Origin: a virus
Strand: one strand, 5' to 3'
Virus record (IMG/VR): IMGVR_UViG_3300031344_000086
Span: 1 to 64,000 of that record
Length of the DNA stretch: 64,000 bases
The first letter of the stretch is position 1, and each line of letters starts with the position of its first letter. Shown piece after piece: positions 1 to 64,000 of this stretch. Under the pieces are notes generated by a model. That model was given only the letters and a program-made list of their open reading frames with translations. It did not search any database and had not been told where the DNA came from. Made by a program: the position numbers and the translations under genes.

Positions 1-1289
1 CACAACAAAATTATTCTGCCACTCGTAGAAAACGCCAGCCAAAGAAACCAAAAGTTCCACAACAAAATGTGCAAGCCCCTGCGCCAGCAGAAGCACCAGC
101 AGCGCCAGAAGCAAATCCGTTGGCGAGCCTTAGTTCATTTAATACTGAGATTGAAAAACTTGCGTCAAATCGTCTAACAAGATTTTGGCAATACTTGACT
201 TCCGTCTTTTCACGAAAAGAATATAATCGTGAGAGACTTGGAATGCTTAGTCTATCTGCTAAATTGTTTTATGATATATTAGATTTTGAGAATGATATAC
301 TGAAACTTAATAAAAACAGTATTCCCGGAATGATGAATAAGTTTCAAAATATGAAGAATACATATCTTGCATTAGAAAAGCAATTTTTAAATGTATCAAA
401 ATTGCTGGCAACTACTGCTAAAAAAGAAGGCGTTGCCGTGCCAACAGTAGATGATACGAAAATAGATATTAAATCCATTAAAATGGAACTAAATAAATTA
501 GTTCAGCAGTATCAGGCAGAGCAAAACCCACACAATAAAAAATCATTATATGATAAAATTCAAGAAAAACATAGAGAATTAAAATTATTAGAAAATGTAG
601 AAAATTCCTTAGTCGAAAAAACAGTCGGCGCACCACCAAAACAACAAAAACCAAAACAGCAAAAACCAGAAGTAATAAATCTTGATGAGAGCAGCGGTAA
701 TAGCGATGATCCGAATTCAACATATTTAGAGCAGGTAAAATTTAATGTAAACAAGATTAATAATAAAGGATTGTTAGAACCAAAAGATCTTAAAGAAATA
801 GCTCATATGATTAATTCATATGAAAATGATGATGATAATGGTAGAAAAGATTTATGGATGAAACAAATAAGAGAAGAATTTAATAATTTAATGCAACTTA
901 TTAAGAATAAAAAAGCGGACATTATTAATGATAATATGGTAAAAGTTTCCCATAACGCCTTAACAAGATTCTTACGAAGACAATTAGTTAAAGCTAAGCC
1001 TTATGATGAGACAGCGGCTCCAAGATTACAGGCTGCTGATATGGCGGTCAATATGAAGAAAACAGACAAGAGATTGATGGATGTTTTGCAAAAAGATCTT
1101 GCAGTTGAAGAGGTAAGCAAATCACTTGGAGAAATTAAAAATCAAATTATTGATGTTTCCGATGTTGTTGCAGTTCTAAGTATCTTGTATAAAGAGAAGT
1201 TTTCAGGTGAAGCGCATGAAAGTGATAAAGATCTTAATGTTGCGTTGAGGCGTCGCGTGCGTCGTGATCTTTTACAGGGTATGATGTAA
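1..1289 (+). CDS. Partial virion-like helical protein (5' end outside window)
   Basis: The reading frame is open from the left edge (frame starting at base 3), so the gene begins upstream; the GTG at 69 is only an internal codon. What is visible is about 429 residues. It starts with a basic stretch and a Pro/Ala/Gln-rich linker, followed by a mostly alpha-helical, charged body with predicted coiled coil and a second Gln/Pro/Lys linker near the middle. No enzyme motif is visible. The linker-plus-helix build resembles the structural proteins at 40-64 kb, in particular the one at 49627, so a virion or scaffold role is an inference. The stop overlaps the next start (TAATG), showing translational coupling. 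Confidence 0.75.
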   Translation, partial: QQNYSATRRKRQPKKPKVPQQNVQAPAPAEAPAAPEANPLASLSSFNTEIEKLASNRLTRFWQYLTSVFSRKEYNRERLGMLSLSAKLFYDILDFENDILKLNKNSIPGMMNKFQNMKNTYLALEKQFLNVSKLLATTAKKEGVAVPTVDDTKIDIKSIKMELNKLVQQYQAEQNPHNKKSLYDKIQEKHRELKLLENVENSLVEKTVGAPPKQQKPKQQKPEVINLDESSGNSDDPNSTYLEQVKFNVNKINNKGLLEPKDLKEIAHMINSYENDDDNGRKDLWMKQIREEFNNLMQLIKNKKADIINDNMVKVSHNALTRFLRRQLVKAKPYDETAAPRLQAADMAVNMKKTDKRLMDVLQKDLAVEEVSKSLGEIKNQIIDVSDVVAVLSILYKEKFSGEAHESDKDLNVALRRRVRRDLLQGMM

Positions 1290-1681
1290 TGGATTATATA
1301 AAAATAAAAAATAAGAAGTTCCCAGTATTGGTTGCAATAGGTTATGATGAGCAACAAAAAGGATTAATGTATAGAGCTCCGCCACTTCCTGCGATGGTGT
1401 TTCCTTACGCGCATCCTCATTATAATCAATATTGGATGAAAAATGTGAAGGCAGATTTAGATATAGTTTTTTGTCTAAAAAACAAAATTGCATCGATATG
1501 GAAAGGTGAGGCAGGGTCAACCAATATTATTGGCGGAAGAGAGATAAGCGATCTTGTGCTTGAACTTCCATACGGGGTGTGTAAAACTGAAGGAATTAGC
1601 GTAGGGGACGGAATAAGTCTTGAATTAAGCAAAGAGGCGGAAATGAAGATCCTTATGCTAAAAACTGGATTAATTTTCTGA
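1289..1681 (+). CDS. DUF192 family protein
   Basis: A 130-residue protein matching the DUF192 pattern: an early Gly-Leu-Met-Tyr-Arg segment, a Met-Val-Phe-Pro turn, a Trp-Met-Lys-Asn-Val segment with Asp-Ile-Val-Phe after it, and a Gly-Asp-Gly-Ile-Ser-Leu end. DUF192 is a small beta-rich fold found in bacteria, often secreted, and in some phages; its biochemical role is not established. No signal peptide is seen here, so this copy should be cytoplasmic or in the virion. Its ATG overlaps the upstream stop by one base. Confidence 0.8.
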   Translation: MDYIKIKNKKFPVLVAIGYDEQQKGLMYRAPPLPAMVFPYAHPHYNQYWMKNVKADLDIVFCLKNKIASIWKGEAGSTNIIGGREISDLVLELPYGVCKTEGISVGDGISLELSKEAEMKILMLKTGLIF

Positions 1682-1719
1682 CCCTTGGCATCAAAGCCTA
1701 CCAGCACTAAATTGTGTCT

Positions 1720-2733
1720 ATGGTAGAAATAAATACGCTAAACAATATATTAAAGTCATTCAAAATAAAAGCAGAATGTGTTCGTTATACAAAAATAAGG
1801 AACATAGCGCTATATGATATGTTATTGGAACCGTTAACTCGTGTTCAACATATTGAAAAATATGTATCAGAAATCGCGCTCGCATTAAAACTAAAATCAG
1901 TTCCAGTAATTAGAGTTATACCGGAAGAAGGGGTTGTTCGGTTAGAGGCGGTAGAAGAGGCGCCACATAAAATATCGTTTTTTGATAAAATGGACAATCT
2001 TGCTATGCCGAAAGATTATAATGTCCCGATGTATTTAGGTTCAAGTATTTATGGTAAAGAGGTTTTTACAGATCTTAGTAGGCATCCTCATACCCTTGTG
2101 GGCGGGGCAACAGGAAGCGGTAAATCAGTATTTTTGAGTCTAATTATGGCGAATGCACTGAGGTTATTAAATACAGATATTTTTGTTATAGATACAAAGC
2201 GAATAGAGTTTGAGCCTTATAAGATTTTTGGTAATGTAAAAGTTGCCAATGATTACAAAGAAGCCATAGATATGATTGAATATCTAAACAAGGAAATGAT
2301 ATGTAGATATGAGATGAGTAGTTTTGGATTAGATATGCAATTTAATAATATAATTTTAATTATTGATGAGATGGCAGATATAGTTTTGAGTGATGAGGAA
2401 AAAGTTTTCAGTAAATCGTTGTGTAGGCTGGCTCAAAAATGTCGTTCTGCTGGTATTTACATTGTCGCTGCCACTCAAAGACCAAGTGTTGATATTGTAA
2501 GTGGTGCGATCAAAGCTAATCTTTCATCTCGAATAGCATTCCAAACAGCATCGCATATCGATAGTAAAGTTATACTTGATACGGTGGGCGCGGAAGATCT
2601 TGTTGGAAGTGGAGATTGTATAATCAGAAATTACAATAATGATTTTTTAAGATTGCAAGTTGCATATACAACAGCAGATGAGATACTCGATCGGTATAGT
2701 AATTTTACATTTAATTTAACGAGGCAAAAATGA
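1720..2733 (+). CDS. FtsK/SpoIIIE-like DNA translocase ATPase
   Basis: A 337-residue P-loop ATPase. Walker A is GGATGSGKS at about residues 128-136, Walker B is the hydrophobic stretch ending Asp-Glu-Met-Ala-Asp near 214, and an Ala-Thr-Gln-Arg-Pro motif follows, all typical of the FtsK/SpoIIIE motor domain, as is the later segment on exclusion of substrates (Ser-Arg-Ile-Ala-Phe). No membrane segments and no gamma DNA-reading domain are present, so it is a soluble motor. A GTG six bases upstream (1714) is an alternative start; neither has a clear SD. Possible roles are DNA segregation or pumping during replication or recombination. The TerL at 45347 is the more likely packaging motor. Confidence 0.88.
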   Translation: MVEINTLNNILKSFKIKAECVRYTKIRNIALYDMLLEPLTRVQHIEKYVSEIALALKLKSVPVIRVIPEEGVVRLEAVEEAPHKISFFDKMDNLAMPKDYNVPMYLGSSIYGKEVFTDLSRHPHTLVGGATGSGKSVFLSLIMANALRLLNTDIFVIDTKRIEFEPYKIFGNVKVANDYKEAIDMIEYLNKEMICRYEMSSFGLDMQFNNIILIIDEMADIVLSDEEKVFSKSLCRLAQKCRSAGIYIVAATQRPSVDIVSGAIKANLSSRIAFQTASHIDSKVILDTVGAEDLVGSGDCIIRNYNNDFLRLQVAYTTADEILDRYSNFTFNLTRQK

Positions 2734-2924
2734 TGACAGATAAAGAATTAGAACAATTAGCACACGATTGTTGCGATGAATTGCGTCGGGATTCGTGTAT
2801 TGGAAAAGCACGATACGAAATGGTTCTATATTATTTAAAGAAAGTTAATACAATAAATCAAAAAGAAATAGATAAATATTCAGTAGATATAGATAATCTG
2901 CAAGTTAATACGGATCGTGATTAA
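2730..2924 (+). CDS. Small hypothetical protein
   Basis: 64 residues, helical and charged, with a Cys-Cys pair near the N terminus. It overlaps the FtsK-like gene by ATGA and is probably co-translated with it. No family recognised. Confidence 0.6.
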   Translation: MMTDKELEQLAHDCCDELRRDSCIGKARYEMVLYYLKKVNTINQKEIDKYSVDIDNLQVNTDRD

Positions 2925-2935
2925 TAGGAAATAAT

Positions 2936-3724
2936 ATGGCTCGTGCTTGGCGCCCATCGTATTCGTGTAATTATGTAATATCTGATATTTTTGGAAACGC
3001 TTCTTCATTGGAAGTATTACTTAATAGAATATTCCCATTAAGATTTTCTGAGGATCAAAAGGATGTTGTTATATTTTTAGGTAATTACATTGATATTGAT
3101 GAAAATGGTTGCGATGTAATTGAAATCCTTATTAGGATAAAACAAGAATATCCCAACGAAGTTGTTTTTCTACGTGGCGCTCACGATCAAATGATGTTGT
3201 CTGCAATACTTGCTGGTGAAAAAGACTTCAATTATTGGATGGAAAACAATGGTCGTTCGACAATCGCAGGCTATTTAAAAAAAATGGAGTCGAATGCTTC
3301 GGAGTATTCAATAGGATTTAATCGTCTTAAAGACTTAATTCCAAAAAGCCATATACAGTTCTTACAAGAAACAGATCACTTCTATATATTAGAAGATCAG
3401 TATTGTTTATTCAATTCTGGTTTTAATGTTAAACAGCCAATAAGAGAAAATAGATTAGATAATTTTTGTTTCGATACTACAAGCGGACGGTATGTAAAAA
3501 ATGCTATTCGTAATAAAACACCAATAGAGTTTATTGATCCGTATGTGTTTGTATGTAGTTCTAATCCACAAGGAAAAGAGCCATTTATTCATCCAAGATA
3601 TATGATGCTTGGTGGAACATCGCCAAGTAAACTGATCTCGTTAGAATTGAATAGTATGGCTATGTCAGCGGTTAATAAGAACAAAACAAGAATATATAAT
3701 TATAATTATGATGTGGTAGAGTAA
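2936..3724 (+). CDS. Degenerate PPP-family metallophosphatase (likely pseudoenzyme)
   Basis: 262 residues following the order of lambda-type Ser/Thr protein phosphatases: a strand ending SDIFGN (residues 16-21) where active enzymes have GDxHG; LGNYIDID (48-55) where they have GDxxDRG; and RGAHDQM (80-86) where they have RGNHE/DxM. Thus the first metal-binding His is Phe, the second-motif Asp is Asn, the Arg is Ile, and the Asn of GNH is Ala. The C terminus still carries the Gly-Gly-Thr and Leu-rich closing strands. This suggests a fold kept for binding and not catalysis. The start has a weak GGA upstream. Confidence 0.72.
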   Translation: MARAWRPSYSCNYVISDIFGNASSLEVLLNRIFPLRFSEDQKDVVIFLGNYIDIDENGCDVIEILIRIKQEYPNEVVFLRGAHDQMMLSAILAGEKDFNYWMENNGRSTIAGYLKKMESNASEYSIGFNRLKDLIPKSHIQFLQETDHFYILEDQYCLFNSGFNVKQPIRENRLDNFCFDTTSGRYVKNAIRNKTPIEFIDPYVFVCSSNPQGKEPFIHPRYMMLGGTSPSKLISLELNSMAMSAVNKNKTRIYNYNYDVVE

Positions 3725-3743
3725 ATGCTAAAAGAAGATTATT

Positions 3744-4037
3744 ATGAAAACTATTTTTATTGAAAATTGCCCACGTTGCTCAACGCCAATGCATAAAACA
3801 CTTACAAGCGATGGTGTAGATGTAGACTGTAAATGTGGTTATTTATTAGATTATAACGATGGTAAAATAGAATGTTCTTATTATTACGGTGGGTATTTTA
3901 TTTATTCATCGGAATGGATTGGCGAAACGGCATTCAATTTAGCTGAAAATCTAACACGCCCGGCGTTTTGGATCAAAAGAGTATTGGATCCGCTAACAAC
4001 AAACGAAGAATTAGATAAGATTTTGTTGTTGATTTAA
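3744..4037 (+). CDS. Zinc-ribbon hypothetical protein
   Basis: 97 residues. An N-terminal Cys-x2-Cys (CPRC) and a later Cys-x-Cys (CKC) within 30 residues suggest a small zinc ribbon, followed by a Tyr-rich middle and a helical C terminus ending in Leu-Leu-Leu-Ile. Function unknown. Its 3' end overlaps the convergent reverse-strand gene by 27 bases. Confidence 0.65.
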   Translation: MKTIFIENCPRCSTPMHKTLTSDGVDVDCKCGYLLDYNDGKIECSYYYGGYFIYSSEWIGETAFNLAENLTRPAFWIKRVLDPLTTNEELDKILLLI

Positions 4038-4421
4038 TTTTATTAATTTTCGAGTTTCATTAGTGAGTTCAATGAACTCGTCTGACAATCGTTCGAAAAC
4101 AAGCCATTTTTTGTTAGTTAATTTATAACAAGAATAATAACTCAGTTGCCCAATAGTATAATAATAATCTTTTGATGCGTCATTCAGAAACTCAGGACAT
4201 ACCGTTTCTGTCCAAAAAAGCCAGTCTGCGATATTATTTAGTTTTTGGAACGATTGCTGGTTTTTTGCTTCGGCGTAAGTTAGTAATATAGAACCCGAGC
4301 AAGATAGGTCATCGGTAGCAGTTTTATATTTTGTAAAAATCCCGGTAATGTATGCTCGTGTTGTGGGATCACAATAAAGATTTTCAAGTCTTTCTTCGAA
4401 GAAGGAAGATAGGTTAATCAT
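4011..4421 (-). CDS. Lone reverse-strand hypothetical protein
   Basis: 136 residues read from the minus strand; it fills an otherwise empty 400-base gap on the plus strand and has a balanced globular composition (Trp, Tyr, Cys, mixed charge), unlike the shadow frames. No family recognised; a Cys-containing, mostly helical protein. Its ATG lies 17 bases from the divergent ATG at 4439, with a 7-base inverted repeat in between. It is the only convincing reverse gene of the window, so it must have its own promoter. A small regulator or accessory cargo gene is possible. Confidence 0.6.
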   Translation of the reverse strand: MINLSSFFEERLENLYCDPTTRAYITGIFTKYKTATDDLSCSGSILLTYAEAKNQQSFQKLNNIADWLFWTETVCPEFLNDASKDYYYTIGQLSYYSCYKLTNKKWLVFERLSDEFIELTNETRKLIKLNQQQNLI

Positions 4422-4423
4422 TA

Positions 4424-4440
4424 ATAATATGCAATATTAT
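4424..4440. promoter_or_regulatory. Inverted repeat between divergent starts
   Basis: ATAATAT-GCA-ATATTAT, with perfect 7-base arms around a 3-base centre, lies between the reverse gene and the forward gene at 4439, and its right end includes the first two bases of the forward ATG. A protein binding here could control both directions. In AT-rich DNA such palindromes can also arise by chance. Confidence 0.35.
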
Positions 4441-4750
4441 GAATAGAAAATGTCTAACACCATATCGTAAATCAAAAATGTACTGGGCTACTGAGGAAAA
4501 TTATTCAATAGGTCGTCATCTATTTAATGATAGTAGTTGCGTGCCAATAGCGCGCATTGCTCGTTCTAAAATAACCGGATTATATGGCTGGGAATATCAA
4601 GATATGGATGGTAAATGTGAGCCAATATGGATTTATGATCTTCCAAACAGAATAGAAGAGTTAAAAGAAAAAATGGATTGTAAATTGATCGAATGTGGGT
4701 ATGTGTTATTAACGCAGGAACAATGCGAGAAATATATGTTATTGATATGA
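4439..4750 (+). CDS. Small hypothetical protein, paralogue A flanking topA
   Basis: 103 residues. It begins with Lys-Cys-Leu-Thr-Pro-Tyr-Arg and ends with a Gly-Tyr-Val-Leu-Leu-Thr-x-Glu-Gln segment and Leu-Leu-Ile; the same start and end occur in the gene at 6519 just after topA, so the two are paralogues. The middle is Trp/Tyr-rich and probably beta. Its stop overlaps the topA start (ATGA). Function unknown. Confidence 0.7.
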   Translation: MNRKCLTPYRKSKMYWATEENYSIGRHLFNDSSCVPIARIARSKITGLYGWEYQDMDGKCEPIWIYDLPNRIEELKEKMDCKLIECGYVLLTQEQCEKYMLLI

Positions 4751-6522
4751 AAACATTAGTAATAGTTGAGTCGCCAAACAAAATAAAGAAGATATCAGAA
4801 TGTCTTGGAGATGATTATATAGTTGTTGCAAGCGTGGGTCATGTGAAAGACTTAGCCAAAGGTGGTAAAAACGGTATCGGCATCGATATACAAGACAATT
4901 TTAAACCACATTATATTCTACTCAAAGATAAATTAGAAGCAATAGATAAAATAATTGATGCATCAGTAAATGTTGATGAAATATTGCTCGCAACAGATCA
5001 AGATCGTGAAGGAGAGCGTATTAGTTTTGATTTAGCACAGATACTCAAATCGACAAAGAAACCAATGTTTCGAGTTATATTTAGTGAGATAACTAAATCT
5101 GGTATTAAGACTGGTATTGAAAATAAGCACGATATAGATATGAATGCGGTTCATTCTCAGGAAGGACGAAGACTACTGGATCGAATAGTCGGATTTACAG
5201 TTTCACCGTATCTAATAACTGCATATGGTAATAATCTTTCGGCTGGTAGAGTTCAGAGTGTAGCAACAAGACTTATATCAGATCGAGAAGCCGAGATCGA
5301 AATATTTAAGCCAGAGGAATATTGGACTTGTGGTGTTAAATTACAAACACAATCACGAGAAGTATTTTCATCAAAATATGATGGTAAAATTAAAAATAAA
5401 GAACAATCAGATAAATTAGTTTCTTTTATACGAGAAAACAAACACTTCGTTGTTGCAAAGGTTGTTTCCAAACAAGTTAAAGAAAGATCGCCGGCACCAT
5501 TAATAACAGCATCATTACAGCAAGTTATGGCAAAACAATATGGCTTCGAGCCAGATCGAACAATGAAGGCAGCTCAAAACCTATACGAGTCAGGTTATAT
5601 AACATATTTAAGAACGGATTCGACAGCAATAGCAGAAGAGGCGATAGAACCAGTTAGGAAATGGATCAAAGATAACGGGTATGATCTTCCCAAAACGAAA
5701 AATGTGTATGCTGCAAAAGACACAGCCCAAGGAGCGCACGAATGTATTAGACCTACAAATGTATTTTCTAATACAGATGGAGGTTATATAGCCGGTGATG
5801 ATAAAGAGGTATATGATATAATTTTTAAATACTTCGTTGCAAGTCAAATGACGCCAGCAATATGGAACACGTTAAATGTAAAAATCGTAAATAAAAATGA
5901 CAACAAGGTTGTTTTCAAGTCATCAGGTAAGGCGTTAGCAGATAAAGGATTCTTACAAATATTCGGTGATGTTGAAATGGGTAGAATTGAGATACCAAAT
6001 CTGGTAGAAAAACAAGAGCTATTATTAGATGATAAATCAATAAAAGCAGATCAAAAGTTCACACAACCACCACCAAGATATAATGACGCATCATTGTTGA
6101 AAGAATTAGAGAATAAACAAATTGGTCGTCCAGCAACATTCGCTGAAATTATAAAGAAAATATCTAATAGACATTATGTAGAGAAAACCAATAATACATA
6201 TAAGCCAACAGAGTTAGGTAAAAGCATAACAAATTGTCTTTCAGGATTATTTACATTTATGGATTATAATTTTACTGCTAAAATAGAAGAAGAGTTAGAC
6301 AAAATAGCACAAGGTAAAATAACTCATACTGAGCTGCTTCATAAGTTTTATGATGTATTTAGTAAAGAATTAGCAACAGCATATCATAATAAATTAGGTG
6401 ATAAAGTTTTGTGTAAAAAATGTAATCAAAATATGGTTGAGCGAGAGGGAAAGTTTGGGAAGTTTAATGTTTGCACAAATGCTGCGTGCAGAACTATTGA
6501 GAATATAAAGATGGTAGCATGA
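4747..6522 (+). CDS. topA: DNA topoisomerase I (type IA)
   Basis: 591 residues from the ATG at 4747, chosen because the canonical N terminus (KTLVIVESPNK) starts there and the ATG overlaps the preceding stop; an upstream in-frame GTG at 4693 would add 18 unlikely residues. The TOPRIM domain includes Glu8 and an Asp-Gln-Asp-Arg-Glu-Gly-Glu motif. The catalytic tyrosine is Tyr287 in an Ile-Thr-Tyr-Leu-Arg-Thr-Asp-Ser context. A Ser-Ala-Gly-Arg-Val-Gln-Ser motif is also present. One C-terminal four-cysteine zinc ribbon remains, against several in E. coli TopA. It relaxes negative supercoils by single-strand passage and probably serves phage replication. Confidence 0.96.
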   Translation: MKTLVIVESPNKIKKISECLGDDYIVVASVGHVKDLAKGGKNGIGIDIQDNFKPHYILLKDKLEAIDKIIDASVNVDEILLATDQDREGERISFDLAQILKSTKKPMFRVIFSEITKSGIKTGIENKHDIDMNAVHSQEGRRLLDRIVGFTVSPYLITAYGNNLSAGRVQSVATRLISDREAEIEIFKPEEYWTCGVKLQTQSREVFSSKYDGKIKNKEQSDKLVSFIRENKHFVVAKVVSKQVKERSPAPLITASLQQVMAKQYGFEPDRTMKAAQNLYESGYITYLRTDSTAIAEEAIEPVRKWIKDNGYDLPKTKNVYAAKDTAQGAHECIRPTNVFSNTDGGYIAGDDKEVYDIIFKYFVASQMTPAIWNTLNVKIVNKNDNKVVFKSSGKALADKGFLQIFGDVEMGRIEIPNLVEKQELLLDDKSIKADQKFTQPPPRYNDASLLKELENKQIGRPATFAEIIKKISNRHYVEKTNNTYKPTELGKSITNCLSGLFTFMDYNFTAKIEEELDKIAQGKITHTELLHKFYDVFSKELATAYHNKLGDKVLCKKCNQNMVEREGKFGKFNVCTNAACRTIENIKMVA

Positions 6523-6815
6523 TGAAATGTTTAACACCATACAGAGAAATACATGATCGGTATGGAACATCATATTATAGGTATCGTATTGGTCTAAAAG
6601 GATCTACTGCACAAATATTTTATAATACTTATACAAATAATAAATGGTATATTGCATATTGTAGAATGGATGGATCTACCGAAAACAGTATATTCGGTGG
6701 TATAGTTTTTGATACAGCAGAAGAGGCAAAGCAGTATGTAGATCAAAAACTGGTTGAAGAAGGATATATTTTGCTCACCGAAGAACAATACGAAAAGTTT
6801 GCGATTTTAATTTAA
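6519..6815 (+). CDS. Small hypothetical protein, paralogue B flanking topA
   Basis: 98 residues, overlapping the topA stop by ATGA. It shares the Lys-Cys-Leu-Thr-Pro-Tyr-Arg start and the Glu-Glu-Gly-Tyr-Ile-Leu-Leu-Thr-Glu-Glu-Gln end with the 103-residue protein at 4439. The middle is Tyr-rich and probably beta-stranded. Function unknown; the coupling to topA on both sides suggests a linked role or a local duplication. Confidence 0.7.
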   Translation: MMKCLTPYREIHDRYGTSYYRYRIGLKGSTAQIFYNTYTNNKWYIAYCRMDGSTENSIFGGIVFDTAEEAKQYVDQKLVEEGYILLTEEQYEKFAILI

Positions 6816-6832
6816 CGTGTTATATAACAACT

Positions 6833-6859
6833 AAGGAGCACGCACGCGCGTGTATATGA
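6833..6859 (+). promoter_or_regulatory. bS21 ribosome-binding site with intervening hairpin
   Basis: AAGGAG (6833-6838) lies 21 bases before the ATG at 6860, too far for normal use. A small hairpin, ACACG-CACG-CGTGT (6840-6853), sits between them. If folded it would bring the effective spacing to about 7 bases. This GC-rich stem stands out in AT-rich surroundings. Confidence 0.45.
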
Positions 6860-7243
6860 ATGAAGAAAATAAATAAAAAATACTCAAAAAAAGAAACATC
6901 AACATTAAAAAAAGAAACCTCACCAGAAATGGACTGGTCGTATTTTTCTCCGTTGGAGATTAAGATACATGGAAATAATTTTGATAGAGCATTTAAATTA
7001 TTCCGTTCGCTTGTGCAGGCTGACGGCGTGCTCGCAGTCTATAAGGAAAAACAAGGTTATGAGAAACCAAGCGTAAAAAAACGCCGTAAGCACGCAGAAA
7101 CCATGCAGCGTTTATATGAAGAAAAAATCAAAGCCGAAAAAATTGCCTCCGGCGAATACGAAAAAGAAAAGATAAAGAAAGAAGCTAAGAAACAAAAACG
7201 TCGTCAAGAACGAGATGCAAAGAGGACAGAAGATGTCGGATAA
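6860..7243 (+). CDS. rpsU: Ribosomal protein bS21 homologue with basic C-terminal extension
   Basis: 127 residues. Residues about 31-92 align with bacterial bS21: Asn-x-Phe-Asp-x-Ala-x-x-x-Phe, then a Gly-Val-Leu-Ala turn, then Tyr-Glu-Lys-Pro followed by a run of Lys/Arg. Bacterial bS21 is about 70 residues; this copy has about 30 extra N-terminal residues and a long Lys/Glu/Arg C-terminal helix. bS21 sits on the 30S platform next to the anti-Shine-Dalgarno end of 16S rRNA and helps initiation. Phage bS21 homologues are known from large phages. The likely effect is to bias host ribosomes towards phage mRNA. The start is the ATG after the hairpin-spaced SD. Confidence 0.88.
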   Translation: MKKINKKYSKKETSTLKKETSPEMDWSYFSPLEIKIHGNNFDRAFKLFRSLVQADGVLAVYKEKQGYEKPSVKKRRKHAETMQRLYEEKIKAEKIASGEYEKEKIKKEAKKQKRRQERDAKRTEDVG

Positions 7244-7760
7244 CGATAATTTTATACGAAACCCGAATCGTAAAAATAACCAAGAGCGTCATATTACATA
7301 TGAGCCAGAACATATTCGTCTTGGAATTAAACCAGTTAAAATGGAAAGAAAAGTTGTTCCGTTCGTAAAATCTTCAAAAAATGATACAGATTATGCTTCC
7401 ATTGATGGAGCTATTTATGATGATAATGGAGATGAAATTAAAGTAGAGCCGGGGCACGTCATAGATAATAATGATTATGTTTTCCCACCATCAAAAGCGC
7501 CAAACAGACCAGCTCAACAACGAGTGGTAGAAGAACAGCCAGATGTTTTGGATAAACAAAACGGAACGCCAAAAGTTGGTGAATATATACTTATGGTGGC
7601 TGGTAAGATCATTGATACCGGTTCATTAGAATCTATTGAAGCGACAGCAAGAGCAATTTTATATGGTGAAAACGAAAGTTTTCAAGAAGAAGTTAAAGTT
7701 GATGATATAGTAGTATTGAAACGCGTTGGAATTAATGTAGGTATATTTATAGATAGGTAA
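7233..7760 (+). CDS. Hypothetical protein
   Basis: 175 residues from the ATG at 7233, preferred over the in-frame ATG at 7215 because an AGAGGA SD lies just upstream. The N-terminal 110 residues are polar and low in hydrophobics (likely disordered, with a Pro-rich linker). The C-terminal 65 form a compact alpha/beta domain. It overlaps the end of the bS21 gene. Not recognised. Confidence 0.65.
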   Translation: MSDNDNFIRNPNRKNNQERHITYEPEHIRLGIKPVKMERKVVPFVKSSKNDTDYASIDGAIYDDNGDEIKVEPGHVIDNNDYVFPPSKAPNRPAQQRVVEEQPDVLDKQNGTPKVGEYILMVAGKIIDTGSLESIEATARAILYGENESFQEEVKVDDIVVLKRVGINVGIFIDR

Positions 7761-7763
7761 TAG

Positions 7764-8471
7764 ATGGCTAATAATACAGAACAATTTAATCCTGATGGAT
7801 ATGCTCGCGAGCCTGAACCGCGTAAAGCATCAGATATTTTGCTTGCATTGGAAACCAAAGTAGAAACATTAACAAAGCTTGTATATAATCAAGATATGCT
7901 ATTGAAACTTATTGCAGATCGAACGAATAAAATATATGCTTACATTGATGAATTACAAAAAGAATACAAGGAAGCTCAAAATCAAAAATCAGAAGAAGAC
8001 GAAGAAGACCAAGAAGATTCGAGAGTTATTAATGTATCTAATGAGCATCAGATAACGGAAGTTAAAGAACAAATTGGTCAACGTCGTATACAGCCACGAG
8101 CCGGTCCAAATGCCCCATCCCCGCCACAGCCGCCTATTTTAGCAGTTCCGAATCAGCAGCCAGCACCCAAGCCCCAACAGACGACTGGAAGCGATAAAAA
8201 GGTTCCGGTAATACAGAGAGTTTCCGATCAAACTGGAAAGGATATTTTTATGTCTGAAATTTTAATATCAGATGAAAATGGTAATGAAATTCATAAAACA
8301 AAAACCAATGCAGTTGGTAAATGGCAAGCTATGTTAAGACCGGGAAAATACATAGTTAAAATATCTAAAACAGATACGGCAACGAAAAAAGTTTTACAGT
8401 CTACGCAAAATATAACTATTGGTAATTCAAGTTCAACATTGATACTTCCAGTAGTAATAATGAATAGATAA
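7764..8471 (+). CDS. Coiled-coil protein with C-terminal carboxypeptidase-regulatory/Ig-like domain
   Basis: 235 residues in three parts: an N-terminal helix/coiled coil (about 20-85), a Pro/Gln-rich linker (about 110-150), and a C-terminal beta-sandwich (about 155-235) with the Asp-Glu-Asn-Gly-x-Glu ... Thr-Asn-x-x-Gly-x-Trp ... Pro-Gly-Lys-Tyr pattern typical of CarboxypepD_reg-like domains. Such domains decorate phage structural proteins. A virion accessory or fibre-associated role is inferred. Confidence 0.68.
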   Translation: MANNTEQFNPDGYAREPEPRKASDILLALETKVETLTKLVYNQDMLLKLIADRTNKIYAYIDELQKEYKEAQNQKSEEDEEDQEDSRVINVSNEHQITEVKEQIGQRRIQPRAGPNAPSPPQPPILAVPNQQPAPKPQQTTGSDKKVPVIQRVSDQTGKDIFMSEILISDENGNEIHKTKTNAVGKWQAMLRPGKYIVKISKTDTATKKVLQSTQNITIGNSSSTLILPVVIMNR

Positions 8472-8473
8472 TT

Positions 8474-8806
8474 ATGGACGGCTACACCGAAGTAAGTGAT
8501 GAAATTGTTGAAAAATATCTAAAAATGCAAGAACTTTTTGACCATCAGGTTAATTTAAATAAAGAATTGGTTGATATATCGAAAGAGTTAAGCGAAATAC
8601 CGGAGATGCCAGAAAACTTAGATAAATGGATTGACAGCATCCCAAATGAAAAAAGTAAATTTAAGTTGACAGATTACAATAGATTGTTTAAAGTTAGTAA
8701 GAAGTATAACCAGTTAGCAGAAAAACGTGAAGAAAACGCGCAAAAGATAAAAGTTCTTGTTATAGATAATCTAATTGATAGAATAAATGAGATATTAGGA
8801 AAGTGA
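8474..8806 (+). CDS. Hypothetical coiled-coil protein
   Basis: 110 residues, charged and helical throughout with a heptad-like pattern and one Pro-rich turn (residues about 36-50). It starts two bases after the preceding stop. No family recognised. Confidence 0.6.
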   Translation: MDGYTEVSDEIVEKYLKMQELFDHQVNLNKELVDISKELSEIPEMPENLDKWIDSIPNEKSKFKLTDYNRLFKVSKKYNQLAEKREENAQKIKVLVIDNLIDRINEILGK

Positions 8807-8816
8807 TATATTTTGT

Positions 8817-9485
8817 ATGAAGTTTCAGGTTATTGTTTCAGATCCACCGTGGGGTGGATTTAAAGATAAATTAAAAATGTCAGATGTTAAGCGTGGTGCC
8901 GAGGCAAATTACAACGGCACAATGTCTATTAAACACATATGTGATCTTCCAGTAAAACAAATCGCTGATCCGAATGGATGTCTTTTAGCATTGTGGGTTC
9001 CAAGTTCCCTACTACAAGATGGTATGGATACCATGAATGCTTGGGGGTTTAAACAGAAACAAACTTATGTATGGTGTAAATCAAAAAAGGAAACTTCAAT
9101 TTATGAGTTGCTTAATAAACAACTATATACGTTTGAGAAATTGCAAGATAAAGTTCAATATATTATAAAAAACTTATTGTCATTCGGGATGGGCAGATTA
9201 TTTAGACAATCACACGAGATATGTCTCATTGGAACGAATAATAACGGTATATATGAACAATTAGAAAACCGATCTCAACGATCAGTTTCTTTTGCTACAA
9301 ATCTAAAACATTCTCAGAAGCCAGAGGATTTACAAAACTCACTCGACCTAATGTTTCCAAAAGCCAATAAATTAGAAATGTTTGCGAGACGTCAGCGAGA
9401 AGGTTGGATATGCGTTGGAAATCAAGCACCAGCAACAATGAATGAAGACATAAAGGTATCGTTAGAAAAATTAATCAATGGATAA
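8817..9485 (+). CDS. MT-A70-like adenine N6-methyltransferase
   Basis: 222 residues. The catalytic DPPW motif is at residues 9-12 and lies at the very N terminus, as in compact MT-A70 proteins. Further family signs are Leu-Trp-Val-Pro after a hydrophobic strand, Ser-His-Glu-Ile-Cys-Leu-Ile-Gly, and His-Ser-x-Lys-Pro followed by a Phe-Ala-Arg-Arg segment and a final Gly-Trp. MT-A70 enzymes transfer methyl from SAM to N6 of adenine in DNA or RNA; here DNA protection of the phage or RNA marking are both possible. It overlaps the following HNH gene by 8 bases. Confidence 0.88.
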   Translation: MKFQVIVSDPPWGGFKDKLKMSDVKRGAEANYNGTMSIKHICDLPVKQIADPNGCLLALWVPSSLLQDGMDTMNAWGFKQKQTYVWCKSKKETSIYELLNKQLYTFEKLQDKVQYIIKNLLSFGMGRLFRQSHEICLIGTNNNGIYEQLENRSQRSVSFATNLKHSQKPEDLQNSLDLMFPKANKLEMFARRQREGWICVGNQAPATMNEDIKVSLEKLING

Positions 9486-9993
9486 TAAGAAAACATTACT
9501 ACTAAATTATACTGATGAGATTATTGCGTTCATAAAAGAAAAGAAAGCACTACGATTAGTTTATAAAGGTAAAGCAGAAGTTATATCAGTATGGGACAAT
9601 ATAAAGTTTCGTGTTAGCAGTGGTGTTATGCATTTACCGGCGGTTATAAAGCTTAAATATTATGTTTTTAGGAAGTTTTCTAAAAGAGGAATAGTTTTTT
9701 CAAGGTTAAATGTATTAAAGAGAGATAAGTATAGTTGTCAGTATTGTGGGAAAGTCTTAAAATCTACACAAGCAACAATTGATCATGTTTTTCCTAAAAC
9801 ATTAGGCGGTCAATCAACATTCGAGAATTGTGTAGTTGCTTGTAAGAAATGTAATTCAAAAAAGAGCAGTAAAACATTAGAAGAATCAGGAATGAAATTA
9901 ATTAGAGAACCAACAGTTCCATTGGAACATATACATTATATGTCCACCGAGGACGGTTGGCATAAGGATTGGGAAAAATATTTAAAAAAATAA
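9478..9993 (+). CDS. HNH endonuclease
   Basis: 171 residues with a McrA-type HNH core: Arg-Asp-x-x-x-Cys-Gln-Tyr-Cys-Gly, then Thr-Ile-Asp-His-Val-x-Pro, then Asn-Cys-x-x-x-Cys-x-x-Cys-Asn. The four Cys bind structural zinc and the His/Asn coordinate the catalytic metal. The N-terminal 75 residues are an extra basic domain. Its gene overlaps the methyltransferase gene, so the two may act together (modification and cleavage of unmodified DNA). It is not closely similar to the two larger HNH proteins at 10243 and 18882. Confidence 0.85.
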   Translation: MDNKKTLLLNYTDEIIAFIKEKKALRLVYKGKAEVISVWDNIKFRVSSGVMHLPAVIKLKYYVFRKFSKRGIVFSRLNVLKRDKYSCQYCGKVLKSTQATIDHVFPKTLGGQSTFENCVVACKKCNSKKSSKTLEESGMKLIREPTVPLEHIHYMSTEDGWHKDWEKYLKK

Positions 9994-9994
9994 G

Positions 9995-10014
9995 TAAAAA
10001 CTTAACTTAATAAA
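9995..10014 (+). promoter_or_regulatory. 20-base element copy 1 (shared with 31734)
   Basis: TAAAAACTTAACTTAATAAA matches the element at 31734-31753 at 19 of 20 bases. Both lie in gene-free DNA 64-80 bases before short basic proteins with strong SDs. A phage-specific promoter is a reasonable reading; no other copy was noticed. Confidence 0.4.
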
Positions 10015-10024
10015 TCAATAACTC

Positions 10025-10048
10025 GTCATCAATATATAAGTTGATGGC
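10025..10048 (+). other. Hairpin in leader of lysine-rich gene
   Basis: An 8-pair stem (one G-T pair) closing an 8-base loop TATATAAG, between the candidate promoter element and the SD. No T-tract follows, so it is not an intrinsic terminator; it could stabilise the leader RNA. Confidence 0.35.
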
Positions 10049-10060
10049 AATTAAGCCTTC

Positions 10061-10072
10061 AAAGGAGGTGAT
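10061..10072 (+). promoter_or_regulatory. Perfect Shine-Dalgarno for lysine-rich gene
   Basis: AAAGGAGGTGAT is fully complementary to the bacterial 16S rRNA 3' end (anti-SD and neighbours), with six bases between GGAGG and ATG 10075. It is the strongest ribosome-binding site I noticed in the window and predicts very high translation. Confidence 0.85.
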
Positions 10073-10074
10073 AC

Positions 10075-10155
10075 ATGGCTAAAGCAAAAAAGTCTACAAA
10101 GACTACAAAGAGTGCAAAAAAGAGTGCTAAAAAAGGTAAAAAATCCTCAAAATAA
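10075..10155 (+). CDS. 26-residue lysine-rich basic peptide
   Basis: A 26-codon gene (ATG to TAA) too short for usual gene calls. The product is composed only of Met, Ala, Lys, Ser, Thr and one Gly; 13 residues are Lys, in Lys-Lys pairs spaced by Ser/Thr/Ala, as in histone H1-type tails. The perfect SD, a monocistronic setting and a strong terminator 16 bases after the stop argue it is real and highly expressed. It could bind DNA, RNA or the ribosome. The lysine-rich tails at 28680 and 59150 have similar composition. Function not established. Confidence 0.75.
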   Translation: MAKAKKSTKTTKSAKKSAKKGKKSSK

Positions 10156-10170
10156 TCACTCGGTAATATG

Positions 10171-10212
10171 AATAGGACACACTACTTAATAGTTTTGTGT
10201 CCTATTTTTTTT
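10171..10212 (+). terminator. Intrinsic terminator after lysine-rich gene
   Basis: Perfect 11-base stem (AATAGGACACA / TGTGTCCTATT), 14-base loop, followed by a run of eight T's (10205-10212). It ends the unit that holds the methyltransferase, HNH and lysine-rich genes. Confidence 0.88.
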
Positions 10213-10242
10213 ATGTATAAAACAGCATTTATATAGGTATTT

Positions 10243-11034
10243 ATGAAAATGTATAAGGTATGTAGAGGATGCGGATTAAATAAAGCAAAAGAAGAATATA
10301 CACCATCGAAGTTTAAAAAAGGAAGGTGTAAAGATTGTGTTCGTAAACAAAAAGAAAAATGGATAATTGAAAATAAAGAAAAAATAGCATTATATTGTAG
10401 AAATTATAACCAGACTCATAAAGAAGAAATCAGAGAAAGAAAAAGAAAGCATTACCAAGATAACAAAGAAGAATCAAAGAAAAGAAAATATAAAATTTAT
10501 AAAGATAATAAAGAGTCTATTTTAGAAAAGGCAAATAGGTATTATGAAGAACACAGGAGTGAAAGAATAGAGTATCAAATTAATTATATTGCAAATAAAA
10601 GAGAAACAGACCCTTCATTTAAATTTATGTTTAATGTATCCGCAATAATAAGATATATGTTAAAAAGTCAAGGTTCATCAAAACAAGGAAAATCTTGTAA
10701 AACCAAACTTCCATTCACAAGCGAAGAGTTATGCGCGCACTTAGAAAATCTTTTTACCCATCCTGATAGTCTTGGGCCAAATGGAGAAGTATGGATGACA
10801 AAAGAAAATCATGGTAATTACATAAAATCAAAATGGAATGATAAAGATCCTGCTACTTGGACTTGGCAAATAGATCATATAAAACCTCATTCTGATTACC
10901 CGTATGATAGTATGGATCACCCTAATTTTCTAAAAGTATGGGATCTTTCTAACCTTAGACCGTTGTCCTCAAAGAGAAATCACGATGAAGGGGCTAACAG
11001 GACACGACACAAAACACCAAAGAAAAGAAGTTAA
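10243..11034 (+). CDS. HNH homing-type endonuclease, paralogue 1
   Basis: 263 residues. An N-terminal Cys-x2-Cys...Cys-x2-Cys zinc finger (residues about 8-30), a long Lys/Glu/Tyr-rich helical linker (about 35-125), and a C-terminal nuclease core with Trp-Gln-Ile-Asp-His-Ile-x-Pro-His-Ser and Leu-Ser-Asn-Leu-Arg-Pro-Leu. The C-terminal half is clearly paralogous to the protein at 18882 (shared Trp-x-Ile/Leu-Asp-His, His-Ser-Asp, Tyr-Asp-Ser and Asn-Leu-Arg-Pro). It is free-standing, just downstream of a terminator, as often seen for mobile endonuclease genes. Confidence 0.85.
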   Translation: MKMYKVCRGCGLNKAKEEYTPSKFKKGRCKDCVRKQKEKWIIENKEKIALYCRNYNQTHKEEIRERKRKHYQDNKEESKKRKYKIYKDNKESILEKANRYYEEHRSERIEYQINYIANKRETDPSFKFMFNVSAIIRYMLKSQGSSKQGKSCKTKLPFTSEELCAHLENLFTHPDSLGPNGEVWMTKENHGNYIKSKWNDKDPATWTWQIDHIKPHSDYPYDSMDHPNFLKVWDLSNLRPLSSKRNHDEGANRTRHKTPKKRS

Positions 11035-11042
11035 GTAAATAT

Positions 11043-11252
11043 ATGTTGTGTCCAAATTGTAGTAAATTAGCAATACTAAATACAGAAAGAACTTGTTTGC
11101 GTTGCAAGGGAAAAATACTTAATAATCTTTCTTGTATATGTGATCGATGTAGTACGGAACAGAATATGTGTTCTATATGTTTGAAACGTTTAACTAAGCC
11201 ATTGGATATTAAAACACGCAGAGGCTGCAAGGCTTGCGGGGGCGGAAAATAA
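11043..11252 (+). CDS. Small multi-Cys zinc-binding protein
   Basis: 69 residues with five Cys-x2-Cys knuckles (CPNC, CLRC, CDRC, CSIC, CKAC), enough for two zinc ions or more. Probably a double zinc ribbon, possibly binding nucleic acid or a transcription/translation factor. No exact family recognised. Confidence 0.68.
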   Translation: MLCPNCSKLAILNTERTCLRCKGKILNNLSCICDRCSTEQNMCSICLKRLTKPLDIKTRRGCKACGGGK

Positions 11253-11306
11253 AATTATTTTTCGTCGGTTGCCTGAATTAAAAAAGTTTCTTAAATTAGA
11301 TGTAAG

Positions 11307-11840
11307 ATGATAATAACAGATGAAAAGATTTTACGACAATCATGTTCAAATGCTTCCGAAAACGAAGTGGGAGCCATTGTAGAGCAATTGGAGCGTGAAT
11401 TAGAATATAGTGAGCGTATGGGAAGACCCGGTATTGGGCTATCCGCAATACAATGTAATATACATAAAAATGTTGCTATCATTCGTATAGATGATAATCA
11501 TAAAGTTAATTTAGTAAATTGTAAAATACAAAATAAATATGATCAATTCAAGTTTCTTGGAGAAGGGTGTTTGAGTTTTCCTAAATTAGTTGGTGATTCG
11601 ATTCGCTATAATGAAGTGCATATAGTAGATAATTTAGTATATCCTCACGCCATGATATTGACTGGTATTATGGCAGTTGTAGCACAGCATGAAATTGATC
11701 ATTGGAATAATCGTCTTTTACCTGATTTTCTTTTACAAGAAGAAAAAAAGACAAAAGTAAGACCTAATGATATATGTCCTTGTGGAAAAGTTGATCCATT
11801 AACTGGAAAAATAAAAAAATATAAGAGATGCTGTGGTTAA
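11307..11840 (+). CDS. def: Peptide deformylase with C-terminal SEC-C motif
   Basis: 177 residues. All three deformylase motifs are intact: GIGLSAIQ (42-49), GEGCLS (85-90, metal-binding Cys88) and HEIDH (128-132, two metal His and catalytic Glu). It removes formyl groups from new N-terminal Met. After the catalytic domain, residues 152-177 form a SEC-C-type zinc motif (Cys157-Pro-Cys159 ... Cys175-Cys176-Gly), with a longer spacing between the Cys pairs than in SecA. SEC-C motifs occur in SecA and other proteins and can contact ribosomes. Phage deformylases are known; the SEC-C tail is the unusual part. Confidence 0.93.
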   Translation: MIITDEKILRQSCSNASENEVGAIVEQLERELEYSERMGRPGIGLSAIQCNIHKNVAIIRIDDNHKVNLVNCKIQNKYDQFKFLGEGCLSFPKLVGDSIRYNEVHIVDNLVYPHAMILTGIMAVVAQHEIDHWNNRLLPDFLLQEEKKTKVRPNDICPCGKVDPLTGKIKKYKRCCG

Positions 11841-11891
11841 TGTATAGAGGGAAACTAAGTATCAAAATTTTAAAAAATAAAGGAAAATAAG

Positions 11892-12080
11892 ATGGATACA
11901 GGTAATAAAGAGATGGACTTGTTGGTAGCTGATTTAATTTTACGAGTAAATGCAATTGAGAAAATACTTATAAATAAAAAACTATGTACAGCTGATGATT
12001 TAGTAAAAGAGATTAAAGAGATATCACAAAGTGTTATTAAATTTTTAGAAGAAAAACAAGTTAAACAAACCAAAAACTAA
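11892..12080 (+). CDS. Small helical hypothetical protein
   Basis: 62 residues, helical with regularly spaced Leu/Ile/Val. Its SD AAAGGA is just upstream, and its stop overlaps the following start (TAATG). No family recognised. Confidence 0.6.
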   Translation: MDTGNKEMDLLVADLILRVNAIEKILINKKLCTADDLVKEIKEISQSVIKFLEEKQVKQTKN

Positions 12081-12373
12081 TGCAGTTTTTAACTTCTGAA
12101 AATGATTTTAGTACAAATAAAAAAATAGTATTATGTTTTTATTCCTCGGAATTGTGCCATCCGATTGCCAGTATGTTGTTTTCAGTTGTAGAACAAATAT
12201 CTAATCATTTAGATACATTATGCATCGATATATGTTATTTTGATAGTATAGGAAAAAGATTCGGAATAATGGAGATCCCAACATTATTACTAATAGATAA
12301 CGGAAAAGAATTAAAAAGAATTAATGGGATGATGGCAAAAACTGATATAGACTTATTATTGCAGGGACACTGA
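12080..12373 (+). CDS. Thioredoxin-fold protein with monothiol-type active site
   Basis: 97 residues with a thioredoxin outline: a strand Val-Leu-Cys-Phe-Tyr, then the active-site loop, a helix, and a strand preceded by a cis-Pro signature (Glu-Ile-Pro-Thr-Leu-Leu-Leu-Ile) and Asp-Asn-Gly-Lys-Glu. The usual Trp-Cys-Gly-Pro-Cys is Leu-Cys26-His-Pro-Ile29, so the first Cys is kept and the resolving Cys is lost. It cannot cycle as a dithiol reductase; a mixed-disulfide or binding role is more likely. Confidence 0.7.
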   Translation: MQFLTSENDFSTNKKIVLCFYSSELCHPIASMLFSVVEQISNHLDTLCIDICYFDSIGKRFGIMEIPTLLLIDNGKELKRINGMMAKTDIDLLLQGH

Positions 12374-12401
12374 ACAAATGACAATAAAACGGAGTAAGAA
12401 A

Positions 12402-12707
12402 ATGACAACAGACAAAAAACACACAGTAGTCGTACAACCAAAAGCACCACCAACCGAAGGCGATAAAATCTGGGATGAGATCAAAGATAAAGAAGTTTTG
12501 ATGTTCGCAATTCCGAATCAAATCGTATCACAGTATTGTGATCCACTTCCATTAGATCCAACAAAATGTTTCCTTAAATATAAGGTGTCAGCATTTATTC
12601 CAGCATTAGAAGCTGCAATTGGAGCAAATCAAAAAAACTCAAAATATAACCTTGAAGTTCAAAACGATATAATCATCATTAGTCGAAATCATGTCCTCGG
12701 CAAATAA
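12402..12707 (+). CDS. Hypothetical protein
   Basis: 101 residues from the ATG at 12402, preferred over 12378 because CGGAG is placed 7 bases before it. Pro-rich N terminus then a compact mixed domain. It overlaps the next gene by 17 bases. Not recognised. Confidence 0.6.
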   Translation: MTTDKKHTVVVQPKAPPTEGDKIWDEIKDKEVLMFAIPNQIVSQYCDPLPLDPTKCFLKYKVSAFIPALEAAIGANQKNSKYNLEVQNDIIIISRNHVLGK

Positions 12708-13140
12708 TCCAAAAAGAAAAGGATTGAAGGTTGATAATCAAAACTCATCAATCCCGCAACCAAAACCAAATACCACTGCTGCTTTTAATGAGCAAGCAGA
12801 TAAAGCATTCAATAAAATTGAAGAGTATAAACAGAGAAGTTTTGAGCTTGGTAGTAAATTCAAGGCTATAATTGCAGATAAAAGGTTGGCAGCCAATAAA
12901 ACTCAAATCAATAAAGATATTGAGATGGAGACACTGAGTAATTTAACAATTCTGGCTAATGATATTAATAGTGATGAAAATCAGCCAGAAGGGGCTGGCG
13001 GTGTTGCATTAGCAATGTTGATGATGAAGATACTACTTATTCAACGCGATACTATGAATGAAATTGATTATAAGTTAGAACGACTCGAAAAGGCATTAAA
13101 TGTGTTGGCTCTGGAAGTCAAAACAAATAAAGCAGTGTAA
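12691..13140 (+). CDS. Hypothetical helical protein
   Basis: 149 residues: a disordered Asn/Pro/Lys-rich start, then helices, with a hydrophobic Ala/Leu/Met segment (about 105-125) and a C-terminal coiled coil. No family recognised; it lies in an operon leading to the primase zinc-domain gene. Confidence 0.58.
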   Translation: MSSANNPKRKGLKVDNQNSSIPQPKPNTTAAFNEQADKAFNKIEEYKQRSFELGSKFKAIIADKRLAANKTQINKDIEMETLSNLTILANDINSDENQPEGAGGVALAMLMMKILLIQRDTMNEIDYKLERLEKALNVLALEVKTNKAV

Positions 13141-13147
13141 TGATCCT

Positions 13148-13312
13148 ATGATCACAAAAGAGAAGTTGCTTAATCTAATTGTAGAAGAAAAAGAACAATA
13201 CAGTAATTATATATCATTATGTCAAAGATACAATATAACTCCGAACGAAATAGCAACAGCCCAACACAAAACGAAGGTTGGGCTGCTTCAACAGATGATA
13301 GAGATGCTATAA
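13148..13312 (+). CDS. Small helical protein overlapping the primase zinc-domain gene
   Basis: 54 residues from the ATG at 13148. Helical, charged, with a Gln-Met-Ile-Glu-Met-Leu end. Its last 94 bases overlap the next gene in another frame. Both frames look protein-like, so this may be true dual coding. No family recognised. Confidence 0.5.
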   Translation: MITKEKLLNLIVEEKEQYSNYISLCQRYNITPNEIATAQHKTKVGLLQQMIEML

Positions 13313-13821
13313 AATTACTTATTCAGCGGGCTAATACCGCTGATTTAATGACTATTTTTAAGTCATATGGTATAAATTTTGATGGCTACGGTGGCAGACT
13401 AACTAAAATATGTTGTCCGTTTCCAAATCATAATGATAGAAGTCCATCATTTTTCTACTATGCTGAAACTAATTCATTTAATTGTTTCGGTTGCGGCGTC
13501 GGTGGCAAAGCAGTTCAATTAGTTTCTATAATGGAAGGTGTTAGTCAAGAACAGGCAGCTCAAAAAATAATTGATAATTACTATATTGATAATAATGTAG
13601 TTATAGATAATAAAGATTATTTTGATCGTCAAACGGCTATTTTAGAGTTTTCATCAAAAATTAGAAATTTTATAAATGATAATGCTAATGATGATGTAGC
13701 AATTGAATATGCAGAAAAATTAACACTTGTATATGATACAATGATGGAAAAGCATACATTAGAAGTAGATGGTTTAAAAAAATTAATAGATAAACTTGGA
13801 AAGAAGTTAGAAGTTTACTAA
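13219..13821 (+). CDS. CHC2 zinc-binding half of a split DnaG-type primase
   Basis: 200 residues. A CHC2-type zinc finger is clear: Cys66-Pro-Phe-Pro-Asn-His71, then Cys89-Phe-Gly-Cys92, with the Arg-Ser-Pro-Ser-Phe loop between and Gly-Gly-Lys-Ala-Val after, as in DnaG. No TOPRIM or RNA-polymerase fold follows; residues 110-200 are a helical tail. In DnaG this domain reads the template start trinucleotide. The catalytic half is encoded separately at 35131. The start is the only usable ATG before the domain, forcing a 94-base overlap with the previous gene. Confidence 0.83.
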   Translation: MSKIQYNSERNSNSPTQNEGWAASTDDRDAIKLLIQRANTADLMTIFKSYGINFDGYGGRLTKICCPFPNHNDRSPSFFYYAETNSFNCFGCGVGGKAVQLVSIMEGVSQEQAAQKIIDNYYIDNNVVIDNKDYFDRQTAILEFSSKIRNFINDNANDDVAIEYAEKLTLVYDTMMEKHTLEVDGLKKLIDKLGKKLEVY

Positions 13822-15008
13822 TGAACAATAAATCAATAATTTTGGGGGACCCCCATTTAGGAGCACAGTCAGTATCTGGTAAGCCGGTAATTGGAAATCA
13901 ATTAAATTCAAGGGTTATAGACCAGTTCAAGATTTTGGATTGGGTTCTCAATCAAGCGATTGATAATGAAATTAATACAATAATAATAACCGGTGATCTT
14001 TTTGATGTTCCAACACCAAGTAGTTCAATTATAGTTTTATTGATTGAATGGTTAAAACGGTGCTCTGATAATCATATTAGTGTTCATATATTATTAGGAA
14101 ATCACGATCTTTTAAGATCGGGTCAACATCAAGTTTCGGCATTAGATATAATAAACAGTGCGGAAATAGAGAGTGTTTTCATTCATAAAACGATAAACAC
14201 TATCCATATGAATGGAGTTTCTTATACAATGCTGCCATTCCGCGATAGACGATCATTTAATGTAAATACTCATGATGAGGCTGTATCCATACTCAGAGAT
14301 AAATTACCATATGAGTTGGCTGAAATAAGTCGTCATAATATGAAAGTTGCAGTTGGGCATTTAGCATTGGAAGGTTCGATCCCAGCATTGAATGAAATTG
14401 ATGATACTATAAACGAACTATTTTGTCCAATAAATATGTTTAAGGATTATGATTACACGTTTTTTGGTCATATACATGCGTTCCAAGAATTAAGCGGATC
14501 TCCGTTTGTCGCGCACATTGGGTCTATGGATATCTCCAACTTCGGAGAGTCAAAACAAGATAAATATATAGTTATTATAGACCCTGATAATTCACCACAC
14601 CATACGTACGTGCGCATACCCACGCGTCGATTAAATCAAGTATCAATATCCGTTCCTGAAAATATTACTGATGCAACGGCGTATGTACTTCAAGAATTAA
14701 AAGACAATAAGCAGGACTTGGCTAAATCCATTGTAAAACTTAATATTACATTGGATAGTCAAGACGTGATAAATGTTGATCGAGGTATAATAGAAAAATA
14801 TCTAAATGATCTTGGAACGTTTCATGTATCAAGAATCAGTGAAGAGCGTAAAGTATCAACGATAAAGAAAAACACTGAATTGGATGGAATTGATAACACT
14901 ATAAATCCAGCAACGGCAATCAGGTTATATGCGGAAGAGAATGTTGATCAGGATATTAAAGAAGAGTTTATTCAGTTAGCTAATGAGATCGTAAAGGAAG
15001 CGGTATGA
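13821..15008 (+). CDS. sbcD: SbcD/Mre11-like nuclease subunit
   Basis: 395 residues. The metallophosphoesterase motifs are intact: Asp10-Pro-His12, GDLFD, GNHD, the His of Val-Gly-His, and GHIH. It matches SbcD/Mre11 and phage T4 gp47. With the SbcC-like ATPase next door (ATGA overlap) it would form a nuclease that trims DNA ends and hairpins and feeds recombination-dependent replication. Confidence 0.93.
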   Translation: MNNKSIILGDPHLGAQSVSGKPVIGNQLNSRVIDQFKILDWVLNQAIDNEINTIIITGDLFDVPTPSSSIIVLLIEWLKRCSDNHISVHILLGNHDLLRSGQHQVSALDIINSAEIESVFIHKTINTIHMNGVSYTMLPFRDRRSFNVNTHDEAVSILRDKLPYELAEISRHNMKVAVGHLALEGSIPALNEIDDTINELFCPINMFKDYDYTFFGHIHAFQELSGSPFVAHIGSMDISNFGESKQDKYIVIIDPDNSPHHTYVRIPTRRLNQVSISVPENITDATAYVLQELKDNKQDLAKSIVKLNITLDSQDVINVDRGIIEKYLNDLGTFHVSRISEERKVSTIKKNTELDGIDNTINPATAIRLYAEENVDQDIKEEFIQLANEIVKEAV

Positions 15009-17161
15009 AACCATTAAAGCTAATCCTCAAAGATTTTTGTGGGCATAGTGATAGCGAAATTAACTTCGATGATTTTAATTGTGCATTAATTACTGGTAAA
15101 ATTCGTGGCAATGAACGTGGTAGTAATGGTAGTGGAAAGAGTACGATATTCGGTTCTATACGTTTTGTTTTATTTAATCAAACAGACTATTCATCATTAG
15201 ACAAGGTAATTCGTAAAACAACGCAAAAATGCACAGTTTCGTTCGATTTTGTATCAAGTTTTGATAATCAAATATATCGTATTACTCGTTCCCGACACAT
15301 TAAAACTGGCTCAGACGTTCGTCTTTTCTGTAAAGAAAATGATGAATGGAATGATTTAACTCAGCGAACAAATTCACAAACAGAACAAGAAATACAGAAA
15401 ATAATAAAAATAAACTACAAGACATTTTGTAATTCTGCATTCTTCGGTCAAATGGATCTGACAGGATTGGCGTCATCAACGCCATCGGCTCGTAAGAAAA
15501 TACTCAAAGAGATTTTAGATTTAAGTGTATATGGTAAGTATGAAAAAATAGCCAGCAAAAAACTATCAGATTTAGTAAAAGAAATAGAAAAAAATAAAAC
15601 TATTCTTTCAACAATTGGTTCACCTGAAAATGATATTCAACAATTTACCTTAGAGTTGTTGGAACTATCCACGTTGGCTAATAATAAAAACAATTCAGCA
15701 TTGGTCTTAAAAGACAAGTATGATACTGAAAGTAATAAATATCTTTCATTGACGAAAGAATTAGAAATACTCGAAAAAGATACAAAAGAATACTTACTTA
15801 AGTATAAATCACTAGAAAATGATACCATTAAGTTTTTCAATATAGTAAAAGAATATGATAAAAAGGTATCATCGATCAAAGACAATGGTACTTCTTTAAT
15901 AAAAGAAGTAAAAAATCTTAAAGATGAGATATCTAAAATTAATCTTTCTGCGTTCCGTGCAAAAGATATAATAAAACAGGATATAGAAAATCTATCAAAA
16001 GATATAATTGAAAATAAAGCATCAGTAAATTATTCTAATTCTAAGTTAATCGAATTAAAAATACCATTACCATCGGGCGGTAAATGCAAACATTGCCGTC
16101 GCATTATAACGGAGGATGAGGTAAAATCTTGTCAAGAGGCAATTGATCAGGAAATAAAAGATTACACTAATAAGATTAAGCTAGCACAAGAAAATATAGT
16201 ATTATTAAATAACCAAGATAAAAAACTGAAAGAAGAATTACAGCAATCAGAAAATATCATAGTGTTGCTAACAAGTAAAAATCAGCAGTTAGAAAATAAA
16301 GAAAAAGAGATAGAAACAAAGAAATCAGTTTTTGTTGAGTTCAATAATCTTTTAGAAAAAGCAAAAATAGAGCACGGTAATAAACAACAAGAGTTTGATT
16401 TATTTATATCAAATAAGCCACAAGATAATTCGGATATAACAAATAATCTAAAATTAGAAATATCAAATATAAAAAATAAAATATCGTTAGTTTCACAAGA
16501 AATAGAGATAATAAATAAAGAGATATCTGGTATATCAAATAAATCAGCCGTTCTAAATCATAAGATAGAACAAAGAACATTAGATATAGCAAAAATAAAA
16601 GAATATAAAGAGATTATATCGGTCTTAGAAAAGAAGTATACTATTCATAGTAAAGTGGTTTCAGCATTCGGTAGTAAAGGTATTCCTGCATTAATAACAA
16701 AAACTATCCTTGATGATTTTATGTATGAAACAAATCAATACATATCTAAATTACATCCTGGTATTGTTATGCAGTTTATAATTGAAAAAGAGCGAACCGA
16801 TGGCGACAAGGATGATACGCTCGATATTCAATTTTTAATGAATAACGACACGTTCGAGTATGAACAGCTCTCCGGCGCGCAGAAGCTAATTGTAGCATTA
16901 GCCCTGAGGCTTGGGTTGGCATCCGTGCTCACCAAGCGCCTTGGTGTGTCGATGCAGATGTTATTGATTGACGAAGTAGATCAGTGTCTTGATGATATTA
17001 ATGTTGAGTTTTTCGAAGAAGTGATAAAGAAACTAAGTCAAGAAATGAAAGTTCTTGTAATAACACATAATAAAGACTTGAAAACAAAATTTAATCACGT
17101 TATAGTTGTAGAGCAGGATGAAAACTTCGTATCAACGGCAAAGGTAGCAAATGATTGGTAA
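15005..17161 (+). CDS. sbcC: SbcC/Rad50-like ATPase
   Basis: 718 residues. Walker A is GSNGSGKS near residue 40; two long coiled-coil arms flank a zinc hook Cys361-Lys-His-Cys364; the C-terminal lobe has the ABC signature Leu-Ser-Gly-Ala-Gln-Lys and a Walker B ending Leu-Ile-Asp-Glu-Val-Asp. It is shorter than E. coli SbcC (about 1050) but longer than T4 gp46, so the arms are short. It partners with the SbcD-like nuclease upstream. Confidence 0.95.
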   Translation: MKPLKLILKDFCGHSDSEINFDDFNCALITGKIRGNERGSNGSGKSTIFGSIRFVLFNQTDYSSLDKVIRKTTQKCTVSFDFVSSFDNQIYRITRSRHIKTGSDVRLFCKENDEWNDLTQRTNSQTEQEIQKIIKINYKTFCNSAFFGQMDLTGLASSTPSARKKILKEILDLSVYGKYEKIASKKLSDLVKEIEKNKTILSTIGSPENDIQQFTLELLELSTLANNKNNSALVLKDKYDTESNKYLSLTKELEILEKDTKEYLLKYKSLENDTIKFFNIVKEYDKKVSSIKDNGTSLIKEVKNLKDEISKINLSAFRAKDIIKQDIENLSKDIIENKASVNYSNSKLIELKIPLPSGGKCKHCRRIITEDEVKSCQEAIDQEIKDYTNKIKLAQENIVLLNNQDKKLKEELQQSENIIVLLTSKNQQLENKEKEIETKKSVFVEFNNLLEKAKIEHGNKQQEFDLFISNKPQDNSDITNNLKLEISNIKNKISLVSQEIEIINKEISGISNKSAVLNHKIEQRTLDIAKIKEYKEIISVLEKKYTIHSKVVSAFGSKGIPALITKTILDDFMYETNQYISKLHPGIVMQFIIEKERTDGDKDDTLDIQFLMNNDTFEYEQLSGAQKLIVALALRLGLASVLTKRLGVSMQMLLIDEVDQCLDDINVEFFEEVIKKLSQEMKVLVITHNKDLKTKFNHVIVVEQDENFVSTAKVANDW

Positions 17162-17783
17162 TCGTCAATTGAGAATTGGGCTAAGCGGAAAAGCGAAAAC
17201 CGGAAAAAATACAGTTGCTGATCTAATAGTTACACATTTAGATTTAAATCGAGATGAATATAGAATAAGAGCATTCGCAGATCCAATGAAGGAAATTATG
17301 AAAATTATGTTTCCGGGTGCTGATAATGAATGCTTGTATGGAGCAAGTGAATTAAGGGAAAAGGTAATATCAAACAAATTCCTTAATAGAGATTTTCATA
17401 GAAAACCCTTAACATATCGAAGCGGGCTAACAGATATAGGTAAGTACGCGCGTGAGTATAATGAAAATATATGGATATATAATTTAGATTATGATTTAAA
17501 TAATTGGGTACCTAATATAGATCGTACATCAAGCAGTAGATATAAGTCAGCATATATAGTTTCTGATTGTAGATTTATTAATGAATTTAATTACTTACGT
17601 GAGCAAGGGTTTTACCTAATTAGGATTTTACGAAAAGGAACTAATAGTGGAGTTGATGTTTCAGAAGTAGAACAAGAACAAATACCAAATGAAAGTTTTG
17701 ATAAAGTAATACATAATGATTATTCGATTGATGTGTTGTCAGAAGAGGTTAGGCAGATAATGAATGAATTGCGTATAAAATAG
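17151..17783 (+). CDS. Phage-type deoxynucleoside monophosphate kinase
   Basis: 210 residues with a P-loop GKAKTGKN (residues 13-20, Asn in the usual Ser/Thr place before Thr21), an Ala-Asp-Pro-Met-Lys segment and a Ser-Asp-Cys-Arg-Phe-x-Asn-Glu motif close to the Asp-Val-Arg-Phe-x-Asn-Glu of phage dNMP kinases such as T4 gp1. It would phosphorylate dNMPs for phage DNA synthesis. It overlaps sbcC by 11 bases. Confidence 0.8.
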   Translation: MIGNRQLRIGLSGKAKTGKNTVADLIVTHLDLNRDEYRIRAFADPMKEIMKIMFPGADNECLYGASELREKVISNKFLNRDFHRKPLTYRSGLTDIGKYAREYNENIWIYNLDYDLNNWVPNIDRTSSSRYKSAYIVSDCRFINEFNYLREQGFYLIRILRKGTNSGVDVSEVEQEQIPNESFDKVIHNDYSIDVLSEEVRQIMNELRIK

Positions 17784-17795
17784 TATTATACTACA
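17784..17795 (+). promoter_or_regulatory. Candidate -10 box directly before start codon
   Basis: TATTAT then ACTACA, then the ATG at 17796. The same arrangement (TATAAT, ACTAGA, ATG) occurs at 19807, and both genes continue TCAGT. If TATWAT is a -10 box, transcription would start at or next to the ATG and give a leaderless mRNA. No SD is present at either gene. Confidence 0.35.
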
Positions 17796-18818
17796 ATGTC
17801 AGTCATTAATATTACTATAACGGCAAGCACAACTCAAACTATTCCAGGCATTCCTGATACTATATCTCTTAGTACAAATGAGCCTGCCACCATTTTTTTC
17901 AGTCTTGATGGTTCAATACCAAATACATTTTCGCCAGTTTATACGGTTCCAATTATTATGCCACAAACATTATTAAATGTTGTGTTAAATGTATTCGCTA
18001 CAAACGGTGTAGATAATTCGGCAATCATAACACAAACATATTCAACAACACCAGATCAATTACCAGCATATGCCGTTGGAGCGAGAGTATCACGTTCCGC
18101 TACAACAAATCTGAATAATGCAAGCTCAACAAACAGCTTATATCCGTTCGGAACAGATGGTCAAAATACTAATTTTCAATATACAGGAACTCAAAATGCT
18201 GGCGTGACGGTTTATAATGAATCACAGCCTGCAACACCATCAGGTTTCGATGGAAGCGGTAATCCAGCTGGTTTCGTAAATAATCCTTCATCAGTCAATA
18301 ATAAGTTTAAACAAATATATTCTACTACAAATGCAGAAGGTGAAGTCAAAATTGGTGTTGGTAATCTTCCAGCTAAAACAAGAATAATTGGTAAATCTGC
18401 TCCAATGGAATATACACAGGAGCAGAGCAGCACAAGTGATAAAATCTTTAATCCAAGAGCGCTGGTTGTTTACCAAGATACAACCACAGAAGACCCAACA
18501 AATCCAGTAATAATAAATAGAGGTGATTTTAGTTTAGAAAACACAGAGATAGTAAGAGACGGCGTAATGCTTATGAATACCGCATTAGATAGTCCACCAA
18601 CACAAGGATCATTCGTTAGAAGAGAGTTTAATCCACGAACTCAAATGTGGACTTGCTATTATAGAGATAATACGGTTAATCGTTGGATTATATCTTCGTT
18701 CCCTCATCAGCCAACCAAACAGGATGTTGGAGCATTGTATAACATGGTGTTTCCTCGCGAACACGGCGCTGGCATGGTGTTCAAATGGGTATGGAATCAG
18801 AGAGTAGTTTTACATTAA
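17796..18818 (+). CDS. Virion-like protein with chitobiase/HEX C-terminal-type domain
   Basis: 340 residues. Residues about 16-55 fit the CHB_HEX_C-type repeat often seen in phage adhesion or fibre proteins (Ile-x-Leu-Ser-Thr ... Ile-Phe-Phe-Ser-Leu-Asp-Gly-Ser-x-Pro). The rest is Asn/Thr/Ser/Gly-rich and beta-like, with a short aromatic C terminus. It looks like a baseplate, fibre or spike component. Its position inside replication genes, next to an HNH nuclease gene, is unusual and may mark a recently inserted or rearranged segment. Confidence 0.72.
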   Translation: MSVINITITASTTQTIPGIPDTISLSTNEPATIFFSLDGSIPNTFSPVYTVPIIMPQTLLNVVLNVFATNGVDNSAIITQTYSTTPDQLPAYAVGARVSRSATTNLNNASSTNSLYPFGTDGQNTNFQYTGTQNAGVTVYNESQPATPSGFDGSGNPAGFVNNPSSVNNKFKQIYSTTNAEGEVKIGVGNLPAKTRIIGKSAPMEYTQEQSSTSDKIFNPRALVVYQDTTTEDPTNPVIINRGDFSLENTEIVRDGVMLMNTALDSPPTQGSFVRREFNPRTQMWTCYYRDNTVNRWIISSFPHQPTKQDVGALYNMVFPREHGAGMVFKWVWNQRVVLH

Positions 18819-18881
18819 AAATTGTTGTTTTTTACCGTAAAAATATGTATAAAGTGATATATTTATACGTAGGAGATTTAC

Positions 18882-19766
18882 GTGAAAAAGACAGTTAAAA
18901 TATGCACAAAATGTAAACAAGAAAAGCCAGAAGAAGAATGGCAACCATCACAATTTAAAAGATCATCTGGATTATGTCGTATGTGTAAAAACGAATTAGA
19001 TCGTGAGTATAGATTAAATAATTTAAATACTGTTAGGGAAAAAGATAAAAAAAGATATAAAAAAAGAAAAGAAGATTTTGTAAATACATACGAAAATAAA
19101 ATATGCACAAATTGTGGAGAAGATAAAAAAGAACAAGACTATTCGGTATCAGAATATATACAAATAAGTTCAATTTGTAAGATATGTGTTGCCTATTCTA
19201 CGGAAGAATATAGAAACAAAAATAGAGAGATGTTGAGACAAAAAGCGAAAGAATACAGAGATTCTTTTTCGGAAGAGGATAGGTCTAATAAGTTAGAATA
19301 TGATAAGTTGTATTATCAAAATAATAAACAGGAAATAAATAAGCGACATGCAGAATATGTATGTGAAAGAATAAAAATAGATCCAATATTTAGGTTTAGA
19401 CTGCTTGTATCTGGTAGTATTCGTAAAGTATTTAAAGAACGCGGAGTATCTAAAAATAAATCTTCTTGTTGGGCAAAACTTCCATATACACCAGAGGAGT
19501 TAATTCAGCATATTGAATTATTATTCGAGCCGTGGATGAATTGGGAAAATCACGGAGATTACATATTCGAAACTTGGGATGATAAAGATCCATTAACATG
19601 GAAGTGGCAATTAGATCATAAAGATCCTCATTCAGATTTTCCATACGACAGCCTTGACCATCATAATTTTCAATTAGCGTGGGCGCTATCTAACTTGCGT
19701 CCGTATTCAGCCAAACAGAATATCATTGATGGCTCCCGCCGTGCTAGGCATGCTGAAAAGAAATAA
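18882..19766 (+). CDS. HNH homing-type endonuclease, paralogue 2
   Basis: 294 residues, starting at a GTG with a well-placed SD (TAGGAG, 18871-18876). It has two N-terminal Cys-x2-Cys...Cys-x2-Cys zinc fingers (about 6-30 and 75-105), a charged helical linker, and a C-terminal nuclease core with Trp-Gln-Leu-Asp-His-Lys-Asp-Pro-His-Ser and Leu-Ser-Asn-Leu-Arg-Pro-Tyr. It is paralogous to the protein at 10243. Free-standing in an intergenic slot, it is likely mobile. Confidence 0.85.
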   Translation: MKKTVKICTKCKQEKPEEEWQPSQFKRSSGLCRMCKNELDREYRLNNLNTVREKDKKRYKKRKEDFVNTYENKICTNCGEDKKEQDYSVSEYIQISSICKICVAYSTEEYRNKNREMLRQKAKEYRDSFSEEDRSNKLEYDKLYYQNNKQEINKRHAEYVCERIKIDPIFRFRLLVSGSIRKVFKERGVSKNKSSCWAKLPYTPEELIQHIELLFEPWMNWENHGDYIFETWDDKDPLTWKWQLDHKDPHSDFPYDSLDHHNFQLAWALSNLRPYSAKQNIIDGSRRARHAEKK

Positions 19767-19806
19767 AATTAATATCTTACAGCTTACGCTATAAAATCTG
19801 CTGATA

Positions 19807-19818
19807 TATAATACTAGA
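19807..19818 (+). promoter_or_regulatory. Candidate -10 box directly before start codon
   Basis: TATAAT (19807-19812), then ACTAGA, then the ATG at 19819; same spacing and nearly the same bases as at 17784. TGATATAT overlaps it on the left. No SD is seen. A leaderless transcript is inferred. Confidence 0.4.
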
Positions 19819-20649
19819 ATGTCAGTAGAACAAACAGAAAATATAATTAAAAAATTAAAACTCAGTGTTTCAAAAGTCAAGACGTTTTCGCAGTGTAAGA
19901 AAAAATACTACTATACATACGAAATGAAGCTTCCTCGTAAAACTTGGGCGTTTCATACGCTTGGTAAGTTCGTTCACTTAGTACTTGAGGAGTTTCATAA
20001 ATCATTTTTGAATGGTACGGATGAGCCGCTCCATGTCGTAATGGGTCGGGCATACAGAGTTGCTATGAAAGAGTTCGGAAAATCAATGTCCGAAGATAGT
20101 AAAAAAGAAGCGTTTGCTATGATAGATGCTTATTTACAAAAAATAACTAATGAAAAGCATACATTAAAAGATGTAATCGCAGTAGAGAAAAACTTCAGTT
20201 TTCCTATAACAGATCATATTATATTGAACGGTATGATTGATAAAATACAGATTGATCATGATGGTATATTAAATGTTGGAGATTACAAGACAACAAGGGA
20301 TAAAAAATATCTTTTAAATGATTGGCTTCAATTACAGACATATGCATACGTGCTTGCGACCGAAGATTCTAGTATAAAACAAATACGAGGATCGTATATA
20401 TTAGTTCGCCATGGGTTCGAGCGTATCGAAAAAGTTTTTAATATAGATGAGATTATGCAAATAAAAGATCAATTCGAGTCTTATGCAAAAGACATAGAGG
20501 ACGAACAATTATGGGAAGCAACTCCCACACGATTGTGTGGCTACTGCGATCATTTAGCGATATGTAAAGAGGGATCGGAGTTTATGAACAAAATTAATAG
20601 AAACACTAATACATTTAGTGATACAAATCATGGTGAAGTGAAATGGTAA
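19819..20649 (+). CDS. PD-(D/E)XK nuclease with Fe-S cysteines (Cas4/RecB-like)
   Basis: 276 residues. It begins with a Ser-x-x-Lys-x-Phe-x-x-Cys-x-x-x-Tyr segment, has the nuclease core Gly-Met-Ile-Asp-Lys-Ile ... Val-Gly-Asp-Tyr-Lys-Thr (Asp...Asp-x-Lys), a Leu-Gln-x-x-x-Tyr helix, and a C-terminal Cys-Gly-Tyr-Cys-x5-Cys. The early Cys plus three late Cys match the 4Fe-4S pattern of Cas4 and AddB nucleases. It likely trims DNA ends in recombination. No CRISPR array is present, so a Cas4 spacer role is not supported. Confidence 0.88.
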   Translation: MSVEQTENIIKKLKLSVSKVKTFSQCKKKYYYTYEMKLPRKTWAFHTLGKFVHLVLEEFHKSFLNGTDEPLHVVMGRAYRVAMKEFGKSMSEDSKKEAFAMIDAYLQKITNEKHTLKDVIAVEKNFSFPITDHIILNGMIDKIQIDHDGILNVGDYKTTRDKKYLLNDWLQLQTYAYVLATEDSSIKQIRGSYILVRHGFERIEKVFNIDEIMQIKDQFESYAKDIEDEQLWEATPTRLCGYCDHLAICKEGSEFMNKINRNTNTFSDTNHGEVKW

Positions 20650-20671
20650 TTTATAAAGGAAAGATATAAAA

Positions 20672-21913
20672 ATGCAAATCCAATTACAAGAAACTGAATA
20701 CTGCAAAATCCTCGTTCAAGTTGAAGCCGATCAAAATGAAATCAACGAAAAACGAAATGAAGTAATAACTAAATTTAAGGGATATAAAGTTCCGGGCTTC
20801 CGTAAAAATAAGGCTACACCGGAAGCAATAAAAACTCACTTCAAAAAAGAAATACAAAATGCCCTAACACAGGAATTGGCAGAGGCTGCGGTTCAACATA
20901 CATTATTCGAAAAAGATGTAAAGCCATTCGGTCGCCCCCAATTTACACAAATAAAATTAGATAACAATAAGTTTAGTTGTGAGTTTTCGCTTCACAAACA
21001 ACCAGATTTTGAGCTAAAAACATATAAAGATTTTGAGATCCCAAAACCAGCAGTCGGTATATCAGCCGACGAACTTGGAGCAAAAATGCTTCAAGAACTA
21101 CGAGATCGTAATGGTATTACAACAGCATACGGTGAAGATGACGTTGTTCAAATGGGTGATAATGTTGTCATTGACTATCAGGCATTCAAAGATGGAGTTG
21201 CTATTGAAAGTTTCAAAAATGCTGGCGAATTGGTTAGCGTTGGTAAAATTGATATTCCGGGCTTCAGCGAGAATATACTTGGTATGAAAGCCGGGGAAAC
21301 AAGAGAGTTTGAGCTATTATTCGATGCTAAAATTAAACCAGAGTATAATAATCAGATACTTAAGTTTGAAGTAAAATTACATATGGGTAGTAAAGTATCA
21401 CCAGCCGCATTGGATGATGACTTGGCTAAGTCGGTTGGGTTAGAGTCATTGAATGCATTGATGGAAAATGTTAATACTATGGCTGGAAACCGCGTAAAAG
21501 AATTAGAGAAAGCGCAAGTTGTTGATCAAATTGCAAAACGATTGGTGGAGAGTCATGACTTCCTCATTCCTGATTGGATATCAGTAGCAGAAGCTCAAAT
21601 AAATGCGCGTAATAATAGAAAAGACTGGAATACAATATCAGATCAAGAAAAAGAGGTTTTCATAGCCTCGGCTGAAAATAATATTAAGTTGTCGCTCGTG
21701 CTTGATAAAATTAGGGGAGTAGAGTTGGACGCGCAACTTGGTCAAGAAGAATTATTGAAAATAGCCCAAGCTAATCTACAACAACACACACAAGAGCCTC
21801 AAAAGGTGTTTGAGGAATTATATAAAAATGGTCAGTTGGGATTATTTTTAAATAGAATAAAAGATGAATTTACGCTTGAATTTTTAAGTAAAAATTGTAA
21901 AATTATTGAATAA
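20672..21913 (+). CDS. tig: Trigger factor (ribosome-associated chaperone)
   Basis: 413 residues, close to the bacterial length (about 430). The N-terminal ribosome-binding domain carries the signature GFRKNKATP at residues 42-50 (E. coli GFRKGKVP). Residues about 155-240 match the FKBP-type PPIase domain (Gly-Asp-x-Val-x-Ile-Asp-Tyr ... Ile-Pro-Gly-Phe ... Gly-Met-x-Ala-Gly-Glu-Thr-Arg). A helical C-terminal arm domain follows. It would bind near uL23 at the exit tunnel and hold nascent chains. An SD (AAAGGA) precedes the ATG. A whole trigger factor in a phage is rare. Confidence 0.93.
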   Translation: MQIQLQETEYCKILVQVEADQNEINEKRNEVITKFKGYKVPGFRKNKATPEAIKTHFKKEIQNALTQELAEAAVQHTLFEKDVKPFGRPQFTQIKLDNNKFSCEFSLHKQPDFELKTYKDFEIPKPAVGISADELGAKMLQELRDRNGITTAYGEDDVVQMGDNVVIDYQAFKDGVAIESFKNAGELVSVGKIDIPGFSENILGMKAGETREFELLFDAKIKPEYNNQILKFEVKLHMGSKVSPAALDDDLAKSVGLESLNALMENVNTMAGNRVKELEKAQVVDQIAKRLVESHDFLIPDWISVAEAQINARNNRKDWNTISDQEKEVFIASAENNIKLSLVLDKIRGVELDAQLGQEELLKIAQANLQQHTQEPQKVFEELYKNGQLGLFLNRIKDEFTLEFLSKNCKIIE

Positions 21914-21940
21914 ACAAATAGAAAGAAATAGGTAAATAAA

Positions 21941-22228
21941 ATGAGTGATAATAAAGATTTTCCAGCAAAATTATTAAAGAAATTGAGCCCAGAGTTCGTT
22001 GACGCAGTCAATGGTTTAAGTGATGAAGAAATTAAGGCTCGTATTCTCACGTGTGAAGGTAATTTATATGAGATTGCTTCCGCCAAAGAAAACGATGAAA
22101 AACTTAATGGTGCCAAAGAAATTGTTAAGGATTTAGGTAAACCGTATTCAGAATCAAAGGCTTCCGAAAATGCAAAAATCCAGTTCTGCATTTTTACACT
22201 TGAAAGCCGTGGGATTAATTTAAATTAA
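21941..22228 (+). CDS. Hypothetical helical protein
   Basis: 95 residues, charged, helical, ending in a Leu-Glu-Ser-Arg-Gly segment. It follows the trigger factor gene by 27 bases and abuts the next gene. Resembles small conserved phage proteins but I cannot name the family. Confidence 0.6.
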   Translation: MSDNKDFPAKLLKKLSPEFVDAVNGLSDEEIKARILTCEGNLYEIASAKENDEKLNGAKEIVKDLGKPYSESKASENAKIQFCIFTLESRGINLN

Positions 22229-22452
22229 TGAGAAAATTATTCGAAGATAAATGTATATATTCATCCAAGGAAATACATGAACAAGCATATTATGGAGATA
22301 TATGTCCAGACTGTAATGCGTTGTTAGAGTGGGAAAATCATAGTTGTAGAGCACCGCTGGAAGGTGGATATATGTTAGCTACTTGTGATTGTCCAGAAGG
22401 CAAAAACGTAATTAGAATGTATGTAGAAACCGTCAAAATAACTAGAAACTAA
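22228..22452 (+). CDS. Small Cys-rich hypothetical protein
   Basis: 74 residues with six Cys, including Cys-Pro-Asp-Cys and a Cys-Asp-Cys, and one His, consistent with a zinc site. It overlaps the previous stop by one base. Function unknown. Confidence 0.6.
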   Translation: MRKLFEDKCIYSSKEIHEQAYYGDICPDCNALLEWENHSCRAPLEGGYMLATCDCPEGKNVIRMYVETVKITRN

Positions 22453-22468
22453 TAGAAAAATAAATAAA

Positions 22469-23008
22469 ATGAAATTATTATGGCTAGATATAGAAACAAC
22501 AGGATTAGATCCTCAAAAAAATGAAATACTTGAAATTGCAATAGCGGAAGCAGAATTAACTGATCCGTTTAATGCAAAATTGATTTACGACGCACCCGTA
22601 TTTTTCCCGGCTCGCCCAAATCAAAAATGGGAACAGTTAGATAAATTTATTATTGACATGCACACTAAGAATGGATTATTCGAAGCGTGTATAAATGGTA
22701 AAGATATTAAGCAAATACAACAAGAGTTATTAGAATTAGTTCCAGTAGTTGAAAATAAAGAGGAGAAGCCAACATTAGCAGGCTCATCTATTCATTTTGA
22801 TCACAGTTTTATTCGCGTTCATATGCCAGAGTTTGCTAAACGATTGTCCCATAGACACATGGATATTTCAGCGATTAAATTATTTTGCCAATCACAGGGA
22901 GCAAAACCATTCCCAAAGGCAGAAGCACATAGAGCAAAAGATGATATTTATGAAAGTATTGCCCATGGGCAAGTGTGCAAAGAATGGTTAAAAAATAATC
23001 TAAAATAA
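22469..23008 (+). CDS. orn: Oligoribonuclease (DEDDh 3'-5' exonuclease)
   Basis: 179 residues, the normal size for Orn. All parts are present: Asp7-Ile-Glu9-Thr-Thr-Gly at the N terminus, Met-His-Thr-Lys-Asn-Gly-Leu, Ala-Gly-Ser-Ser-Ile-x-x-Asp, Met-Asp-Ile-Ser near 130, and His-Arg-Ala-Lys-Asp-Asp-Ile near 152. Orn degrades 2-5 nt RNAs to mononucleotides and can supply nucleotides from degraded RNA. A proofreading role for the polymerase is less likely given this close match to Orn. Confidence 0.92.
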   Translation: MKLLWLDIETTGLDPQKNEILEIAIAEAELTDPFNAKLIYDAPVFFPARPNQKWEQLDKFIIDMHTKNGLFEACINGKDIKQIQQELLELVPVVENKEEKPTLAGSSIHFDHSFIRVHMPEFAKRLSHRHMDISAIKLFCQSQGAKPFPKAEAHRAKDDIYESIAHGQVCKEWLKNNLK

Positions 23009-23019
23009 AAGGTTAGTGA

Positions 23020-23187
23020 ATGAAAAACAAATATGGTGAAAATATAAGTCCGTACGATTTAGGCGCTGGTGGAGGATTACCTCGTTTAAAACGAAAAATA
23101 CTGAAAAAAATACGAGAACAAGAAAAGGATGAGGATCGAAACGATAGTTCTCCATATATGCCACGAAAGACGCCGTGGCGACCGTAA
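23020..23187 (+). CDS. Small basic hypothetical protein
   Basis: 55 residues in the gap after orn. Gly-rich turn (Gly-Ala-Gly-Gly-Gly), then a Lys/Arg-rich helix and a Pro/Arg end. Its last 13 bases overlap the next gene, which starts at GTG. The continuous frame and tight packing support it. No family recognised. Confidence 0.55.
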   Translation: MKNKYGENISPYDLGAGGGLPRLKRKILKKIREQEKDEDRNDSSPYMPRKTPWRP

Positions 23188-23465
23188 AAAAAACTATACT
23201 CAATACAGCATCTTGTAGCAAATGTAATAAAGGTCAGATTTTATTGGAATTAAATGTTCCATTGGATAAGACGCATATTAAGTTTTTTGCTGGTTCGCCA
23301 TTCCTTGAAAATAAATCATATACTAATCTTGGGTTATTTTATATGGAAAGTTTAGATTTAGTTGCAATCGGACCGTTCGGTTCGAATAGGTTAAATATAA
23401 AATGTAAAACGGCTAATTGTAATAATAATATCATAGAGTTAGAAGATATATTAAAACAAATATAA
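23175..23465 (+). CDS. Zinc-ribbon-like hypothetical protein
   Basis: 96 residues from a GTG start (no ATG near the N terminus). Cys-Ser-Lys-Cys near residue 14 and Cys-x4-Cys near 80 form a likely split zinc site around a beta-rich middle. Function unknown. Confidence 0.58.
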   Translation: MATVKKTILNTASCSKCNKGQILLELNVPLDKTHIKFFAGSPFLENKSYTNLGLFYMESLDLVAIGPFGSNRLNIKCKTANCNNNIIELEDILKQI

Positions 23466-23479
23466 ATAAAAGGGTTCGT

Positions 23480-24115
23480 ATGAAAGATGTAAAGGCAAAG
23501 GATGCATCAGATTATGAGTTAATATTTATGTCGTTTCATGAGTCTTCACATACAATCGTTGCTCTTCATAATTTTTTTCAAGTATATTATGTAAATGTTA
23601 AAAACGGTGAAATAAAAGATGGAAGCGCGTTATGGTATACGTCATTCGGAATGAATGACACAGAATTAAAAAGAGCTATTCTATTATTAGAACTGCAAGC
23701 AGAATATGCTGGTTTGCTTGGTGAAAGGATAATCCATAAGGATTTAACTGGTTCACAGAAACTTCCAATGAATTTACGTGTTGGAACATCTCATGATATT
23801 AAACTTGCCTCAGATACTATTAGGTATAATAATTTAGCTGCATCCGGAAAAGACACAGCTAATTTTAAAAAAAATATTCAAAAAAAGACGGAAAAGATTT
23901 TATTAGAATATTGGGATGACGTAAAATTATTAGCTCATACGTTGTATGATAAAAGAGTTATTGAATATCAGGAACTTAAATTACTTCTGATTAGAAAATC
24001 CAAGAATAAAAAGTTTTGGAAAGATAGATTTTCTAAAATTGAACGCATATATGTATATGAAGGAGATAATCATCCGCAAGATGATGTTATTAAAAAAATT
24101 ATATTAAATAAATAA
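23480..24115 (+). CDS. Stand-alone M41 (FtsH)-like metallopeptidase
   Basis: 211 residues. A zinc motif His20-Glu-Ser-Ser-His24 is followed by a helix with Ala-Glu-Tyr-Ala-Gly-Leu-Leu-Gly-Glu-Arg and then Gly-Thr-Ser-His-Asp106-Ile-x-x-Ala-Ser, matching the FtsH peptidase order HExxH ... AG..AE ... G(A/T)SxDxxxA, with Asp106 as third zinc ligand. The AAA+ motor and the membrane segments of FtsH are absent. It probably cleaves unfolded or specific proteins without ATP, or works with a host unfoldase. Confidence 0.75.
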   Translation: MKDVKAKDASDYELIFMSFHESSHTIVALHNFFQVYYVNVKNGEIKDGSALWYTSFGMNDTELKRAILLLELQAEYAGLLGERIIHKDLTGSQKLPMNLRVGTSHDIKLASDTIRYNNLAASGKDTANFKKNIQKKTEKILLEYWDDVKLLAHTLYDKRVIEYQELKLLLIRKSKNKKFWKDRFSKIERIYVYEGDNHPQDDVIKKIILNK

Positions 24116-24127
24116 ACGCACAAATAC

Positions 24128-24150
24128 ATGCTTCTACGTGTTAGAAGCAC
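24128..24150 (+). other. Hairpin in the dnaE leader
   Basis: Perfect 7-base stem TGCTTCT/AGAAGCA around loop ACGTGTT, in the 83-base gap before dnaE. The loop end and a CGTAG at 24159-24163 can pair, and AGCAC (24146-24150) can pair with GTGCT (24174-24178), giving alternative folds. There is no T-tract. It may control polymerase expression or mark an RNA processing site. Confidence 0.4.
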
Positions 24151-24198
24151 AGTCCCTTCGTAGGCAGTTATTAGTGCTAAAACCAAAAAGGAAAAAGT

Positions 24199-27100
24199 AT
24201 GAGTCAGTTTGTATCGCTTCATAATTATAGTCATTTTTCATTACTTCAATCATTGATATCTCCAAAAGATTTATTTATACGGGCAAAAGAGCTGGGTCAA
24301 TCAGCAGTAGCAATAAACGATACAGGGTCGTTAGCAGCAAGCTGGGACGCGCTAAAAGCATCAAGAGAAACCGGTGTAAAACTAATAATTGGATGTGAGT
24401 TTTATTTTCGTGATTCAAATAAGAATGATGAACAAAGACCAAGATTTATTGTCCTAATAGCTAAAAATTATATTGGATATCAGAATCTACTTCATTTAAA
24501 TAAAGAGGGTTTTGATAACCCGGTAGTAATTACAAAAAAGGTTTTTCCAGTTTTAGATTGGAATCTTTTACAAAAATACTCAGATGGTATAATATGTCTT
24601 ACAGGATGTGCTAATGGCATTGTAGGGCAATTAATTAATAATAAGAACTTCGATGAAGCAGAGGATACATTAAAAAAATTAGTTGGTATTTATGGTGATA
24701 ATCTCGGCGTTGAAGTTCAAACGCATAATTTAGTTCGTCAGGCAAATAATTTTACAGTTGGTATAAATCAACAATTCACAAACGCACATGCCATAAGGCT
24801 TGCAGAAAAATTGAATTTAAAAGTTGTTCCAACAAACTCAGCAAGGTATATAAAACGAGAGCAGGCTAAAATTGAAGATGCATTGCTTGCAATAGGTTCA
24901 ATGCAGCCAACATATTCTAATGCAAGGATAAAGTTTGATACAAATGATATGTATCTAAAATCTTATGATGAGGTAAAATCTTTCTTTTCAAGAAATTATA
25001 GTGATGAGTTTGCTGATAAAATATGTGAAAATACAATCTATTTTTCTAATTTATGTGAGAAATCCGATTGGATTGAACCAAAGTTTTCTAATCCCGGAGG
25101 TAAAGAACTTCCGGTTTTCCCAGTAAGAGATGAAAAAGACTATCCTGAGTTTTGTGAATGGATGCAAAAACAATCCAGTGAAAGAAAAGCGTTAGATGAA
25201 GATAAAAACTTCCTTAGATTTAGATGTGAAAATGAGCTAAAAAGAACAGGATTAAAATATAAAGACGAATATATGAAACGGTTTGAGGAAGAATTGGATG
25301 TTTTATATTATTGTGGAACTAGTTCATATATGTTAATTACAGCAGATTTTATGAATTGGGCAAGAAATAATAATATACCGGTTGGGCCAGGAAGAGGTTC
25401 AGCGGGAGGTTCATTAGTAGCATACCTTCTCGGTATTCATATGGCTGATCCAATAAAATATAAGCTTGTATTCGAAAGATTCTTCAGTAAGAAACGAACC
25501 TCATTCGCAGATATTGATAATGATATCTCAAAAGAAAAACGAGATTTAGTAATAAATTATATTATAGATAAGTATGGAAAAGATAAGTTTGCTCAGGTAA
25601 ATAATTTTATTTATATAACACCAAAGGTATATGTAAAAGATTTATGCAGATCATTAGAATTAGGTGGAGATCGTAAGGCTGCGGTTAAACTCGGAGCAGA
25701 TATATCTGCTATTATTCCTGATAAGATTGATAATGTTCCAATAAGATATTGGAAAGACGCTATAAAACATGCACCGGTTCTTTCTGAATATATTAAAAAA
25801 TATTCTCAAATAGATGAATATAAAACTATATGTGAAAAACCTCGAGCTAACGGGGTTCATGCTTCTGGCATAGTTATATCAAATAGACCGATATCACAAG
25901 TTATTCCAACGAGAATAGATAAAGATGGCACGATATCAATTCAATTAGATAAAGATAGAGCAGAAGAAGCAGGCATAGTAAAAATAGATATTCTTGGTCT
26001 AGAAACATTAGATATTATAGAAAAAACTAACGATCTAATAAAACAAAGTGGAAAACAAGTTCCTAAAATAGATTACGAAGCATATGATAAAAAAACATAT
26101 GATTTAATTACATCAGGTAATACATTCGGGGTGTTCCAATTCGGAACATCAGCTGGAACTATAGATTTATGTAAAAAAATAAAACCAAAAAGTATAGATG
26201 ATCTTGCGATCATAACTACGCTTGCTCGCCCCGCATCGAAAGAGATTAGAGAGGATTTTATTAAAGTAAGAGAAGGTAAAAATGAAAAAAAGTTATTGCA
26301 TCCAAGTCTTGAAAATGCATTAAAACATACATATGGGTTTCCTCTATATGATGAAAGTTTGCTGATCCTTGCTAAGGATGTTGCCGGTTGGGAGCTTGAT
26401 GAAGCAGATAAGTTGAGAAAATTAACAAAAGAAAAAGGTAAAAACCCAGAAAAGGCGGAAAAGTGGAGACAAGAGTTTATTGCCGGCGCCGGAAAGAACA
26501 AAATACCAAATAAGATTGCTATAAAAATATGGCATGAAATTATTGAACCGTTTGGTAAATATAGTTTTAATTGTTCTCACGCGGTTCTGTATTCAATGAT
26601 ATCTTTTCACACAGCATATCTAAAAGCACATTTTCCAACAGAGTTCCTTCTTGCTAACTTAATGTATGAGGTTCGTTCTACAAATGCAAAGGTTGCAAAG
26701 AAAAATATAGAAAAGATAAAACAAGAGATTAGAAAGTCTGGTATTAGAATAGATAAGCCAGATATAAATAAATCCAATATTACATATCAGATACAAAAGG
26801 ACGGATCGTTATTGACTGGTTTTGAAGCATTAAAAAATGTTGGTGATGATGCCATAAAAGATATTATGGTGAAGCGACCGTTCATAAGTTTTGATGATTT
26901 TATGCTTAGATCAGATTTTTCTAAAATGAGATCTAATACTATTCAGGCGTTAGCAGTTAGTGGTTGTTTAGATAGTTTTGGTATACCTAGACATTTAGTA
27001 TTTTTATATTGTCAAGATTATAAAAAGAAACTGCAAGTCTGGCTAAAAAAACACGATCCTAAAATAGAGCATTTTGAATATTCTTGGCCTGTAGAAAAAG

Positions 27101-27717
27101 ACTGGTCGTTGTCAGAACTATACGCACTTGAAGTTCAATGCATGGGCGAAGCATTCATATGCGGTAAAGATAAGGCATACATTGGATTTTTTGATGGAAA
27201 ATCAACAAAAGCAAATGAAATCAAGAAATTAGAGAATAAAACAAAAGTTGGATCAGTAAAAGCAGAAGTTAAAGATATTTTTATGTTAAAAGTAAAAAAA
27301 GAGGGATCCAAATATTTAGGTCAGGATATGGCTAAGATTACAGTTGAAGATGAAACCGGAGAACAATTAAGTCTTACAATATTCCCCGATGGCTGGAAAG
27401 AGGTAAAAGATCGTATGCGATATCTTAGTGGTGGTAGATATAAGTTTGAGGAAGGAATTGCAATACATTTTTCAGGTTCAGTGAATTATTATGGAGATGA
27501 AATTGGTATTGTGTTAGAAAATCTTCATGAATATTGCGCCCCGCCAATAGCGCCTAAAAATCTAAAAGCAAAAAAAGTTGTCAAAAAAGTTTTGAAGACC
27601 GATATAGTAGATAAAAAAGAAGATGTGAATGATGTTAATGATATGATAAGCGATCTTGAAGATGATTTATATTCAGACGGGTTAATTGATTTAGATGATG
27701 AAGAAAATGATAACTAA
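24199..27717 (+). CDS. dnaE: DNA polymerase III alpha subunit (C-family, DnaE-type)
   Basis: 1172 residues, the usual DnaE length. PHP domain at the N terminus (HNYSHFSLL, residues about 8-16), palm with GPGRGSAGGS near 395-405, catalytic Asp438, Asp440, Asp442 (Asp-Ile-Asp-Asn-Asp) and Asp597 (Lys-Ile-Asp-Ile-Leu-Gly), an HASG segment, a tandem HhH region after 880, an OB-fold near 1020-1120 and an acidic C-terminal tail. The PHP metal site is degenerate: two of the first His are replaced and the Asp-His of the second motif is Asp-Thr, so proofreading by PHP is unlikely. It is the replicative polymerase of the phage. Confidence 0.95.
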   Translation: MSQFVSLHNYSHFSLLQSLISPKDLFIRAKELGQSAVAINDTGSLAASWDALKASRETGVKLIIGCEFYFRDSNKNDEQRPRFIVLIAKNYIGYQNLLHLNKEGFDNPVVITKKVFPVLDWNLLQKYSDGIICLTGCANGIVGQLINNKNFDEAEDTLKKLVGIYGDNLGVEVQTHNLVRQANNFTVGINQQFTNAHAIRLAEKLNLKVVPTNSARYIKREQAKIEDALLAIGSMQPTYSNARIKFDTNDMYLKSYDEVKSFFSRNYSDEFADKICENTIYFSNLCEKSDWIEPKFSNPGGKELPVFPVRDEKDYPEFCEWMQKQSSERKALDEDKNFLRFRCENELKRTGLKYKDEYMKRFEEELDVLYYCGTSSYMLITADFMNWARNNNIPVGPGRGSAGGSLVAYLLGIHMADPIKYKLVFERFFSKKRTSFADIDNDISKEKRDLVINYIIDKYGKDKFAQVNNFIYITPKVYVKDLCRSLELGGDRKAAVKLGADISAIIPDKIDNVPIRYWKDAIKHAPVLSEYIKKYSQIDEYKTICEKPRANGVHASGIVISNRPISQVIPTRIDKDGTISIQLDKDRAEEAGIVKIDILGLETLDIIEKTNDLIKQSGKQVPKIDYEAYDKKTYDLITSGNTFGVFQFGTSAGTIDLCKKIKPKSIDDLAIITTLARPASKEIREDFIKVREGKNEKKLLHPSLENALKHTYGFPLYDESLLILAKDVAGWELDEADKLRKLTKEKGKNPEKAEKWRQEFIAGAGKNKIPNKIAIKIWHEIIEPFGKYSFNCSHAVLYSMISFHTAYLKAHFPTEFLLANLMYEVRSTNAKVAKKNIEKIKQEIRKSGIRIDKPDINKSNITYQIQKDGSLLTGFEALKNVGDDAIKDIMVKRPFISFDDFMLRSDFSKMRSNTIQALAVSGCLDSFGIPRHLVFLYCQDYKKKLQVWLKKHDPKIEHFEYSWPVEKDWSLSELYALEVQCMGEAFICGKDKAYIGFFDGKSTKANEIKKLENKTKVGSVKAEVKDIFMLKVKKEGSKYLGQDMAKITVEDETGEQLSLTIFPDGWKEVKDRMRYLSGGRYKFEEGIAIHFSGSVNYYGDEIGIVLENLHEYCAPPIAPKNLKAKKVVKKVLKTDIVDKKEDVNDVNDMISDLEDDLYSDGLIDLDDEENDN

Positions 27718-27726
27718 AAGGATACA

Positions 27727-28764
27727 ATGATTAAGTTTATAAAAAATGTAGTTAGTGTTGTAAAAAGTTTTATTAATGATGATTTAGATGATGATTTTAT
27801 TTTTGATGAGTCATCACGGCGTAAAGGTCTACAGGTAAAAACAACGCAACATACACCAGCAATGGTGTCAGAATTAGAAGATTGTATTAGTGATAATCCT
27901 GATTGTATTATTGGAAATAAAGCATCTTTTTATAGACAGCCAGCCGAAGAATTAAACGTATCTGACGATGATGTAGTTAATGTATCTGAAAAGTTTCAGG
28001 AAAAAATTACAGATAATACTAATGAAATTAAAAATCAATTAGGTGATATTGATTTAAGTTTAAATAAAATCAAAGATGCTATAAAATCCGGCAAAATAGA
28101 TTTTTCCAAAGTAAATTACGATCCCAATGAAACAGCCCAGTCAATGAATAGTCTAATTGATACCTCTAAAGACTTAGAGCAAAATGATTTTACTGAAATA
28201 AAAAGTATTGTATCTGATTTAAGTGAAAAACTTACCCAATATAATAAGTGGTTGCTTGAATTAAATGATAAAATATCTAATTATGAAAATAGAGAAGTTT
28301 TACAGGCAGTGTCAGCCAGAGCAGATAACGGTGGGTATGGCATCGATCTTCCATTAGATGTTCTTGAAAACGTTGATGATGAAGAGTTTTTTAAGAATAA
28401 AGATATTCCTGAAGTTCTTTTGGCAAATGCAAAAATCAATAAACTTATTACAGATGAAGATCTGTATAAAGCATTTGATATAGTTAAAAACTATGATTTT
28501 GGGCAAGTAATGGTAAAGGAACCATCAAATTTTGTAGTTAGAGAATTAGAAACAATTCTAGGAGATGAAAAGATAAGTGAATTAGCAAATAAACAAAAAC
28601 AAGAAGACACATTAGCAAGGTTTAAAATAAAACACAAACAATCAACACTAACACCAAATACTAGTAAACTTAAACTATTAAATAAACAAAAATCAAAAAC
28701 TACCAAAACCAAATCACCAAAGAAAACTAAGAAAGCCAGTAAATCAAAATCTAAGAAAGTATAA
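27727..28764 (+). CDS. Hypothetical protein with coiled coil and lysine-rich tail
   Basis: 345 residues. Acidic start, a long central coiled coil (about 90-190), a mixed domain, then a Lys/Ser/Thr-rich tail of about 45 residues with many Lys-Lys pairs, similar in composition to the 26-residue peptide at 10075. Tail of this type binds nucleic acid or acidic surfaces. It follows dnaE by 9 bases. Confidence 0.6.
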   Translation: MIKFIKNVVSVVKSFINDDLDDDFIFDESSRRKGLQVKTTQHTPAMVSELEDCISDNPDCIIGNKASFYRQPAEELNVSDDDVVNVSEKFQEKITDNTNEIKNQLGDIDLSLNKIKDAIKSGKIDFSKVNYDPNETAQSMNSLIDTSKDLEQNDFTEIKSIVSDLSEKLTQYNKWLLELNDKISNYENREVLQAVSARADNGGYGIDLPLDVLENVDDEEFFKNKDIPEVLLANAKINKLITDEDLYKAFDIVKNYDFGQVMVKEPSNFVVRELETILGDEKISELANKQKQEDTLARFKIKHKQSTLTPNTSKLKLLNKQKSKTTKTKSPKKTKKASKSKSKKV

Positions 28765-28766
28765 CA

Positions 28767-29366
28767 ATGAAATGTAATTCTTGTAGTGAAGATGTTCCAG
28801 CTAAGTTTGCTCATGCAATATCAATCAATTCTTGTCCATTGTGCGGAAACGCAATAGTTGATCCAGAAGTAAAACTCATTATAAATGATCTGGAAACCGT
28901 TCTCAATAAAGCAAAAGATCATATGGAACAGATCGAAGATTGGCTTATGACTAATTTTCAATTACATAAGGTAAAAGAAAATGAAATTGTAATTAATAAG
29001 GACGAACTTCCTGCAACGGTTAGAGACGAAGAGCGGCAGGGTAGAGGCAAAGGTGTAAATGTTCGCAGGGCTGGTGAAGATGGTAATGATGAAGACGGTG
29101 TTGGCTCAAATAAATTGAGCCCAAAACGAGCAATTGATATAATCAAGGGTCGTACTGGTTCTGGTCTTGCCGATCCGAAAGAATTCGTAGGAACTGATGA
29201 TGAAGGAAATAAAATAGATCTCGCATCAGAAGCCGGTGAAGGGTTAGATAGAAGTGAAGTAAATCAAATGGCAAATCTTTTTGGCGACGGTATGCATGTT
29301 GATCCAAAAGAAAGCGCTAGACATGATGCTCACATACAAAAATTAAAAAGTCTTCGAAGAGGATAA
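28767..29366 (+). CDS. Zinc-ribbon-containing hypothetical protein
   Basis: 199 residues: an N-terminal Cys-x2-Cys ... Cys-Pro-Leu-Cys zinc ribbon (residues 3-30), a helix, and a polar Gly/Glu/Asp-rich C-terminal part. No family recognised. Confidence 0.6.
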   Translation: MKCNSCSEDVPAKFAHAISINSCPLCGNAIVDPEVKLIINDLETVLNKAKDHMEQIEDWLMTNFQLHKVKENEIVINKDELPATVRDEERQGRGKGVNVRRAGEDGNDEDGVGSNKLSPKRAIDIIKGRTGSGLADPKEFVGTDDEGNKIDLASEAGEGLDRSEVNQMANLFGDGMHVDPKESARHDAHIQKLKSLRRG

Positions 29367-29702
29367 ATGCAAAAACGAGTAATTGCAAATCAAATGGTTC
29401 TTTTAACAGATGATGAGTATCAAATGTATAAAGATATTTGTGCTTCATATGATCGTCCGCCTTCAATGAAGGGATCAGACTTGTTTCAGGATCTTATTGT
29501 TTCAGATAATAATGGATATATAACATATATTAAGCCACCGTCAACTAGACAGACTTCAATGGAAGTATTTTTATTTATATGTTCTATAATGCAAAATCAA
29601 CAGTTAAGGCTCATGCAGAAACAAGTTGATGATCTATGCGCTAATATTAAATTACAAGCCGACAAATTATTCGAAGAAATAAAGTCAGACCTTAAAAAAT
29701 AA
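29367..29702 (+). CDS. Hypothetical protein
   Basis: 111 residues, mixed alpha/beta with a helical C-terminal half and two Cys. It starts immediately after the preceding stop. Not recognised. Confidence 0.58.
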   Translation: MQKRVIANQMVLLTDDEYQMYKDICASYDRPPSMKGSDLFQDLIVSDNNGYITYIKPPSTRQTSMEVFLFICSIMQNQQLRLMQKQVDDLCANIKLQADKLFEEIKSDLKK

Positions 29703-29753
29703 ATTAAAAATAAAGTTGTTGCGGATAAATCTGACAGTAAGTAAATTAGGAAG

Positions 29754-30251
29754 ATGAAAGAAAAAATCACACTTGGTCAAGTCATAGGTGAAAGCTTCGA
29801 TGACAACTTCTCTGACTTCGATCTTACAGAAATACAACATGTGCTATCGGTTTTAGCATCAGAGAATGCTATCGATATAGCACACGCCGAATTTTTACAA
29901 CAAAAAACATTATATGGAGCCGATATATTAATCGGTTATATCGCAAAGTTAGTCAAAACAGTTTCATTTTTGGAGACGAAAGCCAATTCAATAAAGAATA
30001 AAGTAGCACTTGAATATAAAGCAGCAGATGGGAAAACTACTGCTGATATGAAAAAGCAAGCTGGCGAGTCATCGGAAGACGTTGAAAAATTAAATATTTT
30101 GCTTGCAAAAGCAAAAGGAAGTAAAACATTTTTAGAGAGAAAGTATGAAATACTGATCAAGGCTCATCATTATTATAAAGACGTTGGGATTGGTATGCGT
30201 AAAGGAATAGTTTCGTCATCGAATAATAATGATATGATAGGATGGAAATAA
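29754..30251 (+). CDS. Hypothetical helical protein before recA
   Basis: 165 residues, helical and charged with a coiled-coil segment (about 65-130). An SD (AGGAAG) is next to the ATG. It overlaps an in-frame upstream ATG of recA but ends before the true recA start. Possibly linked to RecA loading; only the position suggests this. Confidence 0.58.
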   Translation: MKEKITLGQVIGESFDDNFSDFDLTEIQHVLSVLASENAIDIAHAEFLQQKTLYGADILIGYIAKLVKTVSFLETKANSIKNKVALEYKAADGKTTADMKKQAGESSEDVEKLNILLAKAKGSKTFLERKYEILIKAHHYYKDVGIGMRKGIVSSSNNNDMIGWK

Positions 30252-30265
30252 TAAAAAGGAATAAA

Positions 30266-31408
30266 ATGGATAATAAATTAGAATCATTTTTTAAATCATT
30301 TGCGGAAGCAGATGAAGAGTTAGATTTTAGATTTGCAGATCAATTTGGGTCTAAGGTTCCAGTTGTAAAAACTGGAAGTCCCGGTCTTGATGATGCATTG
30401 TCGTCTGGTGGTCTTCCATTTGGAAGAATAATTCAATTATACGGGCCACCACACAGTGGTAAAACATTAATGTCTATGCTTGCAATTTTAGAAGCTCAAA
30501 AGTTAAATACAGAATCTAAGCAATTATTTATAGATGCCGAAGGAACATTTAGCTCTATATGGGCTCAAACACTTGGAATAGATATATCGCGTGTTCTAAT
30601 TGTGGATGGGGATTCCGCAGTCAATGGTCGAAGACTATTTGAAACATTACTAGGGACTCCAAAAGAGGATAGCAAGCATATTTTAGTTGGTAAATCAAAA
30701 GAAGGATTTTTAGATAAGGTTGCGGATAAAACATTCGATTTTAACTTGGTTGTATTGGATTCGCTTGGAGCAATTATACCACCGGGTGAAGATGTTTCAG
30801 CAGTTGGTAAAATGAATATGTCATTGCTTGCCAGGTTTCTTTCAACAACAATGAAAAAACTATCGTTAGAAGTTAAAAAGGCTAATCTTCCTTTTATAAT
30901 TATTAATCACAAAAGAGATGGAATGGATCCGTATGGACCAGACCATACGTTCTCTGGTGGTAATACATACGGACATTTTCTATCTTGTAATGTGTATTTT
31001 GAAGCGATACAAAGAAAAGATGCCCAAATTTTAAATGAAAAAGATCAAAAAATTGGACACATGATAAGAGCAAAAGTTGAAAAAAGCAAGTTTGGAATTA
31101 CACCAAGACAATGCGAATTCAAAGTGGATTTTTCTAAGGGTGTAGTAGATAAGCATGAAGAAATTGCTAAACTTGCATTAGATTACAATGTTGTTGAGAA
31201 GCCTACATCAGTATCACATCAATATGGAGATTATAAATGGGTAGGTTTTCCAAAGTTTTGTGAAGCTCTTTTAGAAAATCCTGCGCTATGTCAAGAAATA
31301 TCAGATAAGATTGAAATAGCAAGAGATTCAAAATTCAATAGAAAACCAGATTCAGCAAATGTTGTCGAAATGAAAACAGAAAAAAAATCAAAGAAAGTAG
31401 CGGTCTAA
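30266..31408 (+). CDS. recA: RecA-family recombinase
   Basis: 380 residues from the ATG at 30266, chosen because AAAGGA is placed 5 bases upstream; the ATG at 30242 would add eight atypical residues. Walker A is GPPHSGKT at residues 60-67. The core fits RecA/UvsX, including Leu-Val-Val-Leu-Asp-Ser-Leu-Gly (Walker B), an Ile-Asn-His-Lys-Arg-Asp-Gly loop (L1/L2 area) and a Gly-Gly-Asn-Thr segment. Strand exchange with SbcCD, SSB and the RuvC-like resolvase points to recombination-dependent replication. Confidence 0.93.
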   Translation: MDNKLESFFKSFAEADEELDFRFADQFGSKVPVVKTGSPGLDDALSSGGLPFGRIIQLYGPPHSGKTLMSMLAILEAQKLNTESKQLFIDAEGTFSSIWAQTLGIDISRVLIVDGDSAVNGRRLFETLLGTPKEDSKHILVGKSKEGFLDKVADKTFDFNLVVLDSLGAIIPPGEDVSAVGKMNMSLLARFLSTTMKKLSLEVKKANLPFIIINHKRDGMDPYGPDHTFSGGNTYGHFLSCNVYFEAIQRKDAQILNEKDQKIGHMIRAKVEKSKFGITPRQCEFKVDFSKGVVDKHEEIAKLALDYNVVEKPTSVSHQYGDYKWVGFPKFCEALLENPALCQEISDKIEIARDSKFNRKPDSANVVEMKTEKKSKKVAV

Positions 31409-31409
31409 C

Positions 31410-31736
31410 ATGCCAGATGATGTAGTGATTCAACCAGCAAAACTTCTGGAAAACTTCAAGCTTCCAGCACGAACAACACCAACATACTTGGTTATAATAA
31501 ATACTGGTAAAGCAAAAGAAGTAGACTCATATTTTATAGCAGTAAAGCGTGATGATAACTCGTCTAGTTCTGCTAAGTTCGTTGGATTTTTTTCCAATAA
31601 ACCAGAAAAAGATATTAGGTCGTCATACGATCAAATAATAAAAGAAACAGATACGGCAGAATTTATAGAAATAGAGTTTCCTTGGGCTAAAATATGTAGT
31701 ATTCAAAGCCTAATTTATAGACATAAAACCAAATAA
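31410..31736 (+). CDS. Hypothetical protein downstream of recA
   Basis: 108 residues, beta-rich, ending in a Lys-rich stretch. It starts one base after the recA stop and is likely co-translated. Not recognised. Confidence 0.58.
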   Translation: MPDDVVIQPAKLLENFKLPARTTPTYLVIINTGKAKEVDSYFIAVKRDDNSSSSAKFVGFFSNKPEKDIRSSYDQIIKETDTAEFIEIEFPWAKICSIQSLIYRHKTK

Positions 31737-31753
31737 AAACTTACCTTAATAAA
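31734..31753 (+). promoter_or_regulatory. 20-base element copy 2 (shared with 9995)
   Basis: TAAAAACTTACCTTAATAAA differs from the 9995 copy by one base. It lies 64 bases before the ATG at 31798. The shared distance to a strong SD and a short basic gene makes a promoter likely. Confidence 0.4.
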
Positions 31754-31797
31754 CAATCAAATAAACAAAAACAGAAAACAAAACAGGAGAAATCAAA

Positions 31798-32112
31798 ATG
31801 AGCAAGACATCAAAAACAACACGAACAGTTCGTAAATCAAGCACCATAACACGACCAAACGTTGATCGTACAATAGTTCAAAGCATAAAAGAACAAGTAA
31901 TCAGTCTTCTTGATACAGCTAAGAACGGTCAATGGGTAGGAACAATGACAGACCTAAGCGGCAAAATCCGCACCGGTATTCGTTCACCAAGCTATCTTCG
32001 TCGTGTTCTAAACGTTGCGGTTCCATCAATTCGCAACGCAGGCGTTAGCGTTAAATTCGGTCGCACAACCGATCATTCACGTACACGTTATGTTCGTTTT
32101 ATTCAGGGTTAA
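31798..32112 (+). CDS. Small basic protein, probably nucleic-acid-binding
   Basis: 104 residues: a Lys/Ser/Thr/Arg N terminus (about 25 residues), then a compact domain with a Leu-Arg-Arg-Val-Leu helix and an Arg-rich end (Arg-x-Arg-Tyr-Val-Arg). AGGAG sits 9 bases before the ATG. Codons are richer in CGT and GTT than in neighbours, which suggests high expression. It has the same upstream element as the lysine-rich peptide gene. A winged-helix or other DNA-binding fold is possible; the family is not recognised. Confidence 0.65.
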   Translation: MSKTSKTTRTVRKSSTITRPNVDRTIVQSIKEQVISLLDTAKNGQWVGTMTDLSGKIRTGIRSPSYLRRVLNVAVPSIRNAGVSVKFGRTTDHSRTRYVRFIQG

Positions 32113-32228
32113 ATCTGGTAATAAATTAACATATTAATAGAGAAAATAGTTCCTCCAAAAGAGGCTATATTCGGTAAAAACAAACAGTAAATCTAATAGT
32201 TAGATTAAATAGATAAAAGGAAAATAAA
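32113..32228 (+). other. Intergenic leader of the SSB gene with two hairpins
   Basis: 116 bases without a gene. One imperfect hairpin is near 32147-32167 (ATAG..CCTC / GAGG CTAT); a second is perfect, AATCTAA-TAG-TTAGATT at 32190-32206. A purine-rich AAAAGGAAAA (32215-32224) just before the SSB start acts as SD. The hairpins lack T-tracts. They could regulate or stabilise the SSB transcript, as in T4 gene 32 autoregulation; that comparison is inference. Confidence 0.35.
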
Positions 32229-32921
32229 ATGGCAACAGCAAATAATAATGGTGAAGTAACTTGGTCAGACACAGTACTATTCGATCCAAATAAAGGCAAC
32301 GTAAAGAAGGACGAATGGCTACGATTAAAAGAAGGTTCTAATGTAGTTAGAATACTTACTCTTCCGCATCAGTATGCACAACATACTTATAATATTGAAG
32401 GCGGTAGAAAGTATGGCTATCGTGTTAATTGTTCAAAAACAAAAGAAACAGGATGTCCATTATGCGAACAAGGAGACAATGCTAAACGACGTTGGCTACT
32501 TGGTGTTATTGATCGTGAAACTAATATGTATAAAATCCTCGATGTTAGTGCAGCTATATTTAAAGGAGTTAAAACTTTAAATGATGATGCTGATTGGGGT
32601 GATCCAATAGCATACGATGTTTCAATAATCAATACGCCTGCCGCAGGAGCACAAAGATATTCGGTTATTGGTAAACCTAAGAAACCACTATCTGCTTCTG
32701 ATGTCGCTATTCAAGCAGAAAATGGAACAGAGGTACTGCTTCGTAGAACAGCAGCACCAACATATGAACAAGTTCAAGCTCGTCTTGCTAAAATAGCAGA
32801 AGAGGTTGGCGGGAATACTGGTGGATCTTCTAATTCATCAAATAATTCAGATGATAGCGAAGAAGATGAAAGTCAAGATAACTTCTTTCGTGATTACGAT
32901 TCTAAGAAAAAATCAGCATAA
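32229..32921 (+). CDS. ssb: Single-stranded DNA-binding protein (gp32-like)
   Basis: 230 residues. It has a zinc site His52 ... Cys68 ... Cys76-x2-Cys79, as in T4 gp32 and related phage SSBs, in a beta-rich OB-type core, then a Gly/Ser/Asn linker and an acidic Asp/Glu/Ser C-terminal tail that usually recruits other replication proteins. It closes an operon; a strong terminator lies 25 bases after its stop. Confidence 0.88.
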   Translation: MATANNNGEVTWSDTVLFDPNKGNVKKDEWLRLKEGSNVVRILTLPHQYAQHTYNIEGGRKYGYRVNCSKTKETGCPLCEQGDNAKRRWLLGVIDRETNMYKILDVSAAIFKGVKTLNDDADWGDPIAYDVSIINTPAAGAQRYSVIGKPKKPLSASDVAIQAENGTEVLLRRTAAPTYEQVQARLAKIAEEVGGNTGGSSNSSNNSDDSEEDESQDNFFRDYDSKKKSA

Positions 32922-32945
32922 ATAAAATATAAATAAAAAAATGAT

Positions 32946-32981
32946 AAAGCCGAGAGATTAGCGTTTCTCGGCTTTTCTTTT
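32946..32981 (+). terminator. Intrinsic terminator after ssb
   Basis: Perfect 10-base stem AAAGCCGAGA/TCTCGGCTTT with a 10-base loop and a T-rich tail (TTTTCTTTTT). Confidence 0.88.
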
Positions 32982-33013
32982 ATGTTTAATCAATGCGGCG
33001 ATATATACTAATT

Positions 33014-33673
33014 ATGCAAACAATTCTTGGTATAGATTGTAGTACTAAAACGGTCGGGTATTCCATTATTGAAACAGATGATCGATTAAATAATCCTAAA
33101 TTAGTTTTGTGCTCATTCATCAAACCACCCCAGAAGGGAAATCGTTTTCAGCGTATAGTTGAAGCTCAAAATATGATTATTGATATACTAAATAAGTATA
33201 AACCAAACATTATAGGTATAGAAGAGATTATTCAGTTCATGAAAGGTCGCAGTGGTGCGAAGACAATTATTGCGCTTGCGCGCATAAATACAAGTATAGG
33301 GCTCATTTGCTACAATTACCTTGGGCACTCACCAGCCATGTGCAACGTGATGGCGATTCGTCATGGAATTAAATTAGACGAGGTTCTTCCAAAAAAGGAA
33401 CAAATCCCAGAGTTGATTGAAAAGATTTTAGGAATTAAGTTTCCATATGTAATGGACGGTAAAAAAATTGCCGAAGAAAGTTTTGATGCCGCCGACTCGT
33501 GTGCGGTTGCACTATATACAATCAAACATATTAAAGATTTAGAGGCAAAATTATTGAAGCCAATTAATATGGCGCTTCCTAAAAAACGTCTATCAAAAAT
33601 AAAAAAAGAACGAAAACTAATTCAGCAAGAATATAAGGAAATTATAGGATATGAATATTCAAGAAGCGTATAA
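33014..33673 (+). CDS. ruvC: RuvC-like Holliday junction resolvase
   Basis: 219 residues from the ATG at 33014 (the in-frame ATG at 32993 would add seven residues that do not match). RNase H fold with the expected acids: Asp8 in Gly-Ile-Asp-Cys-Ser, Glu in Ile-Gly-Ile-Glu-Glu, and Asp-Ala-Ala-Asp-Ser near residue 165. It cuts four-way junctions made by RecA-driven recombination and may clear branches before packaging. Its 3' end overlaps dnaJ by 23 bases. Confidence 0.88.
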   Translation: MQTILGIDCSTKTVGYSIIETDDRLNNPKLVLCSFIKPPQKGNRFQRIVEAQNMIIDILNKYKPNIIGIEEIIQFMKGRSGAKTIIALARINTSIGLICYNYLGHSPAMCNVMAIRHGIKLDEVLPKKEQIPELIEKILGIKFPYVMDGKKIAEESFDAADSCAVALYTIKHIKDLEAKLLKPINMALPKKRLSKIKKERKLIQQEYKEIIGYEYSRSV

Positions 33674-34622
33674 TACATTGGAAGTTAAAGATAGTATATC
33701 TGATGTAGATTTAAAATCTACATATAAAAAATTAGCGAAACAGTTTCATCCGGATGTGTATAAAACGGATACAGATAAATTTAAAAAAATCAATGAAGCG
33801 TATCAGCTTATAACTGACTATCGTAAAAATCCTGAAAAATATAATCCGCCATCACGTAGCCCATTCGGTGGCGGAGGGTTTAATATTAATTTAAATGATA
33901 TTTTCAATGCTGGGTTTGGACGATCTAACCAATCTGACACAAATATATCCCCAATAAAGATAGATACAAAAATATCTTTTAAAGAAAGTGTTCTTGGAGC
34001 TGAAAAAGAGATAGCATATAAAAAGACAGTAAAATGCGATGATTGTGATGGTAAAGGTAAAGAAGCAATCACCAATGGTTGTAAATCTTGTAATGGTTTT
34101 GGTAGGGTCGTACAACAACAGGGCAATATGCACTTCACAAGTGGTTGTAATAAATGTCATGGCAGAGATATAAAATTTAAGGATTGTCTTAAGTGTAAAT
34201 CTAAAGGTGTATTAGAAGTAGATGTTAATGCAAAAATAAACATTCCACCTGGCAACTCAACAACACTTAGAGTACAAGGGGCTGGTAATTTTATTGGTTC
34301 TGGTCCGTTCGGCGATATGTATTCTGATGTTTTGTTAAATGTATCCGTTGAACCAGATGCAGATCTAAAATTAGATGGAGCCAACGTTGTATATAATTTA
34401 CAAATACCGTTAGTTGATGCACTGACAGGATGCAGCGTAGATGTAAAAACTATTTATGATACACGATCCATAAATATTCCATCCAAATCGAAAAACAAAG
34501 ATGAAGTGATAATTAATGGTTGCGGTGTAAAACATGCTAATGGAAATCAGCGTGTTATATTGAATATTGATTACGGTAATGTTGATAAGTTGATAGAGTT
34601 TCTAAAACAAGAAGGAAAATAA
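33651..34622 (+). CDS. dnaJ: DnaJ (Hsp40) co-chaperone, full type A
   Basis: 323 residues. J-domain with His33-Pro-Asp35, a Gly/Phe-rich stretch (about 65-90), four Cys-x2-Cys-x-Gly-x zinc repeats (CDDC, CKSC, CNKC, CLKC, about 127-185), and two C-terminal substrate-binding beta domains. It is somewhat shorter than E. coli DnaJ (376). It would stimulate host DnaK. No DnaK or GrpE is in the window, so the phage depends on host partners. Confidence 0.93.
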   Translation: MNIQEAYNTLEVKDSISDVDLKSTYKKLAKQFHPDVYKTDTDKFKKINEAYQLITDYRKNPEKYNPPSRSPFGGGGFNINLNDIFNAGFGRSNQSDTNISPIKIDTKISFKESVLGAEKEIAYKKTVKCDDCDGKGKEAITNGCKSCNGFGRVVQQQGNMHFTSGCNKCHGRDIKFKDCLKCKSKGVLEVDVNAKINIPPGNSTTLRVQGAGNFIGSGPFGDMYSDVLLNVSVEPDADLKLDGANVVYNLQIPLVDALTGCSVDVKTIYDTRSINIPSKSKNKDEVIINGCGVKHANGNQRVILNIDYGNVDKLIEFLKQEGK

Positions 34623-34625
34623 CAA

Positions 34626-34967
34626 ATGGCATTCAGAACAAATTGCACGACAAAAGGATGTAGGAAAGACAACGAGCCCTATTTAAATCCATTAACAATG
34701 GAGGTTCATTGCTCAGAGTGTGATGCGCCAATAGCTAACATTCCAATTTTTACAAAAAATTTAATGAAGAGTCAAGGTCAAGTTAGGAAAGCTGCCAAAG
34801 TAGCGTTCAGTGTTCGTTGTGTAAAATGTAAAGTTGAAGCCTTGCCAAAAATATCTGATACGGATAAGCTCGTGTGTGTTGGTTGTGGAAGCCCGCTAAA
34901 CGTATCTAAAATATATGAAAACCAAGTTAGAACAATTATTAAAAGTGGCGGTCATCAAGATCTATGA
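34626..34967 (+). CDS. Double zinc-ribbon hypothetical protein
   Basis: 113 residues with two Cys-x2-Cys pairs near the N terminus (Cys7/Cys12, Cys29/Cys32) and two near the C terminus (Cys-Val-Lys-Cys, Cys-Val-Gly-Cys). It ends on an ATGA overlap with the next small gene. Probably binds nucleic acid or a partner protein. Confidence 0.62.
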   Translation: MAFRTNCTTKGCRKDNEPYLNPLTMEVHCSECDAPIANIPIFTKNLMKSQGQVRKAAKVAFSVRCVKCKVEALPKISDTDKLVCVGCGSPLNVSKIYENQVRTIIKSGGHQDL

Positions 34968-35134
34968 GCAATGGTAGAGTCTTCAGCGATTACTCAGAAG
35001 ATGAACAAAAAGAAATGCTAATTCATTTTATTCGAAATGAAGATATAGAAATATGTGCCAAATTAGTAGTTGAAGTTGAAAAATTATATCCACAGTATTT
35101 AGAATTAGTAAATAAATTATTATTATTAAAATGA
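34964..35134 (+). CDS. Small acidic hypothetical protein
   Basis: 56 residues, below usual cut-offs. It overlaps both neighbours by ATGA (stop of the zinc-ribbon gene; start of the primase gene), so the frame is tightly supported by translational coupling. Helical, acidic, with a Leu-rich end. Function unknown. Confidence 0.68.
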   Translation: MSNGRVFSDYSEDEQKEMLIHFIRNEDIEICAKLVVEVEKLYPQYLELVNKLLLLK

Positions 35135-35874
35135 CAGCATTCGATTCAATTATAAATTGTTGCACTAATCTTTTACATTCTTTTCCACAAGCTAAAGAAA
35201 CAGCAGACTATATTCATAGTCGTCTCTCTGAGCGTGCTATCGAAAAGTTTCAATTCGGATATTTTCCAGATAACAAAAATCTTGAAGTTCTATCATCATT
35301 AGTTGGAGATGAGGTATTAAAGTCTTGTGATTTAATATACGATAAGATTTATAATGGTGAAAAATATCGTTGTAGTACTATGTCTGATTACAATCTGATT
35401 ATGCCATATAGAGATGTATATGGTCGTATCATTGGTATTGTTGGTCGTAGTATTCTTTCTGATAATGAAAGAAAAAATAAAAGCATATCAAAATATAAAA
35501 ATACACACTTCGCGAAAAGATCTAATCTATTCGGATTAAATTTTGCTAAAAAATCAATTATAAAAAATAATCTAGCCATCCTATGCGAAGGTCAGATAGA
35601 TGTGATTCAATCATCAGATAAAGGATTGGAGCATATTGTTGCGTTGGGGTCATCAGGAATGGCATTCGAACAAGTAGCATTATTGATGAGATATACAAAT
35701 AATATAATTTTACTACTTGATAATGATGATGCTGGGCAAACCGGTGCAAATAAAATTATACAAAATTACGGTAGGTATGCGAATTTTAGAAAAGCGCATT
35801 TACCAGATGGATTTAATGATTTAGATCAGTTTTTTATGGAAAATGACTTAAAGGATTTAGAGTTGGCTCTTTAA
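35131..35874 (+). CDS. dnaG: TOPRIM catalytic half of a split DnaG-type primase
   Basis: 247 residues. The N-terminal part matches the DnaG RNA-polymerase domain (Tyr-Ile-x-x-Arg-x-Leu-x-x-x-Ile-x-x-Phe-x-x-Gly-Tyr). The TOPRIM domain shows Cys-Glu-Gly-Gln-Ile-Asp-Val near residue 153, Ala-Leu-Gly-Ser-Ser-Gly, and Leu-Leu-Leu-Asp-Asn-Asp-Asp-Ala-Gly-Gln near 195-204, with the metal-binding acids intact. No CHC2 zinc domain precedes it and no helicase-binding domain follows. The zinc domain is encoded at 13219. Together they would make primers for DnaE. Confidence 0.88.
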   Translation: MTAFDSIINCCTNLLHSFPQAKETADYIHSRLSERAIEKFQFGYFPDNKNLEVLSSLVGDEVLKSCDLIYDKIYNGEKYRCSTMSDYNLIMPYRDVYGRIIGIVGRSILSDNERKNKSISKYKNTHFAKRSNLFGLNFAKKSIIKNNLAILCEGQIDVIQSSDKGLEHIVALGSSGMAFEQVALLMRYTNNIILLLDNDDAGQTGANKIIQNYGRYANFRKAHLPDGFNDLDQFFMENDLKDLELAL

Positions 35875-35891
35875 AATAAAAATAGTATAAT
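35863..35891 (+). promoter_or_regulatory. Candidate sigma70-type promoter
   Basis: TTGGCT (35863-35868), 17 bases, TATAAT (35886-35891): a perfect -10 and a 4/6 -35. It overlaps the end of the primase gene and points to the sigma/HTH gene, with a terminator-like hairpin between. Confidence 0.5.
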
Positions 35892-35912
35892 ACATAATTC
35901 ATGATATATATT

Positions 35913-35950
35913 AGATGGTTAGTCAAATTGATTAATCATCTTTTTTATTT
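35913..35950 (+). terminator. Intrinsic terminator or attenuator
   Basis: Stem AGATGGTTA/TAATCATCT (9 pairs, one G-T), 11-base loop, followed by six T's and ATTTT. It lies downstream of the candidate promoter at 35863, so it either ends the replication operon or acts as an attenuator for the regulator gene. Confidence 0.72.
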
Positions 35951-35962
35951 TGGAGACAAAAC

Positions 35963-36436
35963 ATGAGTGAAAAACGAGCGAATAGAAGTAATGCTTACCA
36001 GCATTTATTCGGAGAGGTGTTGGTTGCTATGGAAACATTAGAGGCATTCCATGAAGATGCCAGTATATATAAACGCTTAAATCCACATGAATATAATGAA
36101 GCAGTAGCTGAGCTTGAAGAACAATTACGTATTGAGTTTTGGAGACTTGTGAATGATAATCTAACGCCAAGACAAAAACAAGTTATAGAATTAGTTAGTC
36201 TTCAGAAATTGACTCAACAAGAAGCAGCTAAGATCCTTGGGGTTAATCAAAGCTCTATAACTAAATCGCTGCATGGCAATGTTGATTATAGTAAAAGAGA
36301 TGAGAATAATAAAAAAACTAAGATTGTGTATGGCGGATCTCTCAGGAGAATACGTAAATTAGCATTAGAAGATGAAAAAATCAAATTAATATTACAACAG
36401 ATATCTGATCTACGTGAAGAGACTTGGACTAAATAA
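35963..36436 (+). CDS. Sigma-region-4/HTH-type transcription regulator
   Basis: 157 residues. Residues 67-106 match a sigma-70 region 4-type helix-turn-helix: Leu-Thr-Pro-Arg-Gln-Lys-Gln-Val-Ile-Glu then Thr-Gln-Gln-Glu-Ala-Ala-Lys-Ile-Leu-Gly-Val-Asn-Gln-Ser-Ser-Ile-Thr. The helical N-terminal part lacks clear sigma region 2. Its place between the replication block and the virion module fits a control of late transcription. SD: TGGAG. Confidence 0.78.
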   Translation: MSEKRANRSNAYQHLFGEVLVAMETLEAFHEDASIYKRLNPHEYNEAVAELEEQLRIEFWRLVNDNLTPRQKQVIELVSLQKLTQQEAAKILGVNQSSITKSLHGNVDYSKRDENNKKTKIVYGGSLRRIRKLALEDEKIKLILQQISDLREETWTK

Positions 36437-36448
36437 TACAATTTTTGG

Positions 36449-36471
36449 TATAATCCACTAATAATCCACTA
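36449..36471 (+). promoter_or_regulatory. -10 box overlapping a tandem 11-base repeat
   Basis: TATAAT (36449-36454) overlaps two head-to-tail copies of ATAATCCACTA (36450-36460 and 36461-36471). It is the leader of the first virion-module gene and lies next to the HTH gene, so it is a candidate operator or late promoter. Confidence 0.45.
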
Positions 36472-36505
36472 TTATTTTAGTATACCTTTTAAGGAAACCA
36501 CAAAA

Positions 36506-36976
36506 ATGGCTAATTTTTCTATTGATTATAATAACTTTCATAAAACCGTTAGTAATAAAACCTATCGTCTAGATGAGGTAAAACATAGATTAGAGAAGGT
36601 GGCGTTTGATGTGGTACGATTTAAAGATTCTGTAGATCCAGAAGAGTTATGGCAAATTCAGAGTGCAGATGATGGACAATTTATAGTTGCTCGTTATTCA
36701 GAAGAAGCTGGTGAAACTAAAAAAGCGTCCAAAGATAAAACTTGGGATGTACTTGTATCACAAGCCGGATATATTCATTTATATTATTGTGGAACACCTC
36801 TGGCTAAGTTTTCTGCAACTGACTTAGGGCTATCAACAGAAGATCTTTCGACAGTCAAGCGTTTCCTACCTGAAAAATTAGCAACAGATAAGGCATTCGT
36901 AAAAGCTCTCATATCGACATTAGATGGTAATACAGAACAAAGTATTCTACAATCATTCCCAGAGATACTTCAATAA
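36506..36976 (+). CDS. Hypothetical protein, start of virion module
   Basis: 156 residues, mixed alpha/beta, with an early Leu-Glu-Lys-Val-Ala segment. SD AAGGA precedes the ATG. No family recognised; placed first in the long late operon. Confidence 0.62.
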   Translation: MANFSIDYNNFHKTVSNKTYRLDEVKHRLEKVAFDVVRFKDSVDPEELWQIQSADDGQFIVARYSEEAGETKKASKDKTWDVLVSQAGYIHLYYCGTPLAKFSATDLGLSTEDLSTVKRFLPEKLATDKAFVKALISTLDGNTEQSILQSFPEILQ

Positions 36977-36987
36977 CAGGCAAACAA

Positions 36988-38613
36988 ATGGACTTCAATC
37001 AGATCAAAAATATTGCTTCTTCGCTATCGAAAACAATAGATGATAATGAAAAAATACTTCTATCATCTTTCGCAGAAAAGCTATCTCAAGCATCTGAAGC
37101 ATATCCAGAAGATCAGACAATCGGAGTAATGGCAAATGTAGTAGCAAGAATGACTGGTGGTAAAAAATTATTTATTACAAAAGCAGAAGTAAAAGATTTA
37201 TATAAAAGATTGTATTCAAGAAATACAAAGTTTGCAGAAGTATTCTCAGGTGAATTAGGACAGGTAGAAAAACTAGCAACTCCAAAAACATATAATAGAG
37301 ATAATATAGAAAATCTTTCCTTAGTAAAAGAGGCTTTTGAAAAAGTAGTTGATCCAACATTGGCTAATGCATTAGATAGTATTTTTGGTAATACCGTTCG
37401 TGGTAATACAGAAGCATCAGTAAAAGTAGCCGAATCCGTGTGTACACGCGCGTGTGCAAGTGTAAAGTTAGCTTCCAAAATTAATGTTGTGAATGGTGAT
37501 AATAGTTTTATTATATGTCAAGCATCTTTTGAAACACCAAAAGGAATGACATCAGTATTGATTCCAATAGAAATAGTAGCAGGAAAAGCATTACTCCCAA
37601 CAGTTTTCGTAGGAAATACTGGGCCAGAAGATTTTTCTAAATCGAATTTAGAAACATACATAGCAACGAATGCTGGTAAAAAACTAGCTGTTTCGGATAA
37701 ATTAGTTCTTCAAGCAGTTAAAAATACAAAAGAAAATGATATCGAAAAAATTAGCAGCGTCGATATGGCATTGATAAAATTAAATTCAGAAAAAGATACA
37801 AAATCAGATTATTTTACAAATAATATTTTATATCAAAATGCCGAAGTAGAAAATAAAAACTTAGTTGTAAATACACCAAAATATCAAGATAAAGATATGG
37901 AATCATTCGCCAAAGCTTTTGATTCAGCGGTTGGTGTTGCAAACTTCTCAATTGGCAAAGATAAAGTAGATAACGGAAGAAAAGTTATATCTAATAAATT
38001 AAATAGTTTCGGGCTAAAAAGCCATCAAATATCAGTATTTAGTAGTGATGAAAAATCAATAACATATGCAGTATCAGTAAATAGTGGTCGATTAGCTTTC
38101 CGTGTTCCAGTTAGTATAGAAGATAATAAGGTTGTTCAACCTAATATTATGATCGTAGCAGGAATGGTCGAGTCTTTTTCAAAAGATGGAATTAATTCAA
38201 TAAACAAAAAAGAAGCAAAAGATTACAAAACAGCAGCAGTTGCTTCTGCGTTGTATGGATTAAAAGCAAGCGAGCTCGTACAGATTGTTCGTGAAGCAGT
38301 ATCAGAAAGTAATCTAGATAAAGCAGAAGACGCATTAAATGTGCTATCAGAAGCAGGTGATGATAAGGCATATCAAACAGCATTCACAGAATATACAAAT
38401 GGATTAGGCATAAATAAAGTTGCAGATCAAAAAACTACTTGTAAAATGGTAGTAAAGAATGCTTCAAGTAAACATGAACAATGCGGGCATACAGGACTTC
38501 CGTTGCATAAAGTCTATCAGGATAAGAACGGAGATTGCCATCCTAACTATCGTCGTGGAATGGATGATACATATGAAGGCGCATATTTACAAAACTCAAA
38601 AATATTCTTTTAG
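36988..38613 (+). CDS. Hypothetical structural protein with C-terminal Cys/His cluster
   Basis: 541 residues. A helical N-terminal region, a repeated beta-rich architecture in the middle (two stretches with similar Val-Pro-x-x-Ile/Val segments at about 190-205 and 375-395, suggesting an internal duplication), and a C-terminal Cys-x14-Cys-x-His ... His ... Cys-His cluster of about 50 residues that could bind zinc. Ala/Lys/Ser-rich composition suggests an abundant virion protein. The family is not recognised; major capsid protein was considered but not supported. Confidence 0.68.
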   Translation: MDFNQIKNIASSLSKTIDDNEKILLSSFAEKLSQASEAYPEDQTIGVMANVVARMTGGKKLFITKAEVKDLYKRLYSRNTKFAEVFSGELGQVEKLATPKTYNRDNIENLSLVKEAFEKVVDPTLANALDSIFGNTVRGNTEASVKVAESVCTRACASVKLASKINVVNGDNSFIICQASFETPKGMTSVLIPIEIVAGKALLPTVFVGNTGPEDFSKSNLETYIATNAGKKLAVSDKLVLQAVKNTKENDIEKISSVDMALIKLNSEKDTKSDYFTNNILYQNAEVENKNLVVNTPKYQDKDMESFAKAFDSAVGVANFSIGKDKVDNGRKVISNKLNSFGLKSHQISVFSSDEKSITYAVSVNSGRLAFRVPVSIEDNKVVQPNIMIVAGMVESFSKDGINSINKKEAKDYKTAAVASALYGLKASELVQIVREAVSESNLDKAEDALNVLSEAGDDKAYQTAFTEYTNGLGINKVADQKTTCKMVVKNASSKHEQCGHTGLPLHKVYQDKNGDCHPNYRRGMDDTYEGAYLQNSKIFF

Positions 38614-38622
38614 AGGAAACAA

Positions 38623-39330
38623 ATGAAACTATCGGAAAAACTATTATTGGTTGCTAGCTGGCTTGAAAGTTCAGAAAACGATCTTTTGGTAAATGCTGAA
38701 CATGATGAAAATTGTCTTAGTGTTGTTGCTAGTTCGTTAGTAAAAGCAGCAGATGCAATAAAAGAAGGTGCCGAAGAAGTTAGTAAGGTTGAACCAGAAA
38801 CCGATATAACATCAGAAAAACTTGATGAACTAGCTGCCGTCGCCGCGGCTTTTGATGAAAGTGGTGATGAATTACTTATGAAACAAGCAAGCGTTCTTGA
38901 TGAAATACTATTGACCTTCGCTGCTCCCAAAAACGCAGTGGCTGCCGCAAAACAAATGGAAGATGATAGAATTGAACAACTAAAAAAAAAGTATAAGGAT
39001 CCAAAAGTAAAACAAGACGAAATGAATAAAGTTTCAGATTCGATTAAAGATATTGAGAAGAGTCCGACTTATAAGAAGTATCGTGTTTTGGAAGCCCCGT
39101 TAAGTACGAGAACATGTCCAGATCATGCAGGGGCACAGTTGGCTCGTGTGGGCGAGCACAGATGGCAATGCTGTATGGATCATAAAGTATATGATTATGA
39201 TACTGGATTTACTACATTAGATGGAGATCGTGTGAGTGGCGGTTCGGTATCAGAACAAACTAAAGTTATGCAACACGAAAATGCACACACTGTATTCGAT
39301 ACAAGAAATCAAAGATTAGGACAAGAATAA
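38623..39330 (+). CDS. Hypothetical virion-module protein with Cys/His segment
   Basis: 235 residues. The first 80 residues are a small helical module (Leu-Leu-Val-Ala-Ser-Trp-Leu-Glu...). Residues about 160-205 have Cys-Pro-Asp-His, Trp-Gln-Cys-Cys-x-Asp-His, a possible zinc site, followed by a Gly/Ser/Asp-rich loop and an end rich in polar residues. SD GAGGAAAC precedes the ATG. Not recognised. Confidence 0.65.
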   Translation: MKLSEKLLLVASWLESSENDLLVNAEHDENCLSVVASSLVKAADAIKEGAEEVSKVEPETDITSEKLDELAAVAAAFDESGDELLMKQASVLDEILLTFAAPKNAVAAAKQMEDDRIEQLKKKYKDPKVKQDEMNKVSDSIKDIEKSPTYKKYRVLEAPLSTRTCPDHAGAQLARVGEHRWQCCMDHKVYDYDTGFTTLDGDRVSGGSVSEQTKVMQHENAHTVFDTRNQRLGQE

Positions 39331-39358
39331 TTTTTTGTTGATATATTAGTAAGTTATA

Positions 39359-40108
39359 ATGGTAAAAAATAAAGAAAATATAGCTAAAAGATTTTTAGAT
39401 CATCCAGATCGAGAAGAGATAGTAAGTAAATTACTCGCTGGAACACCATCATCTGATATATCTGAATGGTTAAAAGCTAAATATAACCCATTAACCGAGA
39501 AAAAGTTTATTTTTTCAGAAAAGTATATAACATCATTTAAAGATGAGTATCTTGATTTTTATACCATTATGAGACAGGATTTAGATAAAACTAAATCTAA
39601 TATAACTGCATCAGAGCAAATGCAAATAGAGCTTCAAGGGACACCCGCATATCATAAAGCATTGGAAAAATATACTGATAGCGAGGTCGATATTAAACTA
39701 ATAGTAAAAAAGCTAGTTGTAAATGCTGAAACACGTATATCACAAATGTTTGATATTATTCAAAGTGATCCTGAAAACTTCCGTTCGGACAGAACTCTTC
39801 TTGAATGGTTCTCAACACTTGCCGGCATACTCGAAAAATATGACTCCATACTTAATGGTTCTCCCGATCAAATAAATATACAAAATAATATAAATATACA
39901 GGTGGTTGATGATCATATAAATGTCATCTTTAATATAATTAAAGAAATACTTACAAAATTAGATTATGATACATCCCTTATTTTTATAGATATGTATAAC
40001 GAAGAAATTAAAAAAATAAAGTCCTCATCTCATCCGCAATTACCGGTTGAAACAAGATTAAAAGAGGCAACAATGTTAAGTGAAACTATCAGTGAAAAGT
40101 TAGAATAA
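39359..40108 (+). CDS. Candidate terminase small subunit
   Basis: 249 residues. The N terminus has an HTH-like helix pair (Ile-Val-Ser-Lys-Leu-Leu-Ala-Gly-x-Pro-Ser-x-Asp-Ile-Ser-x-Trp-Leu), followed by helical arms and an Asn/Ile/Gln-rich segment (Asn-Ile-Gln-Asn-Asn-Ile-Asn-Ile-Gln) often seen in phage small terminase-type proteins. It would bind DNA and load TerL. The gene lies 5 kb upstream of TerL in the same operon. The assignment rests on architecture and position. Confidence 0.5.
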   Translation: MVKNKENIAKRFLDHPDREEIVSKLLAGTPSSDISEWLKAKYNPLTEKKFIFSEKYITSFKDEYLDFYTIMRQDLDKTKSNITASEQMQIELQGTPAYHKALEKYTDSEVDIKLIVKKLVVNAETRISQMFDIIQSDPENFRSDRTLLEWFSTLAGILEKYDSILNGSPDQINIQNNINIQVVDDHINVIFNIIKEILTKLDYDTSLIFIDMYNEEIKKIKSSSHPQLPVETRLKEATMLSETISEKLE

Positions 40109-40131
40109 TAGCCATTATTCAACATATAGCT

Positions 40132-41820
40132 ATGAAGCACGCGTTTCCAAATTTTTCTGATTCTCAGCCTGTTCAGCCAGTCTATAATCTAAATAGATGG
40201 ATGGTGGCTATGAAGGATATCTATATTAGAACACACCTTGGTGCTTCAAAAAACGAAGCTGTTGCTATGATAACTGCTGGTTGGGAACCTATGGAAAAAA
40301 ATGATTTTCTAAATTGGATGAAGTATTATGAATCTGGTGATCATAAAAAATACAAAAAAGCTCAAAATGCTTACTATGTAAATGAAGATACTAATTATTT
40401 TCTTCCTAATCCAAAAATGGTGCCACCAAGTCCAATTCGTACTATAAACGAAAATATATCAAACGCTCCACAAGAAGCAGCAAATGCCGCTGCCAAACAA
40501 AAAAGCGAAGAAGAAAAACGACAATCGGTTGAAGATTTACGAAGAAAAATACTTGGTAGGCTTAATTCTGCTGAAAAGCTTTTAAGCTCGCAACAAGGTC
40601 ATATGTTTGCCGGAGCTGATTTTGAAAGACTTCTTACTGCTATTTTTGAGTTGAAAAAACAAATCCAGATAGTAAATAAAGTATCAACAGCATCATTACA
40701 AACCGTTGTAGATTTAATTGTCAGACAGGCAAATATACTTAGCCGTGAAGGCTATAATGGTGCAAGTTCTTTTATGGTAAAGCTTGCTCAGCAAACTCCT
40801 GGTGATATGAGTATAAATCTTGGAGATATACCTGCTGGTGGTAGTCAGCCACAAGGTGGCGGTAGTCTTGGCAACAACACTCCTGATGTTATGCAGCCAT
40901 TACCAGGCGGTGCTCCTGAACAAAAAACTATCACAGAGGACAGTGCGGTTGGTAAATTTATTGATAATTTAGAAGACTCCGGTATTACTGATACAGTTGA
41001 TGAGGAAGAGGCAGCTGATAAAGCACAAGTAGATGATTCAAATGAAGTAGAAATTGATAATGATGTATTTATGGATCATGAGATTGTGCCAGAAGGTAAA
41101 GATGATCTTGTTGTTGAAGCACAAGCCGTTCATCAACCAGATGTTGTACGAGATTCTCCGCCTGCACAAAAAAAACCAACTGATGATTCTGAAACAGAAA
41201 AACCAGGTAAAAATGTTGCTCCAGGTATAACTCCCGAAAATGTAAATCAACCACCAAGTGTTGAAAATACTAAAACAGATTTTGATGCTATATTAGATAG
41301 TGCTTTTGCTAATCTAACAGTTCAAGATGTTATAAACAAACTTGAACAAGTTAATAATGTATTTAGAACCAGAGAAATACCACGACAATTAGCAGTATGC
41401 GATCTTATGTTGTCAAGACTTGGGCTTGCACAATACTTCCCTCAACTCGGTGAAAGTATTAATAAAAGCCTTGATAGCGGGCAATACGCGCTTGTTCGTA
41501 TCGATGAGATATTGTCTAAATTAAGAGGATCAGTTAAATCACCAGAACTTGATCTTGAAGGTAATAATCAAAAAACTCCACCTAATGCTGAGGCAGTTAA
41601 ATCTAATCTTCAACAACAAGAGCAAAAAGAAAAACAACGCAAAGACGTTAAGAAACAACTTGCCGATCAATCAGATATGGAAAAAGCAACTAAGCCAGAA
41701 GGAGCAGTTGAAGGAGCTCCACAAGAATTGGCAGCGCAACCAATTGAAGTTGAATCTCCTGCACCAGAAGCAGCGGCTCCAGCGCCAGCACCTAAACCAG
41801 CAGCGGCACCAACGGTATAA
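40132..41820 (+). CDS. Large Pro/Gln/Ala-rich virion-module protein
   Basis: 562 residues. A compact N-terminal domain (about 1-90, aromatic), a helical segment (130-225), then long low-complexity Gly/Gln/Pro and acidic regions, a second helical domain (about 385-465) and a Glu/Gln/Ala/Pro tail (500-562) with repeated Ala-Pro. Such linkers are typical of scaffolding or tail-assembly proteins. No enzyme motif. Not recognised. Confidence 0.66.
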   Translation: MKHAFPNFSDSQPVQPVYNLNRWMVAMKDIYIRTHLGASKNEAVAMITAGWEPMEKNDFLNWMKYYESGDHKKYKKAQNAYYVNEDTNYFLPNPKMVPPSPIRTINENISNAPQEAANAAAKQKSEEEKRQSVEDLRRKILGRLNSAEKLLSSQQGHMFAGADFERLLTAIFELKKQIQIVNKVSTASLQTVVDLIVRQANILSREGYNGASSFMVKLAQQTPGDMSINLGDIPAGGSQPQGGGSLGNNTPDVMQPLPGGAPEQKTITEDSAVGKFIDNLEDSGITDTVDEEEAADKAQVDDSNEVEIDNDVFMDHEIVPEGKDDLVVEAQAVHQPDVVRDSPPAQKKPTDDSETEKPGKNVAPGITPENVNQPPSVENTKTDFDAILDSAFANLTVQDVINKLEQVNNVFRTREIPRQLAVCDLMLSRLGLAQYFPQLGESINKSLDSGQYALVRIDEILSKLRGSVKSPELDLEGNNQKTPPNAEAVKSNLQQQEQKEKQRKDVKKQLADQSDMEKATKPEGAVEGAPQELAAQPIEVESPAPEAAAPAPAPKPAAAPTV

Positions 41821-41829
41821 AGGAAGTGA

Positions 41830-42747
41830 ATGAAACTTCGCGACCTTTTAAGTCTAATCAAAAAAGTCGGTGATGCTAACGGCATTCCAAATTGTTTTAT
41901 TGTTGGAGGAACTCCACGCGATAAGATGCTCAATCTTTTGAAACCTGATGAGCTGAATGATCTTGATTTAACTACTGGTAATAAATTAATTCATAACTTG
42001 GCAACAGAAGTTAATATTGAATTAAAGAAACATTATAATATAGAAGTAAAGAAGGCAGATGATGGGCATACTTCTGTTGTGTTTCCAGGTAATCAGTTTA
42101 AATTAGATTTTAGCAGCAATTTTATTATACCAAAAATAAATCTTCACCTGCATCAACTTGGTATTAAAAATCCTACTGATTTAGATCGAGAGATGTTTTC
42201 AAGAGATTTTTATTGTAATACATTACTAATGACATTAGATTTGAAAAAAATCAAAGATCCTACCCATCAAGGTATTAAAGATATAAAAAATAAAATTATA
42301 AGAACTTGTCTTGATCCAGATACGACATTCAGATATAATACTAATCGTATTATTCGCGTAGTATATCTATCAGCAAAACTTGACTTCGATGTAGATCCAG
42401 AAATTATAAAATGGATATCTAAAAACAAAGATATGGTTAGACTATCACCTGATGGGTATCTAAAAAAGAATCTTGATAAGGCTATGAAGAAAAATCCTGA
42501 ACGGGCGGTAGCGGTTATTAATGCAACTAATTTATGGGATGCTATTCCTATAACGGAAGAGCTACAACCATATTATGCAAAAAGAACTTCGGTAGTAAAA
42601 TCATCGCAATTAAAACGCAACTATGATTATGGTGAAGGTTTATATATGAACCTTGATAAATATGATAGCGTAGCAGATTTTCGTAAGAAACGAATGAAAA
42701 AGCGTAAAAAAATATTACAAAAATTAAAGGATATGAAACTAAAATGA
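41830..42747 (+). CDS. CCA-adding/poly(A) polymerase-like nucleotidyltransferase
   Basis: 305 residues. Class II nucleotidyltransferase head: Phe-Ile-Val-Gly26-Gly27-Thr-Pro-Arg-Asp and the catalytic Asp44-Leu-Asp46-Leu, then Ser-Arg-Asp-Phe-x-Cys-Asn-Thr-Leu and an Arg-Ile-Ile-Arg-Val-Val-Tyr-Leu-Ser-Ala neck segment, followed by Asp-Phe-Asp-Val-Asp-Pro-Glu. The usual GGxVRD is GGTPRD. Bacterial enzymes of this family add CCA to tRNA or tails to RNA. No tRNA gene is seen here, and the gene lies inside the virion module, so the substrate is open. The last ATGA overlaps the J-domain gene. Confidence 0.85.
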   Translation: MKLRDLLSLIKKVGDANGIPNCFIVGGTPRDKMLNLLKPDELNDLDLTTGNKLIHNLATEVNIELKKHYNIEVKKADDGHTSVVFPGNQFKLDFSSNFIIPKINLHLHQLGIKNPTDLDREMFSRDFYCNTLLMTLDLKKIKDPTHQGIKDIKNKIIRTCLDPDTTFRYNTNRIIRVVYLSAKLDFDVDPEIIKWISKNKDMVRLSPDGYLKKNLDKAMKKNPERAVAVINATNLWDAIPITEELQPYYAKRTSVVKSSQLKRNYDYGEGLYMNLDKYDSVADFRKKRMKKRKKILQKLKDMKLK

Positions 42748-43256
42748 AATATTCTAAATTATTGGAAGATGCTAAATTATTTTGTAAAATTGCTTCAATG
42801 ACATTAGAGCAGGCATATGCCATTATTGGTGTCCCCCAAAGTTCATCAAAAGATGAAATAAATAAAGCATATAAAAGACAGATGCGTCAATATCATCCAG
42901 ATATTAATCCTTCACCAGAGGCAAAAATAAAAAGTGTAGAATTAAATGCAGCAAGAGAATTATTACTTAATCCAGAAAGACAAGGGATTGCCGGTGATAT
43001 GATGCGACAAAACGAAAATCTTCGTGATGATATAGATGATATCTTAAAAAGAGAACAAGAAAAAGCAGATGCTTGGGTAGAAGATATTAGGGAAAAACGA
43101 AAAGAATATGATGAATGGGCAAGTGGTAAATTAAAAACAAAAGATCTTAAATATCCAGATAATATAGAAAATGCTAAAAGACTTGAAGAACGAGAAAAAG
43201 AATATAAAAGAAAACGAAAAGAAGAATTAAAACAACAAAAATTTAAAAAAATCTAA
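42744..43256 (+). CDS. J-domain protein (minimal)
   Basis: 170 residues. A J-domain at about 20-85 with His51-Pro-Asp53, then a highly charged Lys/Glu/Arg helix to the end. No Gly/Phe, zinc or C-terminal domains, so it is type C, unlike the full DnaJ at 33651. Overlap with the nucleotidyltransferase gene by ATGA suggests a linked product. It probably directs host DnaK to a virion assembly step. Confidence 0.85.
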   Translation: MKYSKLLEDAKLFCKIASMTLEQAYAIIGVPQSSSKDEINKAYKRQMRQYHPDINPSPEAKIKSVELNAARELLLNPERQGIAGDMMRQNENLRDDIDDILKREQEKADAWVEDIREKRKEYDEWASGKLKTKDLKYPDNIENAKRLEEREKEYKRKRKEELKQQKFKKI

Positions 43257-43263
43257 AAATAAA

Positions 43264-43785
43264 ATGAACCGACTTCAACAACTCCTCCAAAAATATTCCT
43301 ACAACGAACCATACGAAAGTGAGTTTGGGTTCGAGGGTAGTCCATACTTCCACCGAGGAGATGAGTCATTACCATATAATCAATATATTCCATTGGGCGA
43401 ATCCACAATGGAAAAGCCGCAAGATTTAGATAGAATGGAAAATCATGGAAAAGATGGAAAAGAGTTTCCTGAATTTAAAGAGTTTGATAATAGAAAAGAT
43501 AAAAGGCTCAAACGCTTGAAACTATTACGAAAACTTATGCAAGAAAAGAAAAATCCAACCTTCACCCCAGCACAATTTTCACCATCACAATATAGTAGTA
43601 TGACTGGTTTTGAAGGTATGAATGCATTCACTGGTGGTTATTACGATGCTACATTAGGTGATAACACAGATACATTCGTTAATCCTTGGAATAATATCTA
43701 CCAATCGGCAAGTAATACAATAGAAGAACGAATAAAATTGAGATCGTTATTTTTCAATAATTTTGTTAAAAATACAGCACTATGA
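43264..43785 (+). CDS. Hypothetical virion-module protein
   Basis: 173 residues, Tyr/Phe/Pro/Asn-rich at both ends with a Lys/Arg/Leu-rich helix in the middle. Low content of ordered hydrophobic core. Not recognised. Confidence 0.58.
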   Translation: MNRLQQLLQKYSYNEPYESEFGFEGSPYFHRGDESLPYNQYIPLGESTMEKPQDLDRMENHGKDGKEFPEFKEFDNRKDKRLKRLKLLRKLMQEKKNPTFTPAQFSPSQYSSMTGFEGMNAFTGGYYDATLGDNTDTFVNPWNNIYQSASNTIEERIKLRSLFFNNFVKNTAL

Positions 43786-43825
43786 ATAATTTAGCATACG
43801 GTATATCCCCATTTTGAGGTAAATA

Positions 43826-44719
43826 ATGTCATTATATAAACAAGCCCAATTCTTAGATGCAAACGATTTTGAGAACTTCGGAGACGAAGATGAGGTCGTT
43901 TTATACGAAGAAAAGCCTTCAATGGAAGATGTTGTTGAACTTCATCAACCAGATAATGCTATGGAAATTACATTCAAGCTTCCACCGCTTCCAGGCTCAG
44001 ATGCAGATATGCCGTTAGAGGTTTCAACGGAAGACCCAATTGAAGTTGAGAGCAAAGGTAAGGGAAAAGGTAAAAAAGATAAAAATGATTTACAAGGAGA
44101 GGAACTTGAGGTTCAAGATCCTTGGAAATCACCTGATCCAAAAAACATTTTAACTTGGGTTCATGATCGTCTACAAAATCTTCCTCGTCATACGGGTCAA
44201 GAAACAACTGGTATGGAACGAACAATTGCAGCAATGAAGCGTATTAATAACGAAATCTCCAAAGCTATTGCTAATGATTATAATGGCGAAGTTGATGTAG
44301 CTAAACTTGAACAAGCTCGTAGAGAGATTTTTGATGGTATTCATCGTCTTGAAGAAGCAGTAGAAAAGCTTGATAATGGATATAGAGGCAAAAAAGCAGA
44401 CCTTGACGAAAACGGATTAGTCAAAGAAGCCAAACAAGACCGTATTGGTGGAATTATTATAACAGTTCCTATTTTGATATCAAGAATTGCAAAAACACTT
44501 ATAAATGGTATGGTATCAGGTGGGCATGATATTGAAAGATCTTTTGATGCACAGGTAAAAGAATGGAGTCTTGATAAACGAGAACAAGCTGAATTGATGG
44601 AGCTTCTCGAAAATATGGGGTACGCACAACCACGAAGAGATCGTGCATATCCGGCAGATCATCACATGGAATATAAATCATCAGATAATTTTGACTTCGG
44701 ATCTCAATACCCCGCATAG
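43826..44719 (+). CDS. Hypothetical virion-module protein with hydrophobic helix
   Basis: 297 residues: acidic N terminus, a Lys/Gly stretch (about 75-90), a helical domain (105-190), a short hydrophobic segment (Ile-Gly-Gly-Ile-Ile-Ile-Thr-Val-Pro-Ile-Leu-Ile, about 212-223) and a polar end. SD TGAGGT precedes the ATG. The hydrophobic segment may be a membrane-contact or core helix. Not recognised. Confidence 0.62.
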   Translation: MSLYKQAQFLDANDFENFGDEDEVVLYEEKPSMEDVVELHQPDNAMEITFKLPPLPGSDADMPLEVSTEDPIEVESKGKGKGKKDKNDLQGEELEVQDPWKSPDPKNILTWVHDRLQNLPRHTGQETTGMERTIAAMKRINNEISKAIANDYNGEVDVAKLEQARREIFDGIHRLEEAVEKLDNGYRGKKADLDENGLVKEAKQDRIGGIIITVPILISRIAKTLINGMVSGGHDIERSFDAQVKEWSLDKREQAELMELLENMGYAQPRRDRAYPADHHMEYKSSDNFDFGSQYPA

Positions 44720-44725
44720 GAATAT

Positions 44726-45325
44726 ATGTCAAATAAATACTTCACACGCAACTCATCAATCATATCACGCGATGAAAGTTCTTTTGATCGCGGAGATAAG
44801 ACTCCGTCTTGGTTTAATGAATATGCTGCTATACTAGAAAAAGATTCTGCAAAATCAAAAAAACAAGACTACTCCTTATTCGACCAAATAAATAGTATTC
44901 TTGGCAATAAGTCAAAATATTCAACAGTAGCAGAAGCAGTAGAAGATTTACAAAAACGCACAGGCTTGTATGATATTTTACAGAAAAAACAAGCAAGTGA
45001 TTTAAAACACGGCAATATACAATTATTCAAAGAGATTCCAGTTCTAAAAACATATATAGATAATTATATTGATGATCGCCCAGGAACTTCGGTTGAAGCA
45101 GTTATACATGATTTACTGAAAATAAAGACTATAAAAGATAAGCTTCCTCAGTCAGATGACGTTCCAATAGAAGTAAAACAATATATAAGTCATAAAATTG
45201 GTGAAGTTGGTGCATCAGTTCCTAAAAATGATAATGATAATCTTGAGTTAGGAAAAATAGATTTAAGTAAAGATGTTGCAGTTGTAGATGATCCACTTGG
45301 TATATGTATGCCTGGCGGCAAGTAA
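44726..45325 (+). CDS. Hypothetical protein upstream of terL
   Basis: 199 residues: a polar start, a helical middle with two short domains, and a C-terminal polar tail with Asp-Pro-Leu-Gly-Ile-Cys-Met-Pro-Gly-Gly. It lies just before terL; a packaging accessory role is possible from position only. Confidence 0.6.
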   Translation: MSNKYFTRNSSIISRDESSFDRGDKTPSWFNEYAAILEKDSAKSKKQDYSLFDQINSILGNKSKYSTVAEAVEDLQKRTGLYDILQKKQASDLKHGNIQLFKEIPVLKTYIDNYIDDRPGTSVEAVIHDLLKIKTIKDKLPQSDDVPIEVKQYISHKIGEVGASVPKNDNDNLELGKIDLSKDVAVVDDPLGICMPGGK

Positions 45326-45346
45326 TATTTTATATTGAAAGATTGA

Positions 45347-47611
45347 ATGTCGGAAGATTTATTATTAGAAAAAATAAAAGACAAATTATTAGATTTTGAT
45401 CCAGTTCATTTTGTTGAAAAATACCTAACAATAGATGGTGACAGGTTTCATTTACAAAAAGGTGGATGGAAACCGTTTTCAGATATATACAGATATATTG
45501 GATTGAAAGCGGTTGAAAAAGACGGTAAGCCTGTGGTTATAGTTGCTGGGCGTCAAATTGGGAAAGATCTTGCGCTAGATACTCCTATACCTACACCGTT
45601 CGGGTGGAAAACTATGGAGGATCTTCAAATAGGAGATAAAGTTTTTGATGAAAACGGTAATACATGTAATGTAATAGATGTATCACCGGTTTTTACAGAT
45701 CATATATGTTATAAATTAACATTCGATGATGGCACTGAAATGATCGCTGGAGAAGATCATCAGTGGCTAACATATACTAATAATCAACAGTCATCAGTAA
45801 AAACAACAAAAGAAATAAAAAACACATTAGAAACTGAACACCATATTGTTTCATTAAAAAATAATTTTTATATACATAAAGTTGAATTAGTCCCAACAGT
45901 TCCAACAAAATGCATAATGGTTGACTCAGTATCACATTTATATTTAGCGTCTAAATCTTTTATTCCTACACATAATACTAGTATGTGCGCAGCTCTTGAA
46001 ATGTATTTTTGTGGATGTGGATTATATGGTAATGGGAAAAATCCACCCATACGAATGGTTCATGCGTTCCCTGAATCAGCTCTTGCAGCCTCATACTCAA
46101 AGGTAAAACTAAATGGAATGATTAGATCGTCAGTTGTTATTGATGATGGTAATGAAATAAAAGGTATAAAGAAAAAAGCATATATGCATTCATTATTAGA
46201 TAATTCATCAGAAAGTAATGATACTCTTTCATTCAAGCAGTTTGTTGGTGGAAATCATTTATGGATTGAAAGCGTTGGAGTTGATGGAAATCGTTTAATG
46301 GGAAAAACAGCTGATATCATTTTCTATGATGAAGTTCAAAAAATGATGTCTATTGCAATAGGTAATTCATCAAAAATACTTACACAGTCAAAATATGGTA
46401 AACAAGGTGAAGGTGTTCAAGTATACTTCGGTACACCGTTGCTGAGAGGGTCTACGTACTGGGATTTATGGAATGCATCATCACAGCAGTATTTTCATTT
46501 AGGGTGTGGTAAATGTAAAAAATATTTTCCATTATATACACCGGGAACTAATGACTGGGAAGATATATGGCTATACGGTTATACCGTACGATGTACACAT
46601 TGCGGGTTTGAACAAGATAAAAGGGAAGCAACAGAAAACGGTAAATGGATTGGTTTAAAAGATCAACAGGAATCTAAATATATAGGTTTTCATATAAATC
46701 AATTATATATTCCAACATTTACAAAAGAAAAAATTATATCTGAAAAACCAGAAAATAATCCAATTAATTCAGAGAAGACGTATCAAACGCAAATTCTTGG
46801 AGAATTTTACCATGGTGAAGCGACTATAATAACAATGGATCAGGTTAGAGAATTATGTGGAGATCCTGGTAGAAAATTTAGAGGAAGCATATCACCAGAT
46901 GAAGATCTTCCGGTATTTTTAGGAATTGATATTGGGGCTAAGAATGATTTAGCGCAATTAGTTGATTCAGATAGGGTAAAGCCACAAGGTCAAAGTTATA
47001 GCACGGCAGTTGTTATTGCAATGACTGGACCACAAAGAATGTCTATAGAGTTTGCAACCGCATTTAAAAGAAACGATCTTGCCAGTAAAAAGGGGCTAAT
47101 AGAAGAGATAATGAGAAAGTATTCCGTTAATTTAGCTGTATGTGATTTAGGGTATGCTAATGATCTAAATGAAATTCTTCAAACTCAGTATGGAGAAAAG
47201 TTTCTTTCATCACAGGCTTCTAACAGAGTAAATGAGCATATAAAATTTAATTCAGATGTTTTCCCAAAAGTAATTACGTTTGAACGTGATTTTTGGATTG
47301 CAGATTTATATGAGCAAATGAAAAAAGGTAATATTAGAATCCCGATGGGAAGCTATGAACAAATAGCAATGATGATTCAACATATATGTAGTATGGAAAT
47401 AAAACCAAGTATAAGTCGCGCTGGTGATATAACACCACACTATATTAAAGGTAGTACCCCAAATGATTATTTTATGGCAATACTTAATGCATATATAGCG
47501 TATAAATTTTATGTTAGCCAGGGATTTAAAATCAAAAATCCAGCACATATGCGTGATCCTGCAAAAGATAAACCTCCTGTATTAGTAGCATATCTGCCAA
47601 GAATGAAATGA
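45347..47611 (+). CDS. terL: Terminase large subunit, precursor with intein
   Basis: 754 residues in the precursor; about 617 after splicing. The Walker A of the ATPase is split: GRQIGK (residues 68-73) then, after a 137-residue intein (74-210), TS (211-212), giving GRQIGKTS when joined. Walker B is Asp-Ile-Ile-Phe-Tyr-Asp-Glu. A middle zinc ribbon (Cys-Gly-Lys-Cys ... Cys-Thr-His-Cys) is like gpA-type terminases. The nuclease part has Gly-Ile-Asp-Ile-Gly, Val-Cys-Asp-Leu-Gly and Asn-Asp-Tyr. It packages and cuts DNA at the portal. No SD is obvious upstream. Confidence 0.9.
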   Translation: MSEDLLLEKIKDKLLDFDPVHFVEKYLTIDGDRFHLQKGGWKPFSDIYRYIGLKAVEKDGKPVVIVAGRQIGKDLALDTPIPTPFGWKTMEDLQIGDKVFDENGNTCNVIDVSPVFTDHICYKLTFDDGTEMIAGEDHQWLTYTNNQQSSVKTTKEIKNTLETEHHIVSLKNNFYIHKVELVPTVPTKCIMVDSVSHLYLASKSFIPTHNTSMCAALEMYFCGCGLYGNGKNPPIRMVHAFPESALAASYSKVKLNGMIRSSVVIDDGNEIKGIKKKAYMHSLLDNSSESNDTLSFKQFVGGNHLWIESVGVDGNRLMGKTADIIFYDEVQKMMSIAIGNSSKILTQSKYGKQGEGVQVYFGTPLLRGSTYWDLWNASSQQYFHLGCGKCKKYFPLYTPGTNDWEDIWLYGYTVRCTHCGFEQDKREATENGKWIGLKDQQESKYIGFHINQLYIPTFTKEKIISEKPENNPINSEKTYQTQILGEFYHGEATIITMDQVRELCGDPGRKFRGSISPDEDLPVFLGIDIGAKNDLAQLVDSDRVKPQGQSYSTAVVIAMTGPQRMSIEFATAFKRNDLASKKGLIEEIMRKYSVNLAVCDLGYANDLNEILQTQYGEKFLSSQASNRVNEHIKFNSDVFPKVITFERDFWIADLYEQMKKGNIRIPMGSYEQIAMMIQHICSMEIKPSISRAGDITPHYIKGSTPNDYFMAILNAYIAYKFYVSQGFKIKNPAHMRDPAKDKPPVLVAYLPRMK
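45566..45976 (+). mobile_element. Class 3-type mini-intein in the TerL Walker A
   Basis: Residues Asp74-Asn210 of the precursor (137). Block A: Leu-Ala-Leu-Asp-Thr-Pro-Ile-Pro-Thr-Pro-x-Gly-Trp. Position 1 is Asp, not Cys/Ser/Ala. Block B has His-Gln-Trp140-Leu-Thr; block F has Cys189 (Lys-Cys-Ile); block G ends Pro-Thr208-His-Asn210, with +1 Thr211. Trp, Cys and Thr at these positions are the WCT hallmark of class 3 inteins, which start splicing from the block F Cys. There is no homing endonuclease between blocks B and F, so it is a mini-intein. Confidence 0.85.
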
Positions 47612-47634
47612 GATTGAATATATTGATGACTAAT

Positions 47635-47659
47635 GATATAGTATATATCAAGGAAACTA
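47635..47659 (+). promoter_or_regulatory. Portal leader: small inverted repeat plus SD
   Basis: GATATA-GTA-TATATC (47635-47649) directly before AAGGA (47650-47654) and the ATG at 47660. The stem could affect access to the SD. Confidence 0.35.
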
Positions 47660-49519
47660 ATGTCGAATAATGGTAAATTTTTACAAAAACAAGGGTTGCC
47701 ACCTATTGCCTCAAATGATATGTATAAAAACGTTTCTAAATATCGTCAGCAACAATTAACAAAAGAGGTGGAACGAGGATTATACAGAGATGGTTCTGGT
47801 AATGGTAAAAGCGAGTTAAGTCCTGCATCGTATGTTTCTACATTAAGTGGTAATTTAAAAAAGAGTGCACAAGTATTGTCCAGTGGTCAGTCATCAGGTG
47901 CTAATTGGCGCGGAGGTAGCGGTGAGGCAACCAGGCAAGCACCAGCCGTATATAGTCCATTATGGTTGAACTCAAATCTAAATCTCCCCCGCGACCGCGC
48001 AACAATCAATAGCTGGCTACGATCTTTTTACGCCCTAGCTCCATTCGTTCAAAATGCCATTAATCTTCATTCTACCTATCCTATATCTAAATTAACAATT
48101 CGTTGTCCAAATCGTAAGGTTGAAAACTTCTTCAATACAATGATTGAAGATATTGATCTCATGAATATATGTATACAGGTTGCTCAGGAATATTGGCTTC
48201 TTGGTGAAGCATTCGTGTATGGAGAGTTAGATCAAAATAATGCAGTGTGGAGCAGACTTGTAATTCAAAATCCGGATTATATGGTGGTACAAAAATCAGT
48301 TATTGCAAGTGAGCCACTTATTATGATGCGTCCAGATGATAATCTTCGTAGACTTGTTTATTCTAATAAGCCTGCAGATATTGAACAAAAAAGCCAAGTA
48401 AATGAAACTATAATAGAGCACGTTAAACGTGGTGAAAACATACCATTAGAAAATCTATATATATCACACTTAGCAAGAAGAATAAGTCCATACGAGGTTC
48501 GTGGAACAGGTCTTCCAGTTAGTTGTTTTAGACAACTAATGTTATTCGATCAACTTCGCGAGGCTAAGTTTGCACAAGCACAAAATATGATTAATCCACT
48601 TACATTAATCAAAGTAGGGTCAGCAGATTATAAGCCACAACCAGCAGATCTTGATATATGGAGAAATGCTTTCGCAGAAGCTCAATATGATCAAGACTTC
48701 AAAATATTTACTCATGAAGCCGTGACGGTGGAACGTGTCGGATATAATTCTGCTATTATAGATATATCTGGAGACATAACTCAATTACTAAAAGAGATAT
48801 TCATGGGACTTATGGTTCCACAAGTATTAATGGATGGTGGCGGAGATATAACTTATTCTAATGGTGGAGTATCATTAGATGTTCTCCGTCAAAGATATAT
48901 GGCATTCCGTAATATGATGAGCACTTGGTTAAAGAATAAGATATTCGCTCCAATATCAAAATTAAATGAGTTTTACGAATATGAAGATGGTGAGAAAAAA
49001 CTAATTACTCCAACAGTAGAGTGGAGTCATATGAGTATATTCGATACTATGGATTATGTTCAGCAATTAGTTGCACTATCAACTGGTGATCAAAAACGAG
49101 TATCACAGCAAACGTTGTATCGATCATTAGGATTAGAGTATGATGAAGAGCGTCGCAAGATGAAGAAAGAGGATATCCAAGAAGCCGTGAGAAAGAAAGA
49201 GCTTCTTTCCTTGGAATCAATGGCATTGAATGAATTGAGAGCCCTTGATGAGGAGTCTGATATACCAGAAGTTGCTCCAGCAGCGTTGCCTGGTCAATCT
49301 CCTTATGCGGATGCGGCTGGGCAACAACCAGGTGCAGAAGCAGGCGGATCATCATTGCCTCCGCTTCCGGGTATGGGATCAGGTGGCGGTGGAGGAGGCG
49401 GAGCAATGCCACCTCCACCAACAGAAGGATTACCTCCACCTGCACCGTCTGGCGGAACTCCAGCACCGACTGGAGGCGGTGGAGGAACAACCTCACCACC
49501 GTCAACTCCGCCAAAATAA
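47660..49519 (+). CDS. Portal protein
   Basis: 619 residues. The order fits phage portals: a basic N-terminal arm, a clip/stem area, a central region with Asn-Ser-Trp-Leu-Arg-Ser-Phe-Tyr and helical stem, a crown-side part, then a low-complexity Gly/Pro/Ala tail (about 540-619) rich in Gly-Gly and Pro-Pro. It forms the ring through which DNA enters. It directly follows terL, as usual. The tail is probably disordered or cleaved. Confidence 0.85.
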   Translation: MSNNGKFLQKQGLPPIASNDMYKNVSKYRQQQLTKEVERGLYRDGSGNGKSELSPASYVSTLSGNLKKSAQVLSSGQSSGANWRGGSGEATRQAPAVYSPLWLNSNLNLPRDRATINSWLRSFYALAPFVQNAINLHSTYPISKLTIRCPNRKVENFFNTMIEDIDLMNICIQVAQEYWLLGEAFVYGELDQNNAVWSRLVIQNPDYMVVQKSVIASEPLIMMRPDDNLRRLVYSNKPADIEQKSQVNETIIEHVKRGENIPLENLYISHLARRISPYEVRGTGLPVSCFRQLMLFDQLREAKFAQAQNMINPLTLIKVGSADYKPQPADLDIWRNAFAEAQYDQDFKIFTHEAVTVERVGYNSAIIDISGDITQLLKEIFMGLMVPQVLMDGGGDITYSNGGVSLDVLRQRYMAFRNMMSTWLKNKIFAPISKLNEFYEYEDGEKKLITPTVEWSHMSIFDTMDYVQQLVALSTGDQKRVSQQTLYRSLGLEYDEERRKMKKEDIQEAVRKKELLSLESMALNELRALDEESDIPEVAPAALPGQSPYADAAGQQPGAEAGGSSLPPLPGMGSGGGGGGGAMPPPPTEGLPPPAPSGGTPAPTGGGGGTTSPPSTPPK

Positions 49520-49626
49520 TCGTAATTTTGCTAAATATGTTCTCGGGACATGCCATCACCAGCAGGCAAAATAGCTACATCCCCTAATAATCTCACATAT
49601 TATTGAACTATATCTAGGAGATATAA
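49520..49626 (+). other. Intergenic leader with ATTATT motif
   Basis: 107 bases without a gene. It holds ATTATT-GAAC-TAT (49599-49611), a candidate late motif also near 36471 and 60987, and AGGAG before the ATG at 49627. No strong hairpin. Confidence 0.35.
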
Positions 49627-50841
49627 ATGGATAAGAACGCACAAGAACGTGGACTTTTAAATAAACTTCGTGAACATGCTAATATAACAAGCAAATTATT
49701 AGAAAGCATAAATCCCAAGTTTAAAAAAATGATGGATGATCTTCGAAAAACTGATGAGAAGATCCGTGGCTACTCCGAACAATCAAAAGATTTAATCAAA
49801 TCAGCAAAATCATTAGTTAATCGCCGAGACTATCTTTCTGCTGCATCAACTATGTCTTCATTCCACGAGAAGTGTAGATATATTGCTGCCGAACTAGATA
49901 AGTTCATAAAAAATGTAGATATGGATAGTTTTTCCGTTCTACTAGATCAGTTTGATGATGAACAAAAAGAACGCATATTCGGTTATGATCCAAATAAAGA
50001 ATTAAATTTAAATGAAGTATCATTCGTAAATGATATGGAAGTAATGGCTTCGTTTAAAAAACAAGCAGGTCTTTCTGATTGGTGGCACAATCTTACTAAT
50101 GAACGCGCGACGGCCATGCGTCAATTAGAAAAGCGATTTTCAATATCTTTCCTAAAAGACTTAAAAACTAACTCAATAAATATTTTCAACGATAGTCAAA
50201 GATTTTTACAATTTTTGTTAGCAATATTTAAAAAATTAGCAACAGCATTAGCAAGAGGCAAACCAAGTATATATATAAGTGTTGCAAAAAGTTTTATGTC
50301 TAAGTTTGATCAATACCATAAATCATTCGTTAAGTTTTATGAAAAAAATATAATTCCATTAAAACAACAACATGAAAAAATGGTTGCCGATAAAAAACAA
50401 GCAGAAGAACTAGATAGACAGAAATATAAAGATTTATTGAATCAGCCTGGTGCGATGAAACTTAATCCACAAACAACACAAGCTCCAATGCAACAAGGAC
50501 CTTCTGCTCAAATGGGACCAGATCAGCCAATAAATCTCACCAATATTGCTCCATCAACCAAACAAAAATCATTAGATGTTCTTGATGAATTAAATAAACC
50601 AAAACCCGGCGAAGAGCCATACAATAATATTCAAGATAAAAATAAACAATTACCACAGATACTATCAAAACAGTTCATTACCAAAATAGAAAAAATAGCA
50701 TCAGATAATCACCCAAGATCGTTAATGCTTGCTATTTTGAAATATTCTGCTGAGCTTGAAGATATAAATCCAGAAGCAAGTCTAAAACTACTTGCTATTG
50801 CAGAAGGAATTAAAGAAGATATAAACTTCAATATAGAATAA
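49627..50841 (+). CDS. Hypothetical helical virion protein
   Basis: 404 residues, helical through most of its length (coiled coil about 1-110 and 170-265), a Gln/Pro/Met-rich linker (about 270-320) and a C-terminal helical domain. The linker-plus-helix layout matches the partial protein at the left edge of the window. Not recognised; scaffold, tape-measure-like or injected protein are possible. Confidence 0.62.
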   Translation: MDKNAQERGLLNKLREHANITSKLLESINPKFKKMMDDLRKTDEKIRGYSEQSKDLIKSAKSLVNRRDYLSAASTMSSFHEKCRYIAAELDKFIKNVDMDSFSVLLDQFDDEQKERIFGYDPNKELNLNEVSFVNDMEVMASFKKQAGLSDWWHNLTNERATAMRQLEKRFSISFLKDLKTNSINIFNDSQRFLQFLLAIFKKLATALARGKPSIYISVAKSFMSKFDQYHKSFVKFYEKNIIPLKQQHEKMVADKKQAEELDRQKYKDLLNQPGAMKLNPQTTQAPMQQGPSAQMGPDQPINLTNIAPSTKQKSLDVLDELNKPKPGEEPYNNIQDKNKQLPQILSKQFITKIEKIASDNHPRSLMLAILKYSAELEDINPEASLKLLAIAEGIKEDINFNIE

Positions 50842-50842
50842 T

Positions 50843-51916
50843 ATGATATCATCATCTTTCTCCAATAAACTTAATGACATTAGCCAAGAGCTTGGAATGA
50901 ATCCGAGAGATCTTTTATTAGTAATGTATCTTGAGTCTGGGGCAAATCCTAATGCGGTGAATAAATCAATTAAGGATCCAGAATATCAGGCAAGGGGGCT
51001 AATACAATTTATGCCAAAAACACTACAAGGTATGGGTCTGTCAAAAGAAGATTCATTAAATTTTGAAAAACGTCCCGCTGAAGATCAATTAGATTTTGTT
51101 AAAAAATATGTTCAATCACATAGGGGGTTGGCTGGAGGTAAATCATTTACATCGGCAACACAATACTATGTTGCAAATGTATGGCCAATAGCATTAAAAA
51201 AATGGAACGGTGATGATCCAGTAAAAAATGCCAATGTTGTTGTTTTAGATAGTAAAAATCCTAAAGAGGCTGGGGCGTACAAAGCTAATCCGTTATTAGA
51301 TTATAATAAAGATGGTAAGATCACCGTTGGTGATCTAACTAATGTATTAATGAGTATGGAAAAATCTTCTGGGTTCCAAAAAATGCTTTCTCAATTTAAT
51401 AGAGTTGCCGGTAATGGAGATGTATCTGAAAAATCAAAAGGCGTTCCACAACCACCAACACAAATGTTAGCAGAAAAAAATATACCATTGATGAATCAAA
51501 TAAATAGTTTCTTAGATAGTTTTGCTGGAAAACAAGATTCAGATATAACTAAATATAGTTCATACCTAATATCAATTAGTTCAGATAATGATTTTACTTC
51601 TAAATTAGAATATGCAAGAATACTATCATCAGCATTAAAAGAAGAGTTAAATATAAAATCTAATATATTTACGAATGGTAAAGATGTTCAAATACAATGT
51701 AATTTAGATTTAGATAGTAAAAAAAGTGAATTAGTACTAAAAGAGTTGTGTTCAGCAATATCAGATGTGTTTTCATATGCAACTAAAAAAATAGGTAGTC
51801 TAAAAATAGATACAAAAATTATACAAAACGGCACTCCAACATATCAAGAATTAGATATAAAATTAGCGGAAATAAATTATAGGAAGTTTCATCTTAAATT
51901 CGCAATAGGGAAATAA
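50843..51916 (+). CDS. Lytic transglycosylase-like protein with EF-hand motif
   Basis: 357 residues. N-terminal SLT-type region: Met-Tyr-Leu-Glu31-Ser-Gly-Ala-Asn-Pro with the candidate catalytic Glu31, Ala-Arg-Gly-Leu-Ile-Gln-Phe-Met-Pro near 50-58 and a tail of helices. Residues 153-164 form an EF-hand/dockerin-type loop (Asp-x-Asn-x-Asp-Gly-x-Ile-x-x-x-Asp). The C-terminal 150 residues are mixed. It would open peptidoglycan during DNA entry, as a virion-associated enzyme, possibly calcium-controlled. No signal peptide. Confidence 0.78.
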   Translation: MISSSFSNKLNDISQELGMNPRDLLLVMYLESGANPNAVNKSIKDPEYQARGLIQFMPKTLQGMGLSKEDSLNFEKRPAEDQLDFVKKYVQSHRGLAGGKSFTSATQYYVANVWPIALKKWNGDDPVKNANVVVLDSKNPKEAGAYKANPLLDYNKDGKITVGDLTNVLMSMEKSSGFQKMLSQFNRVAGNGDVSEKSKGVPQPPTQMLAEKNIPLMNQINSFLDSFAGKQDSDITKYSSYLISISSDNDFTSKLEYARILSSALKEELNIKSNIFTNGKDVQIQCNLDLDSKKSELVLKELCSAISDVFSYATKKIGSLKIDTKIIQNGTPTYQELDIKLAEINYRKFHLKFAIGK

Positions 51917-52317
51917 TGAGCGATACACAGCAAATCGAAAATCCATTCGAATCATATAATGTATTGAGTGGTGATTTAAGAAAGTTTTCCGATGAACTTC
52001 TTATTAAGTTTAAAGGAAAGGTATTAGAAATATATATTGGTGATCAAAGTGAGACAATAAATTATGATGATTATTCAGTTCCAAAAAATTGTAGTATATT
52101 CGGAAAATTAATTGATGTATTAGATCGGTTCGTTATTTTTGATTGTTATTATATTGATCCAAAAACAAAAACATTAAGATCAGAAAATTATGTATATATA
52201 AATCTTTTTCAAATTAGGGCAATGACAGAAGTAAATGGCAAAGGTTCGCTTGGAGATATCTTTTTGAGCGTTGATGACTCAAAGGCAATAAGAAAACTAA
52301 TTTTAGCGAGCCAATAA
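51916..52317 (+). CDS. Hypothetical virion-module protein
   Basis: 133 residues, beta-rich with regular aromatic and Ile/Val strands and a polar N-terminus. It overlaps the next start (TAATG). Not recognised. Confidence 0.6.
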   Translation: MSDTQQIENPFESYNVLSGDLRKFSDELLIKFKGKVLEIYIGDQSETINYDDYSVPKNCSIFGKLIDVLDRFVIFDCYYIDPKTKTLRSENYVYINLFQIRAMTEVNGKGSLGDIFLSVDDSKAIRKLILASQ

Positions 52318-53015
52318 TGTCAATTACTAATGTATCCAAAATTGCTATATATGCACAAGAGTTTGAGGGCTTTTGTAATGATACATTAGTCAAAGTTGCT
52401 TACATTAAAAAAAGAGACGGTAAGTGGGTGATACTATCAGAAAAAGGTAAAGTATTGGGGACATATGATACAAAAGTAGAAGCCGTTGAGAGATTGCGTC
52501 AAATTGAGTATTTTAAGAACCATAAGAAAAAGAAAGCCTCAAAAGAAGACAGCTACTCAAGTATTATGAGAGATTTACGAAAATCTTCAGATGAAGATAC
52601 AATAAAATGTTTTCAGGAGGAATTTAAGAAAGCGTTTGATCAAGCAGTCATAGATGGCGATGAAGAACCAGAAAAAATTGCATTAGAAAAAGCAAAAGAA
52701 AATATAAGAGATGAAAGTGAGTTGATGGAGAAAGCTGCGTCCGCAATTAACCTTGGTGATGCTGAAACTGCTGGAAAATATCTTGCTGATTTATTAAAGT
52801 TTGTTTTAAGGCGTATATCAGAAAACAAGCGACCGCGTGCTATTGAAGGGCTAAAAAGAAAAGTATATTATATAAATGAATATCAAATTGCGGGAAAAAA
52901 AGTCCCAGCATCATCAGCAATTGGTCAGAGCATATCATTATTAAAAAACATATTATTAGAACACGAACCCCAATATATTAGAGGTGTTTTAAATTCAATA
53001 GTAAAGAATCTATGA
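52317..53015 (+). CDS. Virion-module protein with N-terminal phage beta module
   Basis: 232 residues. Residues about 26-66 match a small beta module common in phage proteins (Lys-Trp-Val-Ile-Leu-Ser-Glu-Lys-Gly-Lys-Val-Leu-Gly-x-Tyr ... Ala-Val-Glu-Arg-Leu-Arg-Gln-Ile-Glu-Tyr-Phe-Lys). A Lys-rich helix and a helical C-terminal domain follow. The function of the module is unknown to me. Overlaps the phosphatase gene by ATGA. Confidence 0.65.
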   Translation: MSITNVSKIAIYAQEFEGFCNDTLVKVAYIKKRDGKWVILSEKGKVLGTYDTKVEAVERLRQIEYFKNHKKKKASKEDSYSSIMRDLRKSSDEDTIKCFQEEFKKAFDQAVIDGDEEPEKIALEKAKENIRDESELMEKAASAINLGDAETAGKYLADLLKFVLRRISENKRPRAIEGLKRKVYYINEYQIAGKKVPASSAIGQSISLLKNILLEHEPQYIRGVLNSIVKNL

Positions 53016-53779
53016 TATCTAATTTTAGAAAAGTAGATACTAATTTATATGCCGGTGCCGCCCCGTCAATAAAAGATGTGGCATGGCTCAAACATAAATA
53101 TGGAATAACTAAAATTGTTTCATTAGATGAAAATGCTGGGAAAAAAATTGATAGAGCAACCAAATTGCTTGGTATTAAGCATATTATGCTACCAATAGAT
53201 ATTGGTAAGAAATCATCATTAATGAGATTCTTACATCATAATATAATAAAACTATTAGATGGTGAAAAAACTTATATCCATTGTCAATGGGGGCGCGACA
53301 GAACAGGTCTTGCAATTGCTATGTATCGTTGTGAACATGACGGTTGGTCTTGTGGTAAAGCATTGAAAGAAGCGAAAAAATATGGGTTTGGCATTGGTGT
53401 TGATCCAAAAGTAGTTCATTTATATAAAAAATTAATAGCGCAGTCATGTGGGTGTAAAGATAAAGATATAAACTCGGCATATGATATTGTTAGTAATGAA
53501 AGAGAATATCCAACAAACTATAATGATTACTCATTAGATGTTTGGCAACAAGGTAGCTGGAGCCCATATGAAGATTACCGTGTTCGAGAGTTTCCTTATG
53601 CTGATACATATCCTGATGCTGGCACTCAATATCCATCACGAATAGATCGTGGATTAGATGATAGCGATGCATTAAATGTAGAAAATATTGATGTCCCCCA
53701 GGTTGGTCAGTTCGACCAGAATACGCAGGGTATATCAGGTGCCGGTCCAAGTATGATTGGATCTGGCACTATTATTTAG
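53012..53779 (+). CDS. Cys-based protein tyrosine/dual-specificity phosphatase
   Basis: 255 residues. The PTP signature His90-Cys91-x5-Arg97-Thr is intact (Gln-Trp-Gly-Arg-Asp in the loop), preceded by the usual Lys-Ile-Val-Ser-Leu-Asp strand. An Asp suitable for general acid lies before it. The C-terminal 100 residues are Tyr/Asp/Pro-rich and look disordered. It would remove phosphate from proteins or other phosphate monoesters. Placement in the virion module suggests it is packaged or acts on virion or host targets early in infection. The Tyr-rich tail could itself be a substrate. Confidence 0.82.
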   Translation: MISNFRKVDTNLYAGAAPSIKDVAWLKHKYGITKIVSLDENAGKKIDRATKLLGIKHIMLPIDIGKKSSLMRFLHHNIIKLLDGEKTYIHCQWGRDRTGLAIAMYRCEHDGWSCGKALKEAKKYGFGIGVDPKVVHLYKKLIAQSCGCKDKDINSAYDIVSNEREYPTNYNDYSLDVWQQGSWSPYEDYRVREFPYADTYPDAGTQYPSRIDRGLDDSDALNVENIDVPQVGQFDQNTQGISGAGPSMIGSGTII

Positions 53780-53789
53780 GTATAAAATT

Positions 53790-54410
53790 ATGGTGAATAA
53801 GCGCAAAATATATGCAGTTGATCTAACTTATGAGGTACCAAATGCCGAAAAAGACAAGGCTACTAAAATAGTTATGCATTTAGATCATCTATTAAAAATG
53901 CTTAAAGCATGCGAAGAACATCTCAATTTAATATATACTCCATTTAAAGATAATCAAAGCATATCAACTGAACAAATATTTTCCGCAAGAGCCGCATTGA
54001 GACGATATAGAGATAAGGCTGTTAGTAATTTTAATGATTTTAAACGACAAGCATTTAAGTGTTTCGTTCTTATGCAGCCGTTTTCATTCGACTCTCAAAT
54101 GGTAAAATTAAGTAAATCATTCGTTCTTGCAATATCAGATATAGAAAAACAAGTAAACAGGTTTGCCGATGTATTTTCTAATTTAGAATCCAAAGATTTT
54201 GGATCAACAATAGTAAAATCAATAGATAATATAAAAAAAGAATTAGCGCAAATAAATCAAATTATTGAAGATAGAATGAAAGATCATATACAAAATAATA
54301 TATTGGCAAGAAGTTGGGTAGATACGGTTAGTGATGAATTACAGGAAAAAGTAGAAAAAAGAATACCGCTATCAGTTCAACTGGTAGAACAAAGAAATAA
54401 AGGTAAATAA
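53790..54410 (+). CDS. Hypothetical helical protein
   Basis: 206 residues from the ATG at 53790; an earlier ATG at 53757 would overlap the phosphatase gene. Helical and charged with coiled-coil tendency. Not recognised. Confidence 0.62.
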   Translation: MVNKRKIYAVDLTYEVPNAEKDKATKIVMHLDHLLKMLKACEEHLNLIYTPFKDNQSISTEQIFSARAALRRYRDKAVSNFNDFKRQAFKCFVLMQPFSFDSQMVKLSKSFVLAISDIEKQVNRFADVFSNLESKDFGSTIVKSIDNIKKELAQINQIIEDRMKDHIQNNILARSWVDTVSDELQEKVEKRIPLSVQLVEQRNKGK

Positions 54411-54412
54411 TA

Positions 54413-54793
54413 ATGACAACTCATAATATGACCTCCATTATAAACTGTAATACTTGTGGTGGATATCAATCTGGTGCAATAAATATGAGTTGTACTGTGC
54501 CTATAAAATTATGTTCTTGTTCTAATTATTATTCTAATTGTAGACAGGGCTGGATATGTTCAAGGTGCAATAAGAGCCTATCTCCTGATACAAAAGAATG
54601 CGATTGCTCACAAGAGCAAGGGTGTTATCAGTTCATACCGTATGTTCCATGGTATCCGTATACGCCGGTAAATCCTTGGCAACCATTCACACCTATCAAC
54701 CCATCATACCCGTTTATACCCGTTTACACCTATAATCCGTTGCAACACTGGGATATGACAATAACTTGTTCTACATATACCATAAATTCATAG
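54413..54793 (+). CDS. Cys-rich protein with Pro/aromatic repeat tail
   Basis: 126 residues. The first 75 have 13 Cys, including Cys-x2-Cys and Cys-x-Cys pairs (metal sites or disulfides). Residues 76-112 repeat Pro with Tyr/Trp/Phe every 2-4 residues (Tyr-Val-Pro-Trp-Tyr-Pro-Tyr-Thr-Pro). Such Pro/aromatic tracts are common in cross-linked or adhesive proteins. No family recognised. Starts two bases after the preceding stop. Confidence 0.68.
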   Translation: MTTHNMTSIINCNTCGGYQSGAINMSCTVPIKLCSCSNYYSNCRQGWICSRCNKSLSPDTKECDCSQEQGCYQFIPYVPWYPYTPVNPWQPFTPINPSYPFIPVYTYNPLQHWDMTITCSTYTINS

Positions 54794-54810
54794 GAATAAT
54801 TTTACATAAA

Positions 54811-54820
54811 TATGCGCATA
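54811..54820. other. 10-base palindrome TATGCGCATA
   Basis: A perfect 10-base palindrome in the 58-base gap before the small gene at 54852. Could be a binding site; short enough to be chance. Confidence 0.25.
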
Positions 54821-54851
54821 ATAAGTTATTTAATTTAGACATAGGAATAAA

Positions 54852-55001
54852 ATGTTTATAAAAAACGGTGATCTACAGCCTATATCAATTGTTGAACCGT
54901 CAAAGATTGACGAGAAGAATGCTAAACAACAATTGAAAAAAGTATTAAGTGAAATGGAAAAAGAAGAATTGGAAAATAACTCAAAAGAAAGTAAAAAATA
55001 A
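54852..55001 (+). CDS. Small helical protein before the protease/scaffold gene
   Basis: 49 residues, below usual cut-offs. The stop directly abuts the next ATG (TAAATG). Charged helix with Lys/Glu/Asn end. SD GGAAT lies near its ATG. Function unknown. Confidence 0.55.
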   Translation: MFIKNGDLQPISIVEPSKIDEKNAKQQLKKVLSEMEKEELENNSKESKK

Positions 55002-58000
55002 ATGTTTACTAAAATCGGAGAGTTGTCATCATTAGATGGTTCTAGCATTCAATCAGAAGAATCAGTGTTTGCAGATCCGTCAGTTGATGAAAGATTTAAA
55101 AAGTTTGCTACCGAGCTTCGAAGAGTTGCTCCGAAGGCAAATGATTTTCTTTATTTTTCAGCAGTTATGCTACATAGCGCTGAAGCTGCATTAGTCAACG
55201 CAGATGGAACAGCAAAACTTAATTCTCGTGGTGAACAAGTAAAAGCTCACTGGGAGAAAAAAGGTGATAGTTGGAAATGGGTATGTTCAGACGCGCACGT
55301 ACGCCCACTGAAAAACTCAAATGGTGATATCTTTCCAGAAGAAGAATTGCTTAAAGCTTATAAATTATGGATTGGTAAACCATTATGTGTTGATCATAAA
55401 TCAAGTCAAGTAGATGCAATTCGTGGAGTAATTTTAGATACATATTATGATCGTACATTTAAACGAGTGATCGGGTTATGTGCATTAGATAAAATATCAT
55501 ATCCTGAATTAGCTCGCGGTGTATCAACTGGATATAAAACAAGTGTATCAATGGGTACCGCAGTAGGTAAAGCTATATGTACTGATTGTGGAACCGTTGC
55601 TCGTACTGAACACGATTTTTGTTCACATATGCGCTCGAAGTCTTGTTATGGTGAAATTAACGTTGATTTACAACCGATTGAGCTTTCCATTGTAGTTAAT
55701 GGAGCAGATCCGCAAGCAAAGATACGTACTATTCTTGCTCATGCACAAGAAATTAATAATGCTCTTGACGAAAGCGGAAAAAAAATAAATCAAATGATCA
55801 ATGAAGAAATTGATCCTGCTAATAAAATTAACCAAATGATTGGTGAAGAAATTAGCAAACCAGCGTTAAAAGCAAAATTAGACAAACTTATGGCAGAACA
55901 TCACAAATTAAAGCTAGAAATTGCCGAACTTGAGAAGATGTATGCTCAAGCGCCAGATACAAATACAGCAACAGATCATCAATCATGCGGAACGGAATCT
56001 AGCCCAAGCGATGAAACAAATCAAGAATCTTTTGGATTAAATTTACCAGAACGATTCGCATCTAATAATAATACATTATTAGATCAGGTAAAGAATTTAA
56101 TGTCTTCGGTAGAAGGAAGACTTAACAATATGGAAACTGCACTACATACATTAACTAACAAAGAGGATACTATGTCAAAGGATGCAATGAATAAAAAAGA
56201 AGCTTATTACCAAGGTGCCGGTGGCGTTAACGAACCAACCCCAGGTCAAAAGAAATATCCTGTTGATCCAGCGAATGAGAAACTTCGTATGGAAGATAAG
56301 CATATGCAAGGCGAATCTCCATTCCCAGAAGTTGGCGCCATTGATGGACTTCATCCTTCCCCAGAGTCAGCTGATCAAAAAGATGAGCTCGAACGCAAAA
56401 AAATGTTAGCTCGTGCAGAACGACGCAACGCTGCCCTACAAAAGGCTAAGGAGAATGTTATGAAAACAAAAGAGGCTTATTGGAATGGTGGCGGTGGCGT
56501 TAACGAACCAACACCAGGTAAACAAAAATATCCCGTTGATAACCTTGAATACGAACTTCGTGAAAAAGAAGATAAGCAAATGGTTGGACAAAAACCATTC
56601 CCAGGAGTTGGCGATGTAGAAGGTCTACATCCATCACCTCTATCAGCTGATCAAAAAGACGAACTTGCTCGTAAAAAGCTTCTACAACGTGCATCGCTAA
56701 AGGCTCGTTTCGTTCGCACTGCTAAAACAGATGGAACAAATGATCTTGGTAATAGTGCATGGCAGGTGTTCGCAAAGAACGAAGACGGTGAAAAACTAGT
56801 TTTCACAGCATCAGTTAATGAAATAACTGGGGGTCGCAGTGATGTTCTTTTTGATATGGTTGCAACAAAAGAATTCGGCACAAAAATGCTAGAAAAAATC
56901 AGAACAGTTGGTTTTGAACAAGCAAATGCAATTTACAAAAAAGGTCAAGCAGTAGCAGCACCAGGTGGTGCTCCAGGTGCAGCAGATGCCGGTGGTGCAG
57001 GTGCAGCTCCAGCAATGCCAGATATGGGTGCTCCAGCTGCTCCAGCAGATGCGGCTCCAGCAGGTGATGATGCTAAACCAGAAGATCAAGGTGGTAAAGG
57101 TGATCCAAAAGATACAGCTATGAAATTAGCTGAAAAAGTTCGCGATTACGCTTCTGATTTACTTGAAGCAGTTCGTTCACTAACAGGTGAGCAATCACAA
57201 ATGGGTGATATGGAACAAGGTTTAGAGGCTATGCCAAAAGCAGCAAGTCAAGTTCTTGCTCCAATGTACAAATCACGTCGTGAATTAAATTCTGGTCTTC
57301 TTTCAGGTGCAAAGAAATCTCTTGCAGAACTAAAAGATCATCACGATGAACTAAAACTAATCGCAAGCATTGTTGAAAATCTATCAGAAGCAAATAAAGA
57401 TTACGCTAATACAGTTGTAGAAGATGCTTTTGCAGATGCAAAGAAAGCATGCAATGATGCAGAAGTACTTCTAAAATCATTCTCTTCATACGTAAAAGGT
57501 GTCGCTGGTCTTAATAAACGAGCTGAAGAAGCAAAACAAGCATCAATGTTCTCTTTTGCAGAAGACGAGGATATGAATGATGCTCGTAAAAAGGCAAAGA
57601 AAGACAAAGAAGAAAAAGCCTCTAAGGAAAAAGCTTCTAAAGAAAAAGCCGAAAAAGAAGACAAGGCTGAAAAAGAAGAAGAGGAAGAAGACGAAGATAA
57701 GTCTGATGCAGATGATACCAATGCATTCATGGGTGATACGTTTGAACAAGCTGATAAACTTGATAAAACACAACCAGGTGATGAGTCTTGGGAAATTCCA
57801 GGTCGTGGTGATAAAAATGACCACATGGATCATCCAGAGCATGATGACGGCGAACTTGGTTTAGAAGATCTAGATCTTCCAACAGATGGTGATGATGGTG
57901 AAGAGCATGAAGATGCAGATAAGCCAGTCTTCGATATGGACGCAGACGATCAAAATGATACAATGGTTGACCTTCCAGCTGGAGCGCCAGTTCCAAATGG

Positions 58001-58784
58001 AGCAAAAGCAGTGGAGACAAAGATGGCATTCGATTTAACAACAAAAGAAGGTCGTACAGCTTACCGAGCAAAATTAGCTGCTGATGCAACTGGTAAAGAA
58101 GATGATGGTGAGATTCAATCCGTCGAATCTATGAAGCATAGTGATATGCTAGATGAAGCCAACAAACTAACCGATGGTCAGACACAACTTGATGTCAAAC
58201 CTTCAGATAGTCTTGGTCTAGTTGAAACAAAGCCAGAACAACAAAAAGCAGATCTAGAAGTAGCACGCGCAGAACCAAAAGTTCGCAAAGAAGCTGAACG
58301 TCTAAATCAACTAATCTCTGAAGGCAAAGTTAAAGTTGCAGAACTTGATTCACTAATTGCACAAGGTCTAGATTCAGAGGTTGTTAAATACTGGAAACAA
58401 TACTGGGGTCAAGCTGGCAAAGAAGGTTCAGAGTTTGCTAAGCTTCTAACAACCGAAACAATGAAAGCAAAAGCACAAGAAGAAATTGCTGCTCACAAAG
58501 TCAAGCTAGGTCGTGCATATGAACTAGCAAACGAAATGGTTCGTCGTGGTCTATGTGAAGATGAACGAACCGCTATCGCAGGTCAAGTTGATCAAATCAT
58601 GACATGGAACGATGAGGGTTTTGAAAGCATGAAACGAGTTATTGCAAAACATGCACCAAAATCATTGAAAAAACAAGCCATGCCAGTAGTTGGTCTCAAA
58701 TCAGAAGAAATGTTCTCTGAACAATCAACAGAGTCAGGTCTTCAAGATGAACTAGAAAACGCATTCTCAGGCAGAAAATACTAA
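55002..58784 (+). CDS. Putative prohead protease–scaffold fusion with internal duplication
   Basis: 1260 residues. The N-terminal 240 resemble phage prohead proteases: Val-Asp-His132 and a Gly-Val-Ser175-Thr-Gly-Tyr-Lys-Thr-Ser181-Val-Ser183 segment are candidate catalytic sites, followed by a Cys/His segment. Two copies of a motif (Tyr-x-Gly-x-Gly-Gly-Val-Asn-Glu-Pro-Thr-Pro-Gly ... Gly-Leu-His-Pro-Ser-Pro ... Ala-Asp-Gln-Lys-Asp-Glu-Leu) at about 398-476 and 489-565 are 91 residues apart. Then Ala/Gly/Pro linkers, coiled coil and Lys/Glu tracts (about 860-900), and acidic regions. It fits scaffold plus protease in one gene. Not recognised as a capsid protein itself. Confidence 0.68.
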   Translation: MFTKIGELSSLDGSSIQSEESVFADPSVDERFKKFATELRRVAPKANDFLYFSAVMLHSAEAALVNADGTAKLNSRGEQVKAHWEKKGDSWKWVCSDAHVRPLKNSNGDIFPEEELLKAYKLWIGKPLCVDHKSSQVDAIRGVILDTYYDRTFKRVIGLCALDKISYPELARGVSTGYKTSVSMGTAVGKAICTDCGTVARTEHDFCSHMRSKSCYGEINVDLQPIELSIVVNGADPQAKIRTILAHAQEINNALDESGKKINQMINEEIDPANKINQMIGEEISKPALKAKLDKLMAEHHKLKLEIAELEKMYAQAPDTNTATDHQSCGTESSPSDETNQESFGLNLPERFASNNNTLLDQVKNLMSSVEGRLNNMETALHTLTNKEDTMSKDAMNKKEAYYQGAGGVNEPTPGQKKYPVDPANEKLRMEDKHMQGESPFPEVGAIDGLHPSPESADQKDELERKKMLARAERRNAALQKAKENVMKTKEAYWNGGGGVNEPTPGKQKYPVDNLEYELREKEDKQMVGQKPFPGVGDVEGLHPSPLSADQKDELARKKLLQRASLKARFVRTAKTDGTNDLGNSAWQVFAKNEDGEKLVFTASVNEITGGRSDVLFDMVATKEFGTKMLEKIRTVGFEQANAIYKKGQAVAAPGGAPGAADAGGAGAAPAMPDMGAPAAPADAAPAGDDAKPEDQGGKGDPKDTAMKLAEKVRDYASDLLEAVRSLTGEQSQMGDMEQGLEAMPKAASQVLAPMYKSRRELNSGLLSGAKKSLAELKDHHDELKLIASIVENLSEANKDYANTVVEDAFADAKKACNDAEVLLKSFSSYVKGVAGLNKRAEEAKQASMFSFAEDEDMNDARKKAKKDKEEKASKEKASKEKAEKEDKAEKEEEEEDEDKSDADDTNAFMGDTFEQADKLDKTQPGDESWEIPGRGDKNDHMDHPEHDDGELGLEDLDLPTDGDDGEEHEDADKPVFDMDADDQNDTMVDLPAGAPVPNGAKAVETKMAFDLTTKEGRTAYRAKLAADATGKEDDGEIQSVESMKHSDMLDEANKLTDGQTQLDVKPSDSLGLVETKPEQQKADLEVARAEPKVRKEAERLNQLISEGKVKVAELDSLIAQGLDSEVVKYWKQYWGQAGKEGSEFAKLLTTETMKAKAQEEIAAHKVKLGRAYELANEMVRRGLCEDERTAIAGQVDQIMTWNDEGFESMKRVIAKHAPKSLKKQAMPVVGLKSEEMFSEQSTESGLQDELENAFSGRKY
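56193..56430 (+). repeat. Protein-level repeat unit 1
   Basis: First copy of the Val-Asn-Glu-Pro-Thr-Pro-Gly / Gly-Leu-His-Pro-Ser-Pro module within the protease–scaffold gene. The DNA is diverged but the amino acids are conserved, so the duplication is old and kept. Confidence 0.8.
56466..56690 (+). repeat. Protein-level repeat unit 2
   Basis: Second copy, offset by 91 codons from the first. The pairs Tyr-Trp/Tyr-Tyr, Pro-Phe-Pro and Ala-Asp-Gln-Lys-Asp-Glu-Leu match in order. Confidence 0.8.
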
Positions 58785-58804
58785 ACGGTAAAAAGGATAA
58801 ACAA

Positions 58805-59320
58805 ATGAAAAACGTAGATCTATCTAATAGTATTGCTGCCGATATGGATAAAGTATTAAATAGTGATGAGAATAAGCAGTTATTCTCATCCGCCTCAGTA
58901 CTAGAAAAACTGGCATTCAAAAAAGTATCCGAAGACGATAAAACAACTGAAGTTGAAGTTGAGCTTGAAAATGCTCTAACAAAGAACGCTTCAGCAGAAG
59001 TTGACGAAGTTGTATCAGAAGATGATGTAGTTGCTATGCTATTACAAGCATCAGAAGATCTTGATACTCTTGGTTTTGACAAATTAGCTTCGTACAGCGC
59101 GCTTATAGCTGACAAACTAATGGTCGAAGCAAAAGCAAAGGCTAAAACAAAGTCTGATAAAAAATCAGACAAGAAATCAGATAAGAAATCTGATAAAGCC
59201 AAATCTGATAAAAAAATGGATATGAAAGATCGCATGAAGAAAATGCGTGAAATGCAAGGTAAAGGAAAGAAAGATTCCAAAAAAGAAGATAAAAAAGATT
59301 CAAAGAAATCCTCTAAATAA
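58805..59320 (+). CDS. Virion-module protein with Lys/Ser/Asp repeat tail
   Basis: 171 residues. A helical acidic N-terminal domain (about 1-110) and a tail of Ser-Asp-Lys-Lys repeats (near 119-140) then Lys/Met/Asp. Highly basic tail fits nucleic-acid or scaffold contact. Paralogous in its helical part to the next protein (Leu-Gly-x-x-Lys-x-Ala). Confidence 0.65.
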   Translation: MKNVDLSNSIAADMDKVLNSDENKQLFSSASVLEKLAFKKVSEDDKTTEVEVELENALTKNASAEVDEVVSEDDVVAMLLQASEDLDTLGFDKLASYSALIADKLMVEAKAKAKTKSDKKSDKKSDKKSDKAKSDKKMDMKDRMKKMREMQGKGKKDSKKEDKKDSKKSSK

Positions 59321-59329
59321 TCGGAACAC

Positions 59330-60151
59330 ATGTTCAATAAAAAAGATATATCATCAGAGTTAGCTGAATCAATGGCAAGTCATCTCGTTGGTAATACCAT
59401 CGAGAAACGTGCAGAAGATTTAAATAAGTTTGCGACTGCAATTGATCATATCAGTGATGCAGCAGAAACGTTTGATAAACTTGGAATGAACAAAGAAGCT
59501 GAAGCACTAACTACATTACTAGAAATAATAGCAGGTAAAAAATCAAAGAAAAAATCTAAACCAAGTAAATCCAAAAAGAAGCCATCAAAATCAAAGAAAA
59601 CTGATTCGGCAACAAAAGGATTAACCGGTGAAAAAATGGTTGATAACCTAAAACACAAAGGTTGGGTTTTCAATGCTGATGATCAAAATAATGGAAATGA
59701 CCATACAGATGGTTGTATGTGCAGTATGTGTATGGATGTAAATGATGTTCGTCATGGTGATGATTGCGTATGTTCAATATGTATGAAAGATGACGAGAAT
59801 GATGTAAAGCATCATAATAAATCTGAGAATAAAAATCATTATTGGGACGGGCACTCTCGTGATGAGTGCGAAGAATGGTCTACATGCCCACAACATCGTA
59901 ATCAGTCTAATACAAAAGAAGATGAGTGGTATCGACACTGGGCAGATAAAGATGATAAAAACGATCACTTCGATACAGAAGAAGATGCTGGATCTCATAT
60001 AAATAGAGATGATAATTGTCATATAGATATAGAAGAAAGCGAACCATTCGATTTTAGTGATACTTCAATAGATAGAAATCATAGCGATGATGATGTGAAT
60101 TATGCAGAAATGTTCAAGCAATTTAATAATGATTTTGAAGATGAAGTATAA
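59330..60151 (+). CDS. Virion-module protein with twin Cys knuckles and His/Asp-rich tail
   Basis: 273 residues. A helical N-terminal module, a Lys/Ser/Pro tract (about 70-92), then two similar knuckles: Asp-Gly-Cys-Met-Cys-Ser-Met-Cys-Met and Asp-Asp-Cys-Val-Cys-Ser-Ile-Cys-Met (about 27 residues apart), then a His/Asp/Asn/Trp-rich tail of about 110 residues. It looks like a metal binder. No known family. It is the last gene before a strong terminator. Confidence 0.66.
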   Translation: MFNKKDISSELAESMASHLVGNTIEKRAEDLNKFATAIDHISDAAETFDKLGMNKEAEALTTLLEIIAGKKSKKKSKPSKSKKKPSKSKKTDSATKGLTGEKMVDNLKHKGWVFNADDQNNGNDHTDGCMCSMCMDVNDVRHGDDCVCSICMKDDENDVKHHNKSENKNHYWDGHSRDECEEWSTCPQHRNQSNTKEDEWYRHWADKDDKNDHFDTEEDAGSHINRDDNCHIDIEESEPFDFSDTSIDRNHSDDDVNYAEMFKQFNNDFEDEV

Positions 60152-60176
60152 AAATTAAGGGAGTAAAGATATGGAG

Positions 60177-60208
60177 AGCGAGGAAATTTTATGGTTTCCT
60201 CGCTTTTT
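60177..60208 (+). terminator. Intrinsic terminator closing the scaffold operon
   Basis: Perfect 10-base stem AGCGAGGAAA/TTTCCTCGCT, 8-base loop, five T's. It is followed by 53 bases of leader before the gene at 60262. Confidence 0.88.
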
Positions 60209-60261
60209 GCTATTTAGAGTTTTATTTTTGGTGATATATAGTTATTGAAAGGAACAGAAAT

Positions 60262-60954
60262 ATGTTTAGATTAGTTCAAGAAAGCAATCAACTTCCTTAT
60301 AGTTGGCAGGTTGATCCGAGTGCAGAGTTTGAAGCTGGAATGATAGCTCAACTAACAGTTATTGGTAATCAGGTAATGGCAACAGTTAGTAATGGTAGCG
60401 CCCCCATTGGTATCATAGATGACCAGAAAACAAAAGCATTTACCAGTAATGCTTGGGACGAATCCATAGTTATTCCAACGACCGGTGTAGCCGGGCCTAA
60501 TAATACAATCGTTACGCCAGTTGACATAAAATGGGAACTCAATAATCCAAATGTTGTTCCAAATAGTTTTATATCTATTCCGGTTGAGGTTCAATTGATT
60601 CCAAGAAACGGCGTAATAGTATTCCCAGCTGGTACATTATTGAATTATGATTTATTAGGAACAGGCGAACCTAATGCAATTAAAACAAATGTTAGATATG
60701 CATATCAGATTCCAAATATAATTGGAGACGATAGCACGTTCGCATCACAGCGTATAACGGTTTGGTTCGGTCGTTTGATTGGTGAAACAAATATGTTTGA
60801 GGTAAATCAGATATATGAAGTTAACGCTAATTTATTCGTTAGTGAGTTGGGGCTGCTAACAACCAGACAACCAGCTCCTAATTATCCAGCTATGGCTATA
60901 GTTACAGCTCCTCCTACCCCAATGTCATCAACTCTTCAGTTCTTATGGCTATAA
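60262..60954 (+). CDS. Beta-rich virion protein (decoration or head-fibre type)
   Basis: 230 residues, mostly beta, with Gly-Ile-Ile-Asp-Asp-Gln-Lys-Thr-Lys-Ala-Phe and many Pro/Asn turns, like phage head decoration proteins. SD AAAGGAAC precedes the ATG, and the upstream gap has TGATATAT. It stands alone between a terminator and a new leader, so it can be expressed highly. Assignment is by composition and position. Confidence 0.6.
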   Translation: MFRLVQESNQLPYSWQVDPSAEFEAGMIAQLTVIGNQVMATVSNGSAPIGIIDDQKTKAFTSNAWDESIVIPTTGVAGPNNTIVTPVDIKWELNNPNVVPNSFISIPVEVQLIPRNGVIVFPAGTLLNYDLLGTGEPNAIKTNVRYAYQIPNIIGDDSTFASQRITVWFGRLIGETNMFEVNQIYEVNANLFVSELGLLTTRQPAPNYPAMAIVTAPPTPMSSTLQFLWL

Positions 60955-61016
60955 TAAATAATTGATATCTACCATTATTTTCTCATATTATTAGCCTACA
61001 CCATCGGAGCAGATAT
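60955..61016 (+). promoter_or_regulatory. Leader with candidate late motif
   Basis: 62 bases with ATTATT (60987-60992), four bases, then TAC, resembling the leader motifs near 36471 and 49599, and CGGAG before the ATG at 61017. Confidence 0.35.
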
Positions 61017-62135
61017 ATGGTATATACATTAAAAGATATAAAACATTTAGAAACTATTGCCAATCTTCAATCCAAAGAAGTAGAGCAATCAAAACCTATT
61101 TTTGTACAAGCTGAAGATACTTCGCTTACAGCTACAATATTAAAATTATGCAATAAACTTCGTGCTGAAGGTCATAATAAATACGCGGAGTCAGTAGAAA
61201 ATAAGTTTGTTAATTACAAAACTGCTGGTGTTCACTTATATCAAGCACACAAAGAAACTGGTGAAGATTTAGTTGATCAAGCACATCCAGATGGTGATAA
61301 TAAAATAGTTTCAGATGTATCAGATAATAATGGTGATGTTGAAACTATTGTATCTAAACATAAAAAAATTGTTGATATTGTTAATAAACAACCAACTGGA
61401 AAATTAGCATCATATGTTGAGCAATGTAAAATTGCACTTGGTCAATCCATCACTATGCCAAAAACAATAGATACAATGAATATTCGAGAGTTAATAAATT
61501 CTGCCAATGAAGATATACAAAAAATATATAATATGATTGTTAAATCAGGAGGAATAAGTTCTATAAGATTATCTGATATAAGAGATAGAATGTCTTTAAT
61601 ATCTAACTTAGTCAATACGCCTATTAAAGATATGTCAGCTGATGAAATCAATAAAGCCGTATCCGGAGTATCTGCCATATCACAATGGCTACATCCAAAT
61701 TTACTTCATAATTATTTACCAGATTTAATAAATAAAGGAGTTAGCACTGATGAATTATGGGATAAAATATCTGGAATTTTAAATGGTGCAACTTCAAAAT
61801 TAAAATCAGCTATATCTAAATTAGTTGATGAACAATATAAGGATGAGCCAAAAGATAATGTATCAGTAAAACAAAATCCACAAGCTGATAGCATAACAGA
61901 AAATTTTCAATCAATGATGGCGTTAATAACTCAGTTAGAAAGCCAAGTTAATAATGGTAAGTCTACTAATAAAGCTGCGCAATTAGCTTGGTTAGATCAG
62001 ATGAATCAAGCTGTTGGTGATAAGATGGCTCAATATTCATCTATTCAAAATAAAGAACCTGTTGCAAAAGAATATACAGATTTATTGGGTCAAGTTAAAC
62101 AAAGATTAGATGCTTTCAAATCAAAACTCGGTTAA
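61017..62135 (+). CDS. Hypothetical virion-module helical protein
   Basis: 372 residues. Residues about 35-100 contain Leu-Cys-Asn-Lys-Leu-Arg-Ala-Glu-Gly-x-x-x-x-Ala and a His-Leu-Tyr-x-Ala-His-x-x-Thr-Gly-Glu-Asp segment ending His-Pro-Asp-Gly, which reads like a short conserved phage module. The rest is helical. Not recognised. Confidence 0.62.
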   Translation: MVYTLKDIKHLETIANLQSKEVEQSKPIFVQAEDTSLTATILKLCNKLRAEGHNKYAESVENKFVNYKTAGVHLYQAHKETGEDLVDQAHPDGDNKIVSDVSDNNGDVETIVSKHKKIVDIVNKQPTGKLASYVEQCKIALGQSITMPKTIDTMNIRELINSANEDIQKIYNMIVKSGGISSIRLSDIRDRMSLISNLVNTPIKDMSADEINKAVSGVSAISQWLHPNLLHNYLPDLINKGVSTDELWDKISGILNGATSKLKSAISKLVDEQYKDEPKDNVSVKQNPQADSITENFQSMMALITQLESQVNNGKSTNKAAQLAWLDQMNQAVGDKMAQYSSIQNKEPVAKEYTDLLGQVKQRLDAFKSKLG

Positions 62136-62137
62136 TT

Positions 62138-63238
62138 ATGAAAAATAAAATTAATAAAATAGCACAAAATACTCCTCAAAATATTCCAGATTATTTTGAA
62201 GGAACTAAGCCGTCAGAAGTACCAGCAGATTTTGTTGGACCAACTCAACAAGGACAAGCAGCACCAGCAGCTACTCCTGCCCCCGCTACACAATCTACTT
62301 CACAATATCCTCGTTCACAGTCAATTCAAGAAATGCAAACTGCTCTTCAAAGTCTCTATGGTGCATTCAAGAATTACCCAATGTTTAATAAAAAGCCAGA
62401 CTATCGTGAACAAGACAAAGGTCAACGCGGCGCGGAGTACGGAGAAAACTACGAACATGGTAGCGATTCATTTTTGACAACTATGATGAACCGACATGTA
62501 AATAAATCAGATATGGTTGGCACGGCAGATATGTCAGTGCAAGGTGCTCAAGCAGGTAAATCAGCAGATTTAATAAAACTATTAGAATCACTAAAGACAT
62601 TCGGCAAAGGGCTTAATAAGCCAGATGGTGCTTGGGGACCGTATACAAATAATGCATTAAAAAATCTATATGCTATAACAAAAGCGATGTTAGAAATGTT
62701 AGCTAACCTACATGTAAAACAAGACGTTTATACAAATAAAGATTTAGAAGAATTAAAATCTAGTATACCAGAAGATCCTAAACAAAATCAAAATCCAGAT
62801 GAATCTGCTACAACTATAACAAAAAATATAGCTAAAGTAAAAATGCTACTTGGAAGTTTTGTAAATGGAACTACTGGTGAAAATAGTCAACTTGCTCCAT
62901 ATATAAATCAACAAAAAGCTTTTGAGACATCATTCAATAAGAAACCAATTAATTCAAGAGCATTAGTTGGATATAACGTTGCTCAATCACAAGTTCCAGT
63001 TCTAAATATACAGGTTCCAAAAGATCCAATGCATCCCGAACAAGGAACAGTTCCACTAGTATTAGGAAATCTTGCAACAGCACAAGATTTTAAAGAGTTT
63101 GTTGATAGCTCTGGTATTATGGTTGATCATAAAAAACCAACAGATAAAGAGTCTATGAATAAGATAATTGAAACAATAGAAAATAAAATAAAAGCGGTTA
63201 ACACTAAAACCCCAGCAACAAATGAGCCCGGATACTAA
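62138..63238 (+). CDS. Hypothetical protein with peptidoglycan-binding-like segment
   Basis: 366 residues. A Gln/Pro/Ala/Thr N-terminal linker (about 30-70), a Lys-Pro-Asp-Gly-Ala-Trp-Gly-Pro-Tyr-Thr segment (near 160-175) that resembles the core of PG_binding_1 domains, and a C-terminal mixed domain. Cell-wall binding of a virion or cargo protein is a guess from that motif. Confidence 0.6.
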   Translation: MKNKINKIAQNTPQNIPDYFEGTKPSEVPADFVGPTQQGQAAPAATPAPATQSTSQYPRSQSIQEMQTALQSLYGAFKNYPMFNKKPDYREQDKGQRGAEYGENYEHGSDSFLTTMMNRHVNKSDMVGTADMSVQGAQAGKSADLIKLLESLKTFGKGLNKPDGAWGPYTNNALKNLYAITKAMLEMLANLHVKQDVYTNKDLEELKSSIPEDPKQNQNPDESATTITKNIAKVKMLLGSFVNGTTGENSQLAPYINQQKAFETSFNKKPINSRALVGYNVAQSQVPVLNIQVPKDPMHPEQGTVPLVLGNLATAQDFKEFVDSSGIMVDHKKPTDKESMNKIIETIENKIKAVNTKTPATNEPGY

Positions 63239-63239
63239 T

Positions 63240-64000
63240 ATGACTTTTTTATATGATGAACAGATACTAAAAGAGTTCTCTAAATTATTAGAGCCAAAGA
63301 TTGCGCAACAAGCACCGCAACAAGCTTTTACGCCTGCTCAAATGCAAGATGTTGCATTAAAATTGTTAAATAACATCAAAACAAGCTATTCACCAATAGA
63401 AGTTCCAGAAGGCGCTCAGTTATTCTCAAGAAACGCACAAAACCTTAATGAACTAACAATGTGGATGCTCAATAATAAGGTTAAGTATAATAACCACCCA
63501 ATTGTATTACATGATAAGTTTCAATTAGATAAGTCGGTTCAATATACAGAATTTAATAATGCATACGTGTGGAAGGATGGATTAGTAGAGTTCCTAAAAG
63601 ATTTACAAAATCAAGCAAAAGATAGTAATAATAATTTATTTATGCAACATGTTAATGGATTAATATCTGATGCAAATAAAGATTTACAAGCAGGATTAGC
63701 AACAGAAGAAGATGCTAAATCAACAGGCGAAACAAAACAAAATCAACCAACACAACAAGGTCAACCAACAGCTCAACAAGATCAATCTGAACAAGGTCAA
63801 TCTCAACAAGGTCAGGGTTCAGCAGTACAAAAAGCCGTATATGAAACACAACAAGTACTGAAACAAAATACTGGTTCTGATAGTTTCGAATTACCATTCG
63901 ATGTTGATACTAATGATGTAGATATTAAACGAATGAATAATTTTGCTCGTCAAATAGGTTTTACGTTTCAAACGGCAATTGATCAAAGTAAATGGGGAAT
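63240..64000 (+). CDS. Partial hypothetical virion-module protein (3' end outside window)
   Basis: ATG at 63240, two bases after the previous stop; no stop by the window end (253 full codons). Helical start, mixed domain, then a Gln/Gly/Thr/Pro-rich low-complexity stretch (near 165-200) with Gln-Gln-Gly-Gln repeats, and a further folded part. Linker-plus-domain layout as in its neighbours. Not recognised. Confidence 0.65.
   Translation, partial: MTFLYDEQILKEFSKLLEPKIAQQAPQQAFTPAQMQDVALKLLNNIKTSYSPIEVPEGAQLFSRNAQNLNELTMWMLNNKVKYNNHPIVLHDKFQLDKSVQYTEFNNAYVWKDGLVEFLKDLQNQAKDSNNNLFMQHVNGLISDANKDLQAGLATEEDAKSTGETKQNQPTQQGQPTAQQDQSEQGQSQQGQGSAVQKAVYETQQVLKQNTGSDSFELPFDVDTNDVDIKRMNNFARQIGFTFQTAIDQSKWG

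Follow-up and report, generated by a model that had tools for sequence, protein, structure and literature searches.

Can a phage supply host ribosomes with its own line for processing and folding nascent proteins? Single translation genes are already known in phages. What raises the question here is a combination. We analysed 64,000 nt (positions 1 to 64,000, hereafter the window) of the IMG/VR record IMGVR_UViG_3300031344_000086. An earlier note, made from the letters of this window, had listed five families within positions 6860-34622: the ribosomal protein bS21, a peptide deformylase (PDF), a trigger factor (TF), an FtsH-like peptidase and DnaJ. All five were confirmed, the FtsH-like one as a peptidase domain only. 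We found no description of this combination in the literature searched, where most subscription journals were lacking.

The fragment and its relatives

The source is a linear metagenome record, a fragment of 68.7 kb, while related phage records reach 448-481 kb. The fragment probably comes from a tailed phage genome of roughly 400-450 kb, belonging to an uncultivated clade. We defined this clade by the large terminase (TerL; 45347..47611, PHROG terminase; all features given here are on the plus strand) and compared 24 related records. The terminase of the window carries an intein at residues 74-210, for which relatives have empty alleles. Placement among cultivated phages relied on the portal protein (47660..49519, PHROG portal), which is 32% identical to the portal of phage G (E = 9e-69). 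We found no close relatives among isolate phages.

The host could not be assigned from TF: the bacterial TFs retrieved in a genome scan were only 20-22% identical and came from unrelated phyla. Shine-Dalgarno matches of at least 5 precede 18 of 77 genes, versus about 4.4 in shuffles. This modest enrichment makes a Bacteroidota host strictly devoid of SD signals slightly less likely.

The five families

The bS21 homologue (6860..7243, 127 aa) has a Pfam Ribosomal_S21 domain (E = 1.5e-13) flanked by basic N- and C-terminal extensions, and the clade profile matches solved bS21 chains in the PDB (E = 2e-8). The gene is encoded on the common strand, with about 38 kb between it and the terminase, and adjoins topoisomerase I. 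Its leader (6832..6859, TAAGGAGC) presents a Shine-Dalgarno, then a 6-bp hairpin, then the ATG; the hairpin is preserved in three relatives despite differing stem sequences. Other members of the clade have a conserved bS21-specific leader, AAGGTTAAAACGGGTTA.

The PDF (11307..11840, 177 aa) matches Pfam Pep_deformylase (E = 1.9e-22) and a PDB profile (E = 2e-21); AlphaFold predicts a model at pLDDT 93.7 whose fold agrees with PDF structures (E = 1e-11). Its motifs are intact in the window (GIGLSAIQ for motif I, EGCLS, QHEIDH), and motifs I-III (GxGLAAxQ, EGCLS, HExDH) were found in 23/23 sequences using tolerant patterns. The SEC-C tail announced by the earlier note is real. In the window, the C-terminal zinc motif (11775..11837, CPCGKVDPLTGKIKKYKRCCG) has a 7-residue insertion relative to the consensus; this copy gives no Pfam SEC-C match and was assigned by alignment. 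The motif (CxC...C(C/H), with a GSGKKYKKCCG-type core) is present in all 23 inner-clade PDFs. Pfam SEC-C is above cut-off in 19 of the 24 related records, where it is confined to the PDF reading frame within each record. Several deep members encode a PDF without SEC-C. In the model, no C-terminal helix follows the catalytic one, and SEC-C stands in its place.

The TF (20672..21913) is full-length at 413 aa. Its three Pfam domains are above cut-off (Trigger_N 3.3e-21, FKBP_C 4e-6, Trigger_C 2e-5), and it matches trigger factor in the PDB over 380 residues (E = 1e-33). The ribosome-binding loop reads PGFRKNK in the window, and a GFR/GYR loop occurs in 24/24 sequences. TF identity tracks phage relatedness, with 81-85% among close relatives and about 40% among far ones.

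The FtsH-like gene (23480..24115) encodes a stand-alone metallopeptidase domain with HESSH and the conserved Asp106. Taken alone, the protein has no Pfam match. Nonetheless, the profile of the clade matches FtsH in the PDB (E = 2e-7), and the fold of the AlphaFold model (pLDDT 88) matches FtsH protease domains (E = 6.5e-5). The M41-like sequences are 197-227 aa long; HExxH occurs in 24/24, with an invariant metal-binding motif, and Walker A in 0/24. Judged on these motifs and profiles, the protein is an M41-type peptidase domain, not FtsH proper, and therefore not a processive AAA+ protease. The earlier note had cast it as an agent of clearance: the peptidase domain holds, but clearance by unfolding is unlikely since the ATPase is missing. 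We did not detect the M41-like gene in the stretches read of six deeper, bS21-positive members (G034, G047, G052, G053, G054 and G063).

DnaJ (33651..34622) has a J domain (Pfam DnaJ, 1.4e-12) and DnaJ_C (3e-22) above cut-off, matches phrog_14336 (1e-49), and retains HPD in 22/22 sequences. The cysteines of the CxxCxGxG zinc finger are mostly retained, with repeats 3-4 degenerate, and its Pfam match is below cut-off. The hand-off to DnaK proposed in the earlier note finds no phage partner: Hsp70/DnaK is present in 0/24 related records. DnaJ would therefore need the DnaK of the host. The five families are supported by Pfam, PDB or PHROG profile matches and, for the FtsH-like protein and PDF, by AlphaFold model matches.

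Conservation of the set

Among the 24 related records, TF, DnaJ and the M41-like gene are each found in 23, bS21 and PDF each in 22; the two records with missing genes look like contig-end truncations. Gene order is identical in 22/22 records holding all five, over a span of 23-32 kb, and the set is no product of chance. The genes are interspersed with DNA polymerase III alpha (24199..27717, identified by Pfam and present in 14/14 mapped relatives), RecA and RuvC. The whole block from bS21 to the terminase, these genes and the rest, is colinear in 14/14 mapped records. For these reasons we rejected an operon, and the joint action of genes spread across 28 kb among replication genes is deduced from the pathway. 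The dN/dS values are 0.07-0.10 for bS21 and 0.07-0.17 for the set, similar to those of core genes, and by this measure the five are core genes under purifying selection.

Deeper relatives (TerL identity of 38-47%) still hold bS21, PDF, TF and DnaJ. As several deep members have a PDF without SEC-C and no detected M41-like gene, neither feature is indispensable to the set. We also analysed 50 PDF-bearing virus records: the 34 encoding bS21 all encode TF, and bS21 occurs in 0/13 of those lacking TF (Fisher p = 1.6e-9, a value that ignores relatedness, in an association arising mostly from one clade). The set is not common to all huge phages, since TF is absent from the nine that we tested (phage G, six uncultured huge-phage genomes, one Lak genome and Atu_ph07). 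TF matches in named 'phage' records, none of them a named jumbo phage, were mostly short unannotated fragments and probably represent bacterial contamination. These results show that the five genes are conserved as a set within a phage clade, in families, motifs, order and purifying selection. TF belongs to the core genes of this clade, and every adequately covered member also has PDF-SEC-C, bS21 and DnaJ.

A proposed maturation line at the ribosomal exit site

What would such a set do? The reading we favour, to which we give a probability of about 0.52, is that the core genes of this uncultivated clade include a maturation line of its own for the ribosome exit site. We infer all the steps of binding, exchange and benefit in this model. 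Phage bS21 would exchange into host 30S subunits; in the literature, such incorporation is documented solely for a pelagiphage bS21, in E. coli ribosomes (PMC6375957). Phage PDF would then deformylate nascent chains, with its SEC-C zinc tail, and not the usual C-terminal helix, keeping it close to the tunnel exit. In E. coli, this helix docks PDF to L22, a site for which MAP competes (PMC8712518), and the SEC-C domain of SecA binds 70S ribosomes near uL23 (PMC6620043). By analogy, the tail of the phage PDF suggests a candidate ribosome-docking element. A phage methionine aminopeptidase (MetAP) would next take off the methionine. Its gene lies outside the present fragment and is encoded in 3/3 near-complete relatives examined, an addition that fits the pathway. 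Phage TF, docked by its GFRxGK-type loop, would shield the chains, DnaJ would hand clients to host DnaK, and the M41-type peptidase could, independently of ATP, cut some of the protein that is unfolded or in surplus. The outcome would be sustained processing and folding capacity under heavy phage protein production. The claim of the earlier note that the phage reshapes host ribosomes for its own proteins is a plausible hypothesis.

TF and DnaJ also act away from the ribosome. Alternatively, the set could be a general proteostasis supplement: independent insurance copies of host chaperones and processing enzymes, which would sustain supply after host shut-off and work where the host versions do, with no ribosome reprogramming, and whose fixed order merely mirrors a colinear core genome. 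We regard this as possible, though clearly less probable than the exit-site line. Colinearity does cover the whole block, replication genes included, and proteostasis genes vary among relatives: one (G009) has GroES, ClpB and a longer FtsH-like match, another (G005) has ClpP twice and EF-G. Moreover, bS21-encoding phages elsewhere hold chaperones and Clp proteases, according to the main text of the report describing them (PMC9723584). Yet the invariant part is skewed towards exit-site and ribosome factors (bS21, PDF, MetAP and TF), with Hsp70 in none of the 24 records. GroEL, EF-Tu and other ribosomal proteins were undetected with E. coli queries in a 406-kb relative, and the SEC-C tail of PDF argues for a specific location.

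A more radical possibility, which we deem unlikely, is that the whole host exit-site factor set is replaced during infection. PDF-SEC-C would occupy a new docking site near uL23, phage TF would take charge of the nascent chain and phage bS21 would supplant the host copy, and the M41-type peptidase would cleave the displaced host factor, yielding ribosomes dedicated to the phage on both the initiation and exit sides. Less likely still is an active factor exchange, in which the peptidase itself removes host bS21 or exit-site factors to produce phage-specialised ribosomes. McNutt et al. (2023, PMC9976891) speculated that phages with bS21 also bring a protease that attacks the host bS21, and the M41-like gene is found in nearly all inner-clade records (23/24) with its metal-binding motif invariant. 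Against this, the six deeper members mentioned above encode bS21 with no M41-like gene detected, the domain lacks the AAA+ part that would pull folded proteins, and its substrate is purely putative. Finally, a chance grouping, misassembly or host-contaminated contig might be suspected in a linear metagenome fragment, given the probable contamination behind most TF matches in named phage records, but the comparative data already refute it: 22 records of a terminase-defined clade share these genes and their order, the genes lie between phage replication and structural genes, and TF identity tracks the phage.

The combination of TF, PDF-SEC-C, bS21 and DnaJ, to which all near-complete genomes examined add MetAP, suggests that nascent-chain processing is a conserved target of viral control. 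It also makes available concrete proteins that can be purified to examine if bacterial ribosomes are open to specialisation by a virus.

Comparison with known systems

The bS21 phages of Bacteroidetes (Chen et al. 2022, PMC9723584) likewise encode bS21 with variable extensions, for which a ribosome swap was proposed. As their main text has it, bS21 lies there on the reverse strand amid terminase, portal and capsid genes, whereas it lies on the common strand in our clade. That main text also mentions chaperone and Clp protease genes; deformylase, trigger factor and DnaJ, all three present here, do not appear in it. A swap of phage bS21 into host ribosomes was likewise proposed by Mizuno et al. 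(2019, PMC6375957), who described ribosomal proteins encoded by viruses. Huge phages such as the Mahaphage-type and Lak (Al-Shayeb et al. 2020, PMC7162821) have scattered rpS21, peptide deformylase and tRNAs, and several have DnaJ-like genes, as in our clade. TF is unmentioned in the main text of that report, and none of the seven genomes that we tested, six uncultured huge-phage ones and one of a Lak phage, contains Trigger_N. Judged by the portal protein, the cultivated phage closest to the clade is Bacillus phage G (Donellivirus gee). Its genome size is similar; clade profiles found 0/5 families of the set in it, and it has ClpP and ClpX instead.

At the level of single proteins, the M41-type peptidase shares with FtsH the HExxH peptidase fold and the conserved Asp, but is a stand-alone protein of 197-227 aa with no AAA+ ATPase. 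Marine phage PDFs (e.g. that of Synechococcus phage S-SSM7, PDB 3uwa) have the same fold and catalytic core, and the PDF of our clade differs from them by the SEC-C zinc tail past this core. The tail has the basic-rich CxC...CC(G/H) zinc motif of the SEC-C of SecA, here placed on a deformylase, with ribosome binding being a prediction. The PDF-SEC-C fusion is a potential new mode of enzyme docking at the exit tunnel.

Five assignments, one aided by a predicted fold

The earlier note had assigned five genes, which we call the kit and which all lie on the forward strand, to protein maturation families. Four assignments stood at the Pfam cut-offs: bS21 (6860-7243), peptide deformylase (PDF, 11307-11840), DnaJ (33651-34622) and trigger factor (20672-21913), the last with all three domains. 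The FtsH-like protein (23480-24115) was upheld as a peptidase domain: it gave no Pfam match as a single sequence, its clade profile matched FtsH (E = 2e-7), and its AlphaFold model (pLDDT 88, pTM 0.88) matched FtsH protease domains (E = 6.5e-5). All 24 copies of this M41-like protein have HExxH and none of them has a Walker A motif; it is therefore a stand-alone peptidase domain.

The kit belongs to the core of a clade

The five-gene set is a property of the clade. Among 24 related records defined by their terminase (the inner clade), trigger factor, DnaJ and the M41-like gene occur in 23, and bS21 and PDF in 22; in the two records missing genes (G025 and G027), these are expected beyond the contig end. 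The order is identical in all 22 records holding the five genes (span 23-32 kb). When all window genes were mapped onto 14 relatives, colinearity held through the entire block between topoisomerase I and the terminase, which rules out the kit as an operon of its own and makes its members core genes, not late additions. Their dN/dS against the two nearest relatives (0.07-0.17) is in the range of other core genes. Deeper relatives (large terminase, TerL, at 38-47% identity) retain bS21, PDF, trigger factor and DnaJ, and no M41-like protein was detectable within the stretches read.

The source, an IMG/VR virus record, is a linear fragment of 68,670 bases. The window encodes phage replication proteins (DNA polymerase III alpha, RecA, RuvC, topoisomerase I, SbcCD-like), followed by terminase and portal. 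Relatives reach 448 kb in terminase searches and 481 kb in deformylase searches, and a portal comparison places Bacillus phage G closest among cultivated phages (32%, E = 9e-69). A gene resembling a DNA polymerase exonuclease (22469-23008) and its two small neighbours have no tblastn match in any of the 14 mapped relatives, and this group looks like an insertion. TerL (45347-47611, forward strand) carries at residues 74-210, inside its Walker A loop, a mini-intein whose residue 1 is Asp instead of Cys/Ser; W, C and +1 T occupy what seem to be class 3 intein positions. Three relatives have empty alleles (L004, L006, L007), and larger related inteins occur in L003 (residue 1 Asp) and, at a different site, L010 (residue 1 Gln).

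In the bS21 leader (6832-6859) a short hairpin comes after a strong Shine-Dalgarno, and its pairing is kept across four relatives though the stem sequences differ; the leader may be a translational control element. Six sequences from relatives (L114, L116, L121, L122, L129, L130) carry AAGGTTAAAACGGGTTA ~22-27 nt upstream of the bS21 start, a bS21-specific leader with rare near matches elsewhere in the mapped regions.

Gene content of large relatives

A 406-kb relative was searched with a set of 59 proteins of E. coli, almost all of them factors of translation or proteostasis and S21 not among them. Only PDF, trigger factor and methionine aminopeptidase (MetAP) matched, at a sensitivity that short ribosomal proteins could escape. 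Each of the three near-complete genomes examined (G004, G005, G009) encodes MetAP, and none of the 24 related records has Hsp70. ARAGORN predicted 2 tRNAs in G004 and 16 in G009, and listed at least 40 entries for G005. The latter (432,844 bp) also encodes EF-G, two adjacent ClpP genes and a tmRNA (L477:15645-15997; tag ANDNAFVPMAQAA; Rfam E = 9e-44), while G009 has GroES, ClpB and an FtsH-like match. Taken together, N-terminal processing and nascent-chain handling stay constant and genes for decoding vary.

Co-occurrence of the families, a check proposed in the earlier note, was assessed in 50 further PDF-bearing virus records. Of these, 37 have trigger factor and 34 have bS21; every bS21-positive record has trigger factor, and none of the 13 trigger factor-negative records has bS21. 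The Fisher value (1.6e-9) overstates independence, because most of these records belong to one large clade. Trigger factor is rare outside that clade: it was found in none of nine named huge phages, and contamination probably accounts for the matches it gave across 50,697 phage records. Clade profiles found none of the five families in phage G.

A putative ribosome dock and a proposed working of the kit

A SEC-C zinc motif (11775-11837 in the window) ends all 23 inner-clade PDFs; Pfam SEC-C exceeded its cut-off in 19 of the 24 records, in the PDF ORF and no other. The tail occurs in 61 of 79 viral PDFs, including several outside the inner clade, and is missing from some deep members. The PDF model has no helix C-terminal to the catalytic helix. 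In E. coli, the C-terminal helix of PDF docks on ribosomal protein L22, a site for which MAP vies with PDF (PMC8712518), and a SecA zinc motif of the same kind binds the 70S ribosome near uL23 (PMC6620043). We infer that the SEC-C tail may substitute for the helix as ribosome dock. Other viral deformylases (L352-L357) have another conserved C-terminal extension (GRNEKVTI...EEKRE.KWKKAE) where SEC-C would be.

The sequences themselves document families, motifs, gene order, conservation and selection. Binding, exchange and benefit are predictions of the working that we infer as most likely for the kit. Phage bS21 would be exchanged onto the small subunit, as known for pelagiphage bS21 in E. coli ribosomes (PMC6375957). 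Phage PDF would then deformylate, Met would be removed after deformylation, phage trigger factor would shield, and phage DnaJ would hand clients to host DnaK. The chief alternative treats each kit gene as an independent spare copy of a host proteostasis gene. Removal of host bS21 by the M41-like peptidase would fit the published speculation that bS21-phages might eliminate it via proteolysis (PMC9976891), but is improbable because deeper members carry bS21 with no peptidase detected in the stretches read.

Among the papers searched, a partial set, none was found to describe a megaphage clade with trigger factor, PDF with SEC-C, MetAP, bS21 and DnaJ at its core, and trigger factor goes unmentioned in the main texts of the huge-phage and bS21-phage papers. 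Phages with translation genes are themselves an already known kind.
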